From a virus: a DNA stretch of 43,689 nucleotides. The stretch's first letter is position 1. Each line of letters starts with the position of its first letter. The stretch is taken from IMG/VR virus record IMGVR_UViG_3300035156_000356, positions 1-43,689 of that record; one strand, 5' to 3'. The notes under the pieces are model-generated. The model had not been told where the DNA came from. It did no database searches and worked only from the letters and a program-made list of their open reading frames with translations. Below are positions 1 through 43,689 of the stretch, piece by piece. Both the position numbers and the translations under genes were made by a program.

Positions 1-744
1 TTATTTGCGGACCGACGCCGCATAGAGCGCGATCGCCGCGGCGTTGGAGACGTTGAGGCTCTCCACGTCCGCGCTGATCGGCAACCGGGCGAGCGCGTCG
101 CAATGCGCCTCCGTGTTGGCGCGCATGCCTTCGCCTTCGGAACCCAGAACCAGTGCCAGCTTGCTGGTGCCGAGTGCGGTTTCCAGCGTCTGCGGCGCAT
201 CGCCGGTCAGGCCTATGCGCCAGTAATTCGCCTCCGCAATCTCGTCCAGCGCACGCGCGAGGTTCACGACACGCACCCACGGGAGCTGTTCCAGCGCCCC
301 CGAGGCCGATCGCGCGAGCGCGCCGGATTCGGGCGGCGAATGGCGGTCCTGCGTGATGAGGCCGAGCGCACCGAAAGCGACGGCCGACCGCATGATCGCG
401 CCGACATTATGCGGATCGGTGACCTGATCCAGCACCACCAACGGACGCTGATCGTCGCGACCGAGATCGAGCAGATCGCCCAGCCAGATGTCGGGCAGCG
501 GATCGACCTCGATCACCATCCCCTGGTGCGGGGCGTCATTCGGGACCAACCGGCCAAGATCCGGCCCCTGTGCGTAGGTGACGGGGATCGCCTTGTCGAT
601 GTCCAGCCCGGCCAGCGCCTCCTGAGTGCCCCAGATGCGACGCACGTCGCGATTCGGGTTGGCCAGGGCGGCCAGGACGGGATGGCGGCCCCAGATACGG
701 GGCCGGCCTGGGGCGGGAGAAGAGGGGCGGTGTCCTTTGCGCAT
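1..744 (-). CDS. rlmB: 23S rRNA (guanosine-2'-O)-methyltransferase RlmB (TrmH/SpoU family)
   Basis: This host gene encodes a 247-residue SpoU-type methyltransferase. RlmB uses S-adenosylmethionine to methylate the 2'-O of a guanosine in the peptidyl-transferase region of 23S rRNA. The N-terminal substrate-binding domain begins with the typical IWGRHPVLAAL segment. The SPOUT knot motifs are visible: DPHNVGAIMRSA in the middle, then GSEGEGM and SLNVSNAAAIALY near the C-terminus. The ATG lies at 742-744 and the stop (TTA on the plus strand) is at the window edge. It is the only protein gene that is clearly chromosomal here. TrmH-family paralogues are hard to separate without alignment, but length and motifs fit RlmB best. 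Confidence 0.93.
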   Translation of the reverse strand: MRKGHRPSSPAPGRPRIWGRHPVLAALANPNRDVRRIWGTQEALAGLDIDKAIPVTYAQGPDLGRLVPNDAPHQGMVIEVDPLPDIWLGDLLDLGRDDQRPLVVLDQVTDPHNVGAIMRSAVAFGALGLITQDRHSPPESGALARSASGALEQLPWVRVVNLARALDEIAEANYWRIGLTGDAPQTLETALGTSKLALVLGSEGEGMRANTEAHCDALARLPISADVESLNVSNAAAIALYAASVRK

Positions 745-887
745 GCCTGCGGCCTTAGCGGGCGCCGCATGCTTTTGCCATGCTTGCCACGCCGCCCGTT
801 ATCATGGCCGCGCAGGAACATGCGATGCGGACGTTGACAGCCCCGGCCCTATTCGCCATTGAGCCGCCTCCCGCAGGGACGCCCCAT

Positions 888-973
888 GGACAGGTGGCCG
901 AGTGGTTAAAGGCAGCAGACTGTAAATCTGCCCGTGCAAGCGTACGCTGGTTCGAATCCAGCCCTGTCCACCA
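888..973 (+). tRNA. tRNA-Tyr (GTA anticodon), prophage attachment site
   Basis: The acceptor stem GGACAGG (888-894) pairs with CCTGTCC (963-969), followed by discriminator A970 and an encoded CCA at 971-973. The anticodon loop reads CTGTAAATC, giving a GTA anticodon. The gene has a long variable arm, as expected for bacterial tRNA-Tyr, and the T-loop GGTTCGAATCC. The integrase begins about 180 bp downstream, so the 3' half of this gene is inferred to contain the left attachment site. Confidence 0.97.
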
Positions 974-1108
974 AGCCCCAATTTGAGGGGCTTCTCACGA
1001 CATCTCGTGAGGTCTCAAAAACACATGAAAGCCGTTGCTTTGTAGGGTTTTGCCCGCGAGATGACGTCTCGCTATGTCTCACTGCCGCTCACAACAGCTT
1101 GCCCAGTT

Positions 1109-1149
1109 TGGGGGTATTTTGGGGGTACGCCAATCCGCGCGTGGGGGTA
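1109..1149 (+). repeat. three TGGGGGTA direct repeats upstream of the integrase
   Basis: The octamer TGGGGGTA occurs at 1109-1116, 1120-1127 and 1142-1149, all in the same orientation, between the tRNA gene and the integrase start codon. Short direct repeats beside a tyrosine-recombinase gene commonly act as arm-type binding sites for the integrase, so this is a candidate attP arm. The repeats also lie where the integrase promoter should be, which would allow autoregulation. Both roles are inferred. Confidence 0.5.
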
Positions 1150-1153
1150 TCGG

Positions 1154-2407
1154 GTGCTGACCGATATCCAGTGCAAGACGGCCGAGAAGCGAGCGGCTCC
1201 ATACAAGCTTGCCGACGGGCAGGGGTTGTTCCTGCTGGTTACGACGTCCGGTTATCGCTCGTGGCGCATGAAGTACCGGTTCGAGAAGAAGGAAAAGCTG
1301 CTCACCTTCGGCCCGTATCCGCAGATCGGGCTAAAGGAGGTGCGTCGGATGGCAGAGGATGCTCGACGCGTTCTGAGGGCCGGGCTGGACCCGGCGACGG
1401 CCGGAAAGTCGCTGTCGGCGAACGTGGATCTCTCGCGTCGCTTCGAGACGATTGCCCGCGAGTGGCATGCGCTTCAATCTTCGATCTGGTCCGCGAAGTA
1501 CGCGGAGGATGTTCTGCGCAGTTTGGAGGACTATGTTTTTCCGACAGTCGGATCATTGGATATAGCGGCGATCCGATCGGACCAGGTGCTCACGATCGTC
1601 CGCGCGATCGAGGCCAGGCCGGCGGTCGAGACGGCGAGACGCGTGCGACAGCGGATCTCGGCGATATTCAGCTACGCCATTGCCGACAGCAAAGCGACCA
1701 GCGACCCGGCGGCCGTGATCGTCGGCGCCTTGCAGCCATTGATCAAGGGGCGCCAGCCTGCCTTGCTGACGATCGAGGAGGCTCGGGCGCTTCTGATCGC
1801 GGCCGAGGATTCGATCGCCCATCCGATCACAAAGCTGATGTCGCGCTTCATCGCGTTGACGGCGGTTCGGCCGGGCGTCGTGCGCTTCCTCCCTTGGACC
1901 GAGCTGCTGGACCTCGACGGTCCCGCTCCGCTTTGGCACGTCCCCGCCGAGCGCATGAAACTGATCGTCGAGCGCAAGCAGAACGACCGGTTCGACTTCC
2001 TTGTACCGCTCGCACGTCAAGCAGTCGAAGTGTTGACGGTCGCGCGGACGTTCAGCGCCAAGAGCAAGGTCGTTTTTCCAAGCGAACGGAACGTCAACCG
2101 ACCCATGAGCGAGAACGCTGTCGGTTATCTTTACAACCGTTTGCCTGCGTATCGCGGCCGTCATGTGCCGCATGGCTGGCGGTCAACCTTCTCGACGCTG
2201 ATGAACGGACGGGCGCAGGACATGGATCGCCCTGCCGACCGGGCCATTATCGATTTGATGCTGGCGCATCTGCCGAGCGGGGTGGAGAGCAAATACAATC
2301 GCGCGGCCTATATGCCGCGCCGTCGAGCGCTGGCCCAGGAATGGGCGGACGTGCTGCTGGACGGTTTACGGCCGGCATCGTCGCTACTGGAGGGCAGGCG
2401 CCGCTAG
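1154..2407 (+). CDS. int: P4/P2-type tyrosine integrase
   Basis: The protein is a site-specific tyrosine recombinase of the DUF4102/P4-integrase family. It has the usual N-terminal arm-binding segment (YKLADGQGLFLLV, then YRSWRMKYRF and TFGPYPQIGLKEVR) and a C-terminal catalytic domain. With the GTG at 1154 as residue 1, the catalytic residues are R239, H340-G-W-R343, H372 and the nucleophile Y386 (AAYMPRRR). The reading frame is open upstream to 1061, but that extension runs through the TGGGGGTA repeats and lacks family similarity. The family's N-terminus (LTDIQCKTA) begins right after the GTG, so 1154 was chosen. The neighbouring tRNA-Tyr is the expected integration target. The protein has 417 residues, a normal length for this family. 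Confidence 0.93.
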   Translation: MLTDIQCKTAEKRAAPYKLADGQGLFLLVTTSGYRSWRMKYRFEKKEKLLTFGPYPQIGLKEVRRMAEDARRVLRAGLDPATAGKSLSANVDLSRRFETIAREWHALQSSIWSAKYAEDVLRSLEDYVFPTVGSLDIAAIRSDQVLTIVRAIEARPAVETARRVRQRISAIFSYAIADSKATSDPAAVIVGALQPLIKGRQPALLTIEEARALLIAAEDSIAHPITKLMSRFIALTAVRPGVVRFLPWTELLDLDGPAPLWHVPAERMKLIVERKQNDRFDFLVPLARQAVEVLTVARTFSAKSKVVFPSERNVNRPMSENAVGYLYNRLPAYRGRHVPHGWRSTFSTLMNGRAQDMDRPADRAIIDLMLAHLPSGVESKYNRAAYMPRRRALAQEWADVLLDGLRPASSLLEGRRR

Positions 2408-2432
2408 GTGGCCGGCGGAAGGGAGCGGTGGC

Positions 2433-3128
2433 ATGACCGCTCGCTCCATCTTCGAAGTCGCAACCGGCGCGACCTTCAAGGCGCGCCGGACGTTCCAGCC
2501 GGTGCGGCGCAACAGCTACAATGTTGGCGAGCGCGAAGAGCGCTTCTACCGGCCGATCGCCAAGAACGAGATCTTCGCGCGTATGCTGGCCGCCAAATCG
2601 TACAATCGGGCGCATAAGAAGGCCGGAAAGCGCAATGGTCCGTTAGGTCACGTCGGCATCGAGGTTCTCGAAGCTCTCTACGCGATGGTATGCCGCCGGA
2701 CCGGTCGACTGGACCCGGCCATTGCGACGATAGCCGAGCGCGTGAAGCGTGCGCCGAGCGCTGTCTGCAAAGCATTGGCGGCGCTCAAAGATCACGGCTT
2801 CTTGGATTGGATCAGGCGGACCGAGCCGGTCGACAACCCCGGCCGCGGTCCACAGGTTCGCCAAGTCAGCAACGCCTACCGGCTCGACCTGCCTGCAAAG
2901 GCACGGGCGTTCGTTCAACGCATCCGCGGGAAGGCCCCCCAACCCGTCGACGACGCCGATCGCCGAGCCGCTGACGCGGCCGAAACAGAGCGCATGCTCC
3001 GGAGCCAGCCGCACCGGGAAGAGATGGCGATGCGGTTCAACGACCCACGTTTAGCCGCGTCTTTTGCTCGCCTGGGCTTGGCCGTTGATGAGGCTAACGC
3101 GGTTCCTCCAAGCGGTGAGAATCCGTAA
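2433..3128 (+). CDS. winged-helix/HTH protein of unknown role
   Basis: This 231-residue protein is basic at its N-terminus and contains a helix-turn-helix around residues 80-130 (IATIAERVKRAPSAVCKALAALKDHGFLDWIRR). That pattern resembles the winged helix of plasmid and phage replication initiators or MarR-like proteins. The C-terminal third is acidic or low in complexity and ends PPSGENP. A GGGAG Shine-Dalgarno sequence precedes the ATG. It follows the integrase stop by 25 bp and is probably cotranscribed with it. DNA binding is a reasonable inference. Whether it regulates integration, acts as an excision factor or serves replication cannot be told from the sequence. Confidence 0.75.
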   Translation: MTARSIFEVATGATFKARRTFQPVRRNSYNVGEREERFYRPIAKNEIFARMLAAKSYNRAHKKAGKRNGPLGHVGIEVLEALYAMVCRRTGRLDPAIATIAERVKRAPSAVCKALAALKDHGFLDWIRRTEPVDNPGRGPQVRQVSNAYRLDLPAKARAFVQRIRGKAPQPVDDADRRAADAAETERMLRSQPHREEMAMRFNDPRLAASFARLGLAVDEANAVPPSGENP

Positions 3129-3633
3129 CGGGTAGTATCAAAGGGGAATGATGAACGCCTTCGGCGTGCGCAATTTGAAGGGTTTAAGGCAGCTGCCGTT
3201 GCGACCGCGACAAGCGGACGGTCTAGCCATGTTCTCGGACGGTGCAGCTTCGCCGCCCCGGTGCTCTCCGGGGAGAGCAGGCGAATTCGGCAGCGCGCGA
3301 GCCGCGACCTCATGTCCGGGCGAGATCGCCTCTATGGGGCCAGGAGCGGTGCCAGATGGCCAGCTCGCGAAGTTTCTTGGCCACAGACGGCACCTACCGA
3401 GAAATACCCCTCAAGCTGCATCAATCCGCATCACTCCTCCGCGGCTCTTAGGGCCTAAAGAACCGCCCGCGTGGCCTAGTTTTTCCGAGCCTTCGGAGGG
3501 CGGATGAAGGTGCATCAAAAGCGACACGAAAAGCGGGCAGGCGAGGCGGGGGGAAAAGCGCGCGATTTGGGGTCGCAACGCTGGCCAATCGAGGGGGGTG
3601 GCACCCCGCCGCGGCCTGGGGCATGGTCGCACG
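3129..3633. other. 505-bp stretch without a supportable gene
   Basis: Several open frames cross this stretch on both strands, but none has a good start signal, codon bias or recognisable composition. It contains a GC-rich hairpin (CCCCGG-N6-CCGGGG, 3256-3273) without a U-tract. A second, smaller inverted repeat (GGGGT-GGC-ACCCC) lies around 3595-3607. It may be decayed coding sequence or a regulatory/att-proximal spacer. Confidence 0.5.
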
Positions 3634-3936
3634 ATGCCGCGCGGAACCCACCACGTCGAGATCGGCCAGCTGGACCATGACGGCCAGTCCTATGGCCTGC
3701 TGCGCGAGGCAGGTGGACGCTGGCAGCTGAACGTACCCCGCCGCGCCCGCCGCCTAGTCGGCCAGCGCGTCCGGATCGAAGGCATCCGCGTGGGGTTCAG
3801 TGAACTGAGCGTCTCCTCGATCGAGGCGCTGGTGCCAGCCGACAGGTCCGCAACGACATCGAAGCGGTTGCGCGCGGCGATCGTCCCGGCGGTGATCGTC
3901 TTCCTCGCGATCCTGGCTTGGTATCTGCTGGCATAG
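3634..3936 (+). CDS. DUF5818-type small protein with a C-terminal membrane anchor
   Basis: The protein has 100 residues. The N-terminal 60 or so residues form a compact beta-rich region (THHVEIGQLDHDGQSYGLL, RRARRLVGQRVRIEGIRVGF) that I recognise as the sphingomonad DUF5818 family. A single hydrophobic helix (AAIVPAVIVFLAILAWYLLA) ends the protein, so it is probably a tail-anchored or membrane-tethered protein. The frame continues upstream to a GTG at 3598, but family members start with MPRGTHH, which fixes the ATG at 3634. The function is unknown. These proteins are common in sphingomonads and need not belong to the phage. Confidence 0.7.
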   Translation: MPRGTHHVEIGQLDHDGQSYGLLREAGGRWQLNVPRRARRLVGQRVRIEGIRVGFSELSVSSIEALVPADRSATTSKRLRAAIVPAVIVFLAILAWYLLA

Positions 3937-3940
3937 CGTT

Positions 3941-3960
3941 GGAACGGCTTGAACCGTTCC
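3941..3960. repeat. perfect inverted repeat GGAACGG-N6-CCGTTCC
   Basis: The two 7-bp arms are separated by CTTGAA. The repeat follows the DUF5818 stop codon and overlaps the left half of the SOS box described next. A second palindrome, TATATG-TTCT-CATATA (3962-3977), follows directly. The first may act as a terminator stem or as an operator. The tight packing with the SOS box favours regulation. Confidence 0.5.
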
Positions 3961-3979
3961 TTATATGTTCTCATATAGT
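3949..3979 (+). promoter_or_regulatory. LexA-type SOS box and overlapping promoter
   Basis: A perfect GTTC-N7-GTTC direct repeat lies at 3956-3970. This is the established LexA operator of alphaproteobacteria. It sits between a candidate -35 TTGAAC (3949-3954) and a candidate -10 TATAGT (3974-3979, five of six consensus bases; the 19-bp spacer is slightly long). LexA bound here would block the promoter, so the two small genes that follow should be induced by DNA damage. The sequence match is direct; regulation is inferred. Confidence 0.72.
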
Positions 3980-3982
3980 CCG

Positions 3983-4342
3983 ATGCGGATGCCGATCGAG
4001 TCGCTGACGATGAAGGCTCTGATGGTGCTGGAGGAGACCCAATATCTCGTCGGCAAGGTGACGATCGAGCCGTCGCCCGGCCTGCGCTTGGCCCTCGCCT
4101 TCCTGTTCGCGGTCAGTAACGGCGATCGATCGGTGTTCGATGAATTCTGGCGGGGCATGCTCAACCAGCCATGCGAACCCGGCCCGCAAAGGCTCTTGGC
4201 GACCCAGAATGCGAACACACTCATGAACCGTGTATGCCTGGCAGTCGGTGTCGCGCGAACGCCGGCGCTGATGGCCGCGGGTGCCAAGGCCGCCGAGCCC
4301 AAATTGAAGGATGCAGCGCCATGCAGAGGGCCGGGGATGTGA
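3983..4342 (+). CDS. SOS-controlled small protein, candidate antirepressor
   Basis: I do not recognise the family. With the ATG at 3983 the protein has 119 residues. Starts at 3989 or 4010 are also possible, and the predicted transcription start near 3986 favours 3989. The ATG at 3965 lies inside a palindrome and is unlikely. The sequence is mostly helical with several Met and Leu residues (MKALMVLEETQYLVGKVTIEP, LRLALAFLFAVSNGDRSVFDEFW) and a conserved-looking LMNRVCLAVGVARTPAL segment. There is no signal peptide. A perfect SOS box lies directly upstream, and a GTGA overlap joins it to the next gene. In coliphage 186 the SOS-controlled gene encodes the antirepressor Tum, which suggests an analogous role here by context only. 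Confidence 0.65.
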   Translation: MRMPIESLTMKALMVLEETQYLVGKVTIEPSPGLRLALAFLFAVSNGDRSVFDEFWRGMLNQPCEPGPQRLLATQNANTLMNRVCLAVGVARTPALMAAGAKAAEPKLKDAAPCRGPGM

Positions 4343-4587
4343 AACGCTACCGGCTGATGATGCTGCAACGCCCCGTCGCACCCTGGCGCCCGACCCTGGC
4401 CGATGCGCACGCGGACGCCATCGCGGCCGGCATGGCCGATTGGGATCCGGATCGACACGCGCTGTTCGTGACCGTCCCCGCCCGGATCGCGGAGAGCCTC
4501 GGCCCGCCCGTCGACGCGCGCCCGAGCCCGCCCGAGCCGCAAAAGCGATCGTTCAAACGCCGGCGGCCGGCTTCACGCGCTCTTTGA
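4339..4587 (+). CDS. small basic-tailed protein, second gene of the SOS-boxed pair
   Basis: The GTG at 4339 overlaps the stop of the preceding gene (GTGA), which indicates translational coupling. An ATG at 4321 is the alternative start. The 82-residue product begins KRYRLMMLQRPVAPWRPTLADAHADAIAAG, continues with a DRHALFVTVPARI strand, and ends in a basic Pro-rich tail (PPEPQKRSFKRRRPASRAL). I do not recognise the family, although short proteins of this build are frequent in sphingomonads. Its last 35 bp overlap the end of the convergent portal gene. Confidence 0.6.
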   Translation: MKRYRLMMLQRPVAPWRPTLADAHADAIAAGMADWDPDRHALFVTVPARIAESLGPPVDARPSPPEPQKRSFKRRRPASRAL

Positions 4588-5614
4588 ACGCGACCGCCGG
4601 GAGCCCCAGCCAGTCGTTGATCTGCTTGAAGGTCGGCTGCATCGGTTCAATTTCCAGCTCATAGAACATGTCGGTTGCCTTCACGGGGTCGCCCAGCCCG
4701 CCGGCATTGGTCGGGATGATGCCAAGCAGCGCCGGCGGCGTCCGGTGCGCGGCCAGGATATCGTCGCGCGTGGTGTTCTTGATCCCGAGAAACTCATCCT
4801 TCGCCCCCACCTCGGCGATCGGGATCAGCTTGACCCCGCCATCCTTGCCGCCGGCTTGGTGGATCAGCAGGTTACGGAAATTGCCCGGACCCTTGGAATT
4901 CTTCAACGCTGCCTTGATGCTGTCGATCGCGCCTTCCGCGAAATCGCCGGTGGTGTGCAGGATGAACCCGGCGTGCGAGCCGTTGAGGTAATAGCGACGC
5001 CGGAACAACGTCGCATTCTCGTTGAGCAGGGCCGACTGAAGCGCCGAAACATATTCCGGCAGGCCATAGATCTCCTGATTGATGTCGGGCTGCATCAGCT
5101 GGAACATGCTGCCCGGCCGGAACGGCGTCTCCACCATCCCGCCAGGTACGAAGAAGAATTCGCCCGCCACCACGCCGCGCCGCGTGAATTTCGCCAGCGA
5201 ATGATCCAGCCGGAGCGGCATCCCGAGCAGGTTGTCGCGCCGCTCGACATACGCGTTGCCGAAGATCAGGAAGTCCTGGACCACTTTCTCGAACGTCGCC
5301 CGGCTCAGCCAGGGCGACGGCACGAACGACGCCACCAGCAGCTTGCGCTTCAGGATGATCGCGCTCGAATGATGCGGCGACACCCGGTAGGTCCGCGCCA
5401 GGCCGTCCATCGACAGCGGTGGCTCGTACCAGCGGCCATTATGCGGACATTCGATCAGGTCGAGCAACTCGCGCCGGTTCAGCACCGGCTCCGGATCCCC
5501 GAACGTGAACGCCTCCACCGCCTCGCGCCGCCCACCCGCGACGATAGCGCCCTGCGCGGCCGACACCGCCTCGGTCCTGGACATCCGCCGGGCTGCGGCC
5601 GATCGCTTGCTCAT
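4553..5614 (-). CDS. Q: phage portal protein (P2 gpQ family)
   Basis: The portal forms the dodecameric ring at the capsid vertex through which DNA is packaged and ejected. The product has 353 residues (P2 Q has 344). Family hallmarks are visible: WYEPPLSMDGLARTYRVSPHHSSAI near the N-terminus, DFLIFGNAYVERRDN, PDINQEIYGLPEYVSALQSALLNENATLFRRRYYLNGSHAGFIL, and HRTPPALLGIIPTNAGGLGDP near the end. The frame is open upstream to 5986, but the ATG at 5612-5614 overlaps the terminase stop as ATGA and starts the family-typical sequence. The gene follows the terminase on the minus strand, as in P2. Confidence 0.95.
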   Translation of the reverse strand: MSKRSAAARRMSRTEAVSAAQGAIVAGGRREAVEAFTFGDPEPVLNRRELLDLIECPHNGRWYEPPLSMDGLARTYRVSPHHSSAIILKRKLLVASFVPSPWLSRATFEKVVQDFLIFGNAYVERRDNLLGMPLRLDHSLAKFTRRGVVAGEFFFVPGGMVETPFRPGSMFQLMQPDINQEIYGLPEYVSALQSALLNENATLFRRRYYLNGSHAGFILHTTGDFAEGAIDSIKAALKNSKGPGNFRNLLIHQAGGKDGGVKLIPIAEVGAKDEFLGIKNTTRDDILAAHRTPPALLGIIPTNAGGLGDPVKATDMFYELEIEPMQPTFKQINDWLGLPAVAFKERVKPAAGV

Positions 5615-7401
5615 CAGAAAATCTCCATCGTGCCACCGGGCGTTTGCTTGCCGTCGAGCGGTTCGTTCATGAGAATGTGCATCACGGCCCAGGCGAGATC
5701 GGCATGGCCATCGCCGCCGCTGCGCCCGGCCTTGAAGGTGATGTTGCGCCCGCTGGTGGTCAGCGTCTTCTTGATCGAGACGAAGGCCGAGACGACGTCG
5801 AGCCAGCCGGCATCGAACTGCAACCGGCCGCGCTTGATCGTGTGCTGCGCCTTCATGATCATGTGGCTCTTCACCTCGAGCGAATATTCGATCTTGCGCA
5901 GGCCCTTGATGCCGGAATCGGGTTTGGCGAGGATCTGGTAGACGCCGGCGCCGACGCCGGTGGCGTCGATCCCGAGATAGGTGCAATTGTACCGCGCCAG
6001 CATCGCCTTGATGAAGGTAGCCTGCTCGTCGAAATCGCCGCGCAGCTGGTGGCGCTCGAGCAGCCGAAACGGCTCATGCGGCCCGTTCGGCGCGGCACAG
6101 ATCACCAGCGCCGCATAGTCTCCCTCGTCACTCTCCTGCGGATCATAGCCTGCCCAGACCGTCCGGTCCCCATAGGGCCGCCGTGCCTCGCTATCGACGT
6201 CCAGCCATTCGACCAGGCTGTCCTTCCCGCAGGCGAGCATGTCGTTGAACTTGAATGCCGACAGGCTGTCGTCGACGAACTGGCAGTCATAGAGGTTGGC
6301 ATAGACGTCGGGCGCGTTGTCGCGACGGATCTCGTCATGGTCGAACAGGTCGCACCCGCGCGCCTCCGCGTCGGTCAGGGTGACGATCTGGCGCCAGCGA
6401 TGATCGACGCACAGCTGCCCACCCTTCAGCGCGGCATGGCTATGGTCGACCTTCTGATAATCCGGACGCTTCTTCTGATCCTCGCCGGTCCAGAAGTCAT
6501 AGGCCTCATGCGCGATCGACGATGGCGTCGAGAAATAGGTTTTCCGCCACTTCTTGTGGCTCGCCATCGCCGCGGCGACATTGTTGAGCTTGGTGAAATT
6601 ATAGACCCAGAAGAATTCATCGAAGTAGAAATTGCCGTGATAGCTCTGCGCGGTTTTCGAGTTCGTGCCAAGGAAATGCAGCTCGGCGGCCGGTTCGCCG
6701 TCGGGGATCAGGTCGCTGGTCAGGACGATGGGATCGCCCTTCAGCTCGACGCCGACCCGGAGCGCGAACTGCACGATATAGTTTTTGAAGACGTGCGCCT
6801 GCGCCTTCGACGCCGACAGGAAGATCTGGTTGCGACCGGTCTCGATCGCGTCGATCAGCGCCTCGCGCGCGAAATACCAGGTGGCGCCGATCTGGCGCGA
6901 CTTGAGGATGATCCGCGTGCGGAGCGACGAGCTGGCGCGCCAGTCGGTCTGGTAGCCGAATAGCTCCTCTTCGAAGAGCTGGCGAAGCTGCTCGGCCTGC
7001 TCGGCCGTGAAATGGTTGCGCTTCGCCTTCTTCTTCGGCGCGGCGTTGCGCTTGGCGACATTGTCGTTGAGGTCGCCTTCATGGCCGCCCTCGGCCACAA
7101 ACCGCCGCACCCGCGCCAGCGTCGTCACCTGCCGGCCGAGCGCGTCGAGCCGCTTATATTCCTCCGGCGTCCATTTCTGCTTGGCGACCAGCGCCATATA
7201 TTGCAGCTCGAGACTGTCCTCGAGCTTGCGGATCATGGGCGCTTCGTCCCATTTCTCCCGCTGTTTCCAGCTTTCGACGGTCGCGCGGTTGAGGCCCAGC
7301 TCCTCGGCCGCCTGCGACACGCTCCAGCCACGCCAGAACAGGCTGCGCGCCTGGCGGCGGGCATCGGCCGGTGCCGGCTGCGGGTGGCTGTGGGCGATCA
7401 T
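5614..7401 (-). CDS. P: terminase large subunit (P2 gpP family)
   Basis: This ATPase/nuclease motor packages phage DNA. The 595 residues match P2 P in length and layout. An N-terminal HTH recognises DNA (GWSVSQAAEELGLNRATVESW, about residues 25-46). A Walker A-like LKSRQIGATW lies at 166-175 and a Walker B pair, DE, at 261-262 in FYFDEFFWV. The RNase H-like nuclease begins at AGYDPQESDEGDY, with D420 as the first acidic metal ligand. It is transcribed leftward from the shared region with O. The Shine-Dalgarno sequence is weak, and the late operator at 7449-7471 is centred 59 bp upstream of the start. Confidence 0.96.
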   Translation of the reverse strand: MIAHSHPQPAPADARRQARSLFWRGWSVSQAAEELGLNRATVESWKQREKWDEAPMIRKLEDSLELQYMALVAKQKWTPEEYKRLDALGRQVTTLARVRRFVAEGGHEGDLNDNVAKRNAAPKKKAKRNHFTAEQAEQLRQLFEEELFGYQTDWRASSSLRTRIILKSRQIGATWYFAREALIDAIETGRNQIFLSASKAQAHVFKNYIVQFALRVGVELKGDPIVLTSDLIPDGEPAAELHFLGTNSKTAQSYHGNFYFDEFFWVYNFTKLNNVAAAMASHKKWRKTYFSTPSSIAHEAYDFWTGEDQKKRPDYQKVDHSHAALKGGQLCVDHRWRQIVTLTDAEARGCDLFDHDEIRRDNAPDVYANLYDCQFVDDSLSAFKFNDMLACGKDSLVEWLDVDSEARRPYGDRTVWAGYDPQESDEGDYAALVICAAPNGPHEPFRLLERHQLRGDFDEQATFIKAMLARYNCTYLGIDATGVGAGVYQILAKPDSGIKGLRKIEYSLEVKSHMIMKAQHTIKRGRLQFDAGWLDVVSAFVSIKKTLTTSGRNITFKAGRSGGDGHADLAWAVMHILMNEPLDGKQTPGGTMEIF

Positions 7402-7448
7402 GGCGCCGGAACCTAGCCACGATCCGGATGGCCATATCAGGCAGCGCT

Positions 7449-7471
7449 CTTGTAGAGTGGCTTTCTACAAG
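7449..7471. promoter_or_regulatory. late-gene operator palindrome 1 (divergent P/Q and O transcripts)
   Basis: The sequence is CTTGTAGA-GTGGCTT-TCTACAAG with perfect 8-bp arms. It lies between the divergent P and O genes. Read on the minus strand its spacer (AAGCCAC) resembles those of the two other copies, which suggests that it mainly orients toward P. It corresponds in place to the Ogr-dependent PP/PO promoters of P2, whose activator site is described as TGT-N12-ACA. Here TGT and ACA are 13 bases apart. Confidence 0.8.
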
Positions 7472-7569
7472 ACCACCGCCTTGAGAAGCGGCCGGGATCA
7501 GTCCCTTTTCAGCGCGTCAGAGGCCCGATGGGCATCAACCGCCGAACCGAGACCGAGGATCCTGCCGCC

Positions 7570-8400
7570 ATGGGCACCAAGAGCAAATTCTTCCGCGCCT
7601 TTGTCGAAGGCAATACGATCAGCGACGGCCGGAAGATCACGGCGGACATGATCGACCAGATCGTCGAGACCTTCAACGCGGAGACCTATTCGCCGCGCAT
7701 CAACATCGAACATATCGCCGGCTACAGCCCCGAACCCCCGTTCAACGGTTATGGCACCGTTACCGCGGTCAAGGCGCAGACCGACGACATCACGATCGCC
7801 GGCAAGGTCGAGAAGCGCCGCGCGCTCTACATGCAGGTCGACGGCAACGCGCAGCTGGTGAAGCTCGCCAAGGAAGACCAGAAGCCGTTCCCGTCGGTCG
7901 AGCTGACCGACAGCTATGCCGGCTGCGGCAAGGTCGGCGTCGTCGGCCTGGCGTTCACCGATACGCCGGCCAGCATCGCCACCCAGCCACTCAACTTCTC
8001 GCGCAGCGGCCCCGGGACCGTCTTCGGCCTGGCGGACGAAGCCGTGGCGATCGAGTTCGAGGCGGCGCAGATCGAGCCCGCCGGTCTCGCGGCGACCGTA
8101 TCCGCCGCGGTCGCCGCCACCTTCGCCCGGCTCGGGTTCAAGCCGACCGAACCGAAGCCCGAACCCGTCGTGACCCCGCCCGCGCCCGCCAACGACAATG
8201 CCGCGCTCTACACCGCCATGAGCGAGGCCGTGTCCGCCGGTGTCGCCGCCGCGACCGGCCCGATCACCGCCCAGGTGACGAAGCTTGCCGCCGACTTCGC
8301 GGTGCTGACCGGCAAGCTCGACAAGACCGAGCTACCTGGCTTCAGCCGCCAACCGGCCACCGGCGCGGCCGCCGACGCGCAGTACGCGACCGACTGCTGA
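7570..8400 (+). CDS. O: capsid scaffolding protein with maturation protease (P2 gpO family)
   Basis: The protein acts as prohead protease and internal scaffold. With the ATG at 7570 as residue 1, the expected catalytic residues fall at D19 (SDGR), H48 (NIEHIAG) and S109 (PFPSVEL). This nearly coincides with the P2 O triad and fixes the start; the upstream ATG at 7528 adds 14 unsupported residues. The N-terminal SKFFRAFVEGNT matches the family. After residue 150 the chain is Ala/Pro-rich, then forms the helical scaffold part. The 276 residues fit the family. It is the first gene of the rightward late operon. Confidence 0.95.
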   Translation: MGTKSKFFRAFVEGNTISDGRKITADMIDQIVETFNAETYSPRINIEHIAGYSPEPPFNGYGTVTAVKAQTDDITIAGKVEKRRALYMQVDGNAQLVKLAKEDQKPFPSVELTDSYAGCGKVGVVGLAFTDTPASIATQPLNFSRSGPGTVFGLADEAVAIEFEAAQIEPAGLAATVSAAVAATFARLGFKPTEPKPEPVVTPPAPANDNAALYTAMSEAVSAGVAAATGPITAQVTKLAADFAVLTGKLDKTELPGFSRQPATGAAADAQYATDC

Positions 8401-8459
8401 TCCGCCCGCCGCCCCCGCCGACCCCGCCCCCGATTATCGTCCAGCCATAGGACCCCACC

Positions 8460-9512
8460 ATGCAGAACAACACCCGCGTCCTCTTCAACGCGTATATTGG
8501 GCAGGTCGCCCAGCTGAACGGGCTGGACTTCAGCTTCACGGCCGTCCCCGGCGAGATCCGCCAGTTCGCGGTCTCGGCCGTCATCGAACAGAAGTTGCAG
8601 GCCAAGCTGGCGTTGACCAGCGACTTCATGTCGCGGATCAACGTGATCCCGGTGCCGGCCCAGCAGGGCGCGCGTGTCGGGGTCGGCATCAACCGTTCGC
8701 TCGCCAGCCGCACGAACCGCGCCGCGGGCAACCGCCGGACGCCGACCGATCCGACCGGCAGCGACGCGATCGACCAGTATTTCTGCAAGAAGACCGACTA
8801 TGATTACGCGTGGAGCTACGGCCTGCTCGACGCCTGGGTGCATCGTCCGGAATTCCAACAGCTCTGCCGTGACGCCGTCATCATCCAGAAGGCGGCCGAC
8901 GTTATCACGATCGGGTTCAACGGCGTGAACGCCGCGGTGCAGACCGACCGCACCGCCTATCCGCTGCTCCAGGACGTAAACTGGGGCTGGCTCTACAAGA
9001 TGCGGACCTATGCCGGCGCGCGCGTCATGACGCACGGCACCAAGGACAATCTCAAGGTCTACGTGTCGGACACCGGCAACGCCGACTATGTGAACCTCGA
9101 TGCGCTGGTGTTCGACGCCATCCACAACCTGCTCGCCGACCAGTTTCGGACCGCGACCGACCTGGTCGTGATCGTCGGCAGCGACCTGGTCCAGGACAAG
9201 TATTTCAAGATCATCTCAGCGGCAGGCGACAAGGCGACCGAACAGGTGGCGCGCGACATCATCATGTCGAGCCGCCAGCTGGGCGGAAAGCCGACCATGC
9301 AGGTGCCGTTTTTCCCCGCCAACGCCATCATGATCACGAGCCTCAAGAACCTGTCCTATTATTGGCAGATGGGTTCGGCGCGCCGCCACGTGAAGGAAGA
9401 GCCCGCGCTCGACCAGATCGAGAACTATGAAAGCATCAACGACGCCTTCATGGTCGAGGAATACGGCAAGGCCTGCCTGATCGAGAACATCCAGCTGTCG
9501 CCGAAGCTCTAG
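8460..9512 (+). CDS. N: major capsid protein (P2 gpN family)
   Basis: The 350-residue product forms the icosahedral shell, with an HK97-type fold known for the family. It begins with the family signature NTRVLFNAYIGQVAQLNGL. Typical internal segments include INVIPVPAQQGARVGVGINRSLASRTNR, a Tyr/Trp-rich DQYFCKKTDYDYAWSYGLLDAW, and LSYYWQMGSARRHVKEEPALDQIENYESINDAFMVEEYGKACLIEN at the end. It lies between O and M exactly as in P2. In P2 the N-terminal arm is cut by O; the same is expected here. Confidence 0.96.
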   Translation: MQNNTRVLFNAYIGQVAQLNGLDFSFTAVPGEIRQFAVSAVIEQKLQAKLALTSDFMSRINVIPVPAQQGARVGVGINRSLASRTNRAAGNRRTPTDPTGSDAIDQYFCKKTDYDYAWSYGLLDAWVHRPEFQQLCRDAVIIQKAADVITIGFNGVNAAVQTDRTAYPLLQDVNWGWLYKMRTYAGARVMTHGTKDNLKVYVSDTGNADYVNLDALVFDAIHNLLADQFRTATDLVVIVGSDLVQDKYFKIISAAGDKATEQVARDIIMSSRQLGGKPTMQVPFFPANAIMITSLKNLSYYWQMGSARRHVKEEPALDQIENYESINDAFMVEEYGKACLIENIQLSPKL

Positions 9513-9558
9513 TCCGCTTCGCCGATCCAGCCCGCCCCCTCGTTCCAGGACCGATCCC

Positions 9559-10488
9559 ATGAGCCCAGCCCGTCACCATCGTGAACGCCTCGCCGCGCTG
9601 GCGGCAAGCGGCGACTTGGTCGTGGTCGGCGTCGATCTGGCCGAGAAGCCGGACATGACGGCCGTCGTCATCATCGACGGACATTCGCCCGCGCGCCTGC
9701 ACCAGGTGCTGCACGCCGCGGGCGAGGCCGTCGACCTGTCGGAAACCAGCGAGGGCGATCCGCTGGCACGCCCGCCGGCGAACGGGGTCGAGGCGCAGAT
9801 GCGCCTTCGCCTGCGCCACGATCTGCGCCGCCTGAAGGACGTCGCCTCGATCGAGCGCCGCGCGGAGATCAAGCGCGACGAACTGCTGCCGGAATATGCG
9901 GCCTGGGTCGACGGGATCCTGGCCGCCTCCGAAGATGCCGATCATGCGGTCGGCGGAGAGATCCTGCCGACCGTCATGATCTGGCGGATCGATGCCGGCG
10001 ACTATGCCGGCGCGCTCCCTCTCGCCGCCTATGTTCTGCGCCACGATATCCCGCTGCCCGTGCGCTACAATCGGTCGGCGCCGGCGCTGATCGCGGAGGA
10101 GATGGCGGAGGCAGCCTTGAAGGCGCAGGCGGCCGACCAACCCTTCTCGCTCGAGATCCTGGAAGAGGTCGACGCACTCACCGCGCATGCCGACATGCAC
10201 GACGAAATCCGCGCCAAGCTGATGAAGGCGATCGGCGTCGAGCTGATCCGCCAAGCCGACGATCTCGACGCGGCCGGCCCCGAATATCGTGGGCTCACCG
10301 AACGGGCGCTGGCGCCGCTTCGCCGCGCGCAGGCGCTCCACGATCGCAGCGGCGTAAAGGGCCATATCAAGCGGCTGGAGAAGCTGCTGTTGGCGCCCCC
10401 GGTCGCGCCCGAAGCCCCGCCCGCTACCGACGTCACGCCGCCGGCGCCCCCGGCCGACACCGAACAATCCGGCCCACCGGCCGCCTAA
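9559..10488 (+). CDS. M: terminase small subunit/endonuclease (P2 gpM family) with an N-terminal insertion
   Basis: The C-terminal two thirds match P2 M: KRDELLPEYAAWVDGIL, TVMIWRIDAGDYAGALPLAAYVLRHDI, a tract of acidic helices, and SGVKGHIKRLEKLL. The protein has 309 residues, against 247 in P2. The extra length includes a Pro/Ala-rich tail and about 55 residues inserted after the first helix. The insertion starts VVVGVDLAEKPDMTAVVII (residues 21-39), a beta hairpin with the GVDxA...D-x-T pattern of RNase H-fold nucleases. It binds the packaging site with P. The insertion is unusual and is discussed as a finding. Confidence 0.9.
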   Translation: MSPARHHRERLAALAASGDLVVVGVDLAEKPDMTAVVIIDGHSPARLHQVLHAAGEAVDLSETSEGDPLARPPANGVEAQMRLRLRHDLRRLKDVASIERRAEIKRDELLPEYAAWVDGILAASEDADHAVGGEILPTVMIWRIDAGDYAGALPLAAYVLRHDIPLPVRYNRSAPALIAEEMAEAALKAQAADQPFSLEILEEVDALTAHADMHDEIRAKLMKAIGVELIRQADDLDAAGPEYRGLTERALAPLRRAQALHDRSGVKGHIKRLEKLLLAPPVAPEAPPATDVTPPAPPADTEQSGPPAA

Positions 10489-10603
10489 CCAGCTCGCCCC
10501 CCGGCGCTCGGGGACGGATCGCACGACGCGGGAGGAGCCCTTCGGGGCTTGAGGGCCGCGGCACGTCCCGATCCCCACCCCCGTAACTACCAAGGATCGC
10601 ACC

Positions 10604-10816
10604 ATGACGTTCGTCGCCGCCGCCCTGCTGATGCTGTTCATGGCGCTGGCCGCCGTGCAGATCGTCGCCAGCGCTGCCTTGGCCTGCGCGGACCATCCGG
10701 ACATCCCCGCCGATCGCCGCCTGATCCTGCTCTTGTCGATGATCTTCTACATCACGGTCGGGCTCGGCCTGTTCGTGCTGGCCGGTGACCGCTTCGCCCG
10801 GCTGATGCTCGCATGA
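10604..10816 (+). CDS. small two-helix membrane protein
   Basis: The 70-residue product has two hydrophobic segments (AALLMLFMALAAVQIVASAALA and LILLLSMIFYITVGLGLFVLA) joined by a short polar loop (CADHPDIPADRR). The stop overlaps the start of L (ATGA). Its position inside the head operon, ahead of the separate holin gene, suggests a lysis-timing or membrane function, for example an antiholin. I do not recognise a family, and the role is inferred only from topology and place. Confidence 0.65.
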   Translation: MTFVAAALLMLFMALAAVQIVASAALACADHPDIPADRRLILLLSMIFYITVGLGLFVLAGDRFARLMLA

Positions 10817-11316
10817 GCGGGTTCGTCTACAGCGGCGGATCGGACGATTGCGGGACGTCCGTCATTCCACCCGCCGTTCCGATGATCGACGCGCCGATCG
10901 TCAATGACGGCTGGTTGCCGGACATCGACCTGGCACGGCTGCGCCGCGAGATCCGCGTGCGCGAGTCCGTCACCCCGGAGCGGCTGCGATCGGCGGCGGT
11001 CGGCGCGGTGCTGACCGTCAGCAACGACCTGGTCGAATGGCAGGCCGCGCGCCAAGCCGAAGGCCACGCCACGCTCGCCGCCATCCCCGCGCCGCGTCTC
11101 GACGGCCAGAGCCGCAACACCATCCTCTACATCCGCGCCGTCGCCTGTTTCGCCAAGGCCGAGCTGGTCGAGCGCTACCGCGACATCGACACCACCGCCG
11201 CCGGCGACCGCAAGGCCGACGCGCTCGATCAGACGCCCGACGATCTCCGCCGCGACGGCCGCCACGCCATCCGCGATCTGCTCGGCCGCGACCGCACCAC
11301 GGTCGATCTGATCTGA
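10813..11316 (+). CDS. L: head completion/stabilisation protein (P2 gpL family)
   Basis: L stabilises the filled head and prepares it for the tail. The 167-residue protein aligns by eye with P2 L: INDGWLPDID-like region (VNDGWLPDIDLARLRREIRV), VTPERLRSAAVGAVLTVSNDL, the ERYRDIDTTAAGDRKADALDQT block that matches ERYRGVDASAKGDKKADSIDST of P2, and a final IRDLLGRDRTTVDLI. It overlaps the genes on both sides by a few bases, typical of the tightly packed P2 head operon. Confidence 0.93.
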   Translation: MSGFVYSGGSDDCGTSVIPPAVPMIDAPIVNDGWLPDIDLARLRREIRVRESVTPERLRSAAVGAVLTVSNDLVEWQAARQAEGHATLAAIPAPRLDGQSRNTILYIRAVACFAKAELVERYRDIDTTAAGDRKADALDQTPDDLRRDGRHAIRDLLGRDRTTVDLI

Positions 11317-11531
11317 TGGCCGACGATATCCTCCACGCGCGCCAGGGCGACACGCTCGACGAACTCGCCTGGCGCGAACGCGGCCTCGGCCCGGCCGATC
11401 TCCCCGCGCTGTTGGATGCGAACGCCGGGGTGGCCGGGCTGGGCGCGGTGCTGCCGATCGGCACCGCCATCCGCGTGCCGCTCTCCGCTCCGACCACCGC
11501 GACCCGCGCCGTCGTCAATCTCTGGGACTGA
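11316..11531 (+). CDS. X: tail protein X (LysM-like, P2 gpX family)
   Basis: The 71-residue protein has a LysM-like fold: it starts HARQGDTLDELAWRERG and ends with the family pattern PIGTAIRVPLSAP...VNLWD. The ATG overlaps the L stop (TGATG). In P2 X is needed for tail assembly and follows L directly, as here. It probably locates to the tail's distal part and could bind peptidoglycan. Confidence 0.9.
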   Translation: MADDILHARQGDTLDELAWRERGLGPADLPALLDANAGVAGLGAVLPIGTAIRVPLSAPTTATRAVVNLWD

Positions 11532-11535
11532 TCGC

Positions 11536-11880
11536 ATGGCCACCCCCTTCCTCGATCTCGCCGATGCCGCCAAGGCGGCCTGCTCGGCGCTCGCCCCGGC
11601 CGCGCTCGGCTCGCTGGTGGCGCAGCTCTATGAGCGCGGCATGGACTGGCGCGACCGGCTGATCGCCTATGTCGTCGGCATCCTGGTCTCCTATTATGTC
11701 ACGCTCGGCCTGACATCGTGGTTCCATTTCGATCAGTTCGTCAGTCAGGCGGTCGGCTTCGTGCTGGCCATGATCGCCTACAAGGCTGCGCCAAAGTTCG
11801 CCGCCGCGCTGATCGACATGATCGCCTCCCTTCCCACCGTGGTGCGCGACTGGATCGCGCGGAAGAAGGACGCCGCCTGA
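11536..11880 (+). CDS. holin-type membrane protein
   Basis: The 114-residue protein starts with an amphipathic stretch and has two likely transmembrane helices (LIAYVVGILVSYYVTLGLTSW and FVSQAVGFVLAMIAYKAA), followed by a third weaker amphipathic helix and a basic C-terminus (RDWIARKKDAA). Its position between X and the amidase is where P2-like phages keep the holin. It would form the inner-membrane lesion that releases or triggers the endolysin. The start at 11536 follows the X stop by 4 bp. Confidence 0.8.
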   Translation: MATPFLDLADAAKAACSALAPAALGSLVAQLYERGMDWRDRLIAYVVGILVSYYVTLGLTSWFHFDQFVSQAVGFVLAMIAYKAAPKFAAALIDMIASLPTVVRDWIARKKDAA

Positions 11881-12356
11881 TGTCCGTCGCATGGATGAAC
11901 CCGAACGCCATCACCGCCATCACGATCCACTGCGCCGCGACCCCGCGCGGCCGCAACGTGAAGGCGGCGACCATCTCTAAATGGGATACCGCCAAGTTCG
12001 GCCAGGCCAGCTATCATTATGTGATCGAGCTGGACGGCAACGTCGTGCAGACGCTGCGCCACGACCAGCGCGGCGCGCACGTCGGTGGCAAGAACAGCGG
12101 CAATATCGGCATTTGCTATGTGGGCGGTGTCGAGGCGGATGCGAAGACGGCCGCTGACACGCGGACCGCCCCCCAGCGCGAGTCCATGGCGCTGCTGTTG
12201 CAGGCGCTGCGCGTTCAGTTCCCCAAGGCGAAGATCCTCGGCCATCGCGACTGGTCGCCCGACGTCAACGCCAACGGACGCATCGACAAGTTCGAATGGC
12301 TGAAGAACTGCCCGTGCTTCGAGGTCGCCGACCTGGTCAAGGAACTGGCGCTGTGA
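11880..12356 (+). CDS. endolysin: N-acetylmuramoyl-L-alanine amidase (Amidase_2/T7 lysozyme type)
   Basis: This zinc amidase cleaves the bond between muramic acid and L-alanine in peptidoglycan at the end of infection. The 158-residue protein carries the zinc ligands H17 (ITIHCAATP), H122 (LGHRDWSPD) and a cysteine at C144 or C146 (NCPCFEV). Y45-H46 lies in the SYHYVIELDG strand, which is common to the family. It has no signal peptide, so export needs the holin. The ATG overlaps the holin stop by one base (TGATG), and the stop overlaps the next gene (GTGA). Confidence 0.95.
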   Translation: MSVAWMNPNAITAITIHCAATPRGRNVKAATISKWDTAKFGQASYHYVIELDGNVVQTLRHDQRGAHVGGKNSGNIGICYVGGVEADAKTAADTRTAPQRESMALLLQALRVQFPKAKILGHRDWSPDVNANGRIDKFEWLKNCPCFEVADLVKELAL

Positions 12357-12865
12357 TCGTCGCCACCGCCAAATGGGCGTGGGGCCTGGTCGCCGGCCAA
12401 GGCCGCTGGCTGCTGCTGCTAGCGGTCGCCGCCGCCGCTGCCACGCTCTACGCCTGGGGGGCACATGTCCGAGCCGAACGCGACGGCCTGATCGCCTGGG
12501 CGGATCGCACCTGCGCGGCCACCGCCGTCCCCTTCGCCGCCAGCGCCGTCGATCCGGCGACGCCGGTCGGCACGGTGCTGGTCTATCCGCGCGGCACCCG
12601 TTGCGAGGCCGAGATCCGCGCGCTCGTCGCCTTCCGCCACGACGCCGCCATATCCACGGCGCGGCTGCTCGCCGACGCCATCGCCGAACAGGACGCCAAG
12701 CGCACCCGCGACGTCGCCACGGCCGCCCGCGCCGCCCGCGATGCGCGCGCCGCCGCCACCATCATGGAGAATGCCAATGCCAAGGTCGGTCCGGACGATC
12801 GCGTCGGTCGCGATTGGTTCGATGCTCTCAATCGCACTGCCGGGCTGCGCGATGCAGCCCGCTAG
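12353..12865 (+). CDS. Rz-like inner-membrane spanin
   Basis: The GTG at 12353 overlaps the amidase stop. The 170-residue product has one N-terminal transmembrane helix (GRWLLLLAVAAAAATLYAWG), followed by a periplasmic part rich in Ala and Arg with a long predicted coiled coil (SSTARLLADAIAEQDAKRTRDVATAARAARDA region). This is the build of an i-spanin, which together with Rz1 disrupts the outer membrane. The region includes a Cys-containing loop (DRTCAATAV and GTRCEAE). Assignment rests on topology and gene order rather than sequence similarity. Confidence 0.78.
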   Translation: MIVATAKWAWGLVAGQGRWLLLLAVAAAAATLYAWGAHVRAERDGLIAWADRTCAATAVPFAASAVDPATPVGTVLVYPRGTRCEAEIRALVAFRHDAAISTARLLADAIAEQDAKRTRDVATAARAARDARAAATIMENANAKVGPDDRVGRDWFDALNRTAGLRDAAR

Positions 12866-13094
12866 GCCCGCCGCCCCGAGCGCGGTCGCGGTCGCCACGC
12901 CGACCCGCCCGCCGGCCGAGCTGCTCGCCTGCCCGGTCGCACCCGAGGGTTTCCCGCGCGATGCGGAGGCGACCATGCCGCCGGCCGTCCGCTTCGCAGC
13001 GATCCGGCTGGCCACCGCCTATGCCGCGCTCGCCCGCCAGCTCGGCCGCCTGATCGACTGGAACGATCCCGCCTCCTGTCCGGAGGCCAGATGA
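12771..13094 (+). CDS. Rz1-like outer-membrane lipoprotein (o-spanin), nested start in Rz
   Basis: This frame starts inside Rz (ATG at 12771 or 12777) and runs past its end, which is the classic overlapping Rz/Rz1 arrangement. The N-terminus is a lipoprotein signal peptide: basic MPRSVRT, a hydrophobic core and the lipobox LPGC. Mature Rz1-like protein is Pro/Ala-rich at first (MQPARPAAPSAV), as is typical for Rz1, then gains a helical part ending ARQLGRLIDWNDPASC. The product has 107 residues, longer than lambda Rz1. Confidence 0.82.
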   Translation: MPMPRSVRTIASVAIGSMLSIALPGCAMQPARPAAPSAVAVATPTRPPAELLACPVAPEGFPRDAEATMPPAVRFAAIRLATAYAALARQLGRLIDWNDPASCPEAR

Positions 13095-13636
13095 TGGACC
13101 TGTTCGCGATCATCGGTCAGCTGCTCGTCGGCTGGCTCATCGCCGATCTGCTCGGCGGCATCGTCCACTGGTGGGAGGATCGGCTCGGCCGCGAGGACTG
13201 GCCGTGGCTCGGCCGCACCGTGATCGCGCCGAATCGCCGCCATCACCGTGATCCGGTGGCTTTCCTGGCCGGGTCGCTGCTGACCCGCAACCTGTCGACC
13301 TGGATCACGGCGGCGATCGGCGCCGCGCTCTGGCTGCTGCTGCTCGGTCCGTCCGTCGTGCTGCTGGCGGCGGCGATCGGCGCGGCGCTATCGTCGACCG
13401 TGCATGGCTGGACGCATGCGCCCGCCCACGCGCCGCGCCTGGCGCGCGTGCTGCAGCAGATCGGCATCCTCCAGTCGCCCGCCCATCATGCCGGCCACCA
13501 TCGCCCCCCGTCCGACCGGCGCTACTGCGTCCTGACCGACTGGCTCAACCCCGCGCTCGATGCGCTCGGCGCCTGGTCGCGGCTGGAAACGCTGCTCGGC
13601 CGCGCCGGCGTCACCCTCTCTCCCGCGAAAGACTGA
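13091..13636 (+). CDS. CarF/PEDS1 (TMEM189)-type lipid desaturase
   Basis: This 181-residue membrane enzyme belongs to the lipid-desaturase family of plasmanylethanolamine desaturases (CarF in Myxococcus, PEDS1 in animals). These introduce the vinyl-ether bond of plasmalogens. The histidine pattern is complete: H26-W-W-E-D30, H51-H52-R-D-P, H105/H109 and H132-H133-x2-H136-H137. It is followed by RYCVLTDWLNPALDALGAWSRLE, which corresponds to the family's YFCITTGWLNYPLE-x3-FWRRLE. Hydrophobic helices lie at about 5-24, 70-90 and 88-105. The ATG overlaps the Rz1 stop, placing the gene in the late lysis operon. It is shorter than CarF of Myxococcus, and the actual substrate is unknown. Confidence 0.85.
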   Translation: MMDLFAIIGQLLVGWLIADLLGGIVHWWEDRLGREDWPWLGRTVIAPNRRHHRDPVAFLAGSLLTRNLSTWITAAIGAALWLLLLGPSVVLLAAAIGAALSSTVHGWTHAPAHAPRLARVLQQIGILQSPAHHAGHHRPPSDRRYCVLTDWLNPALDALGAWSRLETLLGRAGVTLSPAKD

Positions 13637-13640
13637 ACCC

Positions 13641-16619
13641 ATGGCCTATATGCACGGGATCCAAGTGATCGAAATCGGTGGCAGCGCCACCATCGTCGCA
13701 CCGATCGACGGCGTCGCGCCGATCATCACCTCGCCGCTCACCGCCACCACGCGCGAAAACACCGCGTGGAGCATGACGCTGCTGGCGAACGAGAATGTCA
13801 GCTTCGTCAAGCGCACCGCTGCAGACAGCGCGGCCTTTACGCTGGCGGGCGCGACGCTGTCGCTGCCGGCGCAGGATTATGAGGGCGGGCAGACCGCGTT
13901 CGTCTGCAACCTCGTGGCTATGGACACGGCCGGCAACGTCACCAACTTTGCGGTGACCGTCACCGTGACCGACGTCGATGAAATTGCGCCGCTGATCACG
14001 TCGGCACCGACCGCGACGATCGCAGCCGCGACCGGCTATGCGGTGACGCTGACCGCCAATGAGGCGGTGTCCTTCGAAAAGCGCACCGGCGCGGATGGCG
14101 ACCTGTTCGGGCTGGCCGGCACCACGCTGACGCTGCCCGCGCAGACCTATAATGCTGGCAAGGTCACCTTCACCGTCAACCTGCGCGCGCTCGACGGCGC
14201 CGGCAACGCCACCCTGTTCACCCATGTCGTGACGGTCGCCGCCCCGGCGCCCGTCGTGGATACGCGCCCGCCTGTCATTACCTCCGCGCTGACCGCCACC
14301 GTCGTCGAAAACACCGGCTGGGCGATCACGCTGACCGCCGACGAAGCGGTGACCTTCTCGAAGCGCACGGGAGCCGACAGTGCATCGTTCACCCTCGCTG
14401 GCGCGACCCTGTCGCTGCCCGCGCAGGATTATGAAGGCGGCAAGACCGCCTTCGTCTGCAACCTGACCGCCACCGATGCCGCCGGCAATGCGACCAACTT
14501 CGCGGTGACGGTGAACGTCACGGATCTCGACGAGATCGCGCCGCTGGTCACGTCGGCTGCAACCGCCACGGTCGCGGCCTCCACGGCGTACAGCGTCACC
14601 CTTGCGGCCAATGAGGCGGTGACGTTCGAGAAGCGGACCGGCGCCGACACGGATCTGTTCGGCCTCGCCGGGACCACGTTGACCCTGCCGGCGCAGGCCT
14701 ACAATGCCGGCAAGCCGACCTTCACCGCCAATCTGCGCGCCATCGACGCGGCGGGCAACGCCACGCTGTTCACGCATGTCGTGACGATCGCGACCCCGGC
14801 CGTCACGCCGACGCTGGTCATCACCGGCCCGCTGGCCTTCACCGCCGGCGCGCCGGCCGGGACGCTGGTCTTCAACATCGCAGGCGTTCCGGCCGGGGTG
14901 ACCCCGACGATCACGCCGGCCGATGGCCGCGTCGTCGTTGCCGGCGATGCGACCAACGGGTGGAAGGGCGTTATCGGCCTGACCGTGTCGACGGCCGGCA
15001 CGACCGACTATGCCGTCGCCGCCGCCGGCGCTACCGGTGCAACCGCTCGCGTGGTGGTGACCGCCGCTGCCGCGCGGATGGCGATTGCATCGACCGGCCT
15101 CAACTGGCCGATGGAGCTGGACGCCTATGGGGTGGTCCCCGACAGCGCCACGGCAACCAACGGGACGAAGCGCGAATTCTCGCAAAGCACCACGCTTCTG
15201 AACCATCCCCGCGCCTGCACGGGCGGCTGGTTGCTGGGCGGTAATCGCTATTTCTCGGGCAGCACCAATGGTGACGCGATGTCGACCACCGGCACCAGCC
15301 AGAATACCTATCACCGCGTCGATATCCTCGATCCGGCGACCAGCACGGTCTATCCGGTGCTGCACCCCGCCAATGGTCAGCCGATTGCGGCCGGTAACCC
15401 GTTCGTGTTCGAGGCCGGTGCCATTTTCGCATTCCGCCACGGCGCGCTGCCGGCGGCCGATCTCCATCTCCGGGTCTGGGATCAGGTTCCGATCGGCGGT
15501 CGCCGCCTCAATCACCGCAACCGCCTGATCGCGTCCAAGATCAGCGATGTCGCATTCCATACCGGCACCGGTTCCCCCGCTGCTGTCGGCTCGATCTCGG
15601 CCTATCCGGTGTGCGGCATGTGGTCGCAGGTCGACGACAGCTCTGGCCCATCGGTGGTCGTGGCCGGAGACAGCATCGAACATTATGGGCGGGTCGTGAA
15701 CGGACGCTCGTCCGAAGGTCCGCTGCGCCATCTGCTCACCGACCCGTCCAATGGCGGTGCGGTTCCAGTGGTCGGAAACGTCCGCTACGGGGCGGGACCG
15801 GGGGCGTTCTTCGGACCGAATACCAACGGTCGTGACGCACTGTCGACGTGGGAGGAATTCGGCGTTCTGGTCGGCCAGACCGACCGCTGGCTGTTCCGGC
15901 AGGTGGTCCTGCAGCATTGGCGCAACGGCGTCACCAACTTCATTGCGAACGCAAAAACCGGCATCGGTCGCCTCCGCGCAAAAGACCCGAACATTCAGGT
16001 GTTTGGCGTGACGCCCGACTTCTACGTGCAGGGGCCGTCAAGCGTCCCAGCCGGGCCTGTGCCCACCGGCTCATACGCGACGGTCACCGATCAGGTACTC
16101 ATGGAGCCGAATGGGACCACCGATCGGCAGGCCGTCATCGCATGGTATCGCGGATCTGCCGGGGTCTATGCCGAAGGCTTCATGGAGGGGGTCTTCGACC
16201 ATGACCTGACCCTCAAGAACGCCAGCCCCAACGAGAATCGCTGGCCGGTTCCTGCGGGCGCGAAGGGTAAGCTCAAGGTCGCGACGGTGGCGGGCACCCC
16301 GACCAGCGTCGTCCTCGACTTCAAACCGGAGCTGGGGCACAGCTACGTCATCGACGGCGGGGCCGGTGGAACGCGCGAGTTCATTACGCTGAACGATGGG
16401 ATCGCGCCGGTCGACAACGTGAATGGAACATGGACCTGTCGACTCGCCGGCAACGCGAAGGTCGCGCTCGATCATGCGGTGGACGTCACGATCGAACCGG
16501 TCTCGACGATCGACTGCACGCACGCGACCGAACAGCATGTGCAGGCCAAGATCGCTTCGGCCGGCTGGGCCGCAGGCAAGCAACGGTTGATCGCCCGCGC
16601 TGCCGCCTATGCCGGATGA
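13641..16619 (+). CDS. tailspike/fibre with Ig-like repeats and SGNH hydrolase domain
   Basis: The ATG at 13641 starts a 992-residue protein. Residues 1-26 form a short N-terminus (MAYMHGIQVIEI). Residues 27-390 hold four Ig/cadherin-like units of about 90 residues in A-B-A-B order. Residues 391-485 form a further beta-sandwich. The C-terminal half is an SGNH/GDSL-type esterase: G676-D677-S678 in VVVAGDSIEHYG and a D958-x-x-H961 pair near the end. Such a domain would deacetylate or de-esterify surface polysaccharide during adsorption. It lies between the lysis genes and R, where P2 relatives keep accessory genes. Receptor binding is inferred; esterase identity rests on the two motifs. Confidence 0.8.
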   Translation: MAYMHGIQVIEIGGSATIVAPIDGVAPIITSPLTATTRENTAWSMTLLANENVSFVKRTAADSAAFTLAGATLSLPAQDYEGGQTAFVCNLVAMDTAGNVTNFAVTVTVTDVDEIAPLITSAPTATIAAATGYAVTLTANEAVSFEKRTGADGDLFGLAGTTLTLPAQTYNAGKVTFTVNLRALDGAGNATLFTHVVTVAAPAPVVDTRPPVITSALTATVVENTGWAITLTADEAVTFSKRTGADSASFTLAGATLSLPAQDYEGGKTAFVCNLTATDAAGNATNFAVTVNVTDLDEIAPLVTSAATATVAASTAYSVTLAANEAVTFEKRTGADTDLFGLAGTTLTLPAQAYNAGKPTFTANLRAIDAAGNATLFTHVVTIATPAVTPTLVITGPLAFTAGAPAGTLVFNIAGVPAGVTPTITPADGRVVVAGDATNGWKGVIGLTVSTAGTTDYAVAAAGATGATARVVVTAAAARMAIASTGLNWPMELDAYGVVPDSATATNGTKREFSQSTTLLNHPRACTGGWLLGGNRYFSGSTNGDAMSTTGTSQNTYHRVDILDPATSTVYPVLHPANGQPIAAGNPFVFEAGAIFAFRHGALPAADLHLRVWDQVPIGGRRLNHRNRLIASKISDVAFHTGTGSPAAVGSISAYPVCGMWSQVDDSSGPSVVVAGDSIEHYGRVVNGRSSEGPLRHLLTDPSNGGAVPVVGNVRYGAGPGAFFGPNTNGRDALSTWEEFGVLVGQTDRWLFRQVVLQHWRNGVTNFIANAKTGIGRLRAKDPNIQVFGVTPDFYVQGPSSVPAGPVPTGSYATVTDQVLMEPNGTTDRQAVIAWYRGSAGVYAEGFMEGVFDHDLTLKNASPNENRWPVPAGAKGKLKVATVAGTPTSVVLDFKPELGHSYVIDGGAGGTREFITLNDGIAPVDNVNGTWTCRLAGNAKVALDHAVDVTIEPVSTIDCTHATEQHVQAKIASAGWAAGKQRLIARAAAYAG
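13719..14810 (+). repeat. tandem duplication of a two-domain Ig-like unit (552-bp period)
   Basis: The segments 13719-14270 and 14271-14810 encode the same A-B pair of domains. The A copies share ADSAxFTLAGATLSLPAQDYEGG; the B copies share LFGLAGTTLTLPAQxYNAGK and AGNATLFTHVVT. DNA identity remains high, with silent differences (for example GAGGGCGGGCAG against GAAGGCGGCAAG), so the duplication is moderately recent. Unequal recombination between the copies could change fibre length. Confidence 0.85.
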
Positions 16620-16942
16620 GCTGCGCGATCTGCTCCGAATGCGGCGCGGTGCGCGGCGGCACCCATCGTCGCGGTCCGCTCACCGTCCAGTCCGATCCCC
16701 CCGCCGCCTATTGGCGGGGGGTCAGGATAAAGCTGTCGCCGCGCCAGATCGCAATGCTGGGGCTGCTGGCGCAACGCGGCGATGTGTCGACGCTCGGCCT
16801 GACGCTGGTCGGCACCGGCGAAGATACCAACCCCGACCAGTTGAAGGTCGCGATCTGCAACCTGCGCCGACGTCTGCCCGAGGGCCTGACGATCGAGACG
16901 ATCCGGGCTTGGGGCTATGGCGTGAGGATCTCCGATGAATAA
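16616..16942 (+). CDS. winged-helix (OmpR C-terminal type) DNA-binding protein
   Basis: The 108-residue protein starts with a possible zinc site (CAICSECG). It then contains a winged helix resembling the effector domain of OmpR/PhoB regulators at about 36-105 (KLSPRQIAMLGLLAQRG, then DQLKVAICNLRRRLPEGLTIETIRAWGYGVRI). The LRRRLP...I-x-T-I-R-x-W-G-Y-G-V pattern is characteristic. No receiver domain is present. The ATG overlaps the tailspike stop, and the end overlaps the R start by 8 bp, so it is part of the late structural operon. The target is unknown. Confidence 0.82.
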   Translation: MSCAICSECGAVRGGTHRRGPLTVQSDPPAAYWRGVRIKLSPRQIAMLGLLAQRGDVSTLGLTLVGTGEDTNPDQLKVAICNLRRRLPEGLTIETIRAWGYGVRISDE

Positions 16943-17444
16943 GCCAAACGGCCTCCGCCGCCTGCTGCTCAAGGCTGTCCCCGGTCTGGCGGACAACCCC
17001 GATCGGCTGCAAATGTCGGTCGAGCGCGGCGCGATCGGCGCGCGCGCCGGAGCATCGCTGTCGTTCGAATATCGCTACACGCTGACCGTCACGCTGCTTG
17101 CGTTCGCCGGCAATGTGGACGCGGTCATGGTCCCGATCGTCGCATGGATCGCCGAGCAGCAACCCGATCTGCTCAAGCGTGAGGATCAGCAGCCCTTCAC
17201 TTTCGAAACCGAGATCCAGGACGAAGAGTCCGCGGACGTCAGAATCGACATCGATCTGACCGAACGCGTCCGGGTCACCCCGCGCGCCGCCGGCGTCGGC
17301 TATGACGTCGTCCATCTCGACGACGACGCGGCCCAGCCGGATCACTTTCCCGGCGTCTGCGGCCAAAATCTGTGGCAACTGTTCCTGCGCGATGAATTGA
17401 TCGCCGAAACCCGCGATCCCGCCTTCCAGCCGCCCGCGCCATGA
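16935..17444 (+). CDS. R: tail completion protein R (P2 gpR family)
   Basis: R takes part in completing the tail end that joins the head. The 169-residue protein has the P2 R outline: KPNGLRRLLLKAVPGLADNPDRLQMSVERGAI, SLSFEYRYTLTVTLLAFAGNVDAVMVPIVAWIAEQQPDLL, and a DIDLTERVRVTP segment matching ELQLTERVAV. The C-terminal 40 residues (DDDAAQPDHFPGVCGQNLWQLFLRD) are also typical. It overlaps S by four bases (ATGA). Confidence 0.92.
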   Translation: MNKPNGLRRLLLKAVPGLADNPDRLQMSVERGAIGARAGASLSFEYRYTLTVTLLAFAGNVDAVMVPIVAWIAEQQPDLLKREDQQPFTFETEIQDEESADVRIDIDLTERVRVTPRAAGVGYDVVHLDDDAAQPDHFPGVCGQNLWQLFLRDELIAETRDPAFQPPAP

Positions 17445-17908
17445 GCGACGGCCTCGACCAGCTCGAGGATCTGGCGGGCGCGCTCTTGCGGGGTGTCGCG
17501 CCGGCCGAGCGCCGCACGCTGCTGCGCACCGTGGCGCGCGAGATCGCAAAGAGTCAGCGCACCCGGATCGCCGCCCAGATCCAGCCGGACGGGACACCGT
17601 TTGCCCCGCGCAAGGCCAAAGATCAGCCAAAGGGGCGGCTGCGCCGGAAGGGCCGGATCAAACGCGCCGCAATGTTCCGCAGGCTTCGCCTGGCGAAGCA
17701 TCTGCAGGCGGGCGCCACCGACCGGGAAGCCTGGATCGGTTTCAGCGGTGAGGCGGCGCGCGTGGCGCGTATCCACCAAGAGGGCCGGGAGGATGCACCG
17801 GCGAAGGGTCAGGCCAAGGTTCGCTATGCGAAGCGCGAGATTCTTGGTCTGACCGATACCGAGCGAAAAATCATGCTGGACGCGGTGCTGGCATCAATGC
17901 CAGCCTAA
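17441..17908 (+). CDS. S: virion morphogenesis protein (P2 gpS family)
   Basis: The 155-residue protein belongs to the tail-completion S family. It has an N-terminal helical segment (LEDLAGALLRGVAPAERRTLLRTVAREIAKSQRTRIAAQIQPDGTPFAPRK) and a basic middle (KGRLRRKGRIKRAAMFRRLRLAKHL). The C-terminal part contains a VARIHQEGREDAP segment followed by RYAKREILGLT, the usual end of the family. It is the last structural gene of this operon; the DUF4145 cargo gene follows 26 bp later. Confidence 0.93.
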   Translation: MSDGLDQLEDLAGALLRGVAPAERRTLLRTVAREIAKSQRTRIAAQIQPDGTPFAPRKAKDQPKGRLRRKGRIKRAAMFRRLRLAKHLQAGATDREAWIGFSGEAARVARIHQEGREDAPAKGQAKVRYAKREILGLTDTERKIMLDAVLASMPA

Positions 17909-17934
17909 AGATCAGCATATTTCAAGGCGGACTC

Positions 17935-18654
17935 ATGCCGAAGAAGACAAGCGCCCATTGCCCAAATTGCAACGGCAAGCGCTCCTGCAAAATTCACGGC
18001 TCCACCACTCAGCGTTTTGAGCAGGACTTTTTCTGGGAGGAAACAGTCTACAGCCTTCTTGAATGCCGAGGATGCGAAACCGTCTTCTTCCATCAGAGCG
18101 CCACTAATAGCGAGGAATGGGAGGATGAGTATGATCATGCCGAAGAACGATCTTATGCTTGCCACACGCCTACCGTGCAGACGTTTCCACATCCAGGGGC
18201 GCGGGAGCGGCCGGAGTGGGTTGCCCAGCTGGAAGCGACTGACCATCAGCTGAGAGTCATTCTTGAACAAATGTATTTAGCCTCCGAGGGCGGGTCTGCC
18301 ATCCTCGCTGCCATAGGGCTGCGAACCGCTCTCGATCGTGCCACTGAACTTCTTGAGATTGATACTGAGCTCAGCTTTAGGAAGAAGCTCGACAAATTGC
18401 TGGAGACAGGTCGTATAGGTCAGAACGAGCTCGAGCAGCTTGAGGTTGTAACTGATGCAGGGAATGCGGCCGCCCATCGTGGTTGGTCGCCAGATGCCGA
18501 TCAGCTTAGAAAGCTGATCGGCGCCATGGAGCTGTTCCTCCGCAAGGCGTTCATCGAGGGAGGCAGCGCACTGGAAATGAAAGGGTCTATCCCACGACGG
18601 TCCAAGGCTCTACCGGCCCCGGATAAGATGAGCTCTCGGAAGACGCCCTTGTAG
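17935..18654 (+). CDS. DUF4145 domain protein, cargo gene
   Basis: The 239-residue protein starts with a zinc-ribbon-like pair of knuckles (CPNC at 9-12 and ECRGC in the forties), followed by an acidic segment. It ends in the helical DUF4145 domain (SAILAAIGLRTALDRATELLEI, KLDKLLETGRIGQNELEQLEVVTDAGNAAAHRGW). DUF4145 proteins often accompany restriction-modification or other defence genes, but a biochemical role is not established. Base composition is visibly lower in GC than in the neighbouring structural genes, which suggests separate acquisition. Its TAG stop lies inside the late operator at 18648-18670. Confidence 0.8.
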   Translation: MPKKTSAHCPNCNGKRSCKIHGSTTQRFEQDFFWEETVYSLLECRGCETVFFHQSATNSEEWEDEYDHAEERSYACHTPTVQTFPHPGARERPEWVAQLEATDHQLRVILEQMYLASEGGSAILAAIGLRTALDRATELLEIDTELSFRKKLDKLLETGRIGQNELEQLEVVTDAGNAAAHRGWSPDADQLRKLIGAMELFLRKAFIEGGSALEMKGSIPRRSKALPAPDKMSSRKTPL

Positions 18655-18670
18655 AAACCCACTCTACAAG
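18648..18670. promoter_or_regulatory. late-gene operator palindrome 2 (upstream of J)
   Basis: The sequence is CTTGTAGA-AACCCAC-TCTACAAG with perfect 8-bp arms. It starts at the last codons of the DUF4145 gene (TTG TAG) and is centred 56 bp before the J start codon. It is identical in arms and spacing to the copies at 7449 and 27378. Ogr-like activation of the J-to-DUF4376 unit is inferred. Confidence 0.82.
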
Positions 18671-18714
18671 GCTGGCATATAGCCCACGAGCCCCGCCCCG
18701 GCCGACATAGGGCG

Positions 18715-19605
18715 GTGGCCGACCCCGCATTCCTATCTCCCGCGCTCGATCTGTCGCGGCTCCCTGCACCCGCGGTGGTGCAGCCGCTCTCCTATGACCG
18801 GATCCGCGCCGACCTTATTGCAGCCTTACAGGCGCGCCTGCCGAGCTTCGACGCGACGGTCGCGTCCGATCCGGTCATCAAGCTGCTCGAAATCTCCGCC
18901 TACCGCGAGCTGCTGTTGCGCGGCGCCATCAACGACGCCGCGCGCTCTGTCCTGCTCGCTTTCGCCACCGGCGCCGATCTCGACCAGCTCGGCGCCTTCT
19001 ACGGCGTCGAACGCCTGGTCATCATCCCCGCCACCGATCGCGCCCCCGCCATCCTGGAAAGCGACGCGGATCTGCGCACGCGGATCCAGCTCGCCCCCGA
19101 GACGCTCGCCGCGGCGGGCCTGACCGGCGGCGGCTACCGCGCCACCGCGCTGCGCGTCGCCCCATCCGTGCGCGACGTCGCCGTTATCAAGCGTGCTGCG
19201 GGCCGTGTCGATGTCGTGCTGCTCGGCCGCGACGGCGACGGTGCTGTCCCCACTTTGACTGTCCAGCGCGTTTATCAGGCCCTAGCGGCCGACGACGGCG
19301 CCCAACTCACCGATATCGTCTCGGTGCGCTCGGCCGAGATCCTGCCCTATGCGCGCAACGTCCGCCTGCGCATTCGCCGCGGCCCCGATCCCGCCATCGT
19401 CGGCGCCGCGGCCGAGGCCGCGATCCGCCTCTATGCGACCGACCGCCACCGCGTTGGGCACACCGTCTATGCGCAGATGCTGGAATCTGCGGCATCGGTC
19501 GGCGGCGTCGAGCAGGCGATCGTCGATGGCGGCGATGTCGTCCCCGCGCCGCACCAGGCGCCGTACCTCACCGGCCTGACGGTCACCGTCGAGATTGCGG
19601 CATGA
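18715..19605 (+). CDS. J: baseplate assembly protein J (P2 gpJ family)
   Basis: J is a wedge component of the contractile-tail baseplate. The 296-residue protein starts at a GTG with family-typical LSRLPAPAVVQPLSYDRIRADLIAAL. It contains DPVIKLLEISAYRELLLRGAINDAARSVLLAFATGADLDQLGAFYGVER, the most conserved part of the J family, and a C-terminal domain ending LTGLTVTVEIAA. There is only a weak AGGG three bases before the start, which leaves open a leaderless mRNA from the late promoter just upstream. Confidence 0.95.
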   Translation: MADPAFLSPALDLSRLPAPAVVQPLSYDRIRADLIAALQARLPSFDATVASDPVIKLLEISAYRELLLRGAINDAARSVLLAFATGADLDQLGAFYGVERLVIIPATDRAPAILESDADLRTRIQLAPETLAAAGLTGGGYRATALRVAPSVRDVAVIKRAAGRVDVVLLGRDGDGAVPTLTVQRVYQALAADDGAQLTDIVSVRSAEILPYARNVRLRIRRGPDPAIVGAAAEAAIRLYATDRHRVGHTVYAQMLESAASVGGVEQAIVDGGDVVPAPHQAPYLTGLTVTVEIAA

Positions 19606-20795
19606 CCGCCTCGCTGCTCCCGCCCAATTGCACCGCGCTCGAGACCGCGATCGAGGGGACGATCGCCGAGCGCCTGGCGCTTCCCGCCGACCGCATCGCG
19701 GCGGTCTGGAACCCGGACAGCTGCCCGGCCGGCCTGCTCGGCCATCTCGCCTGGGGGCTGTCGGTCGATCTGTGGGACGATCGCTGGCCGGAAACGCAGA
19801 AGCGCGACGTCTGTCGTAATGCGCTGAAGCTGCACAGCCTCAAGACCACGCTCGCCGGGATCAAGGCGCATGTCGCGCTGACCGGATCGCAGCTGCTGCG
19901 CGCGGTTCGCCCGCCCGCCACCGGCTTCCTCTATGCGGCGATGACCGACGCGCAGCGCGCCGCCTGGCTCGACGGCCTGCCGCAGGTCCGGATCTATCCT
20001 TTCGTCCGCACCGTCATCGCCAGCCACCGCATCTTCGCCACCGGCCCGGCCGGCCGCTACTTCCACGGCCGCGGCCATCTCCGCCCGAACCGCGGCATCG
20101 ACCTCACCGGCATCCGCGCCACTTTCTATGACCAGGGCGCCGAGCGCGCGATCCGCTACGAGACCCCCGACGCGACCGCGATCCGGCTGCTGATCGCGCG
20201 CACCGCGCGCCGTGGCTGGCACGGTGCGGGCGCGATCGGCGGCTATCTGACGCGCAGCCAGGCCGCGAAGGGTGTGGTCACGCTGCGCCTGGGCGACGAT
20301 GCCGGGTCCTTCGCGGTCGAGGCCGGGCTCGATCCGGTCGACGTCCGCCCGACCCGCGTCGCACAGCCGCGCACCGCGCCCGCCGCGCGCTCCTTCTTCG
20401 GCCCGCGCGCCCGCGCCCGCTTCCTCCGCACCAGCCATGCCCCGTTCCTGGTCTATGACCGGGTCGCGCTCCACGCCCCCGACCGGATGGGCGCACGCCG
20501 CCACACGCGCAGCTTCCACGGCGCCGGCCGTTTCGGCATGGCGCCGTTCACCGCGGAACTGCGGGTCGCGGTCCCGCTCCAGCGGCCGGTGCGCCGCTCG
20601 GGCAAGTGGCACGGCGCCGGCTTCCGCGCTGCCGCCGATCTCGGCCGGCTCGACCAAACGATCGAGGCGGTGCGCGTCAGCAAGGCGTTCCGCGACACCA
20701 TCCTGATCGACACGGCCGTCCACGGCCCGGTCCAGTTCGGTGGGGGCCTCCGCTTCGGCGACTTCACCTTCGGCGAAACCAGAAAGGCCGCATAA
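19602..20795 (+). CDS. I: tail protein I (P2 gpI family) with a long C-terminal extension
   Basis: The first 140 residues match the P2 I baseplate family (LLPPNCTALETAIEG, WNPDSCPAGLLGHLAWGLSVDLWDDRWPETQKRDV, KLHSLKTTLAGIKAHVALTG). The product has 397 residues, against 176 in P2. The extension is Arg/Gly-rich and repeats the motif [FW]HG[AR]G at residues 154, 206, 305 and 336. It probably extends from the wedge to interact with fibre proteins encoded downstream. The ATG overlaps the J stop (ATGA). Confidence 0.9.
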   Translation: MTASLLPPNCTALETAIEGTIAERLALPADRIAAVWNPDSCPAGLLGHLAWGLSVDLWDDRWPETQKRDVCRNALKLHSLKTTLAGIKAHVALTGSQLLRAVRPPATGFLYAAMTDAQRAAWLDGLPQVRIYPFVRTVIASHRIFATGPAGRYFHGRGHLRPNRGIDLTGIRATFYDQGAERAIRYETPDATAIRLLIARTARRGWHGAGAIGGYLTRSQAAKGVVTLRLGDDAGSFAVEAGLDPVDVRPTRVAQPRTAPAARSFFGPRARARFLRTSHAPFLVYDRVALHAPDRMGARRHTRSFHGAGRFGMAPFTAELRVAVPLQRPVRRSGKWHGAGFRAAADLGRLDQTIEAVRVSKAFRDTILIDTAVHGPVQFGGGLRFGDFTFGETRKAA

Positions 20796-23047
20796 TGCAA
20801 AGCCGCGTCATCTTCCGTGACGGCATGGACAATGATCCCGCCGACTATAATCAGCTGCAGGATTTCGCGCAGGGATCGATGGACGATCTCGTCGCGGACG
20901 CGGTGACCGCCGATCGCAAATATGCGGGTTTCACCGCCGCGCGCAGCAGCGCGACCGAGGTGACCGTCCAGCCTGGCCGGCTTTATTCGGCCGGCAAGGT
21001 CTTCGCCCGCGACGCCGCGTTCGTGAAGGACTTCACCACCTCGCTACCGATCGCGACCAAGAAGCATGTCCTGATCGTGATCTTCGGCCAGGAGAGCGAG
21101 ACCGACGCGCGTCCGCGCGAATTCCTGATCAACGAGGAAACCGGCGCCTCCGAACCGCGCGTCGTCGCTATGGAGCTGGCGCGGCTCTGCAACATCAACG
21201 TCGCCTCCGGCCAGGAGAGCCCCGACCCGATCGATCCCGTCCTCGACGCCGGCGTCCTGGCGGTCGCGCGGGTCGTGCTGACCCCGACCGGCGTCGACCG
21301 CGTCGACATGATCGCCGGCAACCGCCTCGACAGCGTCGCCGACGTCGCCGCCCGCGCCGCCAGCCTCGAGGCGTTCCAGGCCAAGGCCGGCCCTCAGATC
21401 GTGGCGCTCGGCTCCGACATCGCCACCTTGAAGGTCGGCGTCGCGAACAATGTCAACACCGCCGCCTTCGGCCGGCTGCTCGCGCGCATGGCGACGCTGG
21501 AGGAGCAGGCCGGCATCCCGGTCGCGGCGTCCGACAGCGATGCGGACTTCTTCCTGGACAAGGAGGAATCCGATCTCGCCCATCCCAATTTCCGCGCGAA
21601 GATCGAGGAAGGCATCCGCTTCGCCGACGAGGATGTAAAGGACAGCCAACTCGCCGTCTTCGACGCGCTCAACCCGCGCGCCAAGGTCACCGGCGACGTG
21701 CTGTTCCCGGCCTATGCGCGCGAGCTGCGCATGAATGTCGGCCCGCGCCAGGCCGAAACCCAGATCGCCGCCTATAGCTACCAGAGCCACCAGATGGTTC
21801 AGCGCATGATGTCGCGGACCCGCACGCGCTACGGCGAGGAATTCACCGTCTGCACCAACAGTGGTTGGTGGGGTGCGGTCACCGATCGCTACATCCCCGA
21901 GACCTTCGAGCGCAACGGCGAGCTGTTCCAGACCGTCAAGGTCGATTGGGACGGCCCCGCGCATGGCTGGGTACGCGTCCGCCGGCTGTGGGTAGACGTG
22001 TATCAGGAACCCTATTGGGACTATACCACCGTCAACCATGCCGTGCCCGGCGCGCAGGTCGCCGAGACCTTCCTCAACGCCAATGATCTCTGGCTCGACG
22101 CGGTCGGCCTGACCTTTACCCGCCTGGCCGCGAACGGCGGCATCACGCTGGCGCTGTGCGAAACCGATCGCGGCGCGCCGGCGCTCGACAAGGTGATCTC
22201 GGTCACCACCGTCCCGCGCGCCAGCCTGCTCGTCAATGCCGAGACCGTCATCCCGGTCCAGCCGGTCTATCTCGAAGGCGGCAAGCGCTATGCGCTGGTC
22301 GTGATCTCGGCCGCCGATCACTGGATCGCGACGACGCAAGGGACCAATTTCCCGCAGGGCACGCTCTTCTACGTGCTCGACGGCGCCTATCAGCAAGGGG
22401 ACGGCACCCGCGATCTGTGCTTCTCGCTCTACGCGGCCAAGTTCACCGCGGCGCGGGCCGTCATCGACATGGCGCCGCTGTCGCTCGCCGGTGGCATGAC
22501 CGCGATCGACATCCTGGCCGAGGCGATCATCCCGAAATCGACCGACCTCACCTATGAGGTCCAGGTCGGCGGGATCTGGACGCCGCTGGCGCGGACCGAG
22601 CAGTCGGTGCTGGGCGCCGGCGGCAACATCCCGCCGCTCGTGCCGCTCCGCCTGGTCATGACCGGCACCCCCGACGTCATGCCCGCGGTAAAACTCACCG
22701 GCTCACGCGTCCGCGTCTCGCGGCCGCGGCTCAGCCTCACCCATGTCTCGATGCCGCGGCTGCTGCCCGGCGCGGGCTCGGCGCAGATCCGCGTGATCGG
22801 CCGGCTCGAATATTTTGAGGCGGGCCATCACACCGCCACCGCGAAGCTGCGCACCGGTGCAGGTTACGCCACGCTCGTATCGCCCTCATCCTTCTCCGAC
22901 GTCGTCGCTGACGACGGTTCGATCGAGCGGACATGGGTCTTTAACCTCGGCGCTGCCGTGCCGTCGTACAAAATCCAGTTCGACGCGACCACGGACTCCG
23001 CGCTCCGCACCTTCCACTTCGGTTGGCGCAAAGACTTCGCCCTTTAA
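20795..23047 (+). CDS. DUF4815-type baseplate/tail-fibre protein (position of P2 H)
   Basis: The 750-residue protein starts FRDGMDNDPADYNQLQDF, which I associate with DUF4815 proteins. In those, an N-terminal beta domain attaches to the baseplate. A helical region follows at about residues 185-290 (VADVAARAASLEAFQAKAG, FGRLLARMATLEEQAG), with a long beta-rich C-terminal half (TRTRYGEEFTVCTNSGWWGAVTDRYIP, LRTFHFGWRKDFAL). Position after I corresponds to the fibre gene H. The start overlaps the I stop (TAATG). Function as fibre base is inferred from place and family. Confidence 0.8.
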   Translation: MQSRVIFRDGMDNDPADYNQLQDFAQGSMDDLVADAVTADRKYAGFTAARSSATEVTVQPGRLYSAGKVFARDAAFVKDFTTSLPIATKKHVLIVIFGQESETDARPREFLINEETGASEPRVVAMELARLCNINVASGQESPDPIDPVLDAGVLAVARVVLTPTGVDRVDMIAGNRLDSVADVAARAASLEAFQAKAGPQIVALGSDIATLKVGVANNVNTAAFGRLLARMATLEEQAGIPVAASDSDADFFLDKEESDLAHPNFRAKIEEGIRFADEDVKDSQLAVFDALNPRAKVTGDVLFPAYARELRMNVGPRQAETQIAAYSYQSHQMVQRMMSRTRTRYGEEFTVCTNSGWWGAVTDRYIPETFERNGELFQTVKVDWDGPAHGWVRVRRLWVDVYQEPYWDYTTVNHAVPGAQVAETFLNANDLWLDAVGLTFTRLAANGGITLALCETDRGAPALDKVISVTTVPRASLLVNAETVIPVQPVYLEGGKRYALVVISAADHWIATTQGTNFPQGTLFYVLDGAYQQGDGTRDLCFSLYAAKFTAARAVIDMAPLSLAGGMTAIDILAEAIIPKSTDLTYEVQVGGIWTPLARTEQSVLGAGGNIPPLVPLRLVMTGTPDVMPAVKLTGSRVRVSRPRLSLTHVSMPRLLPGAGSAQIRVIGRLEYFEAGHHTATAKLRTGAGYATLVSPSSFSDVVADDGSIERTWVFNLGAAVPSYKIQFDATTDSALRTFHFGWRKDFAL

Positions 23048-23059
23048 GGAGCATCGACC

Positions 23060-23230
23060 ATGGTCACGACATACAAGGTTTCCAAGTCGGGCTTTTACAA
23101 GGTCGGCCTCGCGCGCGTCTTTCCGCACGCCGGGTTCGACTACAAGCCCGGCCATGACCACACGGTCAACCAGGACATCCTGGACGCGATGATCGCAGCC
23201 GAGCTGGTGACCGATGTCGCTCCCGCCTGA
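23060..23230 (+). CDS. 56-residue fibre-region protein
   Basis: A strong Shine-Dalgarno AAGGAG (23046-23051) overlaps the stop of the preceding gene, eight bases before the ATG. The product contains YKVSKSGFYKVGLARVFPHAGFDYKPGHDHTVN and a short helix (DILDAMIAAELV). I do not recognise a family, but its good ribosome-binding site and its 17-bp overlap with the next gene make it a real gene. Its place suggests a small tail-fibre or baseplate accessory protein. Confidence 0.75.
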   Translation: MVTTYKVSKSGFYKVGLARVFPHAGFDYKPGHDHTVNQDILDAMIAAELVTDVAPA

Positions 23231-23630
23231 GCTGGATTTCCAGCGCGACCGCGATGCTTCGCCCGCGCGCATGAACCGCGCGATGGAATATATTGCGGCC
23301 GCGCTGCGCCAGGCGCTCGCGCTCAAGCCCGATTATGAAATCGCACTCGCCGAGCTGCGCGATGTCGGGCTGGCGCGACTGGTGGCGGCGCTGCAACCGG
23401 TGGTCGAACGCGCCAATGCGCTCGCGGCCGAGCTGGCGGAGGTCCATGACCGGTGGGTCGCGGACAACGCGATCACGATCATGAAGGCGGAAATCCTCGC
23501 CGCCTTCGATCTCCAGTTCGACGCGATCTCCGACGATCTCGACAGCCGGATCGATCTGGTCAGCACCGACCTCGGCAAGGTCCGCGCGCAGCTCGACGCG
23601 CAAGCCGTCGACCGCTGGTTCTTCGCATGA
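23214..23630 (+). CDS. helical tail-fibre region protein
   Basis: The 138-residue protein is almost entirely helical with heptad-like spacing (MNRAMEYIAAALRQALALKPDYEIALAELRDVGLARLVAALQPVVERANALAAELAEVHDRW). It starts LPPELDFQRDRDASPARMNRAMEYI, a pattern I associate with phage fibre-region proteins. The C-terminal half looks like a coiled-coil stalk (LDSRIDLVSTDLGKVRAQLD). It likely forms a trimeric fibre stem linking baseplate and tip. The function is inferred. Confidence 0.7.
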   Translation: MSLPPELDFQRDRDASPARMNRAMEYIAAALRQALALKPDYEIALAELRDVGLARLVAALQPVVERANALAAELAEVHDRWVADNAITIMKAEILAAFDLQFDAISDDLDSRIDLVSTDLGKVRAQLDAQAVDRWFFA

Positions 23631-23640
23631 GGATGCACCC

Positions 23641-23967
23641 ATGACCGCCGCCACCGTCGACCCCGTCAACCACACCGCCTCGACCCTGCTCGCCCGCGCC
23701 TTTGGCCCGGTGCCGGCGGGCGAGGAATGGCGCGTCCGCGTTCGGATCTCCAACAATGGTGGCGGCAACGACGCGTTCGATCTGCGCATCCGCAAAGCCG
23801 ATGGCAGCAATGCCTGCTACCGCGCGCGCGGTCATCTGGTCGACCTTGGCGGCGCGCCCTATGATGTCGAAACCGATCTGCTGCTGCCCGCCGGCTATGA
23901 GCTGTGGGACCGCTCCGGGGCTGGCTATGTCGATGCCAGCTACACCGCTGCGAAGCGGAGCGTCTGA
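23641..23967 (+). CDS. small beta-rich fibre-region protein
   Basis: The 108-residue product appears to be a single beta sandwich (EEWRVRVRISNNGGGNDAFDLRIRKADGSNACY, VETDLLLPAGYELWDRSGAGYVDASYTA). It resembles short head-like domains of tail fibres. It sits between the helical stalk protein and the glycine-rich tip. The stop overlaps the next start (TGATG). No enzymatic motifs are visible. Confidence 0.7.
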   Translation: MTAATVDPVNHTASTLLARAFGPVPAGEEWRVRVRISNNGGGNDAFDLRIRKADGSNACYRARGHLVDLGGAPYDVETDLLLPAGYELWDRSGAGYVDASYTAAKRSV

Positions 23968-24599
23968 TGGCGGGCCGCGTTGCCAACCCGGCAACCACCG
24001 CGACCAGCCAGCTTCGCCGGCTCGGCACGTTCCGTCGTGTCGAACCCGGCACCATCGTCGTGCCCGTCCCGCGCGGCACGACGATGGTGCGGTTCGAGAG
24101 GAACGGCGGGGGCGGCGCTGGCGGTGCGCAAAGTAACAATCAGGGTAGCAACGGTGGGGGCGAGGCCCAGACCGAACGCCGGTTCATTCGGCTGCGCGAC
24201 AGCAGCGTCACGGTGACGATCGGCCGCGGCGGGCGCAACGGCTTCCCTGCGAACCAATATTACCCGTCTGAAGACAGTTCGGCTCTTGGCTATACCGCCA
24301 AGGCCGGGAAGATCGGGATTCCGTTCGTCTCGCCGGGACCGAACAGCGACAACGCGCAGCCGGGGGCAGATGGGGTCGACCTGACGATGATCGGAAGCGC
24401 GGGCTTCGCGTTCGGCAATTTCACCGGTGCCAGCGGCTCCGGCCTTCGCGGTGGCGGTGAATATGGCGGCCACCCGAGCGACGGCTCCGGCTATGCCGGG
24501 CGGCTGGGCTGCGGCGGAGGCAGCGGTGTTCCGCGTCCTGAATTCACGCCGGGTGGCGGGGGCGGCGACGGCTATATCGTGATGGAGTTCTACGGATGA
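23967..24599 (+). CDS. glycine-rich tail-fibre tip protein
   Basis: The 210-residue protein has a basic N-terminal segment, a VPVPRGTTMVRFERNGGGGAGGAQ turn and several glycine clusters, ending GGGGGDGYIVMEFYG. This is the layout of glycine-rich adhesin domains (gp38-like or Gly_rich_2) at the tips of phage fibres. There, packed glycine helices display variable loops for receptor recognition. It precedes the DUF4376 assembly factor, as expected for the distal fibre protein. The ATG overlaps the previous stop. Confidence 0.75.
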   Translation: MAGRVANPATTATSQLRRLGTFRRVEPGTIVVPVPRGTTMVRFERNGGGGAGGAQSNNQGSNGGGEAQTERRFIRLRDSSVTVTIGRGGRNGFPANQYYPSEDSSALGYTAKAGKIGIPFVSPGPNSDNAQPGADGVDLTMIGSAGFAFGNFTGASGSGLRGGGEYGGHPSDGSGYAGRLGCGGGSGVPRPEFTPGGGGGDGYIVMEFYG

Positions 24600-25201
24600 C
24601 GCTCTGGATGCGCGCCGGCGGCGAACCGCAACCGCTCCCCTATTTCGACCAGGATGCCGATCAAAATCTCTGGTCGGACCTCGCCAACAATCCGGACGGC
24701 CGCGTCGCCTGCGGCTGGGTCGAAGCGCCGGCCGCGCCTGCGATCGATCCGGAGATCGAGACGATCGCCTGGGTGGATGGCGACTGGCGGGTGACGCCGA
24801 TCGCGGCCGACATCCTCGCCGCCCGTGCCGCCGCTGCCATGGCCGCGCGCCGCGACGCGGTCGATGCGCGCGCCCAGCGCGTGTTCCTGGGCGGCTATGC
24901 GCCGGCGTCACCGGCGTTCGCGGGCCACCGTCTCCAGCTGCGCGACGTCGACGACAAGACCAACTGGCTCACCAGTCAGATCAGCTATTCCGCCGCAGTC
25001 GCGGCCGGCTTCGGTGACGTCGTAGACGCCAGCTTCCGGACCGCGTCGAATGCCACGATCACCGTCACCTATCAGGAGGGGCTGGACGTGCTGCTCGGCA
25101 TGGCCGGCTGGGGCCGCGCGATCCTGGCGCATAGCTGGGACTTGAAAGATAGGATCGCGGCCGGCACCCCGGTCGATGTCGAGGACGGCTGGCCCGAATA
25201 G
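24596..25201 (+). CDS. DUF4376 tail-fibre assembly-type protein
   Basis: The 201-residue protein starts at an ATG overlapping the previous stop (ATGA). The N-terminal third resembles fibre-assembly proteins with Trp-containing beta strands (CGWVEAP, IAWVDGDWRVTP). The C-terminal DUF4376-like part contains FAGHRLQLRDVDDKTNWLTSQISYS and ends GRAILAHSWDLKDRI. These proteins are thought to help fibre folding and assembly. It is the last gene of the unit started by the operator at 18648. Confidence 0.8.
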   Translation: MTLWMRAGGEPQPLPYFDQDADQNLWSDLANNPDGRVACGWVEAPAAPAIDPEIETIAWVDGDWRVTPIAADILAARAAAAMAARRDAVDARAQRVFLGGYAPASPAFAGHRLQLRDVDDKTNWLTSQISYSAAVAAGFGDVVDASFRTASNATITVTYQEGLDVLLGMAGWGRAILAHSWDLKDRIAAGTPVDVEDGWPE

Positions 25202-25295
25202 GGGCGGAACGGTGCCCCGATCCTGAAGCGCCTGCACGCGCGCATCCCCCGCCAGTGGACCCGGCCGGGACGCCATCTCTTGCAGGAAATCCTAC

Positions 25296-26126
25296 TTGTC
25301 TATCGACCTTTTCCCCGTCGCCCCCACGCGACCCGTCGCCGGCTATATCGGCGGCAAGCGCAACCTCGCCAAGCGCATCTGCGCGATCCTCGATCGCACG
25401 CCGCACACCAGCTACGCCGAACCCTTCGTCGGCATGGGCGGCATCTTCCTGCGCCGCACGCGCCGGCCGCGCGCCGAGGCGATCAACGATATCAGCGGTG
25501 ACGTGTCCGGCCTGTTCCGCTGTCTTGCCGAGCATTATCCTTACATGATCGACATGCTGCGCTTCCGTGTCGCCGGCCGCGCCGAATTTGAACGCCTGCT
25601 CGGGCAGGATCCGGAACGGCTGACCGATCTGCAACGCGCCTGCCGGTTCCTGTATTTGCAGCGGCTGGCGTTCGGCGGGCGGGTGGCCGGGCGGACCTAC
25701 GGCGTCGATGCGAGCAACCCGGCGCGGTTCGACGTCGGCAAGCTCGAACCCATGCTCGCCGATCTGCATGACCGGCTCCAGGGCGTGACGATCGAGCGTC
25801 TGCCCTATGGCGACTTCATTCGCCGATATGACCGCGACGGCGCGCTCTTCTACCTCGATCCGCCCTACTGGCAGTGCGAAGGGGACTATGGCCCTGGGGT
25901 CTTCGCACCCGACGACTTCGCCCGCCTGGCGGCGCAGCTGCGCGCGATCAAGGGCGGCTTCCTGTTGTCGATCAACGACAATCCGGACGTGCGGACGATC
26001 TTCGCCGGCTTCTGCATGGTCCCGGTGCCGACCATCTACACGGTTGGTTCCGGCATGCCGACCAAGGCCGCCGAGCTGCTGATCTCGAACGAGAGGAGCA
26101 TCCTGTTGGAAGCGGCAAACGATTAG
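25296..26126 (+). CDS. D12-class adenine-specific DNA methyltransferase (Dam-like), orphan
   Basis: The 276-residue enzyme transfers a methyl group from S-adenosylmethionine to adenine N6 in DNA. The cofactor motif AEPFVGMGGIF and the catalytic DPPYW (in FYLDPPYWQCEGDYG) are intact. A YIGGKRNLAKRI N-terminus is typical of the class. No ATG exists before the cofactor motif, so a TTG at 25296 with an upstream AGGA is the likely start. No endonuclease partner is nearby. It may protect phage DNA from host restriction or modulate gene expression; the target site is unknown. Confidence 0.92.
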   Translation: MSIDLFPVAPTRPVAGYIGGKRNLAKRICAILDRTPHTSYAEPFVGMGGIFLRRTRRPRAEAINDISGDVSGLFRCLAEHYPYMIDMLRFRVAGRAEFERLLGQDPERLTDLQRACRFLYLQRLAFGGRVAGRTYGVDASNPARFDVGKLEPMLADLHDRLQGVTIERLPYGDFIRRYDRDGALFYLDPPYWQCEGDYGPGVFAPDDFARLAAQLRAIKGGFLLSINDNPDVRTIFAGFCMVPVPTIYTVGSGMPTKAAELLISNERSILLEAAND

Positions 26127-26157
26127 GAGCGGGGCGGATTACTATCCGCCTCAGCGC

Positions 26158-26274
26158 CTACTCCCCGCCGATATGATATTTACGGTCGAACGCACGCGAG
26201 GCACGCTGAACGATTACGACCGAAAGAGTGGCGAGCAGGAACGCGCAGGATGCGATCGCAATCGGCAGTTCCAT
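26158..26274 (-). CDS. 38-residue single-span membrane protein
   Basis: The ATG at 26274 has an excellent GGAGGAG Shine-Dalgarno sequence overlapping the end of the preceding gene. A GTG at 26283 is a weaker alternative. The peptide has one hydrophobic span (LPIAIASCAFLLATLSVVIV) and a basic tail (QRASRAFDRKYHIGGE). It is the last gene of a three-gene reverse operon. The size and composition match small toxic or regulatory membrane peptides, but no family is recognised. Confidence 0.65.
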   Translation of the reverse strand: MELPIAIASCAFLLATLSVVIVQRASRAFDRKYHIGGE

Positions 26275-26279
26275 ACGCT

Positions 26280-26651
26280 TCACTCCTCCGACTTCCACGC
26301 GAACAGCACAAGCTGTGCGCTGATATGCAGTACGGCTGCGATGCCTGTACCGAACAGCGCTCTTAGCACAGGTTCTCGTACAACGTCCGCTGTAGCAAAA
26401 GGAACCACAAGGATCGTTAACAGGCATGCCGCACCGACCGTGTTCAAAAAGTTCGCTAGGAGCTTCAGTCGCTCATTGAACCGCTTGGCCGCACGCCGGC
26501 GCCGTATATCGAGATCCTCCGCCTGATGTCCCTGTATGAGCGGCTCAGCCCCACCGATCGTACGGCGCAGCTTGATCAAGTTGATAAGCGCAACGATCGC
26601 CAGCGTTAAGGCGATGCCGTTCAATGTGTCTATGATTGGGGACCATATCAT
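26280..26651 (-). CDS. 123-residue membrane protein, middle gene of the RHH operon
   Basis: Three hydrophobic segments are predicted: about 9-27 (LNGIALTLAIVALINLI), 66-86 (LANFLNTVGAACLLTILVV) and 99-118 (FGTGIAAVLHISAQLVLFAW). A strongly basic cytoplasmic loop (DIRRRRAAKRFNERLK) lies between the first two. The ATG overlaps the RHH gene stop (ATGA), so the two are translationally coupled. I do not recognise the family. A membrane role such as superinfection exclusion or an abortive-infection effector is a guess based on its context. Confidence 0.7.
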   Translation of the reverse strand: MIWSPIIDTLNGIALTLAIVALINLIKLRRTIGGAEPLIQGHQAEDLDIRRRRAAKRFNERLKLLANFLNTVGAACLLTILVVPFATADVVREPVLRALFGTGIAAVLHISAQLVLFAWKSEE

Positions 26652-26824
26652 AGGTCCAAACCCTTGCGCGCCAGTCGGCGTAGCGCCTCCGGTCGGGACG
26701 GCGCGTCCGGCTGTTGCGCGATCCAGCTATCAATGGCGGCGAGCATGCGGCGCTCCACCCTGACAGTGACAGCTTCGGTGTCCGCCTTTGGACGTCCTAC
26801 CTTTTTGACGGCAACAATTGACAT
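26648..26824 (-). CDS. 58-residue ribbon-helix-helix protein
   Basis: The peptide has a basic N-terminus (VKKVGRPKADTE), then the RHH pattern: a beta strand (AVTVRVERRM) followed by two helices (LAAIDSWIAQQPDA and SRPEALRRLARKGL). The SRPEALRRL segment is typical of CopG/Arc-type repressors and antitoxins. It is the first gene of a reverse operon with two membrane proteins and probably autoregulates it. The predicted -10 lies only six bases before the ATG. Confidence 0.8.
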   Translation of the reverse strand: MSIVAVKKVGRPKADTEAVTVRVERRMLAAIDSWIAQQPDAPSRPEALRRLARKGLDL

Positions 26825-26830
26825 GCGGAG

Positions 26831-26836
26831 TTTATA
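26831..26836 (-). promoter_or_regulatory. candidate -10 of the RHH operon
   Basis: Read leftward the sequence is TATAAA (five of six consensus bases). A weak -35 (TTCCGC) lies 17 bp upstream. Only six bases separate the -10 from the RHH start codon, so the transcript would be leaderless or nearly so. Confidence 0.5.
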
Positions 26837-26852
26837 ACGTCAGAAATGCGGA

Positions 26853-26882
26853 AGCGGAAGAGCGTTACAGCGCTCTCCCGCT
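26853..26882. repeat. long imperfect hairpin between divergent cargo operons
   Basis: AGCGGAAGAGCG (26853-26864) and CGCTCTCCCGCT (26871-26882) form a 12-bp stem with one mismatch around TTACAG. The stem has no U-tract. It lies between the RHH promoter and the rightward small gene and could be a terminator, an insulator or a repressor site. Confidence 0.45.
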
Positions 26883-26909
26883 CCTAACTCGAACCACGGA
26901 GCTTACCCG

Positions 26910-27128
26910 ATGGCCCAAGCTGAGCGCAGCCATAGCATAGTCTTGCCCGAATGGCAGGACGCGGACCTCCTCCGCGACACGCCCGGTTGTGCGATCGGGT
27001 GCGCACGCTGCACCATCCGCTGCGCGGTGGTGACGGGCGCCCGCGACGAACTGATCGAACGCCTGCACCGCGCCGAGCTGGCCGTGCTTGCGGTCCGACC
27101 GCTTCGCATCCCGTCGCGGGTGCATTGA
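26910..27128 (+). CDS. 72-residue cysteine-containing protein of unknown function
   Basis: The product contains CAIGCARCTIRC (about residues 27-38), a possible metal-binding cluster, followed by a helix (GARDELIERLHRAELAVLAV). The family is unknown. It lies in the cargo island just after the hairpin and one base before the next gene, with which it is probably cotranscribed. Confidence 0.5.
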   Translation: MAQAERSHSIVLPEWQDADLLRDTPGCAIGCARCTIRCAVVTGARDELIERLHRAELAVLAVRPLRIPSRVH

Positions 27129-27129
27129 A

Positions 27130-27384
27130 ATGCGGTTGCTGGCCACCGAGGATATCAGCCCGGTCGATCGATCGCGGGACGTCATCGATCCGGACCCGCA
27201 TGCGCGCCTGATCACCGTGCGCGATGCGATGCGGGGACTGGCCGACCTGCTCCATGACGGCGGCACGGTGACCTGGTGCGGCGAAGCCCCGGTCTCGCGC
27301 GGCGATCTCTCCGCTCTGATGGCGGTCCTGGGCGATCAGCTTGAGGCCGCGATCGATGCTCCTCCGAACCGTCGAGCCTTGTAG
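27130..27384 (+). CDS. 84-residue protein of unknown function
   Basis: The ATG at 27130 follows the previous stop by one base. An upstream in-frame ATG at 27088 exists but overlaps that gene. The protein is acidic with a helical centre (VRDAMRGLADLLHDGGTVTW, SALMAVLGDQLEAAIDA). I do not recognise it. As in the DUF4145 gene, the last two codons (TTG TAG) lie inside a late operator. Confidence 0.55.
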   Translation: MRLLATEDISPVDRSRDVIDPDPHARLITVRDAMRGLADLLHDGGTVTWCGEAPVSRGDLSALMAVLGDQLEAAIDAPPNRRAL

Positions 27385-27400
27385 AAACGCATTCTACAAG
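27378..27400. promoter_or_regulatory. late-gene operator palindrome 3 (upstream of V)
   Basis: The sequence is CTTGTAGA-AACGCAT-TCTACAAG with perfect 8-bp arms, centred 58 bp before the V start codon. Arms and spacing are identical to the copies at 7449 and 18648. It probably drives the V-W-FI-FII-E-T-U-D unit. Confidence 0.82.
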
Positions 27401-27446
27401 ACCGGGGCCGCGCACGAAATCGGCGCGCGCGCCATGGTTCGGCACC

Positions 27447-28028
27447 ATGAGCGACCCTGCCGACCTCCAGCGCCTGATCGGCGATGTCATCCGTACGGGC
27501 ATCGTCGCGTCGATCGATCACGCCAACGCCACCTGCATCGTCCGGATCGGCAATCTGCTGACTGACGAGGTGCCGTGGCTGGCGTTCCGCGCCGGCGGCA
27601 CCGCGGCCTGGTCGCCACCGACCATCGGCGAGCAATGCCTTCTGCTCTGCCCGGAGGGCGACACCGCCGCCGGCGTCGTGCTGCTCGGCCTCTATTCGGA
27701 TGCCAATCCTGCCCCGGCCGCGGCCGAGGATGTCGAGCTGCTGCGCTTCGTCGACGGCGCCGAGATCAGCTACGACGCTGCGGCGCATCGGCTGGTCGCC
27801 AAGCTGCCCGCCGGCGGCCGAGCCGAGATCGAGGCACCGGACGGCATCACGCTGGTCGGCCCGGTCGAAATCTGGGGGACGCTCAGCGTCCGCGACGATC
27901 TCGACGTCGGCGGCAAGGCCGATGTCGATGGCGATGTGAAGGGCGCCGGGATCAGCCTGGCCAAGCATGTCCATCCCGGTGTCCAATCTGGCCCAGCCAA
28001 GACGCTCGCACCGCTGGCGCTGCCATGA
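27447..28028 (+). CDS. V: baseplate spike protein V (P2 gpV family)
   Basis: V forms the trimeric membrane-piercing spike. The 193-residue protein has an N-terminal OB-fold part (DLQRLIGDVIRTGIVASIDHANATCIVRIG) and a repetitive beta-helix part (AEIEAPDGITLVGPVEIWGTLSVRDDLDVGG). Near the end is H174-V-H176, the HxH motif that binds iron at the spike tip in P2. The region before the ATG has no clear Shine-Dalgarno sequence. Confidence 0.95.
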   Translation: MSDPADLQRLIGDVIRTGIVASIDHANATCIVRIGNLLTDEVPWLAFRAGGTAAWSPPTIGEQCLLLCPEGDTAAGVVLLGLYSDANPAPAAAEDVELLRFVDGAEISYDAAAHRLVAKLPAGGRAEIEAPDGITLVGPVEIWGTLSVRDDLDVGGKADVDGDVKGAGISLAKHVHPGVQSGPAKTLAPLALP

Positions 28029-28396
28029 CCGGCATGGACGCGCGCACCGGCAAGCCGCTCGCCGGCGCCGACCATCTCCGCCAGTCGGTCGCCGACATCC
28101 TGTTCACGCCGATCGGATCGCGCGTCGCGCTCCGCGACTATGGCTCCGATCTTCCCGACCTGATCGACCGGCCCGTCACCCCGGCGCTGCGCCTGCGCAT
28201 CTATGCCGCGACCGCCATGGCGCTGCTCCGCTGGGAACCGCGCATCCGCCTGCTGGCGGTGACCTTGGCGGCGGGCGCTGTCCCGGGGGCCTTTGTCCTC
28301 TCGCTCGATGCGCAGCGTCTCGATGTCCTCGCCCCCGCCGGCGCCGGCACCCGCGTCCGTCTCGACGTCTCCTACACCTCCGCTTCGCTCGCCTGA
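28025..28396 (+). CDS. W: baseplate wedge protein W (gp25-like)
   Basis: The 123-residue product belongs to the GPW/gp25 family of baseplate wedge proteins. Typical segments are HLRQSVADILFTPIGSRVALRDYGSDLPDLID and ALLRWEPRIRLLAVTL. The ATG overlaps the V stop (ATGA). In P2 W is followed by J; here J lies in another unit and FI follows instead. Confidence 0.94.
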   Translation: MTGMDARTGKPLAGADHLRQSVADILFTPIGSRVALRDYGSDLPDLIDRPVTPALRLRIYAATAMALLRWEPRIRLLAVTLAAGAVPGAFVLSLDAQRLDVLAPAGAGTRVRLDVSYTSASLA

Positions 28397-28407
28397 AAGG
28401 ATTCCGC

Positions 28408-29583
28408 ATGGCCTATTCGCACGGCATTTCCGTTACCGAGACCAGCGCGGCCCAGCGCAGCCTGGTCACCGTCGCCACCGCCGTCATCGGCCTGCTCGCG
28501 ACCGCGCCCGATGCCGATGCGACCGTCTTCCCGCTCGACACGCCCGTCCTCATCACCGACCTGGACGCCGCGATCGGGAAGGCCGGTGTCGCCGGCACGC
28601 TCCACGGCGCGCTCCGCGCCATCGCCGATCAGGCGCGGCCGGTCCTGATCGTGATCCGCGTCGCCCCCGGTGCAGACGCCGCCGCCACGAACGCCAGCGT
28701 CATCGGCACCACGACGCCACAAGGGCTAAAGACGGGCATGCAGGCGCTGCTCGCGGCCGAGGGCCGGCTCGGCATCAAACCGCGCATCCTCGGCGCGCCT
28801 GGCCTCGACACGGCGGCGGTCACCACCGCGCTGACTGTGATCGCGAAGAAGCTGCGCGCGATGGTCTATGCCGCCGCGATCGGCGCCGACATCGCCGCCG
28901 CCATCACCTACCGCGGCGGCTTCGCGTCGCGCGAGCTGATGCTGCTCACCCCCGATTTCATCGCGTTCGATGCCGCCACCGGCGCCAACGCCACCAGTTT
29001 CGCCACCGCCCGCGCGATGGGCCTGCGCGCCGCGATCGATGCCGAGCAGGGCTGGAACAAGACGATCAGCAATGTCCCGGTCCTGGGCGTGCTGGGCACC
29101 ACCAAGGATATCCAGTTCGATATCCAGGATCCGGCGTGCGAGGCGAACCTGCTCAACGCCGCGCAGGTCTCGACCATCGTCCGCACTGGCGGCGGCTTCC
29201 GCATCTGGGGTCAGCGCACCTGCTCGGCCGACCCGCTGTTCGCGTTCGAAAGCGCGACCCGCACCGCCCAGGTGCTGCAGGATACGATCGCCGCCGGCAT
29301 GACCTGGGCGATCGACAAGCCGCTGCGGCCGAGCCTGGTGCGCGACATCGTCGAGATCATCAATGCGGAGCTGCGCCAGCTGCGCACCGCCGGGCTGATC
29401 CTGGGCGGGGAGGCGTGGTTCGACGTCGCCAAGAACCCGACGACGAGCCTGTCGGCCGGCAAGGTGACGATCGATTACGATTACACCCCGACGCCGCCGC
29501 TGGAATCGATGACGCTGATCCAGCGCATCACCGACAGCTATTTCGCCGATCTCGCCGCCGGCGTCGCCGCCAACGCCGCCTGA
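28408..29583 (+). CDS. FI: tail sheath protein (P2 gpFI family)
   Basis: FI forms the contractile sheath. The 391-residue protein starts MAYSHGISVTE, followed by the family block TVATAVIGLLATAPDADATVFPLDTPVLITD. It ends with the conserved sheath C-terminal domain (GLILGGEAWFDVAKNPTTSLSAGKVTIDYDYTPTPPLESMTLIQRITDSYF). Length matches P2 FI (396 residues). A GAAAGG Shine-Dalgarno sequence precedes the ATG. Confidence 0.97.
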   Translation: MAYSHGISVTETSAAQRSLVTVATAVIGLLATAPDADATVFPLDTPVLITDLDAAIGKAGVAGTLHGALRAIADQARPVLIVIRVAPGADAAATNASVIGTTTPQGLKTGMQALLAAEGRLGIKPRILGAPGLDTAAVTTALTVIAKKLRAMVYAAAIGADIAAAITYRGGFASRELMLLTPDFIAFDAATGANATSFATARAMGLRAAIDAEQGWNKTISNVPVLGVLGTTKDIQFDIQDPACEANLLNAAQVSTIVRTGGGFRIWGQRTCSADPLFAFESATRTAQVLQDTIAAGMTWAIDKPLRPSLVRDIVEIINAELRQLRTAGLILGGEAWFDVAKNPTTSLSAGKVTIDYDYTPTPPLESMTLIQRITDSYFADLAAGVAANAA

Positions 29584-29634
29584 TCGCGGCGCATCGCCTC
29601 TTAGCCCGCCCGATTCGACCGACAGGAGCCCCGC

Positions 29635-30141
29635 ATGGCCTTTCCGCGCAACATCAAGGACATCATGATCTTCAACGCCGGCGCTGCCTATGTCGGCGAT
29701 GCCATGGCGTTCACCCCGCCGAAGCTGGTCCGCAAGCTCGAAGATCATCGCTCGGGCGGCATGGACCGGCCGGTCAAGATCGACATGGGTGGCGAGGCGC
29801 TGGAATGCGAGATCGTCACCGCCAGCCCGATGCGCGATCTCTATGCGCAATATGGCGGCAGCATCTCCGGCCAGATGCTGCGCCTGGTCGGCACCTACCA
29901 GAATGACGATACGGGCGAGTTGGACGTGGTCGAGCATGTCGTGCGCGGTCGCACCGAGGAGCTGGACCCCGGCGAACAGAAGGTGGGCGAGAAGACCGAG
30001 CAGAAGACCAAGCTCGCGCTCGCCTACTACAAGATGATCTGGAACGGCGAGACGCTGATCGAGGTCGACGTCATCAACATGGTCGAGATCGTGAACGGCA
30101 TCGACCTTCTCGAGCAGCGGCGCAACGCGCTCGGCATCTGA
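29635..30141 (+). CDS. FII: major tail tube protein (P2 gpFII family)
   Basis: FII builds the inner tail tube. The 168-residue protein begins FPRNIKDIMIFNAGAAYVGDAMAFTPPKLVRKLEDHRSGGMDRPVKI, strongly typical of the family. It ends GETLIEVDVINMVEIVNGIDLLEQRRNALGI. An AGGAG sequence lies before the ATG. Confidence 0.96.
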   Translation: MAFPRNIKDIMIFNAGAAYVGDAMAFTPPKLVRKLEDHRSGGMDRPVKIDMGGEALECEIVTASPMRDLYAQYGGSISGQMLRLVGTYQNDDTGELDVVEHVVRGRTEELDPGEQKVGEKTEQKTKLALAYYKMIWNGETLIEVDVINMVEIVNGIDLLEQRRNALGI

Positions 30142-30197
30142 CCCCCGCTCGGCACCGGCCGGGCATCCCCTCCGCCTCCTAGATCGAAAGCCGTCCC

Positions 30198-30518
30198 ATG
30201 ACTGATACGTCCACCGTCGCCCTCGCCAGCTTCACGCTCGACTATGACATCAAGGTCGCCGACACCGTCGTCCACCAGGCTGGCACGACCGTAACGGTGC
30301 GGAAGCCCGGCGCCGGCGAGCTGCGCGGCTTGACCCTCGTCGCGCTAGGCCAGGGTGACTATGCGTCGCTCGAAACCATCGCGCCGCGCATTACATCGCC
30401 GATCCTGCACAAGCAGCACGTCGCCGCCATGGACCCGGCCGACCTGATGCAGTTCGGTAGCGAGGTCATCGATTTTTTGTTGCCGAAAGCCGCGAAGGCG
30501 GACTTCCCGACCGCGTAG
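30198..30518 (+). CDS. E: tail assembly chaperone E (P2 gpE family)
   Basis: The 106-residue E protein is the short product of the tail-chaperone pair that coats the tape measure during tail-tube assembly. It contains AGTTVTVRKPGAGELRGLTLV and ALETIAPRITSPIL-like segments, as in the family. Codons 92-94 (GAT TTT TTG) hold the slippery sequence for a -1 shift into E'. The zero frame ends at 30518. Confidence 0.9.
   Translation: MTDTSTVALASFTLDYDIKVADTVVHQAGTTVTVRKPGAGELRGLTLVALGQGDYASLETIAPRITSPILHKQHVAAMDPADLMQFGSEVIDFLLPKAAKADFPTA
30473..30479 (+). other. programmed -1 frameshift slippery site T-TTT-TTG
   Basis: In the E frame the codons are TTT TTG preceded by T, which is the heptamer used for the E to E+E' frameshift in P2. 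After slipping, the frame reads without a stop from GTT at 30479 through the ATG of E' at 30527 (48 bases, in phase) to 30643. The fusion would be 148 residues, against 142 for P2 E+E'. Confidence 0.9.
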
Positions 30519-30526
30519 AAGAGCCG

Positions 30527-30643
30527 ATGGCGGATCTGGCGATCGTCTTCCACTGGTCGCCGTCTGTCATGGATCAGATGAGCCTGCCCGAGCTGATGCA
30601 GTGGCGCGCGCGTGCCATCGCCCGCCATAATCTCGATCAGTAA
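30527..30643 (+). CDS. E': E' region: GpE-family C-terminal part of the E+E' fusion
   Basis: This 38-codon frame encodes LAIVFHWSPSVMDQMSLPELMQWRARAIAR, the GpE-family signature. It is expressed as the C-terminal part of E+E' by -1 frameshifting at 30473-30479, which adds 54 residues. Independent initiation at the ATG at 30527 is possible. The E+E' product recruits the tape measure protein, as established for P2 and lambda-type tails. Confidence 0.9.
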   Translation: MADLAIVFHWSPSVMDQMSLPELMQWRARAIARHNLDQ

Positions 30644-30652
30644 GGAACCGCC

Positions 30653-33430
30653 GTGGCCGATCGCAACCTGCGGATCCGCATGCTGCTCGAAGCGTCGGAC
30701 AAGTTCACCCGGCCGCTTCGCGATCTCGCCGGCGGCTCCACCAAGGCGGCCGCTTCGTTGAAGGCGATGCGCGATCGGCTCCAGGCTATCGACCGCGCAC
30801 AGAAGGATATTGCCGGCTTCCGCGAGCTGAAGGGCGGGCTGAAGACGTCGGAGGCCGCGCTCGATGCGGCGCGCACGCGGGTGACAGCGCTCGGCCGCGC
30901 GCTGGCGCAGACGGAGGCGCCGAGCCGTAAGCTGCGCGCCGAGTTCAACCAGGCCAAGCGCGAGGCCGCCGGCCTCGAGACGCAGCACCAGGCCAATACC
31001 CACCGGCTCGGCGAGCTGCGCGACCGGCTGCGCGCCACCGGCATTGCCACCACCGATCTCACCCGCCACGAACGCGAGTTGCGCCAGGAGGCCAGTCGGA
31101 CCAACCAGGAGCTGTCCGAACAGACCAGGCGCATGCAGACGCTGGCCGATCGCAGCCGTCGCCTGTCGACCGCACGGGCGGGCTTCGGCCGCAACATGAA
31201 CATCGCCACCGGCGCGCTCGCCTCCGGCGCCGCCGGCGTCGGGGCCGGCATTGCCGTGGCCCGCCCGGTCACCGGGTCGGTGCGCGAAGCAATGGCCTAC
31301 CAGTCGGTCATGACCGACATCGCCCAAAAGGCCAATCTGAGCCGCGAGGAAGCGCGCAAGATGGGCCTCGGCCTCATCGCCGCCGCCAAGGCCGCCAACC
31401 AGCTTCCCGACGCGCTCCAGGAAGGGGTCGACGTGCTGTCCGGTCTTGGGCTCGATCCGCGCAAGGCGGTCGCCATGATGAAGCCGATCGGCCGCGGCGC
31501 TACCGCTTACAAGGCGGAGATCCGCGATCTGTCGGCCGCCGCCTTTGCCGCCAACGACAATCTCAAGGTGCCGATCGCGCAAACCGCCAAGGTCATCGAC
31601 ATCATGGCCGCCGCCGGAAAATCCGGCGCGTTCGAGATCAAGGATATGGCCGGCCAGTTTCCGGCGCTCACCGCCGCCTATCAAGCGCTCGGCCAGACCG
31701 GCACGCGCGCGGTCGCGGACCTGGCGGCGGGCGCACAGATCGCGCGCAAGGGCGCCGGCGATGCCGCCACCGCCGGCAACAACCTGCTCAACCTGCTCAC
31801 CAAGATCGGGTCGAAGGAAACCAACCAGAACTTCGCGAAGTTCGGCATCGATCTTCCCGCCGCGTTGAAGAAGGCCGCGGCCGAGGGCAAAGCGCCGATC
31901 GAGGCCATCACGGAGCTGACCGACAAGGCGTTGAAGGGCGACCGCTCGAAGCTCTCCTATCTGTTCGGCGACGCGCAGGTCCAGGGCGCGCTTCGCCCGC
32001 TGCTCGAGAACCTGGCCGAGTTTCGCAGGATCCGCGACGACGCCATGAATGCGAAAGGCGTCACCGACACCGACTTTGCCGAACGGCTGAAGGACGGCGC
32101 CGAACAGGCCAAGCGCTACGAGATTGCGACCAGGGCACTCGGCCTCACCATGGGCTCGGTGCTGTTGCCCGCCGCGACCTCGCTGATGACCAAGGCGGCC
32201 GAGCTGGCGGACCGCTTCGGCGCCTGGGCGGACCGCAACCCGCGCGCCGCCAAGAGCATCGCCATCCTCGCCGCGGCGGTGGCCGGGCTGCTGTTCGTCT
32301 TCGGCGGCGCGGCCATCGCACTGGCGGCCGTCATGGCGCCGTTTGCCGCCCTGTCGTTCGTGGCGACGGCGCTCGGGGTCGGGCTGCTGCCCGTCGTCGG
32401 CATCGCCACCGCCGTCGTGGCGTCGATCGTGGCGCTCGGCGCCGCTGCCTACCTGATCTACAGCAATTGGGGCGCGATCGGCGGCTTCTTCGGCAACTTG
32501 TGGACCGGGATCCAGACCCGGTTCGCAACCGCCAGCGCGGCGGTCACCGGCGTCTTCCAGAACATGTGGAGCGGGGTAAAGGCAATCTTCTCGCTGAGCC
32601 TGCTCGATGTTTGGAAGGGGATCGCCTACTTCATCGGCTATGCGTTCGGCGCGCTCGTGCGCTTCGGCACCGCCACTTATGGTTGGTTGACCAGGACACT
32701 GCCTGGCCTGCTGGCATCCGGGTGGACCGCAGCCTGGAACATGCTCACTGGCGCCGTCACCGGGTCGTGGGCGTGGCTGACCACGCGGCTGCCGGCGATG
32801 CTGGTGAGCGGCTGGAACATGGCGATCAACGCGTTCAAGGGTGCGATGCGCGCGGCGTTCATCACCTTGCCGACGATGTTTTTCGACTTCGGTGTCATGA
32901 TCATCAAGGGCCTGTGGAACGGGATCAAGAGCGCGCCAGGGCGACTGTGGAACGCCGGCAAGGCGTTGGCGTCTTCGCTGTCCGGCGGGTTCAAGGACGG
33001 CGCGGCTATCCGCTCGCCCAGCCGTGTCTTCAGGGCGTTGGGCGGCCACGTCATGAACGGCCTGACCTTGGGCTTGGCCGGCGGCGAACGCGGACCGATC
33101 GACCGGATCAGGCGCCTGGCGCCCACCATGGCAGCCGCGCTGGCGCTACCAGCGGCCCCCGCCATGGCCACTGCAAAGGTCGCCATCGATGCCACCCCGC
33201 GCATGGCTCCTCGGGGTGCCGACCATAGCGAGGCCGGTTTCAGATCGAGCGGCCGAGGCGCCTCCCGTGCAGGGAGCTATGGCGGCGACACCTACAACAT
33301 CACAGTCCAGGCTGCTCCCGGCCAGGACGAACAGATGATCGTGCGGTTGCTCGAACAGGCGCTTCGCAAGATCGAGCGGGACAAGGCCGCCCGCGCCCGC
33401 TCGACCTACGCCGACTCCCAGGACGGATAA
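30653..33430 (+). CDS. T: tape measure protein T (P2 gpT family)
   Basis: The 925-residue protein sets tail length. It starts at a GTG preceded by AAGGA and the E' stop. The first 180 residues are coiled coil (FTRPLRDLAGGSTKAAASLKAMRDRLQAIDRAQ). A phage-tail tape-measure domain follows (MAYQSVMTDIAQKANLSREEARKMG, AFAANDNLKVPIAQTAKVIDIMAAAGKSGAFEIKDMAGQFPAL). Hydrophobic stretches at about 540-610 are typical of segments that enter the host membrane. The C-terminus has SPSRVFRALGGHVMNGLTLGL, common in this family. Confidence 0.95.
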   Translation: MADRNLRIRMLLEASDKFTRPLRDLAGGSTKAAASLKAMRDRLQAIDRAQKDIAGFRELKGGLKTSEAALDAARTRVTALGRALAQTEAPSRKLRAEFNQAKREAAGLETQHQANTHRLGELRDRLRATGIATTDLTRHERELRQEASRTNQELSEQTRRMQTLADRSRRLSTARAGFGRNMNIATGALASGAAGVGAGIAVARPVTGSVREAMAYQSVMTDIAQKANLSREEARKMGLGLIAAAKAANQLPDALQEGVDVLSGLGLDPRKAVAMMKPIGRGATAYKAEIRDLSAAAFAANDNLKVPIAQTAKVIDIMAAAGKSGAFEIKDMAGQFPALTAAYQALGQTGTRAVADLAAGAQIARKGAGDAATAGNNLLNLLTKIGSKETNQNFAKFGIDLPAALKKAAAEGKAPIEAITELTDKALKGDRSKLSYLFGDAQVQGALRPLLENLAEFRRIRDDAMNAKGVTDTDFAERLKDGAEQAKRYEIATRALGLTMGSVLLPAATSLMTKAAELADRFGAWADRNPRAAKSIAILAAAVAGLLFVFGGAAIALAAVMAPFAALSFVATALGVGLLPVVGIATAVVASIVALGAAAYLIYSNWGAIGGFFGNLWTGIQTRFATASAAVTGVFQNMWSGVKAIFSLSLLDVWKGIAYFIGYAFGALVRFGTATYGWLTRTLPGLLASGWTAAWNMLTGAVTGSWAWLTTRLPAMLVSGWNMAINAFKGAMRAAFITLPTMFFDFGVMIIKGLWNGIKSAPGRLWNAGKALASSLSGGFKDGAAIRSPSRVFRALGGHVMNGLTLGLAGGERGPIDRIRRLAPTMAAALALPAAPAMATAKVAIDATPRMAPRGADHSEAGFRSSGRGASRAGSYGGDTYNITVQAAPGQDEQMIVRLLEQALRKIERDKAARARSTYADSQDG

Positions 33431-33436
33431 TTCACC

Positions 33437-33862
33437 ATGATGATGTCGCTCGGCCTGTTCCTCTTCAGCCTCCCAACGCTCGCCTATCAGGAGCTGCAAC
33501 GCCGCACCGATTACCGCCACGCGCAGCAGGCCCGCGTCGGTGCGCGCGACGCCTCGCAATTCCTCGGGGTCGGCGACGAGACCATTGCGCTCAATGGGTC
33601 CGCCATCGCCGAGCTGCAGGATGGACAGGCGTCGCTTGACCAGCTGCGCGACATGGGGGCCAGCGGCGAGGCATGGTCGCTGGTCGACGGCTCCGGCCGA
33701 GCGTACGGCGCCTATGTCATCACCGGCCTGGACGAACGCCACCGCGAGTTCCATGCCGACGGCACCGCGCGCCAGATCGACTTCGGCATCGATCTCCGCC
33801 GCGTCGACGACAGCGCCGCCACGGCGGAACCGCTGGGCATTGCCAGCTTCGGTCTGTTCTGA
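33437..33862 (+). CDS. U: tail protein U (P2 gpU family)
   Basis: The 141-residue protein belongs to the U family of tail tip/tube-baseplate connectors. Visible features are LGLFLFSLPTLAYQELQRRTDYRHAQQARVG, the PSxxFLGVGDETI-like segment (ASQFLGVGDETIALNG), and LDERHREFHADGTARQIDFGIDLRRVD. Its stop overlaps the D start (TGATG). Confidence 0.94.
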   Translation: MMMSLGLFLFSLPTLAYQELQRRTDYRHAQQARVGARDASQFLGVGDETIALNGSAIAELQDGQASLDQLRDMGASGEAWSLVDGSGRAYGAYVITGLDERHREFHADGTARQIDFGIDLRRVDDSAATAEPLGIASFGLF

Positions 33863-34875
33863 TGGGGCAGACGTCGTTCGTCGCCAACGTCGCCGCCTTC
33901 CGCGTCCTGCTCGACGGCACCGACCTGACCGCCCGCTTCGCCCCGCGCCTGGTGTCATTGACGCTGACCGAGAAACGCGGCGACGAAGCCGATCAGCTCG
34001 ACGTCGTCATCGACGACAGCGACGGGCGCATGGCGCTCCCGCGCGCCGGCGCGCGACTGTCGGTCGCGCTCGGCTGGGCGAGCGGCAGTCAGGTGCAACC
34101 CGGGTTGATCGACAAGGGCAGCTTTGTCGTCGACGAGGTCGCCCATGATGGCCCGCCCGACCGCATCACGATCCGCGCGCGCGCCGCCGACTTCACCAGC
34201 GCCGGCCGCGCACGCCGCGAACAGAGCTGGCGCGCCACCACGCTCGGCGCGATCGTCACCGAAATCGCATAGCGCCAGGCGCTCGAGCCGCATGTCGCGC
34301 CGGCGCTGGCGTCGATCCCGGTGCCGTATCTGGCGCAAAGCCGCGAAGGCGATTTGGCGCTACTCAAGCGGCTCGGCCGGGAGCATGACGCCGTGGCCAC
34401 GATCAAGGCGGGGCGGCTGATCTTCGCGGCGATCGGCGCGGGCGTCACCGCGTCCGGCCGGACGATCCCCACCGCCACCTTCCGCCGACAGGACGGCGAC
34501 CAGCACAGCTACACCGTCGAAAAGCGCGACGAGGCCAGCGGAGTCACCGCCGACTGGCACGATCGCGCCACTGCGAAAAAGCAGAGCGTGACCGCAGGAA
34601 CGGAGGGCAAGACACGCAAGCTGGCCAAGGTCTATGCGAGCGAGGATGCCGCCAAGAAAGCCGCCTCGGCCGAGCTGGGCCGCGCCGCCCGCGCGCCGCG
34701 CAAGCTGACTCTTGCGCCGGCGCTCGGCCGGCCGGATCTGCACCCCGAACAGCGCCTGAAGGTGACGGGATTCAAGAGCGAGATCGATGCCGCCTCATGG
34801 CTAATCGCGGAGGTGACGCATACGCTGGACGGCAACGGCGGGTTGAGCAGCACGCTTTCGCTGGAAGCCGCCTGA
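33862..34875 (+). pseudogene. D: late control/tail protein D interrupted by an amber codon
   Basis: D is a gp27-like hub protein needed for tail assembly. The reading frame is intact from 33862 to 34875 except for a single in-frame TAG at 34270-34272 (codon 137), in ...TEIA-stop-RQALEPHVAP. The upstream part holds the D N-terminus (FRVLLDGTDLTARFAPRLVSLTLTEKRGDEADQLDVVIDDSDG). The downstream part holds the remainder (PYLAQSREGDLALLKRLGREHDAVATIKAGRLIF, LHPEQRLKVTGFKSEIDAASWLIAEVTHTLDG). Together they make the 337-residue length of the family. One base change from CAG, GAG or AAG would explain it. A sequencing error or amber suppression is also possible. Confidence 0.88.
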
Positions 34876-35151
34876 TCACGCCGCTGTGCGGTGCAACGCC
34901 GCCGCCGCCATCTCCGGTTCGCGATCGATCACCACCAGATAGGACCGGACCGCCGGGGGCGGCATCGTCCTGCCGATCTCATACTGCCGGATATTGGCGA
35001 CCGGGATCCCGTATCGCTCGGCGAACGCATCCTGCGAAAGCCCCAGCCGGTTGCGCAGCTTGCGGATCGTCCGCCCCATCTGCGCCCGCTCGACCGCCGC
35101 CGCGTCGACGGCGAAGTCCTCCGGATCGTTCGGATCGGCCTCAATGGCCAT
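34876..35151 (-). CDS. XRE-type HTH antitoxin partner of BrnT
   Basis: The 91-residue protein has an N-terminal acidic region and an HTH at about 27-80 (MGRTIRKLRNRLGLSQDAFAERYGIPVANIRQYEIGRTMPP) of the HigA/XRE type. Its start lies inside the end of the BrnT gene, so the two are translationally coupled. It neutralises the toxin and represses the operon by inference. Usual BrnA antitoxins have a ribbon-helix-helix fold, so this is a different partner. Its stop abuts the convergent D stop without a gap (TGATCA). A GTG at 35169 is an alternative start. Confidence 0.85.
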   Translation of the reverse strand: MAIEADPNDPEDFAVDAAAVERAQMGRTIRKLRNRLGLSQDAFAERYGIPVANIRQYEIGRTMPPPAVRSYLVVIDREPEMAAAALHRTAA

Positions 35152-35410
35152 GATAGGCTCTTTCTTCACCAGCGTTGCTCCTGCGCACCGAAATGAACCG
35201 GACGACCGCACCGCGCATGACATGCACGCCGGTGTGAAGCCGCCCGTTCACCAGACCCACCACCTTGTAACGATCCTCGCCATCCTCGGGGCGGACGGTC
35301 GCGATCACCAGATGATCCGCATCGTCGAAGATCGCCGCGCCCAGCGCCAGCGGGACGCCGTGGCGCTCCCGGTTGATCGCATCCTTGGCGGGGTCGAACT
35401 CGATCTGCAT
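35141..35410 (-). CDS. brnT: BrnT-family toxin (RelE-like ribonuclease)
   Basis: The 89-residue protein starts with the family signature QIEFDPAKDAINRERHGV and contains GEDRYKVVGLVNGRL and a C-terminal RFISVRRSNAGEERAY. These are the usual BrnT landmarks. BrnT toxins are RNases with a RelE-like fold that stop translation. An ATG at 35410 was preferred over GTG 35416 because it starts the family consensus. An operator and promoter directly upstream suggest standard autoregulation. It would stabilise the prophage or act in phage defence. Confidence 0.9.
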   Translation of the reverse strand: MQIEFDPAKDAINRERHGVPLALGAAIFDDADHLVIATVRPEDGEDRYKVVGLVNGRLHTGVHVMRGAVVRFISVRRSNAGEERAYHGH

Positions 35411-35416
35411 GGCCAC

Positions 35417-35445
35417 ACTATGTGTGATTTACATAGTCACGTCAA
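35417..35445 (-). promoter_or_regulatory. brnT promoter with overlapping palindromic operator
   Basis: Read leftward, a -35 TTGACG (35440-35445) and a -10 CATAGT (35417-35422) are 17 bp apart. The palindrome ACTATGT-N7-ACATAGT (35417-35437) covers the spacer and the -10. A bound antitoxin complex would block the promoter. The palindrome is perfect in its 7-bp arms. Confidence 0.78.
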
Positions 35446-35577
35446 GCCGGAACCGCGAACACCCAGCATTGCTTGGATCGCCGCGTCACGCCATTGCTTG
35501 TCCCCAATGAACCGGGGGTTAGATATCCTGCACCGGCGTCACTGGCCACTGATCGTGGTCGGGAACCATCCTCAGTA

Positions 35578-36462
35578 TCATGGAAGCGCCGTCCAACCCG
35601 CGACGCTCAATGAAGCCACGTCATCGTCGCCGATCGGGCTCATGTCATAACCCTGCGATCCTGCACCACGATACCACTCATAATTTACCCGCTTGAACCG
35701 CAGCAGGGAGGCTGTTTCTTCGAAGGTATCTTGAACCGACTTGATATTGCGATTGGCAGCGAACAGGCCCCCCGTGAACCGCATCGTGTTGAACCCCGCA
35801 CCGAGTGTAGCAACATCGATATCACTCTCCCAAAGCGCTTTATCCAAGACGGGCCCCTCCGCCTTGCGCAGCGCAGGAAACAGCCGCTTCTGCACGCCGG
35901 CAAGCAATGATTTGAAAGTTTGCCGCTCCGCCTCATCGGAGCCAATAAGAGCCATGTCCGAGCCGTCCGCGTACACCTTTGCCCAGGCCCCGATCGCAGC
36001 CAATTGCAGCTGAATCATCTCTTTGCTCGCAATCTCTTCCTTGAGCGGAAGCTCATATTTGCGCAGCGACGCGATCTCGCGCCGAAGTTGCGCAAGATAG
36101 GCTTCCTTCTGAGGCGAGACTATCGGGACGCTGACCTTCGCCACCGGCACCGCAGGCGCCTTCCCACGTTCCGCCATAGCGATCTGAGAAGTCGTTCCGG
36201 TAATGGGCAAATCAGGACGTTTGGCCATTGCCCCGATCGTCAGAAAGCCAGCAAAGCCGGAAATGAAGCCAACGGTGACGGCCCATTTCCGTGGCAAGCC
36301 GTATCGCGCCAGCCCGGGACGCAAGGGTGGCGCGGCCATAGCTGCAGAAAGTAGCAGAAGCACAACAGCCAGGATCATGCGGTCGGACGCCGCGCCAATC
36401 GCTAGCAGAAGGGCTAACGCCACCCAAAGCCAACCTGCAGCCCGTCCCACTCTCGATAGCAT
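35578..36462 (-). CDS. membrane protein co-expressed with the repressor
   Basis: The 294-residue protein has three N-terminal hydrophobic segments (GWLWVALALLLAIGAA, MILAVVLLLLSAAMAAP and WAVTVGFISGFAGFLTIGAM). A linker and a charged coiled coil follow at about 115-150 (QKEAYLAQLRREIASLRKYELPLKEEIASKEM), then a soluble C-terminal domain with Phe, Trp and Tyr (NYEWYRGAGSQGYDMSPIGDDD). Its GGGGA Shine-Dalgarno sequence overlaps the stop of the repressor gene, so it should be made in the lysogen. I do not recognise a family. Superinfection exclusion is a reasonable hypothesis from context. Confidence 0.72.
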   Translation of the reverse strand: MLSRVGRAAGWLWVALALLLAIGAASDRMILAVVLLLLSAAMAAPPLRPGLARYGLPRKWAVTVGFISGFAGFLTIGAMAKRPDLPITGTTSQIAMAERGKAPAVPVAKVSVPIVSPQKEAYLAQLRREIASLRKYELPLKEEIASKEMIQLQLAAIGAWAKVYADGSDMALIGSDEAERQTFKSLLAGVQKRLFPALRKAEGPVLDKALWESDIDVATLGAGFNTMRFTGGLFAANRNIKSVQDTFEETASLLRFKRVNYEWYRGAGSQGYDMSPIGDDDVASLSVAGWTALP

Positions 36463-36471
36463 AAATTTCCC

Positions 36472-37134
36472 CTAGATCTTGCGACCCACCCAGATCACGC
36501 GGCCCACCACGAACATCTCGTCGTCGGCGAGCATCTCGTCCGACACCAGCGGGTTGTCCGACATCAACTTCCACCCACCGCCGCCGCGCCGCCGCACCCG
36601 CTTGATCGCGCCCAGTTCGCCAAAGCCGATCGCCCAGATCCGGTCCTGGTCGATGATGCGCGTGTCGGAACGGTCGATCAGCACGATGTCGCCGTCCATT
36701 ACCGTCGGCTGCATCGAGTCTCCCCGGCCGCGCGCGAAGAACAGCAACTCCACCGGCGATTTCGTGACCGATTCCAGCCACGCGCGGGGGAACGGGATCG
36801 ACGTCATGTCGGCCCCTTCGATCACGATCGTGCCGCCGCCCATCCCATATTGAATGTCCATTTCCGGGATCATGAGCAGGTCAAGCTGCTCGGCGACCGT
36901 CTCTGGAGTTGGCGCCGGTGCAGCTCCCAAGCTAGGATCCTGGGTCTCGCCGGTAAGATATGCGGGGGTAGTTTCGAGTTCCCGCGCCACCCGGTGGAGA
37001 TGCGACGATCCTTGCGAAATGCCGCTCACGATCTTTGCGATAGCGCCTTGGGTGACACCTACACGACGAGCCAGTTCGGATTGGGAAAGCCCCTTTACCG
37101 CCAGCCGCTCCCGCACTCGTTCCGCCACGATCAT
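36472..37134 (-). CDS. S24-family phage repressor (CI-like)
   Basis: The 220-residue protein has an N-terminal HTH (LAVKGLSQSELARRVGVTQGAIAKIVSG, about 11-40) and a C-terminal S24 domain with the dyad S140 (RGDSMQPT) and K178 (GAIKRV). It holds the prophage in lysogeny by binding operators between itself and the divergent Cro-like gene. The expected Ala-Gly or Cys-Gly cleavage site is not seen; the corresponding region reads IPEMDIQYGMGGG. It may therefore not be cleaved in the SOS response like lambda CI. Confidence 0.9.
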   Translation of the reverse strand: MIVAERVRERLAVKGLSQSELARRVGVTQGAIAKIVSGISQGSSHLHRVARELETTPAYLTGETQDPSLGAAPAPTPETVAEQLDLLMIPEMDIQYGMGGGTIVIEGADMTSIPFPRAWLESVTKSPVELLFFARGRGDSMQPTVMDGDIVLIDRSDTRIIDQDRIWAIGFGELGAIKRVRRRGGGGWKLMSDNPLVSDEMLADDEMFVVGRVIWVGRKI

Positions 37135-37188
37135 GGCTCATGACCTATCGCTTAAGGAATAATCGGCTATCGGAGAATTCTCATTGAC

Positions 37189-37212
37189 CACCTAATCCGC
37201 ATGGAATAGGTG
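37189..37212. promoter_or_regulatory. 24-bp operator palindrome in the repressor/Cro intergenic region
   Basis: CACCTAATCC and GGAATAGGTG form 10-bp arms with one mismatch around GCAT. The site lies eight bases before the Cro-like ATG and overlaps the spacer of a candidate -35 TTGACC (37184-37189). It is the best operator candidate for the repressor or the Cro-like protein. Two CTATCG repeats lie to its left, near the repressor start. Confidence 0.65.
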
Positions 37213-37219
37213 AATACTT

Positions 37220-37510
37220 ATGGAACAATCTCCAACGCCTTATGAAGCCTTGAGGGCAGCAGTGAACCGGATCGGCAGTCAGTCGGCCATGGCGCGGCTC
37301 TGCGGGATCGGGCAGCCGGCCGTTTGGAAGTGGCTGCAGAGCAGCAAGCGCATACCGGCTGAATATGTTCTGTCGGTTGAAGCGGCCACCGGTGTTTCCC
37401 GTCATCATCTCCGCCCGGACATCTATCCGGAGGACACTGCACCTTTAGTCGCAAAGTCCGAGCCGGTCGCTTGCGATCCCGCTCCAAAAAAGAAGGCGGC
37501 ACGGGCATGA
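37220..37510 (+). CDS. Cro/YdaS-type HTH regulator
   Basis: The 96-residue protein has a YdaS/Cro-like HTH: YEALRAAVNRIGSQSAMARLCGIGQPAVWKWLQSSKRIPAEYVLSVEAATGVSRHHLRPDIYP. It is divergent from the repressor and would oppose it, promoting lytic growth, as Cro does in lambdoid phages. The C-terminus is Pro/Lys-rich (PAPKKKAARA). The stop overlaps the next start (ATGA). Confidence 0.9.
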   Translation: MEQSPTPYEALRAAVNRIGSQSAMARLCGIGQPAVWKWLQSSKRIPAEYVLSVEAATGVSRHHLRPDIYPEDTAPLVAKSEPVACDPAPKKKAARA

Positions 37511-37692
37511 GGCGCAAGCTAACACCCGCGGAAGTTCGGGCACGGGCCGCTGCAATGGCCCGCATCAGTGCCGAAATCAGCAGCAGTTGTGGTGATACCG
37601 AGGGTGCCCAGGCGCTGCTTGATCTCGCCCGGTTGATCGCTCGTATGCGCCTGACAAGCGATCAACTAGAAAATGGAGGGAGCGGGGTATGA
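37507..37692 (+). CDS. 61-residue helical protein of the early operon
   Basis: The ATG overlaps the Cro-like stop (ATGA), and the stop overlaps the next gene. The peptide is largely helical and basic at its start (RRKLTPAEVRARAAAMARISAEI), then LLDLARLIARMRLTSDQL. No family is recognised. Its placement immediately after the Cro-like gene suggests an early regulatory or accessory role. Confidence 0.6.
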   Translation: MRRKLTPAEVRARAAAMARISAEISSSCGDTEGAQALLDLARLIARMRLTSDQLENGGSGV

Positions 37693-38186
37693 CCAAGCCT
37701 CGCCCTGCCCTCACCTTCGCCCAGGCCGTCACCCGCATCGCCGGTCTGATCGGCTACCCCGAAGCCGCCCGCCTGGTCGGCCGGTCCGAGCGCACCGTGC
37801 GCTATTGGAGCGAAGACGATCAGGACGGCGAACCGCGCTTGCAGGATGCGCTGTCCCTCGACCTCGCTTGGCGCGCGGCCGGCGGCGATGGCGCGCCGAT
37901 CCTGGACAGCTATGCCGCGCAGCTTGATGTCGCGTTTGCCGACGATCTCGCCTGCCGGCTCGAACTTACCACCGACATCGGCCTTGCCGCCCAGGATGTC
38001 GGCGAAGCCATCCAGCATGCGCTGGCCGTGACCGCGAGCGGGGCATCACCCGCCATGGTTCACCGCGCGATTGCCGAGACAGAGGAAGCGCGCGGACGGC
38101 TGACGTCGATCCTGCGCCGCCTCGCCAGTTTCCTGAAGCCGGCCGGGGTGGCCGGCGCAGGATCAGTGGGGGGAGCCCAGAAGTGA
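37689..38186 (+). CDS. early HTH regulator (CII-like build)
   Basis: The 165-residue protein has an N-terminal HTH (FAQAVTRIAGLIGYPEAARLVGRSERTVRYWSEDD, about 10-45). A long helical C-terminal region follows (ALSLDLAWRAAGGDGAPI, DVGEAIQHALAVTA, EEARGRLTSILRRLASFL), suggesting an oligomer. The build resembles phage CII or toxin-associated regulators, but the exact family is uncertain. It overlaps both neighbours by four bases within the rightward early operon. Confidence 0.7.
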   Translation: MTKPRPALTFAQAVTRIAGLIGYPEAARLVGRSERTVRYWSEDDQDGEPRLQDALSLDLAWRAAGGDGAPILDSYAAQLDVAFADDLACRLELTTDIGLAAQDVGEAIQHALAVTASGASPAMVHRAIAETEEARGRLTSILRRLASFLKPAGVAGAGSVGGAQK

Positions 38187-38521
38187 AGCGCGTTCAACGT
38201 CCTAGGAATATCGGCATCGGTTGCCCGCATTGCAGCAACCGCATGATCACGCGAACCAGCGAGCAGGTGACGTCCACCGTCCGCGAAACCCGCATGGCCT
38301 GCGACGGCTGCGGCTTCAGCTGCGTCGCGCAGCTGTCGATCATCTTGACCGTCCGCGCCAGCGAGCGGCCGAACCCGGACATCCGCCTCCCTTTCTCCAG
38401 CAAGGGCCTGGCGGACCCACGACATCGATCGCCGTTGCGGCCCGCCAACGACATTGCGCCGGCACCGGCAAATGACGACGCCGTCCTGCCCCCGGCCGCG
38501 GCGACCATCGCCTCCGGCTGA
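38183..38521 (+). CDS. ogr: Ogr/Delta-type zinc-finger late activator
   Basis: The 112-residue protein holds C14-P-H-C17 and C40-D-G-C43 with 22 residues between the pairs, exactly the spacing of the first two metal-ligand pairs in P2 Ogr. The context TRTSEQVTSTVRETRM matches the Ogr segment TSRYITDTTKERY. P2 Ogr binds upstream of late promoters and recruits RNA polymerase through its alpha subunit. The C-terminus is a Pro/Ala-rich tail absent from P2 Ogr. The three 23-bp palindromes are its likely targets. It is expressed from the early operon, not after D as in P2. Confidence 0.85.
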   Translation: MKRVQRPRNIGIGCPHCSNRMITRTSEQVTSTVRETRMACDGCGFSCVAQLSIILTVRASERPNPDIRLPFSSKGLADPRHRSPLRPANDIAPAPANDDAVLPPAAATIASG

Positions 38522-38636
38522 TCTCACGCGGGCCGCGCCGCCCGCCTGACGCACCAGTGCCCCGAACTCACCCACCCGGCCGCGGCTCCCCCGCCGCCGG
38601 GAACGCCCCCGCCTTGCCCGGCAAAGGAGCCCAACG

Positions 38637-38816
38637 ATGCTACCCGATCCTTCGACCTCGCAACCTTCCGCCGGCCGCGCCGGTGACGTCGCCATCTCGG
38701 CCGCCATTGCGCATCCGCGCTGGGTCGGGCTGGGGATTGCGATCCTGGTCGCCTTCTTCGTCGTCCCCGCGCTGCTGATCGTCGCGTTCGCACGCCTGCA
38801 GGGCGCCCGCCGGTGA
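38637..38816 (+). CDS. 59-residue single-span membrane protein
   Basis: AAAGGAG lies six bases before the ATG. The peptide has a polar N-terminus and one hydrophobic helix (WVGLGIAILVAFFVVPALLIVAFA) followed by basic residues (RLQGARR). The stop overlaps the next gene (GTGA). The family is unknown. It could be a small membrane modulator expressed early. Confidence 0.65.
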   Translation: MLPDPSTSQPSAGRAGDVAISAAIAHPRWVGLGIAILVAFFVVPALLIVAFARLQGARR

Positions 38817-39235
38817 CGCCCGCCGCCTATCTCCGCACCCGCCGCGCCGCTGCCGGCCTGACCCTGGATGCCGCCGCCTGCGCACTCGCACCGCGCATCG
38901 CCGATCGCCGCGTCGCCTATGCGCTGCTCCGCCTGTGGGAAACGGACGGTGTCGTGGGGGAGGCGGGTGACGTTGCCCGGCTCCGGACGCTGTATCCGTT
39001 CGACGTCGACGTGTACCGCCAGCTGGCGGAGGAACCCGCGGATCGCCACCCGACGATCTGCACCGGCTGCGGCTGTACGCAGAACGACGCCTGCATCGAT
39101 GACGTTTCGACCGCCTGCCATTGGGTCGCCGACGACCTCTGCAGCGCGTGCGAGGATAGCGCCACCCGCTCATCGGTCGCCTGGATGTATCGTGCGATCG
39201 TCCACAGCACCGACGGCGAAGGGGCTACCGCATGA
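38813..39235 (+). CDS. HTH-like protein with a C-terminal cysteine cluster
   Basis: The 140-residue protein starts at a GTG that overlaps the previous stop. The N-terminal 60 residues are HTH-like (AAYLRTRRAAAGLTLDAAACAL). The C-terminal part has seven cysteines in CTGCGCTQNDAC...C...LCSAC, likely a metal site. Similar cysteine motifs recur in phage and mobile-element proteins of sphingomonads and rhizobia, as far as I recall. The role is unknown; DNA binding is plausible. Confidence 0.7.
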   Translation: MTPAAYLRTRRAAAGLTLDAAACALAPRIADRRVAYALLRLWETDGVVGEAGDVARLRTLYPFDVDVYRQLAEEPADRHPTICTGCGCTQNDACIDDVSTACHWVADDLCSACEDSATRSSVAWMYRAIVHSTDGEGATA

Positions 39236-39462
39236 GCTATCAGTTCATTGCCTGGGACCATGTGTCGCCGGTCGTGCGTGCAATCCATGCGCAGGCATGC
39301 CGCTGCCCCGGCTGCCGTCATCCAGGCGTGCTGCGTGGCGATCCGCGCGAGCGCCGCGTCCGCGCCGTCATGTTCACGATCGCCACGCTGATCGGCGGGA
39401 CGCTGGGCTACGCCATCACGCCGCAGCAGATCGCGGCCGGTGTCGCGGGGCTGTTCCTGTGA
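39232..39462 (+). CDS. 76-residue protein with CxCxxC motif and one membrane segment
   Basis: The peptide starts YQFIAWDHVSPVVRAIHAQACRCPGCRHPG, with a CRCPGC metal-binding pattern. It ends in a hydrophobic helix (VMFTIATLIGGTLGYAITPQQIAAGVAGLFL). The ATG overlaps the previous stop and the stop overlaps a possible start of the next frame. No function is recognised. Confidence 0.6.
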   Translation: MSYQFIAWDHVSPVVRAIHAQACRCPGCRHPGVLRGDPRERRVRAVMFTIATLIGGTLGYAITPQQIAAGVAGLFL

Positions 39463-39638
39463 TGCGCGTCGATCCGGCCCAGAACCGTCCGGCGCCGGGC
39501 GATCGGCAGGCCGGCGGGTCGGCCGGCCTGCCGCCGAATTCCGAGGCAGTCGCGGTTGCCCCCGCGACTGTGAGCATGACTGCCCGGTCGGACCTCTGCG
39601 CTCCGGGCGCCCCTCGACTGGCCCCGGAGAATGTCCCC

Positions 39639-41411
39639 ATGTCCACCAAAGCATCGACCACGTCAAAGCCCCGTGCGGCGAAATCCCGCACGATCGATCC
39701 GTCACCGGCCGCACCGCCGCCGGCGGCGATCGTCGAGACGATCGTCCAGCTGGTGCCGCTCGCGCTGCTCGACCGCGCCCCGGAAAATGTCCGCGTCACC
39801 CGCGTGGCCGAAGACGCCGCCGAGCTGGCGGACGACATCGCCGCGCACGGGCTGCTGCAATCACTGATCGGCTATCAGGATGCCTCGCAGAATATTTTTC
39901 CGGACGGCTTCACCTGGATCGTGGGGGGCGGGCGCCGGCTGGCGGCGCTGGGCATCCTGCGCGAGCGCGGCCTGATCGGTGACGACTACCGCGTCCCGGT
40001 CCTGGTGCGCGGCATGGACGAAGCGATCGAGCTGTCGCTGTCGGAAAATCTCGCCCGCCGCGACATGAGCCCGGCCGACGAGTTCTTCGCGTTCGAGCAT
40101 CTCATGCGGCCGGGCACGATCGACGCCGCCGGCCTGGCCAAGCGGTTCGGCTTTACCGAACGCTATGTGAAGCAGCGCCTCCGCCTCGCCCAGCTCGCGC
40201 CGGCGATCCTGGAGGCGCTGCGCGACCGCAAGCTGACGCTCGACGCCGCCATGGCCTACGCCACCAGCCAGGATCGCGATCTGCAGCTGCGCGTGTTTGC
40301 CGTTCACAACCGCGTCGGGGCCTGGAAATCGCACGACGTCGATGCGATCCGGCGCGACTTGGCGATCAAGATCATGACCGCCGATAGCGCGGTCGTGCGG
40401 TTCATCGGGCTGGAAGCCTATGAAGCCGCCGGCGGTCGCTACGACGACGATCTCTTCGCGAACCCGCTGGCAGACAATGGCCGCAGACTGGCCGACAGCA
40501 TGCTCGCCAAGCGCCTTGCGGTCGAGAAGATCCAGGACGGCCTGGTCGAGACCGTGTCACGCCTCAACCGTGATGGGGCAGGGATCAACGCCGGCGCCCT
40601 GATCGCCCCCGATCTCGAGGTTGGCTACTGGCAGTGGACCCGCCCCAAGCCGCCCGCCGGGTTCGTCGAGATCCAGTGCCAGTACGACAAGGAAAAGCGC
40701 TGGAACGCCGCCCGCAATTGCGGCGCGCAGGTCAAGGGCATCGTCGGCCTCGATACCCAGGGCAGGCTGGTCCTGGTCGATAGCGTCTTCTTCGTCGACA
40801 AGGACAAAGCCAAGGAAGTCCGGCCGCCGGAACCCAAGCGGGAGGTGTATGTCGCGCCGACCTTGGAGGAGCGGCAGGAGGCGCAGCGCGCACGCGACGT
40901 CGATCTCTGGTCGCACCGCCTGGGATTGGGCGGGTTCGAAGATACCAAATTCGCCGGGCGCGCATTCTGGCCGCAGCCTTATCAGGACAAGACCGCGCCG
41001 ATGATCCACCCGACGCTCGGGGCGGGACATGCGGTCTATGTCCGCCTGTTCGTGCCCCAGGCCGACGCCGACGCCCAGGTCGGCGCGGCCAAGGCGCACC
41101 TGGATGAAGAGCAACGCGCGCGGGGTGCACTGGTCCAGGCCGAGGCTCGCACCGGCGGCATCGACCCCGCCGATGAACAGCCCGCCGTGATCATCGCGGA
41201 CGGCGAAACCTTCTACCGCTGGTCGGATGGCTTCTACGCCGACCAGCCCGAGAACGACGAACGTCGCTACATCGACGCGTTCGGAAGCCTCACGGTGCTG
41301 CTCGACGGGGTCGCTGTCGTCGACCGCTATTTCGCGACCTTCGCGGAATATGAGCGGCACCGATCGGGATCGGGCGGCGCCAACGTCGACGATCCGGAGG
41401 CAGGCCAGTGA
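39639..41411 (+). CDS. ParB/RepB-family protein without ParA
   Basis: The 590-residue protein has a ParB N-terminal domain (LVPLALLDRAPENVRVT, SLIGYQ, FTWIVGGGRRLAALGIL, ELSLSENLARRDMSPADEF) and the HTH LAKRFGFTERYVKQRLRLAQLAP. A long C-terminal region with Trp and Lys clusters follows (VGYWQWTRPKPPAGF, WSHRLGLGGFEDTKF), together with acidic helices. The frame is open to earlier starts at 39462 or 39459, but the upstream portion is low in complexity. An ATG at 39639 with GGAG nearby was chosen. ParB proteins are CTPases that load at parS sites. Without ParA it may act in replication, nuclease or gene regulation. Confidence 0.88.
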   Translation: MSTKASTTSKPRAAKSRTIDPSPAAPPPAAIVETIVQLVPLALLDRAPENVRVTRVAEDAAELADDIAAHGLLQSLIGYQDASQNIFPDGFTWIVGGGRRLAALGILRERGLIGDDYRVPVLVRGMDEAIELSLSENLARRDMSPADEFFAFEHLMRPGTIDAAGLAKRFGFTERYVKQRLRLAQLAPAILEALRDRKLTLDAAMAYATSQDRDLQLRVFAVHNRVGAWKSHDVDAIRRDLAIKIMTADSAVVRFIGLEAYEAAGGRYDDDLFANPLADNGRRLADSMLAKRLAVEKIQDGLVETVSRLNRDGAGINAGALIAPDLEVGYWQWTRPKPPAGFVEIQCQYDKEKRWNAARNCGAQVKGIVGLDTQGRLVLVDSVFFVDKDKAKEVRPPEPKREVYVAPTLEERQEAQRARDVDLWSHRLGLGGFEDTKFAGRAFWPQPYQDKTAPMIHPTLGAGHAVYVRLFVPQADADAQVGAAKAHLDEEQRARGALVQAEARTGGIDPADEQPAVIIADGETFYRWSDGFYADQPENDERRYIDAFGSLTVLLDGVAVVDRYFATFAEYERHRSGSGGANVDDPEAGQ

Positions 41412-41623
41412 CCTGCCCGATCTGCGCCGAAGACAATGATTGGGACGACGATCAGGTCAATGATCGCGCCGCATTGATCGACTTCGTCGGCGCGCTGCTC
41501 GCCGACGATCGCCGCCTCGCCCGCGTAATGGCGGGGCGCATCTTCACCGATGGTGATCTCACCGCCGTCGACGCGGCGATCTTCCGCGCACCCGCCTACC
41601 AAAGGGAGAAAGTGCATGGCTGA
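41408..41623 (+). CDS. 71-residue protein with N-terminal CxxC
   Basis: The GTG start overlaps the ParB stop (GTGA). The peptide has [45 protein letters not shown], an acidic helical chain with one CPIC knuckle. It ends in a tract that encodes the Shine-Dalgarno sequence of the following gene. The family is unknown; an early accessory role is assumed from its place. Confidence 0.6.
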
Positions 41624-41858
41624 CGACATCGTCGCCGCCGACCAGCTGCGCCTGTTCATCGAACGCATCGAGCGGCTCGAGGAAGAGAAGAAGGGCATGG
41701 CCGACGATATCCGCGATGTTTATCTCGAGGCGAAGTCGATGGGCTTCGTCCCGGCGACCATGAAGGCCATCGTCCGCCTCCGCAAAATGGAGAAGGACGC
41801 GCGCGACGAGATGGACGCGCTCCTCGAAACCTATCGCAACGCGCTGGGCCTGCACTGA
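41616..41858 (+). CDS. GapR-like DNA-binding protein (DUF2312 family)
   Basis: The 80-residue protein matches GapR/DUF2312: [67 protein letters not shown]. In Caulobacter GapR (89 residues) clamps overtwisted DNA ahead of replication and transcription complexes. A phage copy may help replication or bias host supercoiling. AAAGGGAG precedes the ATG. It overlaps both neighbours. Confidence 0.93.
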
Positions 41859-42136
41859 TGCGCGCCTCCGTAACAACGGCCCGGCGCCGCTGCACCGCGC
41901 CGGGCTGCATTACGCCGCTCCCGACTGCGATGCTGCTGTGTCGCGATCATTGGGCGCGTCTGCCGGCACGGCTGCAGAACGACATCACCGCCGCCTGGCG
42001 CCAGGGCCGGATAGACGACTGGCGCGCCGCCGGCCGCCGCGCCGTCTCCTGGTTTGATGCGAACCCTGACACTCGCCTGACCCCCGCGCCCCGCTGGGCG
42101 CGGTTCGAGGCTACGCATCCGGAGCCGCGGCCATGA
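41858..42136 (+). CDS. 92-residue zinc-binding-type phage protein
   Basis: The protein has CTAPGC and LLCRDHWARLPARLQNDITAAWRQGRIDDW, a C-x4-C...C-x2-H pattern common in phage accessory genes and probably a zinc knuckle. The C-terminus is basic and Pro-rich. It sits in the early cluster and overlaps the J-domain gene by four bases. Its role is unknown. Confidence 0.7.
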   Translation: MRASVTTARRRCTAPGCITPLPTAMLLCRDHWARLPARLQNDITAAWRQGRIDDWRAAGRRAVSWFDANPDTRLTPAPRWARFEATHPEPRP

Positions 42137-42729
42137 CCATCACCGCATATCCACTCGCCTGGCCGTCGGGCCGCCCCCGTGCGTGCAGCACCGCGCCGGC
42201 CCGCTTCCGCGCGGGCAATCGGGGCGGGGAGAGCGTGTCGCTCGACATGGCACGCGATCGGGCGGAGCTGCAGCTGACGAAGCTCGGCGCGACCAACGTC
42301 ATCTTGTCGATGAACATCAAGCTGACCCTGACCGGACGTCGCGACATGAACGCCAGCCGCGGCGAGCCAGTCGATGTCGGCGCCGCCATCTATTTCGATC
42401 TTGAAAATCGACCGCATGTCCTGGCCTGCGACAAGTGGGATCGGGTCGCCGACAACATCGCAGCGATCGCCGCTCATATCGAGGCGCTGCGCGGCCAGGA
42501 ACGCTGGGGCGTAGCCGATCTGCGCCAAGCATTTGCCGGCCATCTCGCCTTGCCGGCGCCTGAAAGCTGGTGGGATATCCTGCGGGTAAGCCCAACGGCC
42601 CCGGAGGCCGAAATCGGCGCAGCGTATCGGGGTCTCGCCATGGCCATGCACCCCGACCGCGGCGGCGACCGCGACGGGTGGGCACGAGTCCAAGCGGCGT
42701 ATGACCAGGCGAAGAGTGCGCGGTCGTGA
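42133..42729 (+). CDS. J-domain protein (DnaJ-like cochaperone)
   Basis: The 198-residue protein has a basic N-terminal domain that lacks known motifs and a C-terminal J domain at about 146-196. The J domain contains the required HPD in MHPDRGG, flanked by WWDILRVSPTAPEAEIGAAYRGLA and WARVQAAYDQAK. J domains stimulate Hsp70 (DnaK) ATPase. Phages use such proteins to remodel replication complexes or to hijack host chaperones. The N-terminal segment may provide client specificity. Confidence 0.86.
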   Translation: MTITAYPLAWPSGRPRACSTAPARFRAGNRGGESVSLDMARDRAELQLTKLGATNVILSMNIKLTLTGRRDMNASRGEPVDVGAAIYFDLENRPHVLACDKWDRVADNIAAIAAHIEALRGQERWGVADLRQAFAGHLALPAPESWWDILRVSPTAPEAEIGAAYRGLAMAMHPDRGGDRDGWARVQAAYDQAKSARS

Positions 42730-43196
42730 CGCCGTCGCATCGTGCCTGGGCCGAGCGCTTCGTCGGCGATCTGGAAGCGAAGATCATCCTTCATGAAGGC
42801 GTCGGAACCGGGAGAGAAGGCGAGGCCGTAATCCTGTCATGCCTGCGGGCCATTATCGTCCGTCACCGTGATGCGCTCGCAGCGGCGCCGATCACCGTGG
42901 CGCAGCCGACGTCGGCGGTTCCGGTTGCACCCGTTTCCGCCGGCCCAGCTGGTGCCGCGGAGATCCTGACCGGGACGTGGCGCCAGCGCATGTTGCGCAG
43001 CGCGGAAACGATGCGATCGGCTGGCCAGGAGGCCGTGGCACAAAACTACGAGGCCCATGCTGCACGCGCCCGGCCGGACGGCAGCCGCCCTGATGATGAT
43101 CAGCCTGCGGCGGCAACGGCGATTGACGAGGCGGCGCAGAGGCGGCTCGCTGCCGTCGCGACGTTCAGTGCCGGCCCACAACTGGCGATGTTCTGA
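42726..43196 (+). CDS. 156-residue early protein of unknown function
   Basis: The GTG at 42726 overlaps the J-domain stop. The N-terminal 50 residues look helical (RAWAERFVGDLEAKIILHEGVGTGREGEAVILSCLRAIIVRHRDALAAAP). An Ala/Pro/Val linker and another helical block follow (ILTGTWRQRMLRSAETMRSAGQEAVAQNYEAHAA). No motif is recognised. It lies in the cotranscribed early cluster. Confidence 0.6.
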   Translation: MTPSHRAWAERFVGDLEAKIILHEGVGTGREGEAVILSCLRAIIVRHRDALAAAPITVAQPTSAVPVAPVSAGPAGAAEILTGTWRQRMLRSAETMRSAGQEAVAQNYEAHAARARPDGSRPDDDQPAAATAIDEAAQRRLAAVATFSAGPQLAMF

Positions 43197-43441
43197 TGGC
43201 GTCCGCACTCCTCGTTCGTCAGACGTCAACCTCGCGCGACGTGATCGGCGGCTGTTTCGTCTGTCACGGGGCCGCCGCGAATTGGTTCGGCCCGCAAGCC
43301 CAAGGAACCGCAGCGCGCCATCACGATGCTACCGGCCACGCGACTTGGGCGGAGGTGGTCATGACCGTCCGGTACGGCCGCAACGACTCGGACGGCCTTC
43401 AACTCGATATTGAAACCGCGATCGCCGCGCGGTCGCCATGA
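43196..43441 (+). CDS. 81-residue protein of unknown function
   Basis: The ATG overlaps the previous stop. The peptide has a CFVCHGAAANWFGPQAQGTAARHHDATGHATW segment that contains C-x2-C and several histidines. This resembles a one-finger zinc knuckle in which H and C residues alternate with the end of a host C2H2-like fold. The function is unknown. It overlaps the AlpA gene region by four bases. Confidence 0.55.
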   Translation: MASALLVRQTSTSRDVIGGCFVCHGAAANWFGPQAQGTAARHHDATGHATWAEVVMTVRYGRNDSDGLQLDIETAIAARSP

Positions 43442-43488
43442 CCGGCGCCCTTCCACCCACAACCGAATGCGAATCACCCGAGGACGCC

Positions 43489-43689
43489 ATGCCTGACCGC
43501 CACGCCCCCATCGCCGACAGCATCCTACGCCTTCCCGCCGTAATCGAACGCACCGGCCTGAGTCGCGCCTCGATCTACCGGCTGATGGGAATCGGCCTGT
43601 TCCCGAAAAAGCACCCGCTCGCCATGCGCGCAGTCGGCTGGAAACGCTCCGAAATCGACCACTGGATCAACACGCGCATGGTGACCTGA
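43489..43689 (+). CDS. AlpA-family regulator/excisionase-like protein
   Basis: The 66-residue protein starts at ATG 43489; an in-frame ATG at 43438 overlaps the previous stop and is an alternative. It has the AlpA signature ILRLPAVIERTGLSRASIYRLMGIGLFPKKHPLAMRAVGWKRSEIDHWI. AlpA proteins activate integrase expression or aid excision in P4-like elements and CP4-57. It is far from the integrase here, at the right-hand edge of the window. Confidence 0.88.
   Translation: MPDRHAPIADSILRLPAVIERTGLSRASIYRLMGIGLFPKKHPLAMRAVGWKRSEIDHWINTRMVT

Follow-up and report, generated by a model that had tools for sequence, protein, structure and literature searches.

Why does a temperate phage keep two small genes behind a LexA box, and do their products act on the phage's own repressor? 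The question is raised by a 43,689-base viral record that we analyzed over its full length (the window), which carries P2-like head genes, a tRNA-Tyr, an integrase, and, at the right, an S24 repressor. Judging from relatives of the locus and from plasmid homologues of the first cassette gene (ORF1), the host is probably a sphingomonad. A sequence-only reading had proposed that ORF1 and its neighbor ORF2 form an SOS-driven antirepressor comparable to Tum of coliphage 186 and had placed them next to the repressor. That placement does not fit the map: in the prophage, the cassette and the repressor are ~32 kb apart, and the cassette adjoins the putative cos (position 3540) and the portal gene, with which it is convergent (Table 1). 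The cos-like motif, which we take to resemble the P2 cos sequence, is present beyond the portal gene in 37 of 70 related loci.

Table 1. Features of the window discussed in the text
Feature	Position	Strand	Remarks
tRNA-Tyr	888-973
Integrase	1061-2407		Adjoins tRNA-Tyr
Putative P2-type cos core, GGCGAGGCGGGGGGAAAAG	3540-3558	+	Based on the same motif in related loci
Perfect 7-bp inverted repeat, GGAACGG-CTTGAA-CCGTTCC	3941-3960	+	Overlaps the -35 region and the first LexA half-site
Plausible promoter	3949-3977	+	TTGAAC (3949-3954), 17-nt spacer, CATATA (3972-3977); read from sequence
LexA (SOS) box GTTC-N7-GTTC, GTTCCTTATATGTTC	3956-3970	+	Ahead of ORF1; box consensus from PMC9578287 (Table 1) and PMC12907096
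ORF1, 119 aa, new family, predicted five-helix protein	3983-4342	+	Start probably ATG 3983, 12 nt past the box, where homologues align
ORF2, 88 aa, new family	4321-4587	+	Overlaps ORF1
P2-like portal gene	4586-5614	-	Based on relatives and annotated P2-like phage portals
Short gene with Cys motif, TPGCAIGCARCTIRCAV	26910-27128	+	No LexA box
S24-type CI-like repressor	36472-37134	-	Ser140, Lys178; cleavage loop IQYGMGGG

Both genes proved to be real and coupled (the ORF1/ORF2 overlap is ATGA in three relatives), and they are as unrecognized as first described, with no family match for either in Pfam, PHROGs, or NCBIfam. Pairwise substitution rates show purifying selection, with dN of ~0.14 to 0.49 against dS of >1 for ORF1 and dN of ~0.17 to 0.32 against dS of 0.77 to 1.16 for ORF2; since dN was below dS in every comparison, both are taken to encode proteins. 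Prophage homologues of both genes were found (L001/L081/L085, L002/L083, and L003/L082/L084), those of ORF2 being confined, besides the window, to prophages L083, L084, and L085. ORF1 homologues also occur on plasmids of S. changnyeongensis (L086), S. paeninsulae (L087), and S. parapaucimobilis (L088), and further ones in L010, L034, L063, and, weakly, L073. The partner of ORF1 varies between ORF2, a Zn-ribbon-like gene (L073), and a three-gene run (L010 and L063). In L063 (6914-7345), the ORF1-like gene, located behind a LexA-boxed small gene, is broken by a frameshift. Searches of viral contigs, genome contigs, and phage records with ORF1 alone, of genome contigs with the ORF1 alignment, and of phages and plasmids with ORF2 gave no relatives. 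One match of ORF1 to PDB sequences (E = 0.71) was ignored, and a Bacillus plasmid match (E = 0.06) was judged to be due to chance. A structure model of ORF1 built from four sequences, a small number that calls for caution, has five helices (pLDDT 90, pTM 0.83) and matched no structure in PDB or BFVD (best E values of 2.1 and 0.74, respectively); the ORF2 model was poor and unusable.

The motif GTTC-N7-GTTC is the alphaproteobacterial LexA box, established in Caulobacter (PMC9578287, PMC12907096). The perfect box claimed ahead of ORF1 is present and is the only one in the window. It has only eight fixed bases, however, and 0.99 boxes per window are expected in shuffled sequence, so that a single box is not significant in itself and could be a chance match ahead of genes that have no SOS control. 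Because one box per window is the chance level, relatives were used to judge it. A perfect box stands exactly 12 nt before the start codon in six of six cases (the window, L081, L083, L082, L086, and L087), including two plasmid homologues in which ORF1 is only ~30 to 43% identical. L034 retains a one-mismatch relic, GTTGCCCGTATGTTC, in the same place, 12 nt before a GTG start (offset determined by eye), and in L088, L010, and L063 a box stands ahead of a small gene farther upstream in the run. It is this recurrence of box and spacing before ORF1 homologues, seen alongside a regional enrichment of boxes beside cos (below), that gives the box its significance. A chance match is thus very improbable, and the comparisons indicate that the cassette is almost certainly under LexA control.

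The promoter is less clear. The box had been described as lying between a -35 and a -10 element, and TTGAAC and CATATA do bracket it; a consensus scan found no strong sigma-70 site, and this promoter fell below its threshold, leaving it no more than plausible. If the -10 element is at CATATA, transcription would start at or near the ATG, and the ORF1 mRNA is probably leaderless or nearly so. The inverted repeat that overlaps this region is partly kept in L082 and L083 and is missing in L081 (by eye).

Regional enrichment was examined in 80 related loci found in viral contigs via the portal gene. The cos-side region was defined as the 5 kb that follow the portal stop, and the reversed box pattern served as a control. 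A total of 45 LexA boxes were found in 254 kb of cos-side sequence, compared to 4 with the control, and 7 in the remaining 684 kb, compared to 4 with the control, which corresponds to an ~17-fold enrichment. Most of the cos-side boxes (38 of 45) share the strand and orientation of that in the window. Computed P values were 3e-39 for enrichment (Poisson) and 2e-6 for orientation (binomial), and true significance is lower because the loci are related and not independent. Of the 37 loci in which the cos motif was found, 21 have a box between it and the portal gene, mostly 80 to 420 bases from the motif. These counts show, at the level of sequence, that sphingomonad P2-like phages maintain an SOS slot between cos and portal.

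The contents of this slot vary among ORF1/ORF2, a short protein with a Zn-ribbon-like protein, a HIRAN gene (Pfam), and umuDC, a variability that fits accessory SOS genes. On the cos side of L035 and L042, a LexA-boxed umuDC-like pair occupies the same slot as ORF1/ORF2. A second LexA-boxed cassette, found in L016, L019, L023, L031, L045, L051, L052, and L057, encodes a protein of ~55 aa (NNREFLREIRxGxxDDGPYMIGALA) and often, after it, a Zn-ribbon-like protein; neither has a family. A HIRAN gene lies under a LexA box beside cos in L069, L072, and L040, and a HIRAN-like gene directly or nearly follows the S24 repressor in L143, L104, L123, L119, L126, and L122.

The S24 repressor of the window had been described as having Ser140 and Lys178 and as lacking a visible Ala/Cys-Gly site. 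Both residues are present, in a protein with an HTH and an S24 domain, and the cleavage region contains no such dipeptide (Table 1). Ser and Lys are kept in all 20 aligned S24 relatives (some of these loci being duplicates), and the loop follows the pattern (Y/F/L/I)(G/A)(M/L)-G-(G/A), with G018 deviating; Ala-Gly occurs only in G003. This shared pattern makes the missing Ala/Cys-Gly a trait of the whole subfamily. The window repressor may use another scissile bond, e.g., Gly/Ala-Met/Leu, or may not be cleaved. Another type of S24 repressor is directly preceded by GTTCGCAATGCGTTC-like sites (G033, 3689-3703; G010, 4233-4247; G022, 34615-34629), which could be operators resembling the LexA pattern. 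On the minus strand of the window (34876-35416), a small HTH gene and a gene that we take to be BrnT-like are ~95% identical in G001 despite a differing neighbor repressor and possibly form a toxin-antitoxin pair.

If SOS-made ORF1, ORF2, or both bound a non-self-cleaving S24 repressor and so induced the prophage, as Tum does, a LexA box ahead of the cassette and a repressor loop without Ala/Cys-Gly would be in keeping with this. Precedents exist in coliphage 186 and Gifsy, one of them acting on heteroimmune repressors (PMC7708051, PMC3121763). Cos-side boxes were also found in 12 of 14 S24 phages compared to 4 of 12 HTH-only phages (P = 0.014; P = 0.06 in a strict count that dropped GC-rich and distant boxes), and their being commoner with S24 repressors keeps the antirepressor idea alive. 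A specific antirepressor should, however, change with its target. Instead, the same cassette is found alongside three repressors that differ widely (identities of 28% and 36%; one has no S24 domain): it accompanies an S24 repressor 28% identical to that of the window in G003 and an HTH-only repressor with no peptidase domain in G001. G024 and G025 have S24 repressors that are 92% identical, yet on the cos side G025 carries the other type of LexA-boxed cassette while no LexA box was found anywhere in the G024 record. With the ORF1/ORF2 pair present beside both S24 and HTH-only repressors, and ORF1 also present on plasmids, occurrence does not follow the repressor, which weakens the antirepressor reading. 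Of the Tum-like proposal, the LexA box, the unrecognized proteins, and the noncanonical repressor loop stand, while the cassette's persistence across unlike repressors and the presence of ORF1 on plasmids speak against the role itself, and we consider an antirepressor of this kind rather unlikely.

G001 also already owns a LexA-boxed gene facing its repressor. A box lies ~80 to 170 nt beyond the repressor stop in 11 of 14 HTH-only records but in none of 15 S24 records (P = 1e-5), and it faces an opposite-strand gene of ~95 residues with a Cys-x3-Cys-x2-Cys-x3-Cys motif. A wider scan recovered 45 loci with this Cys-rich gene (L156 to L200, match near 1501-1790); the gene is also seen in L109 (5076-5381). 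A perfect box precedes the aligned start by 29 to 49 nt in 41 of the 45, and a box with one mismatch is found in the other 4. An HTH-only repressor is on the opposite strand in 44 of the 45 loci, with 43 ending inside the Cys-rich gene, and no S24 motif was found among those 44 opposing repressors. Most of the Cys motif precedes the overlap, so the gene does not mirror the repressor. We dropped the alternative in which the box beside the repressor controls downstream moron genes, as those genes share nothing and the opposite strand has one conserved gene. The Cys-rich gene is a better Tum analogue than ORF1/ORF2 and a candidate SOS switch; inactivation of HTH-only repressors during SOS could operate via the protein, antisense transcription, or both. 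That G001 carries this switch together with the ORF1/ORF2 cassette suggests that the two have different jobs. Both place a LexA box directly upstream of a small gene in the same phage group, but the Cys-rich gene is located at the repressor, overlaps the repressor 3' end, has the Cys motif, is unrelated to ORF1/ORF2, and is missing beside S24 repressors, including that of the window. A short gene in the window that carries this Cys motif (Table 1) lacks a LexA box and was not accepted as the switch. It adjoins a divergent ribbon-helix-helix-like gene (~26650-26824, minus strand; by eye) downstream of a DNA methyltransferase gene (25296-26123), and similar copies are found in G002 and G035.

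Control of the cassette appears to resemble that of operons in other temperate phages, in which LexA also governs small genes. Tum of coliphage 186, itself P2-like, is made from LexA-controlled p95 (PMC7708051); the Gifsy operons (gfoA/gftA) begin with dinI and encode small antirepressors, and in PSP3 and Fels-2 tum is divided, giving a two-gene form as here (PMC3121763). Gifsy also has a terminator-like palindrome ahead of the LexA box, as does the cassette (PMC3121763, PMC7708051). The cassette differs in that no match to a Tum, DinI, or GfoA-type family was detected, in its box being the alphaproteobacterial direct repeat, and in being kept across different repressors, with ORF1 also on plasmids. 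Neither searches of Pfam, PHROGs, and NCBIfam nor the ORF1 fold search revealed any resemblance to DinI or to a known antirepressor, and on these comparisons membership among the antirepressors is not supported.

DinI, PsiB, and UmuDC-type genes are SOS accessory genes of mobile elements. The cassette resembles them in its LexA control (which not every member has) and in being accessory and exchangeable, and umuDC-like genes share its slot (L035 and L042); in comparison, ORF1 and ORF2 are new families. We lean, by little, toward a LexA-repressed two-gene operon with an accessory SOS role rather than an obligatory antirepressor of the phage's CI. We infer LexA binding, promoter, transcript, and function as follows. 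In the lysogen, host LexA on the box between -35 and -10 would shut the cassette promoter, which RecA-stimulated LexA cleavage would open upon DNA damage. ORF1 and ORF2 would then be made early from one transcript, probably leaderless, by coupled translation. ORF1 would be a small five-helix effector, probably protein binding, with ORF2 as a phage-specific partner, and the two would most likely tune host DNA damage or replication functions for the induced phage, like DinI, PsiB, and UmuDC-type genes. As a counterpoint to this accessory role, the S24 bias of cos-side boxes is also predicted by the antirepressor view. LexA phage operons, moreover, often encode both an SOS modulator and an antirepressor (Gifsy, PSP3, and Fels-2; PMC3121763), so both roles can coexist.

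Two other functions might be considered. ORF1, as a new five-helix fold, and ORF2 may form a new kind of SOS-made antirepressor or SOS-circuit modulator for several dissimilar repressors, which seems unlikely but, if true, would explain why the cassette persists when repressors are exchanged and moves with plasmids. The cassette might also encode an SOS-triggered effector against the host or competitors, i.e., a growth inhibitor or antidefense protein made only in damaged cells. Occurrence on both phages and plasmids, small size, and variable partners are compatible with such an effector, but no toxin or antidefense family matched in Pfam, PHROGs, or NCBIfam, and the prophage pair is arranged unlike a typical toxin-antitoxin locus; we regard it as unlikely.

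These results define two previously undescribed protein families under SOS control and, in the P2-like phages of sphingomonads, an SOS slot next to cos. They also point to two induction designs, one with S24 repressors and one in which HTH-only repressors are faced by a LexA-boxed Cys-rich gene. How alphaproteobacterial phages with nonpeptidase repressors sense DNA damage is now directly testable.

Follow-up and report, generated by a model that had tools for sequence, protein, structure and literature searches.

The window, by which we mean the whole stretch of viral DNA analysed (43,689 nucleotides of the IMG/VR record IMGVR_UViG_3300035156_000356), carries a P2-like phage, a prophage of Sphingomonas type, according to the assignment of its genes with PHROGs and Pfam. 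The P2 structural gene set is present and in order, as in Peduoviridae-like phages, with the genes J to H standing apart from V to D. The late operons are listed in Table 1; the O operon also encodes the terminase small subunit and the completion genes. On the 3' side of D follow the genes for a CI-like repressor, a Cro-like protein, an HTH protein, an Ogr/Delta protein and a ParB-like protein, in this order. At the left edge lies a SpoU rRNA methylase gene (1-744), and a tRNA-Tyr (888-973) adjoins the integrase. The tRNA and the methylase gene point to the host flank of an integrated prophage.

Within the late O operon, positions 13091-13636 encode a protein with a lipid desaturase domain (PF10520, E 8e-37). 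A related stretch was seen in a single one of the relatives read (L133). The same operon contains a gene for a 1019-aa protein (13560-16619) with weak matches to Ig-like domains and an internal repeat of 300 nt. Parts of this protein were also found in G001, G009 and others.

Table 1. Late operons, dyads, promoter-like elements and regulatory genes in the window.
Feature	Coordinates	Strand	Remarks
P-Q operon	4553..7401	-	terminase large subunit P (5614-7401), portal Q (4553-5986, start uncertain)
O operon	7528..17908	+	scaffold O, capsid N, M, L, X, lysis genes, R, S
J operon	18715..23047	+	baseplate wedge J, I, tail protein
V operon	27447..34875	+	baseplate V, sheath, tube, E, tape measure, U, D
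Dyad 1, CTTGTAGAGTGGCTTTCTACAAG	7449..7471	.	exact match; common to the divergent P-Q and O operons
Dyad 2, CTTGTAGAAACCCACTCTACAAG	18648..18670	.	exact match; ahead of J-I-H
Dyad 3, CTTGTAGAAACGCATTCTACAAG	27378..27400	.	exact match; ahead of V-FI-FII-E-T-U-D
-10-like hexamer CTAGGT, predicted P promoter	7411..7416	-	site end +33 to +38; relatives keep GGCTAGGT at this distance
-10-like hexamer CCTTTT, predicted O promoter	7504..7509	+	follows CTTGAGAAG at 7480-7488
-10-like hexamer CGACAT, predicted J promoter	18703..18708	+	fixed-distance element in relatives
-10-like hexamer CATGGT, predicted V promoter	27433..27438	+	fixed-distance element in relatives
Small HTH protein	37689..38186	+	overlaps start of ogr; phrog_38866; HTH_23 E 0.0006, below Pfam cut-off
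Ogr/Delta-type zinc-finger activator (predicted)	38183..38521	+	112 aa, GTG start; PF04606; phrog_603

The earlier note on this DNA had described three perfect palindromes, each just before a late transcription unit (P-Q/O, J and V), and held that they could not have arisen by chance. The observation was confirmed. The dyad CTTGTAGA-N7-TCTACAAG has exactly three exact matches in the window, its 8-bp arms are perfect at all three and the TGT and ACA are spaced by 13 bases. No fourth dyad was found in the window with up to three mismatches, where dinucleotide shuffles gave an expectation of 0.02 sites. The half-site CTTGTAGA has a single further copy in the window beyond those in the dyads, at 8992 on the minus strand. 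The gene calls agree with the position before the late units: for dyad 1, the distance from its centre to the gene start is 59 bp for P and 68 bp for O; for dyad 2 it is 56 bp to the start of J, and for dyad 3 it is 58 bp to the start of V. A dyad is found ahead of every late operon, including a site shared by P and O, as in a P2-type late regulon.

Relatives were collected by a search with the O protein, which yielded 18 viral contigs and three Sphingomonas genomes; a direct search of the viral contigs with Ogr found no relatives. Ogr matches were present in 35 of 401 Sphingomonadaceae genomes, and the late regions were read in about 20 of these prophages. In almost every relative with readable regions ahead of P/O, J and V, each of them contained a dyad, in most cases with its centre and the start codon about 50-75 bp apart, and dyad 1 was kept among the relatives read. 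The automatic detection of the three sites gave no result or an uncertain one for G057, G372, G303, G020, G105 (J site), G189, G346 and the phages Smp131 and KS14. The sites of the first five were read by hand; the J region of G105 was cut in the first reading, and its J site was seen in a fuller region. The distant prophages G189 and G346 had no clear dyad set. In scans of 12 phages, each with the consensus of its own sites and with three mismatches allowed, every phage showed three sites, and two of them had one further match with three mismatches.

The arms were identical or nearly identical within a phage and different across phages. The types observed were CTTGTAGA, CGTGTAGA, GGTGTCGG, CTTGTGGA, CTTGTGAA (N14, with one extra base), a GGGTAGA-type without TGT, which is that of G009, ATTTGGA and, in pZM36, TTCCCAT. 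All sites of one phage change their arms jointly, sometimes with the loss of TGT/ACA. A scan of the viral contigs with TTGTAGA-N7-TCTACAA was set aside as evidence because many apparently unrelated contigs were among the matches listed.

The exact site of the window was then located in host genomes. It occurred in 3 of 201 Sphingomonadaceae genomes, with three copies in G019 (Sphingomonas pseudosanguinis DSM 19512), three in G105 and one in G055, and all three genomes had an Ogr match. The copies in G019 and G105 were all at P/O, J and V of a P2-like prophage. The single copy in G055 is on a contig of a fragmented genome. The earlier note had named many copies outside prophage late regions as a finding that would speak against the regulon; among the 201 genomes, none was seen in the two where the copies could be placed, G019 and G105.

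The candidate for the protein that binds these sites is the Ogr-like protein. It scored 44.0 bits against the Pfam family Ogr_Delta, above the curated cut-off of 26.3, and matched the PHROG transcriptional regulator family with an E value of 3e-14. Two pairs of putative zinc-ligand cysteines (C14, C17, C40 and C43) are invariant in the Ogr alignment. The cysteines of P2 Ogr have been described as CX2CX22CX4C (PMC3931495). The window protein reads CX2CX22CX2C and does not have the exact P2 motif, so the claim of the earlier note that it shows the Ogr metal-ligand spacing fails at the second pair. This pair is CX2C in the window and in G009 only, CX4C in most relatives and CX5C in G028 and G375. 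Since the spacing varies across relatives, it does not define the family. A search by sequence for solved structures related to Ogr gave no convincing relative, and how Ogr/Delta proteins read DNA is therefore hard to judge from structure.

The assignment of the sites to Ogr was analysed by covariation. For 29 phages with Ogr and sites, the distances between half-site profiles were compared with protein distances in a Mantel test, in which phylogenetic dependence is not fully removed and some sites were curated by eye from the DNA alone. The distances of the site arms followed those of Ogr with r 0.64 (p 0.0002). The correlation persisted when P, J, V, FI (sheath), FII (tube), D or the HTH protein was controlled for singly (partial r 0.37-0.62, p <=0.0004). 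Conversely, none of these seven control proteins explained the sites once Ogr was given, with V the nearest (r 0.17, p 0.07). The window (G000) and G009 are a pair found in nature that shows this: their terminase P proteins are 96% identical, Ogr is about 54% identical and the arms differ at all three sites. The relation between arms and Ogr is not one-to-one, since G012 and G105 have the arms of the window, yet their Ogr cores are only about half identical to that of the window, and the Ogr of G019, with the same arms, is also quite different. A scan for associations between Ogr residues and arm bases gave weak leads only. R24 of Ogr is lost in both phages with the most divergent core, pZM36 and G064, which are two cases only.

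The covariation data also bear on the neighbouring HTH protein, which might occupy the dyads as a dimer while Ogr has its site of action elsewhere or is no more than a partner. HTH dimers are suited to perfect dyads, and an HTH homologue adjoins ogr in most relatives. However, the HTH protein did not follow the sites when Ogr was given (partial r -0.04, p 0.68), whereas Ogr did so when the HTH protein was given (r 0.49, p 0.0002). Moreover, P2 has Ogr and no HTH-type gene beside it, no HTH homologue was detected in pZM36 with its three sites, and in G105 the homologue is about 4 kb away from ogr. We therefore consider binding by the HTH protein improbable.

It is more doubtful still that the dyads are operators of the CI-like or Cro-like repressor that silence the late genes in the lysogen. 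The phage does encode a CI-like S24 repressor and a Cro-like protein, and perfect palindromes are common for repressor operators, but no dyad is present between the CI and Cro genes, a place at which a repressor of this kind would act too, and the dyads are at an activator position upstream of conserved -35/-10-like elements. Least probable of all, and hardly to be expected, are RNA hairpins, terminators or sites of DNA packaging or recombination: inverted repeats can form hairpins, but no T run follows the dyads, terminator scans list none there, and a protein-binding operator agrees with the constant spacing to four start codons and with the matched arm changes at the three sites of a phage.

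The region between the dyads and the genes was compared for promoter-like elements. On the 3' side of the dyads, the relatives keep GGCTAGGT for P, CTTGAGAAG and CCCTGT for O, CGACAT for J and CATGGT for V, each at a fixed distance. CTTGAGAAG is present in 12 of the 13 relatives compared, and its TTGAGA is -35-like. A T at site +38 is conserved in P, O and J, and no such columns appeared in position shuffles; the -10 match of V is weak. These fixed elements fit a -10 element about 45 bp from the dyad centre. A consensus scan of the intervals 6900-8000 and 16600-28000 detected no sigma-70 promoter near the sites.

Phage P2, as annotated in its record, has its transcription starts at 55-57 bp from the activator sites, and transcription of V begins right at the start codon of this gene. 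When this geometry is applied to the window, the predicted leaders have 2-4 nt for P, 11-13 nt for O, about 0-1 nt for J and 1-3 nt for V. By this transfer from P2, the mRNAs of P, J and V should start no more than about 4 nt from the start codon and have no leader or hardly any. The -10-like elements agree with predicted starts about 55 bp from the site centre.

Taken together, our results make it very probable that the dyads are the operators of a P2-type late regulon activated by the Ogr protein encoded at 38183-38521. This reading is well supported by the conservation of the sites, their position, their exclusivity in host genomes and their covariation with Ogr. The earlier note had proposed the same regulon, and these four lines of evidence support it; the special geometry and the metal-ligand spacing that the note had put forward do not hold. 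We infer binding, activation and start sites from the sequences. The Ogr protein would sit symmetrically on each dyad, whose centre would lie about 55 bp upstream of the start. Each late start would have a weak -10 element, and the bound Ogr would recruit the host RNA polymerase. The P/O dyad would act both ways, so that three sites could give four promoters (P-Q, O..S, J.. and V..D).

The system is a variant of the P2 late regulon and would work like it. Like the window, P2, with its promoters PP, PO, PV and PF, has one site shared by P and O and an activator of the Ogr family; its sites are at the distance from the starts that is predicted for the window. It differs in the consensus TGT-N12-ACA, where the window has N13 with perfect 8-bp arms, in the late units V..G and F..D instead of J.. 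and V..D, in the position of ogr after D instead of in the early region, and in the CX4C of its Ogr instead of CX2C. The Stenotrophomonas phage Smp131 has the late units P-Q, O, J.. and V..D, a shared P/O site and an ogr homologue (PMC3931495). These are the late blocks of the window, and the layout is thus already published. In contrast to the window, the Smp131 sites were reported as TGT-N12-ACA-like (PMC3931495); our scan of this phage recovered no clear dyad set.

The Ralstonia phages phiRSY1 and phiRSA1 have TGTTGT-N13-ACAACA at 50-90 bp before the start codons, with four late promoter regions and no sigma-70 promoter reported (PMC5694545); the N13 spacing of phiRSA1 was taken from the phiRSY1 paper (PMC5694545). 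They have N13 in common with the window and differ in the TGTTGT arms. The Burkholderia phage KS14 has TGT-N13-ACA ahead of P/O and 55.5 bp before V, with other arms and the V-W-J order of P2. The earlier note had set the geometry of the window apart from P2. The 13 bases against 12 stand, but this is not special, as N13 is found in KS14 and phiRSY1; its presence in KS14 makes the spacing a subtype and not a mark of the family. The Zymomonas phage-plasmid pZM36 has three dyads at P/O, J and V, an Ogr protein and the same late blocks, whereas its arms, TTCCCATCG, are without TGT/ACA and unrelated to those of the window.

Beyond the window, we see about even chances for a broader proposal on the sphingomonad P2-like phages. 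Ogr and all late operators would have switched specificity jointly several times, with the position kept and the arms changed, giving orthogonal regulons; R24 and other residues would read the TTGT core, and the P, J and V mRNAs would be leaderless. As far as the literature consulted shows, coordinated arm switches and predicted leaderless late mRNAs are new in this group. With the 29 natural Ogr-operator pairs, including the two phages with 96% identical P and different arms, the rules of recognition can be put to the test. Should the pairs prove orthogonal, they could also predict which prophages can or cannot activate late genes of one another in trans, and which satellites might take advantage of them.

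Several further features were observed in the window. A gene for a DUF4145 protein (17935-18654) lies in the interval from S to the J site, with its end overlapping the J dyad, and has no match in any relative read. A strong inverted repeat with 11-bp arms (18496-18522) precedes the J dyad by about 125 bp. Directly ahead of the V site, a D12-class adenine DNA methyltransferase is encoded (25296-26126), which in several relatives is found beyond Q instead. A GapR-like DNA-binding protein (41550-41858; PF10073, E 2e-31) is kept in the relatives and in pZM36.
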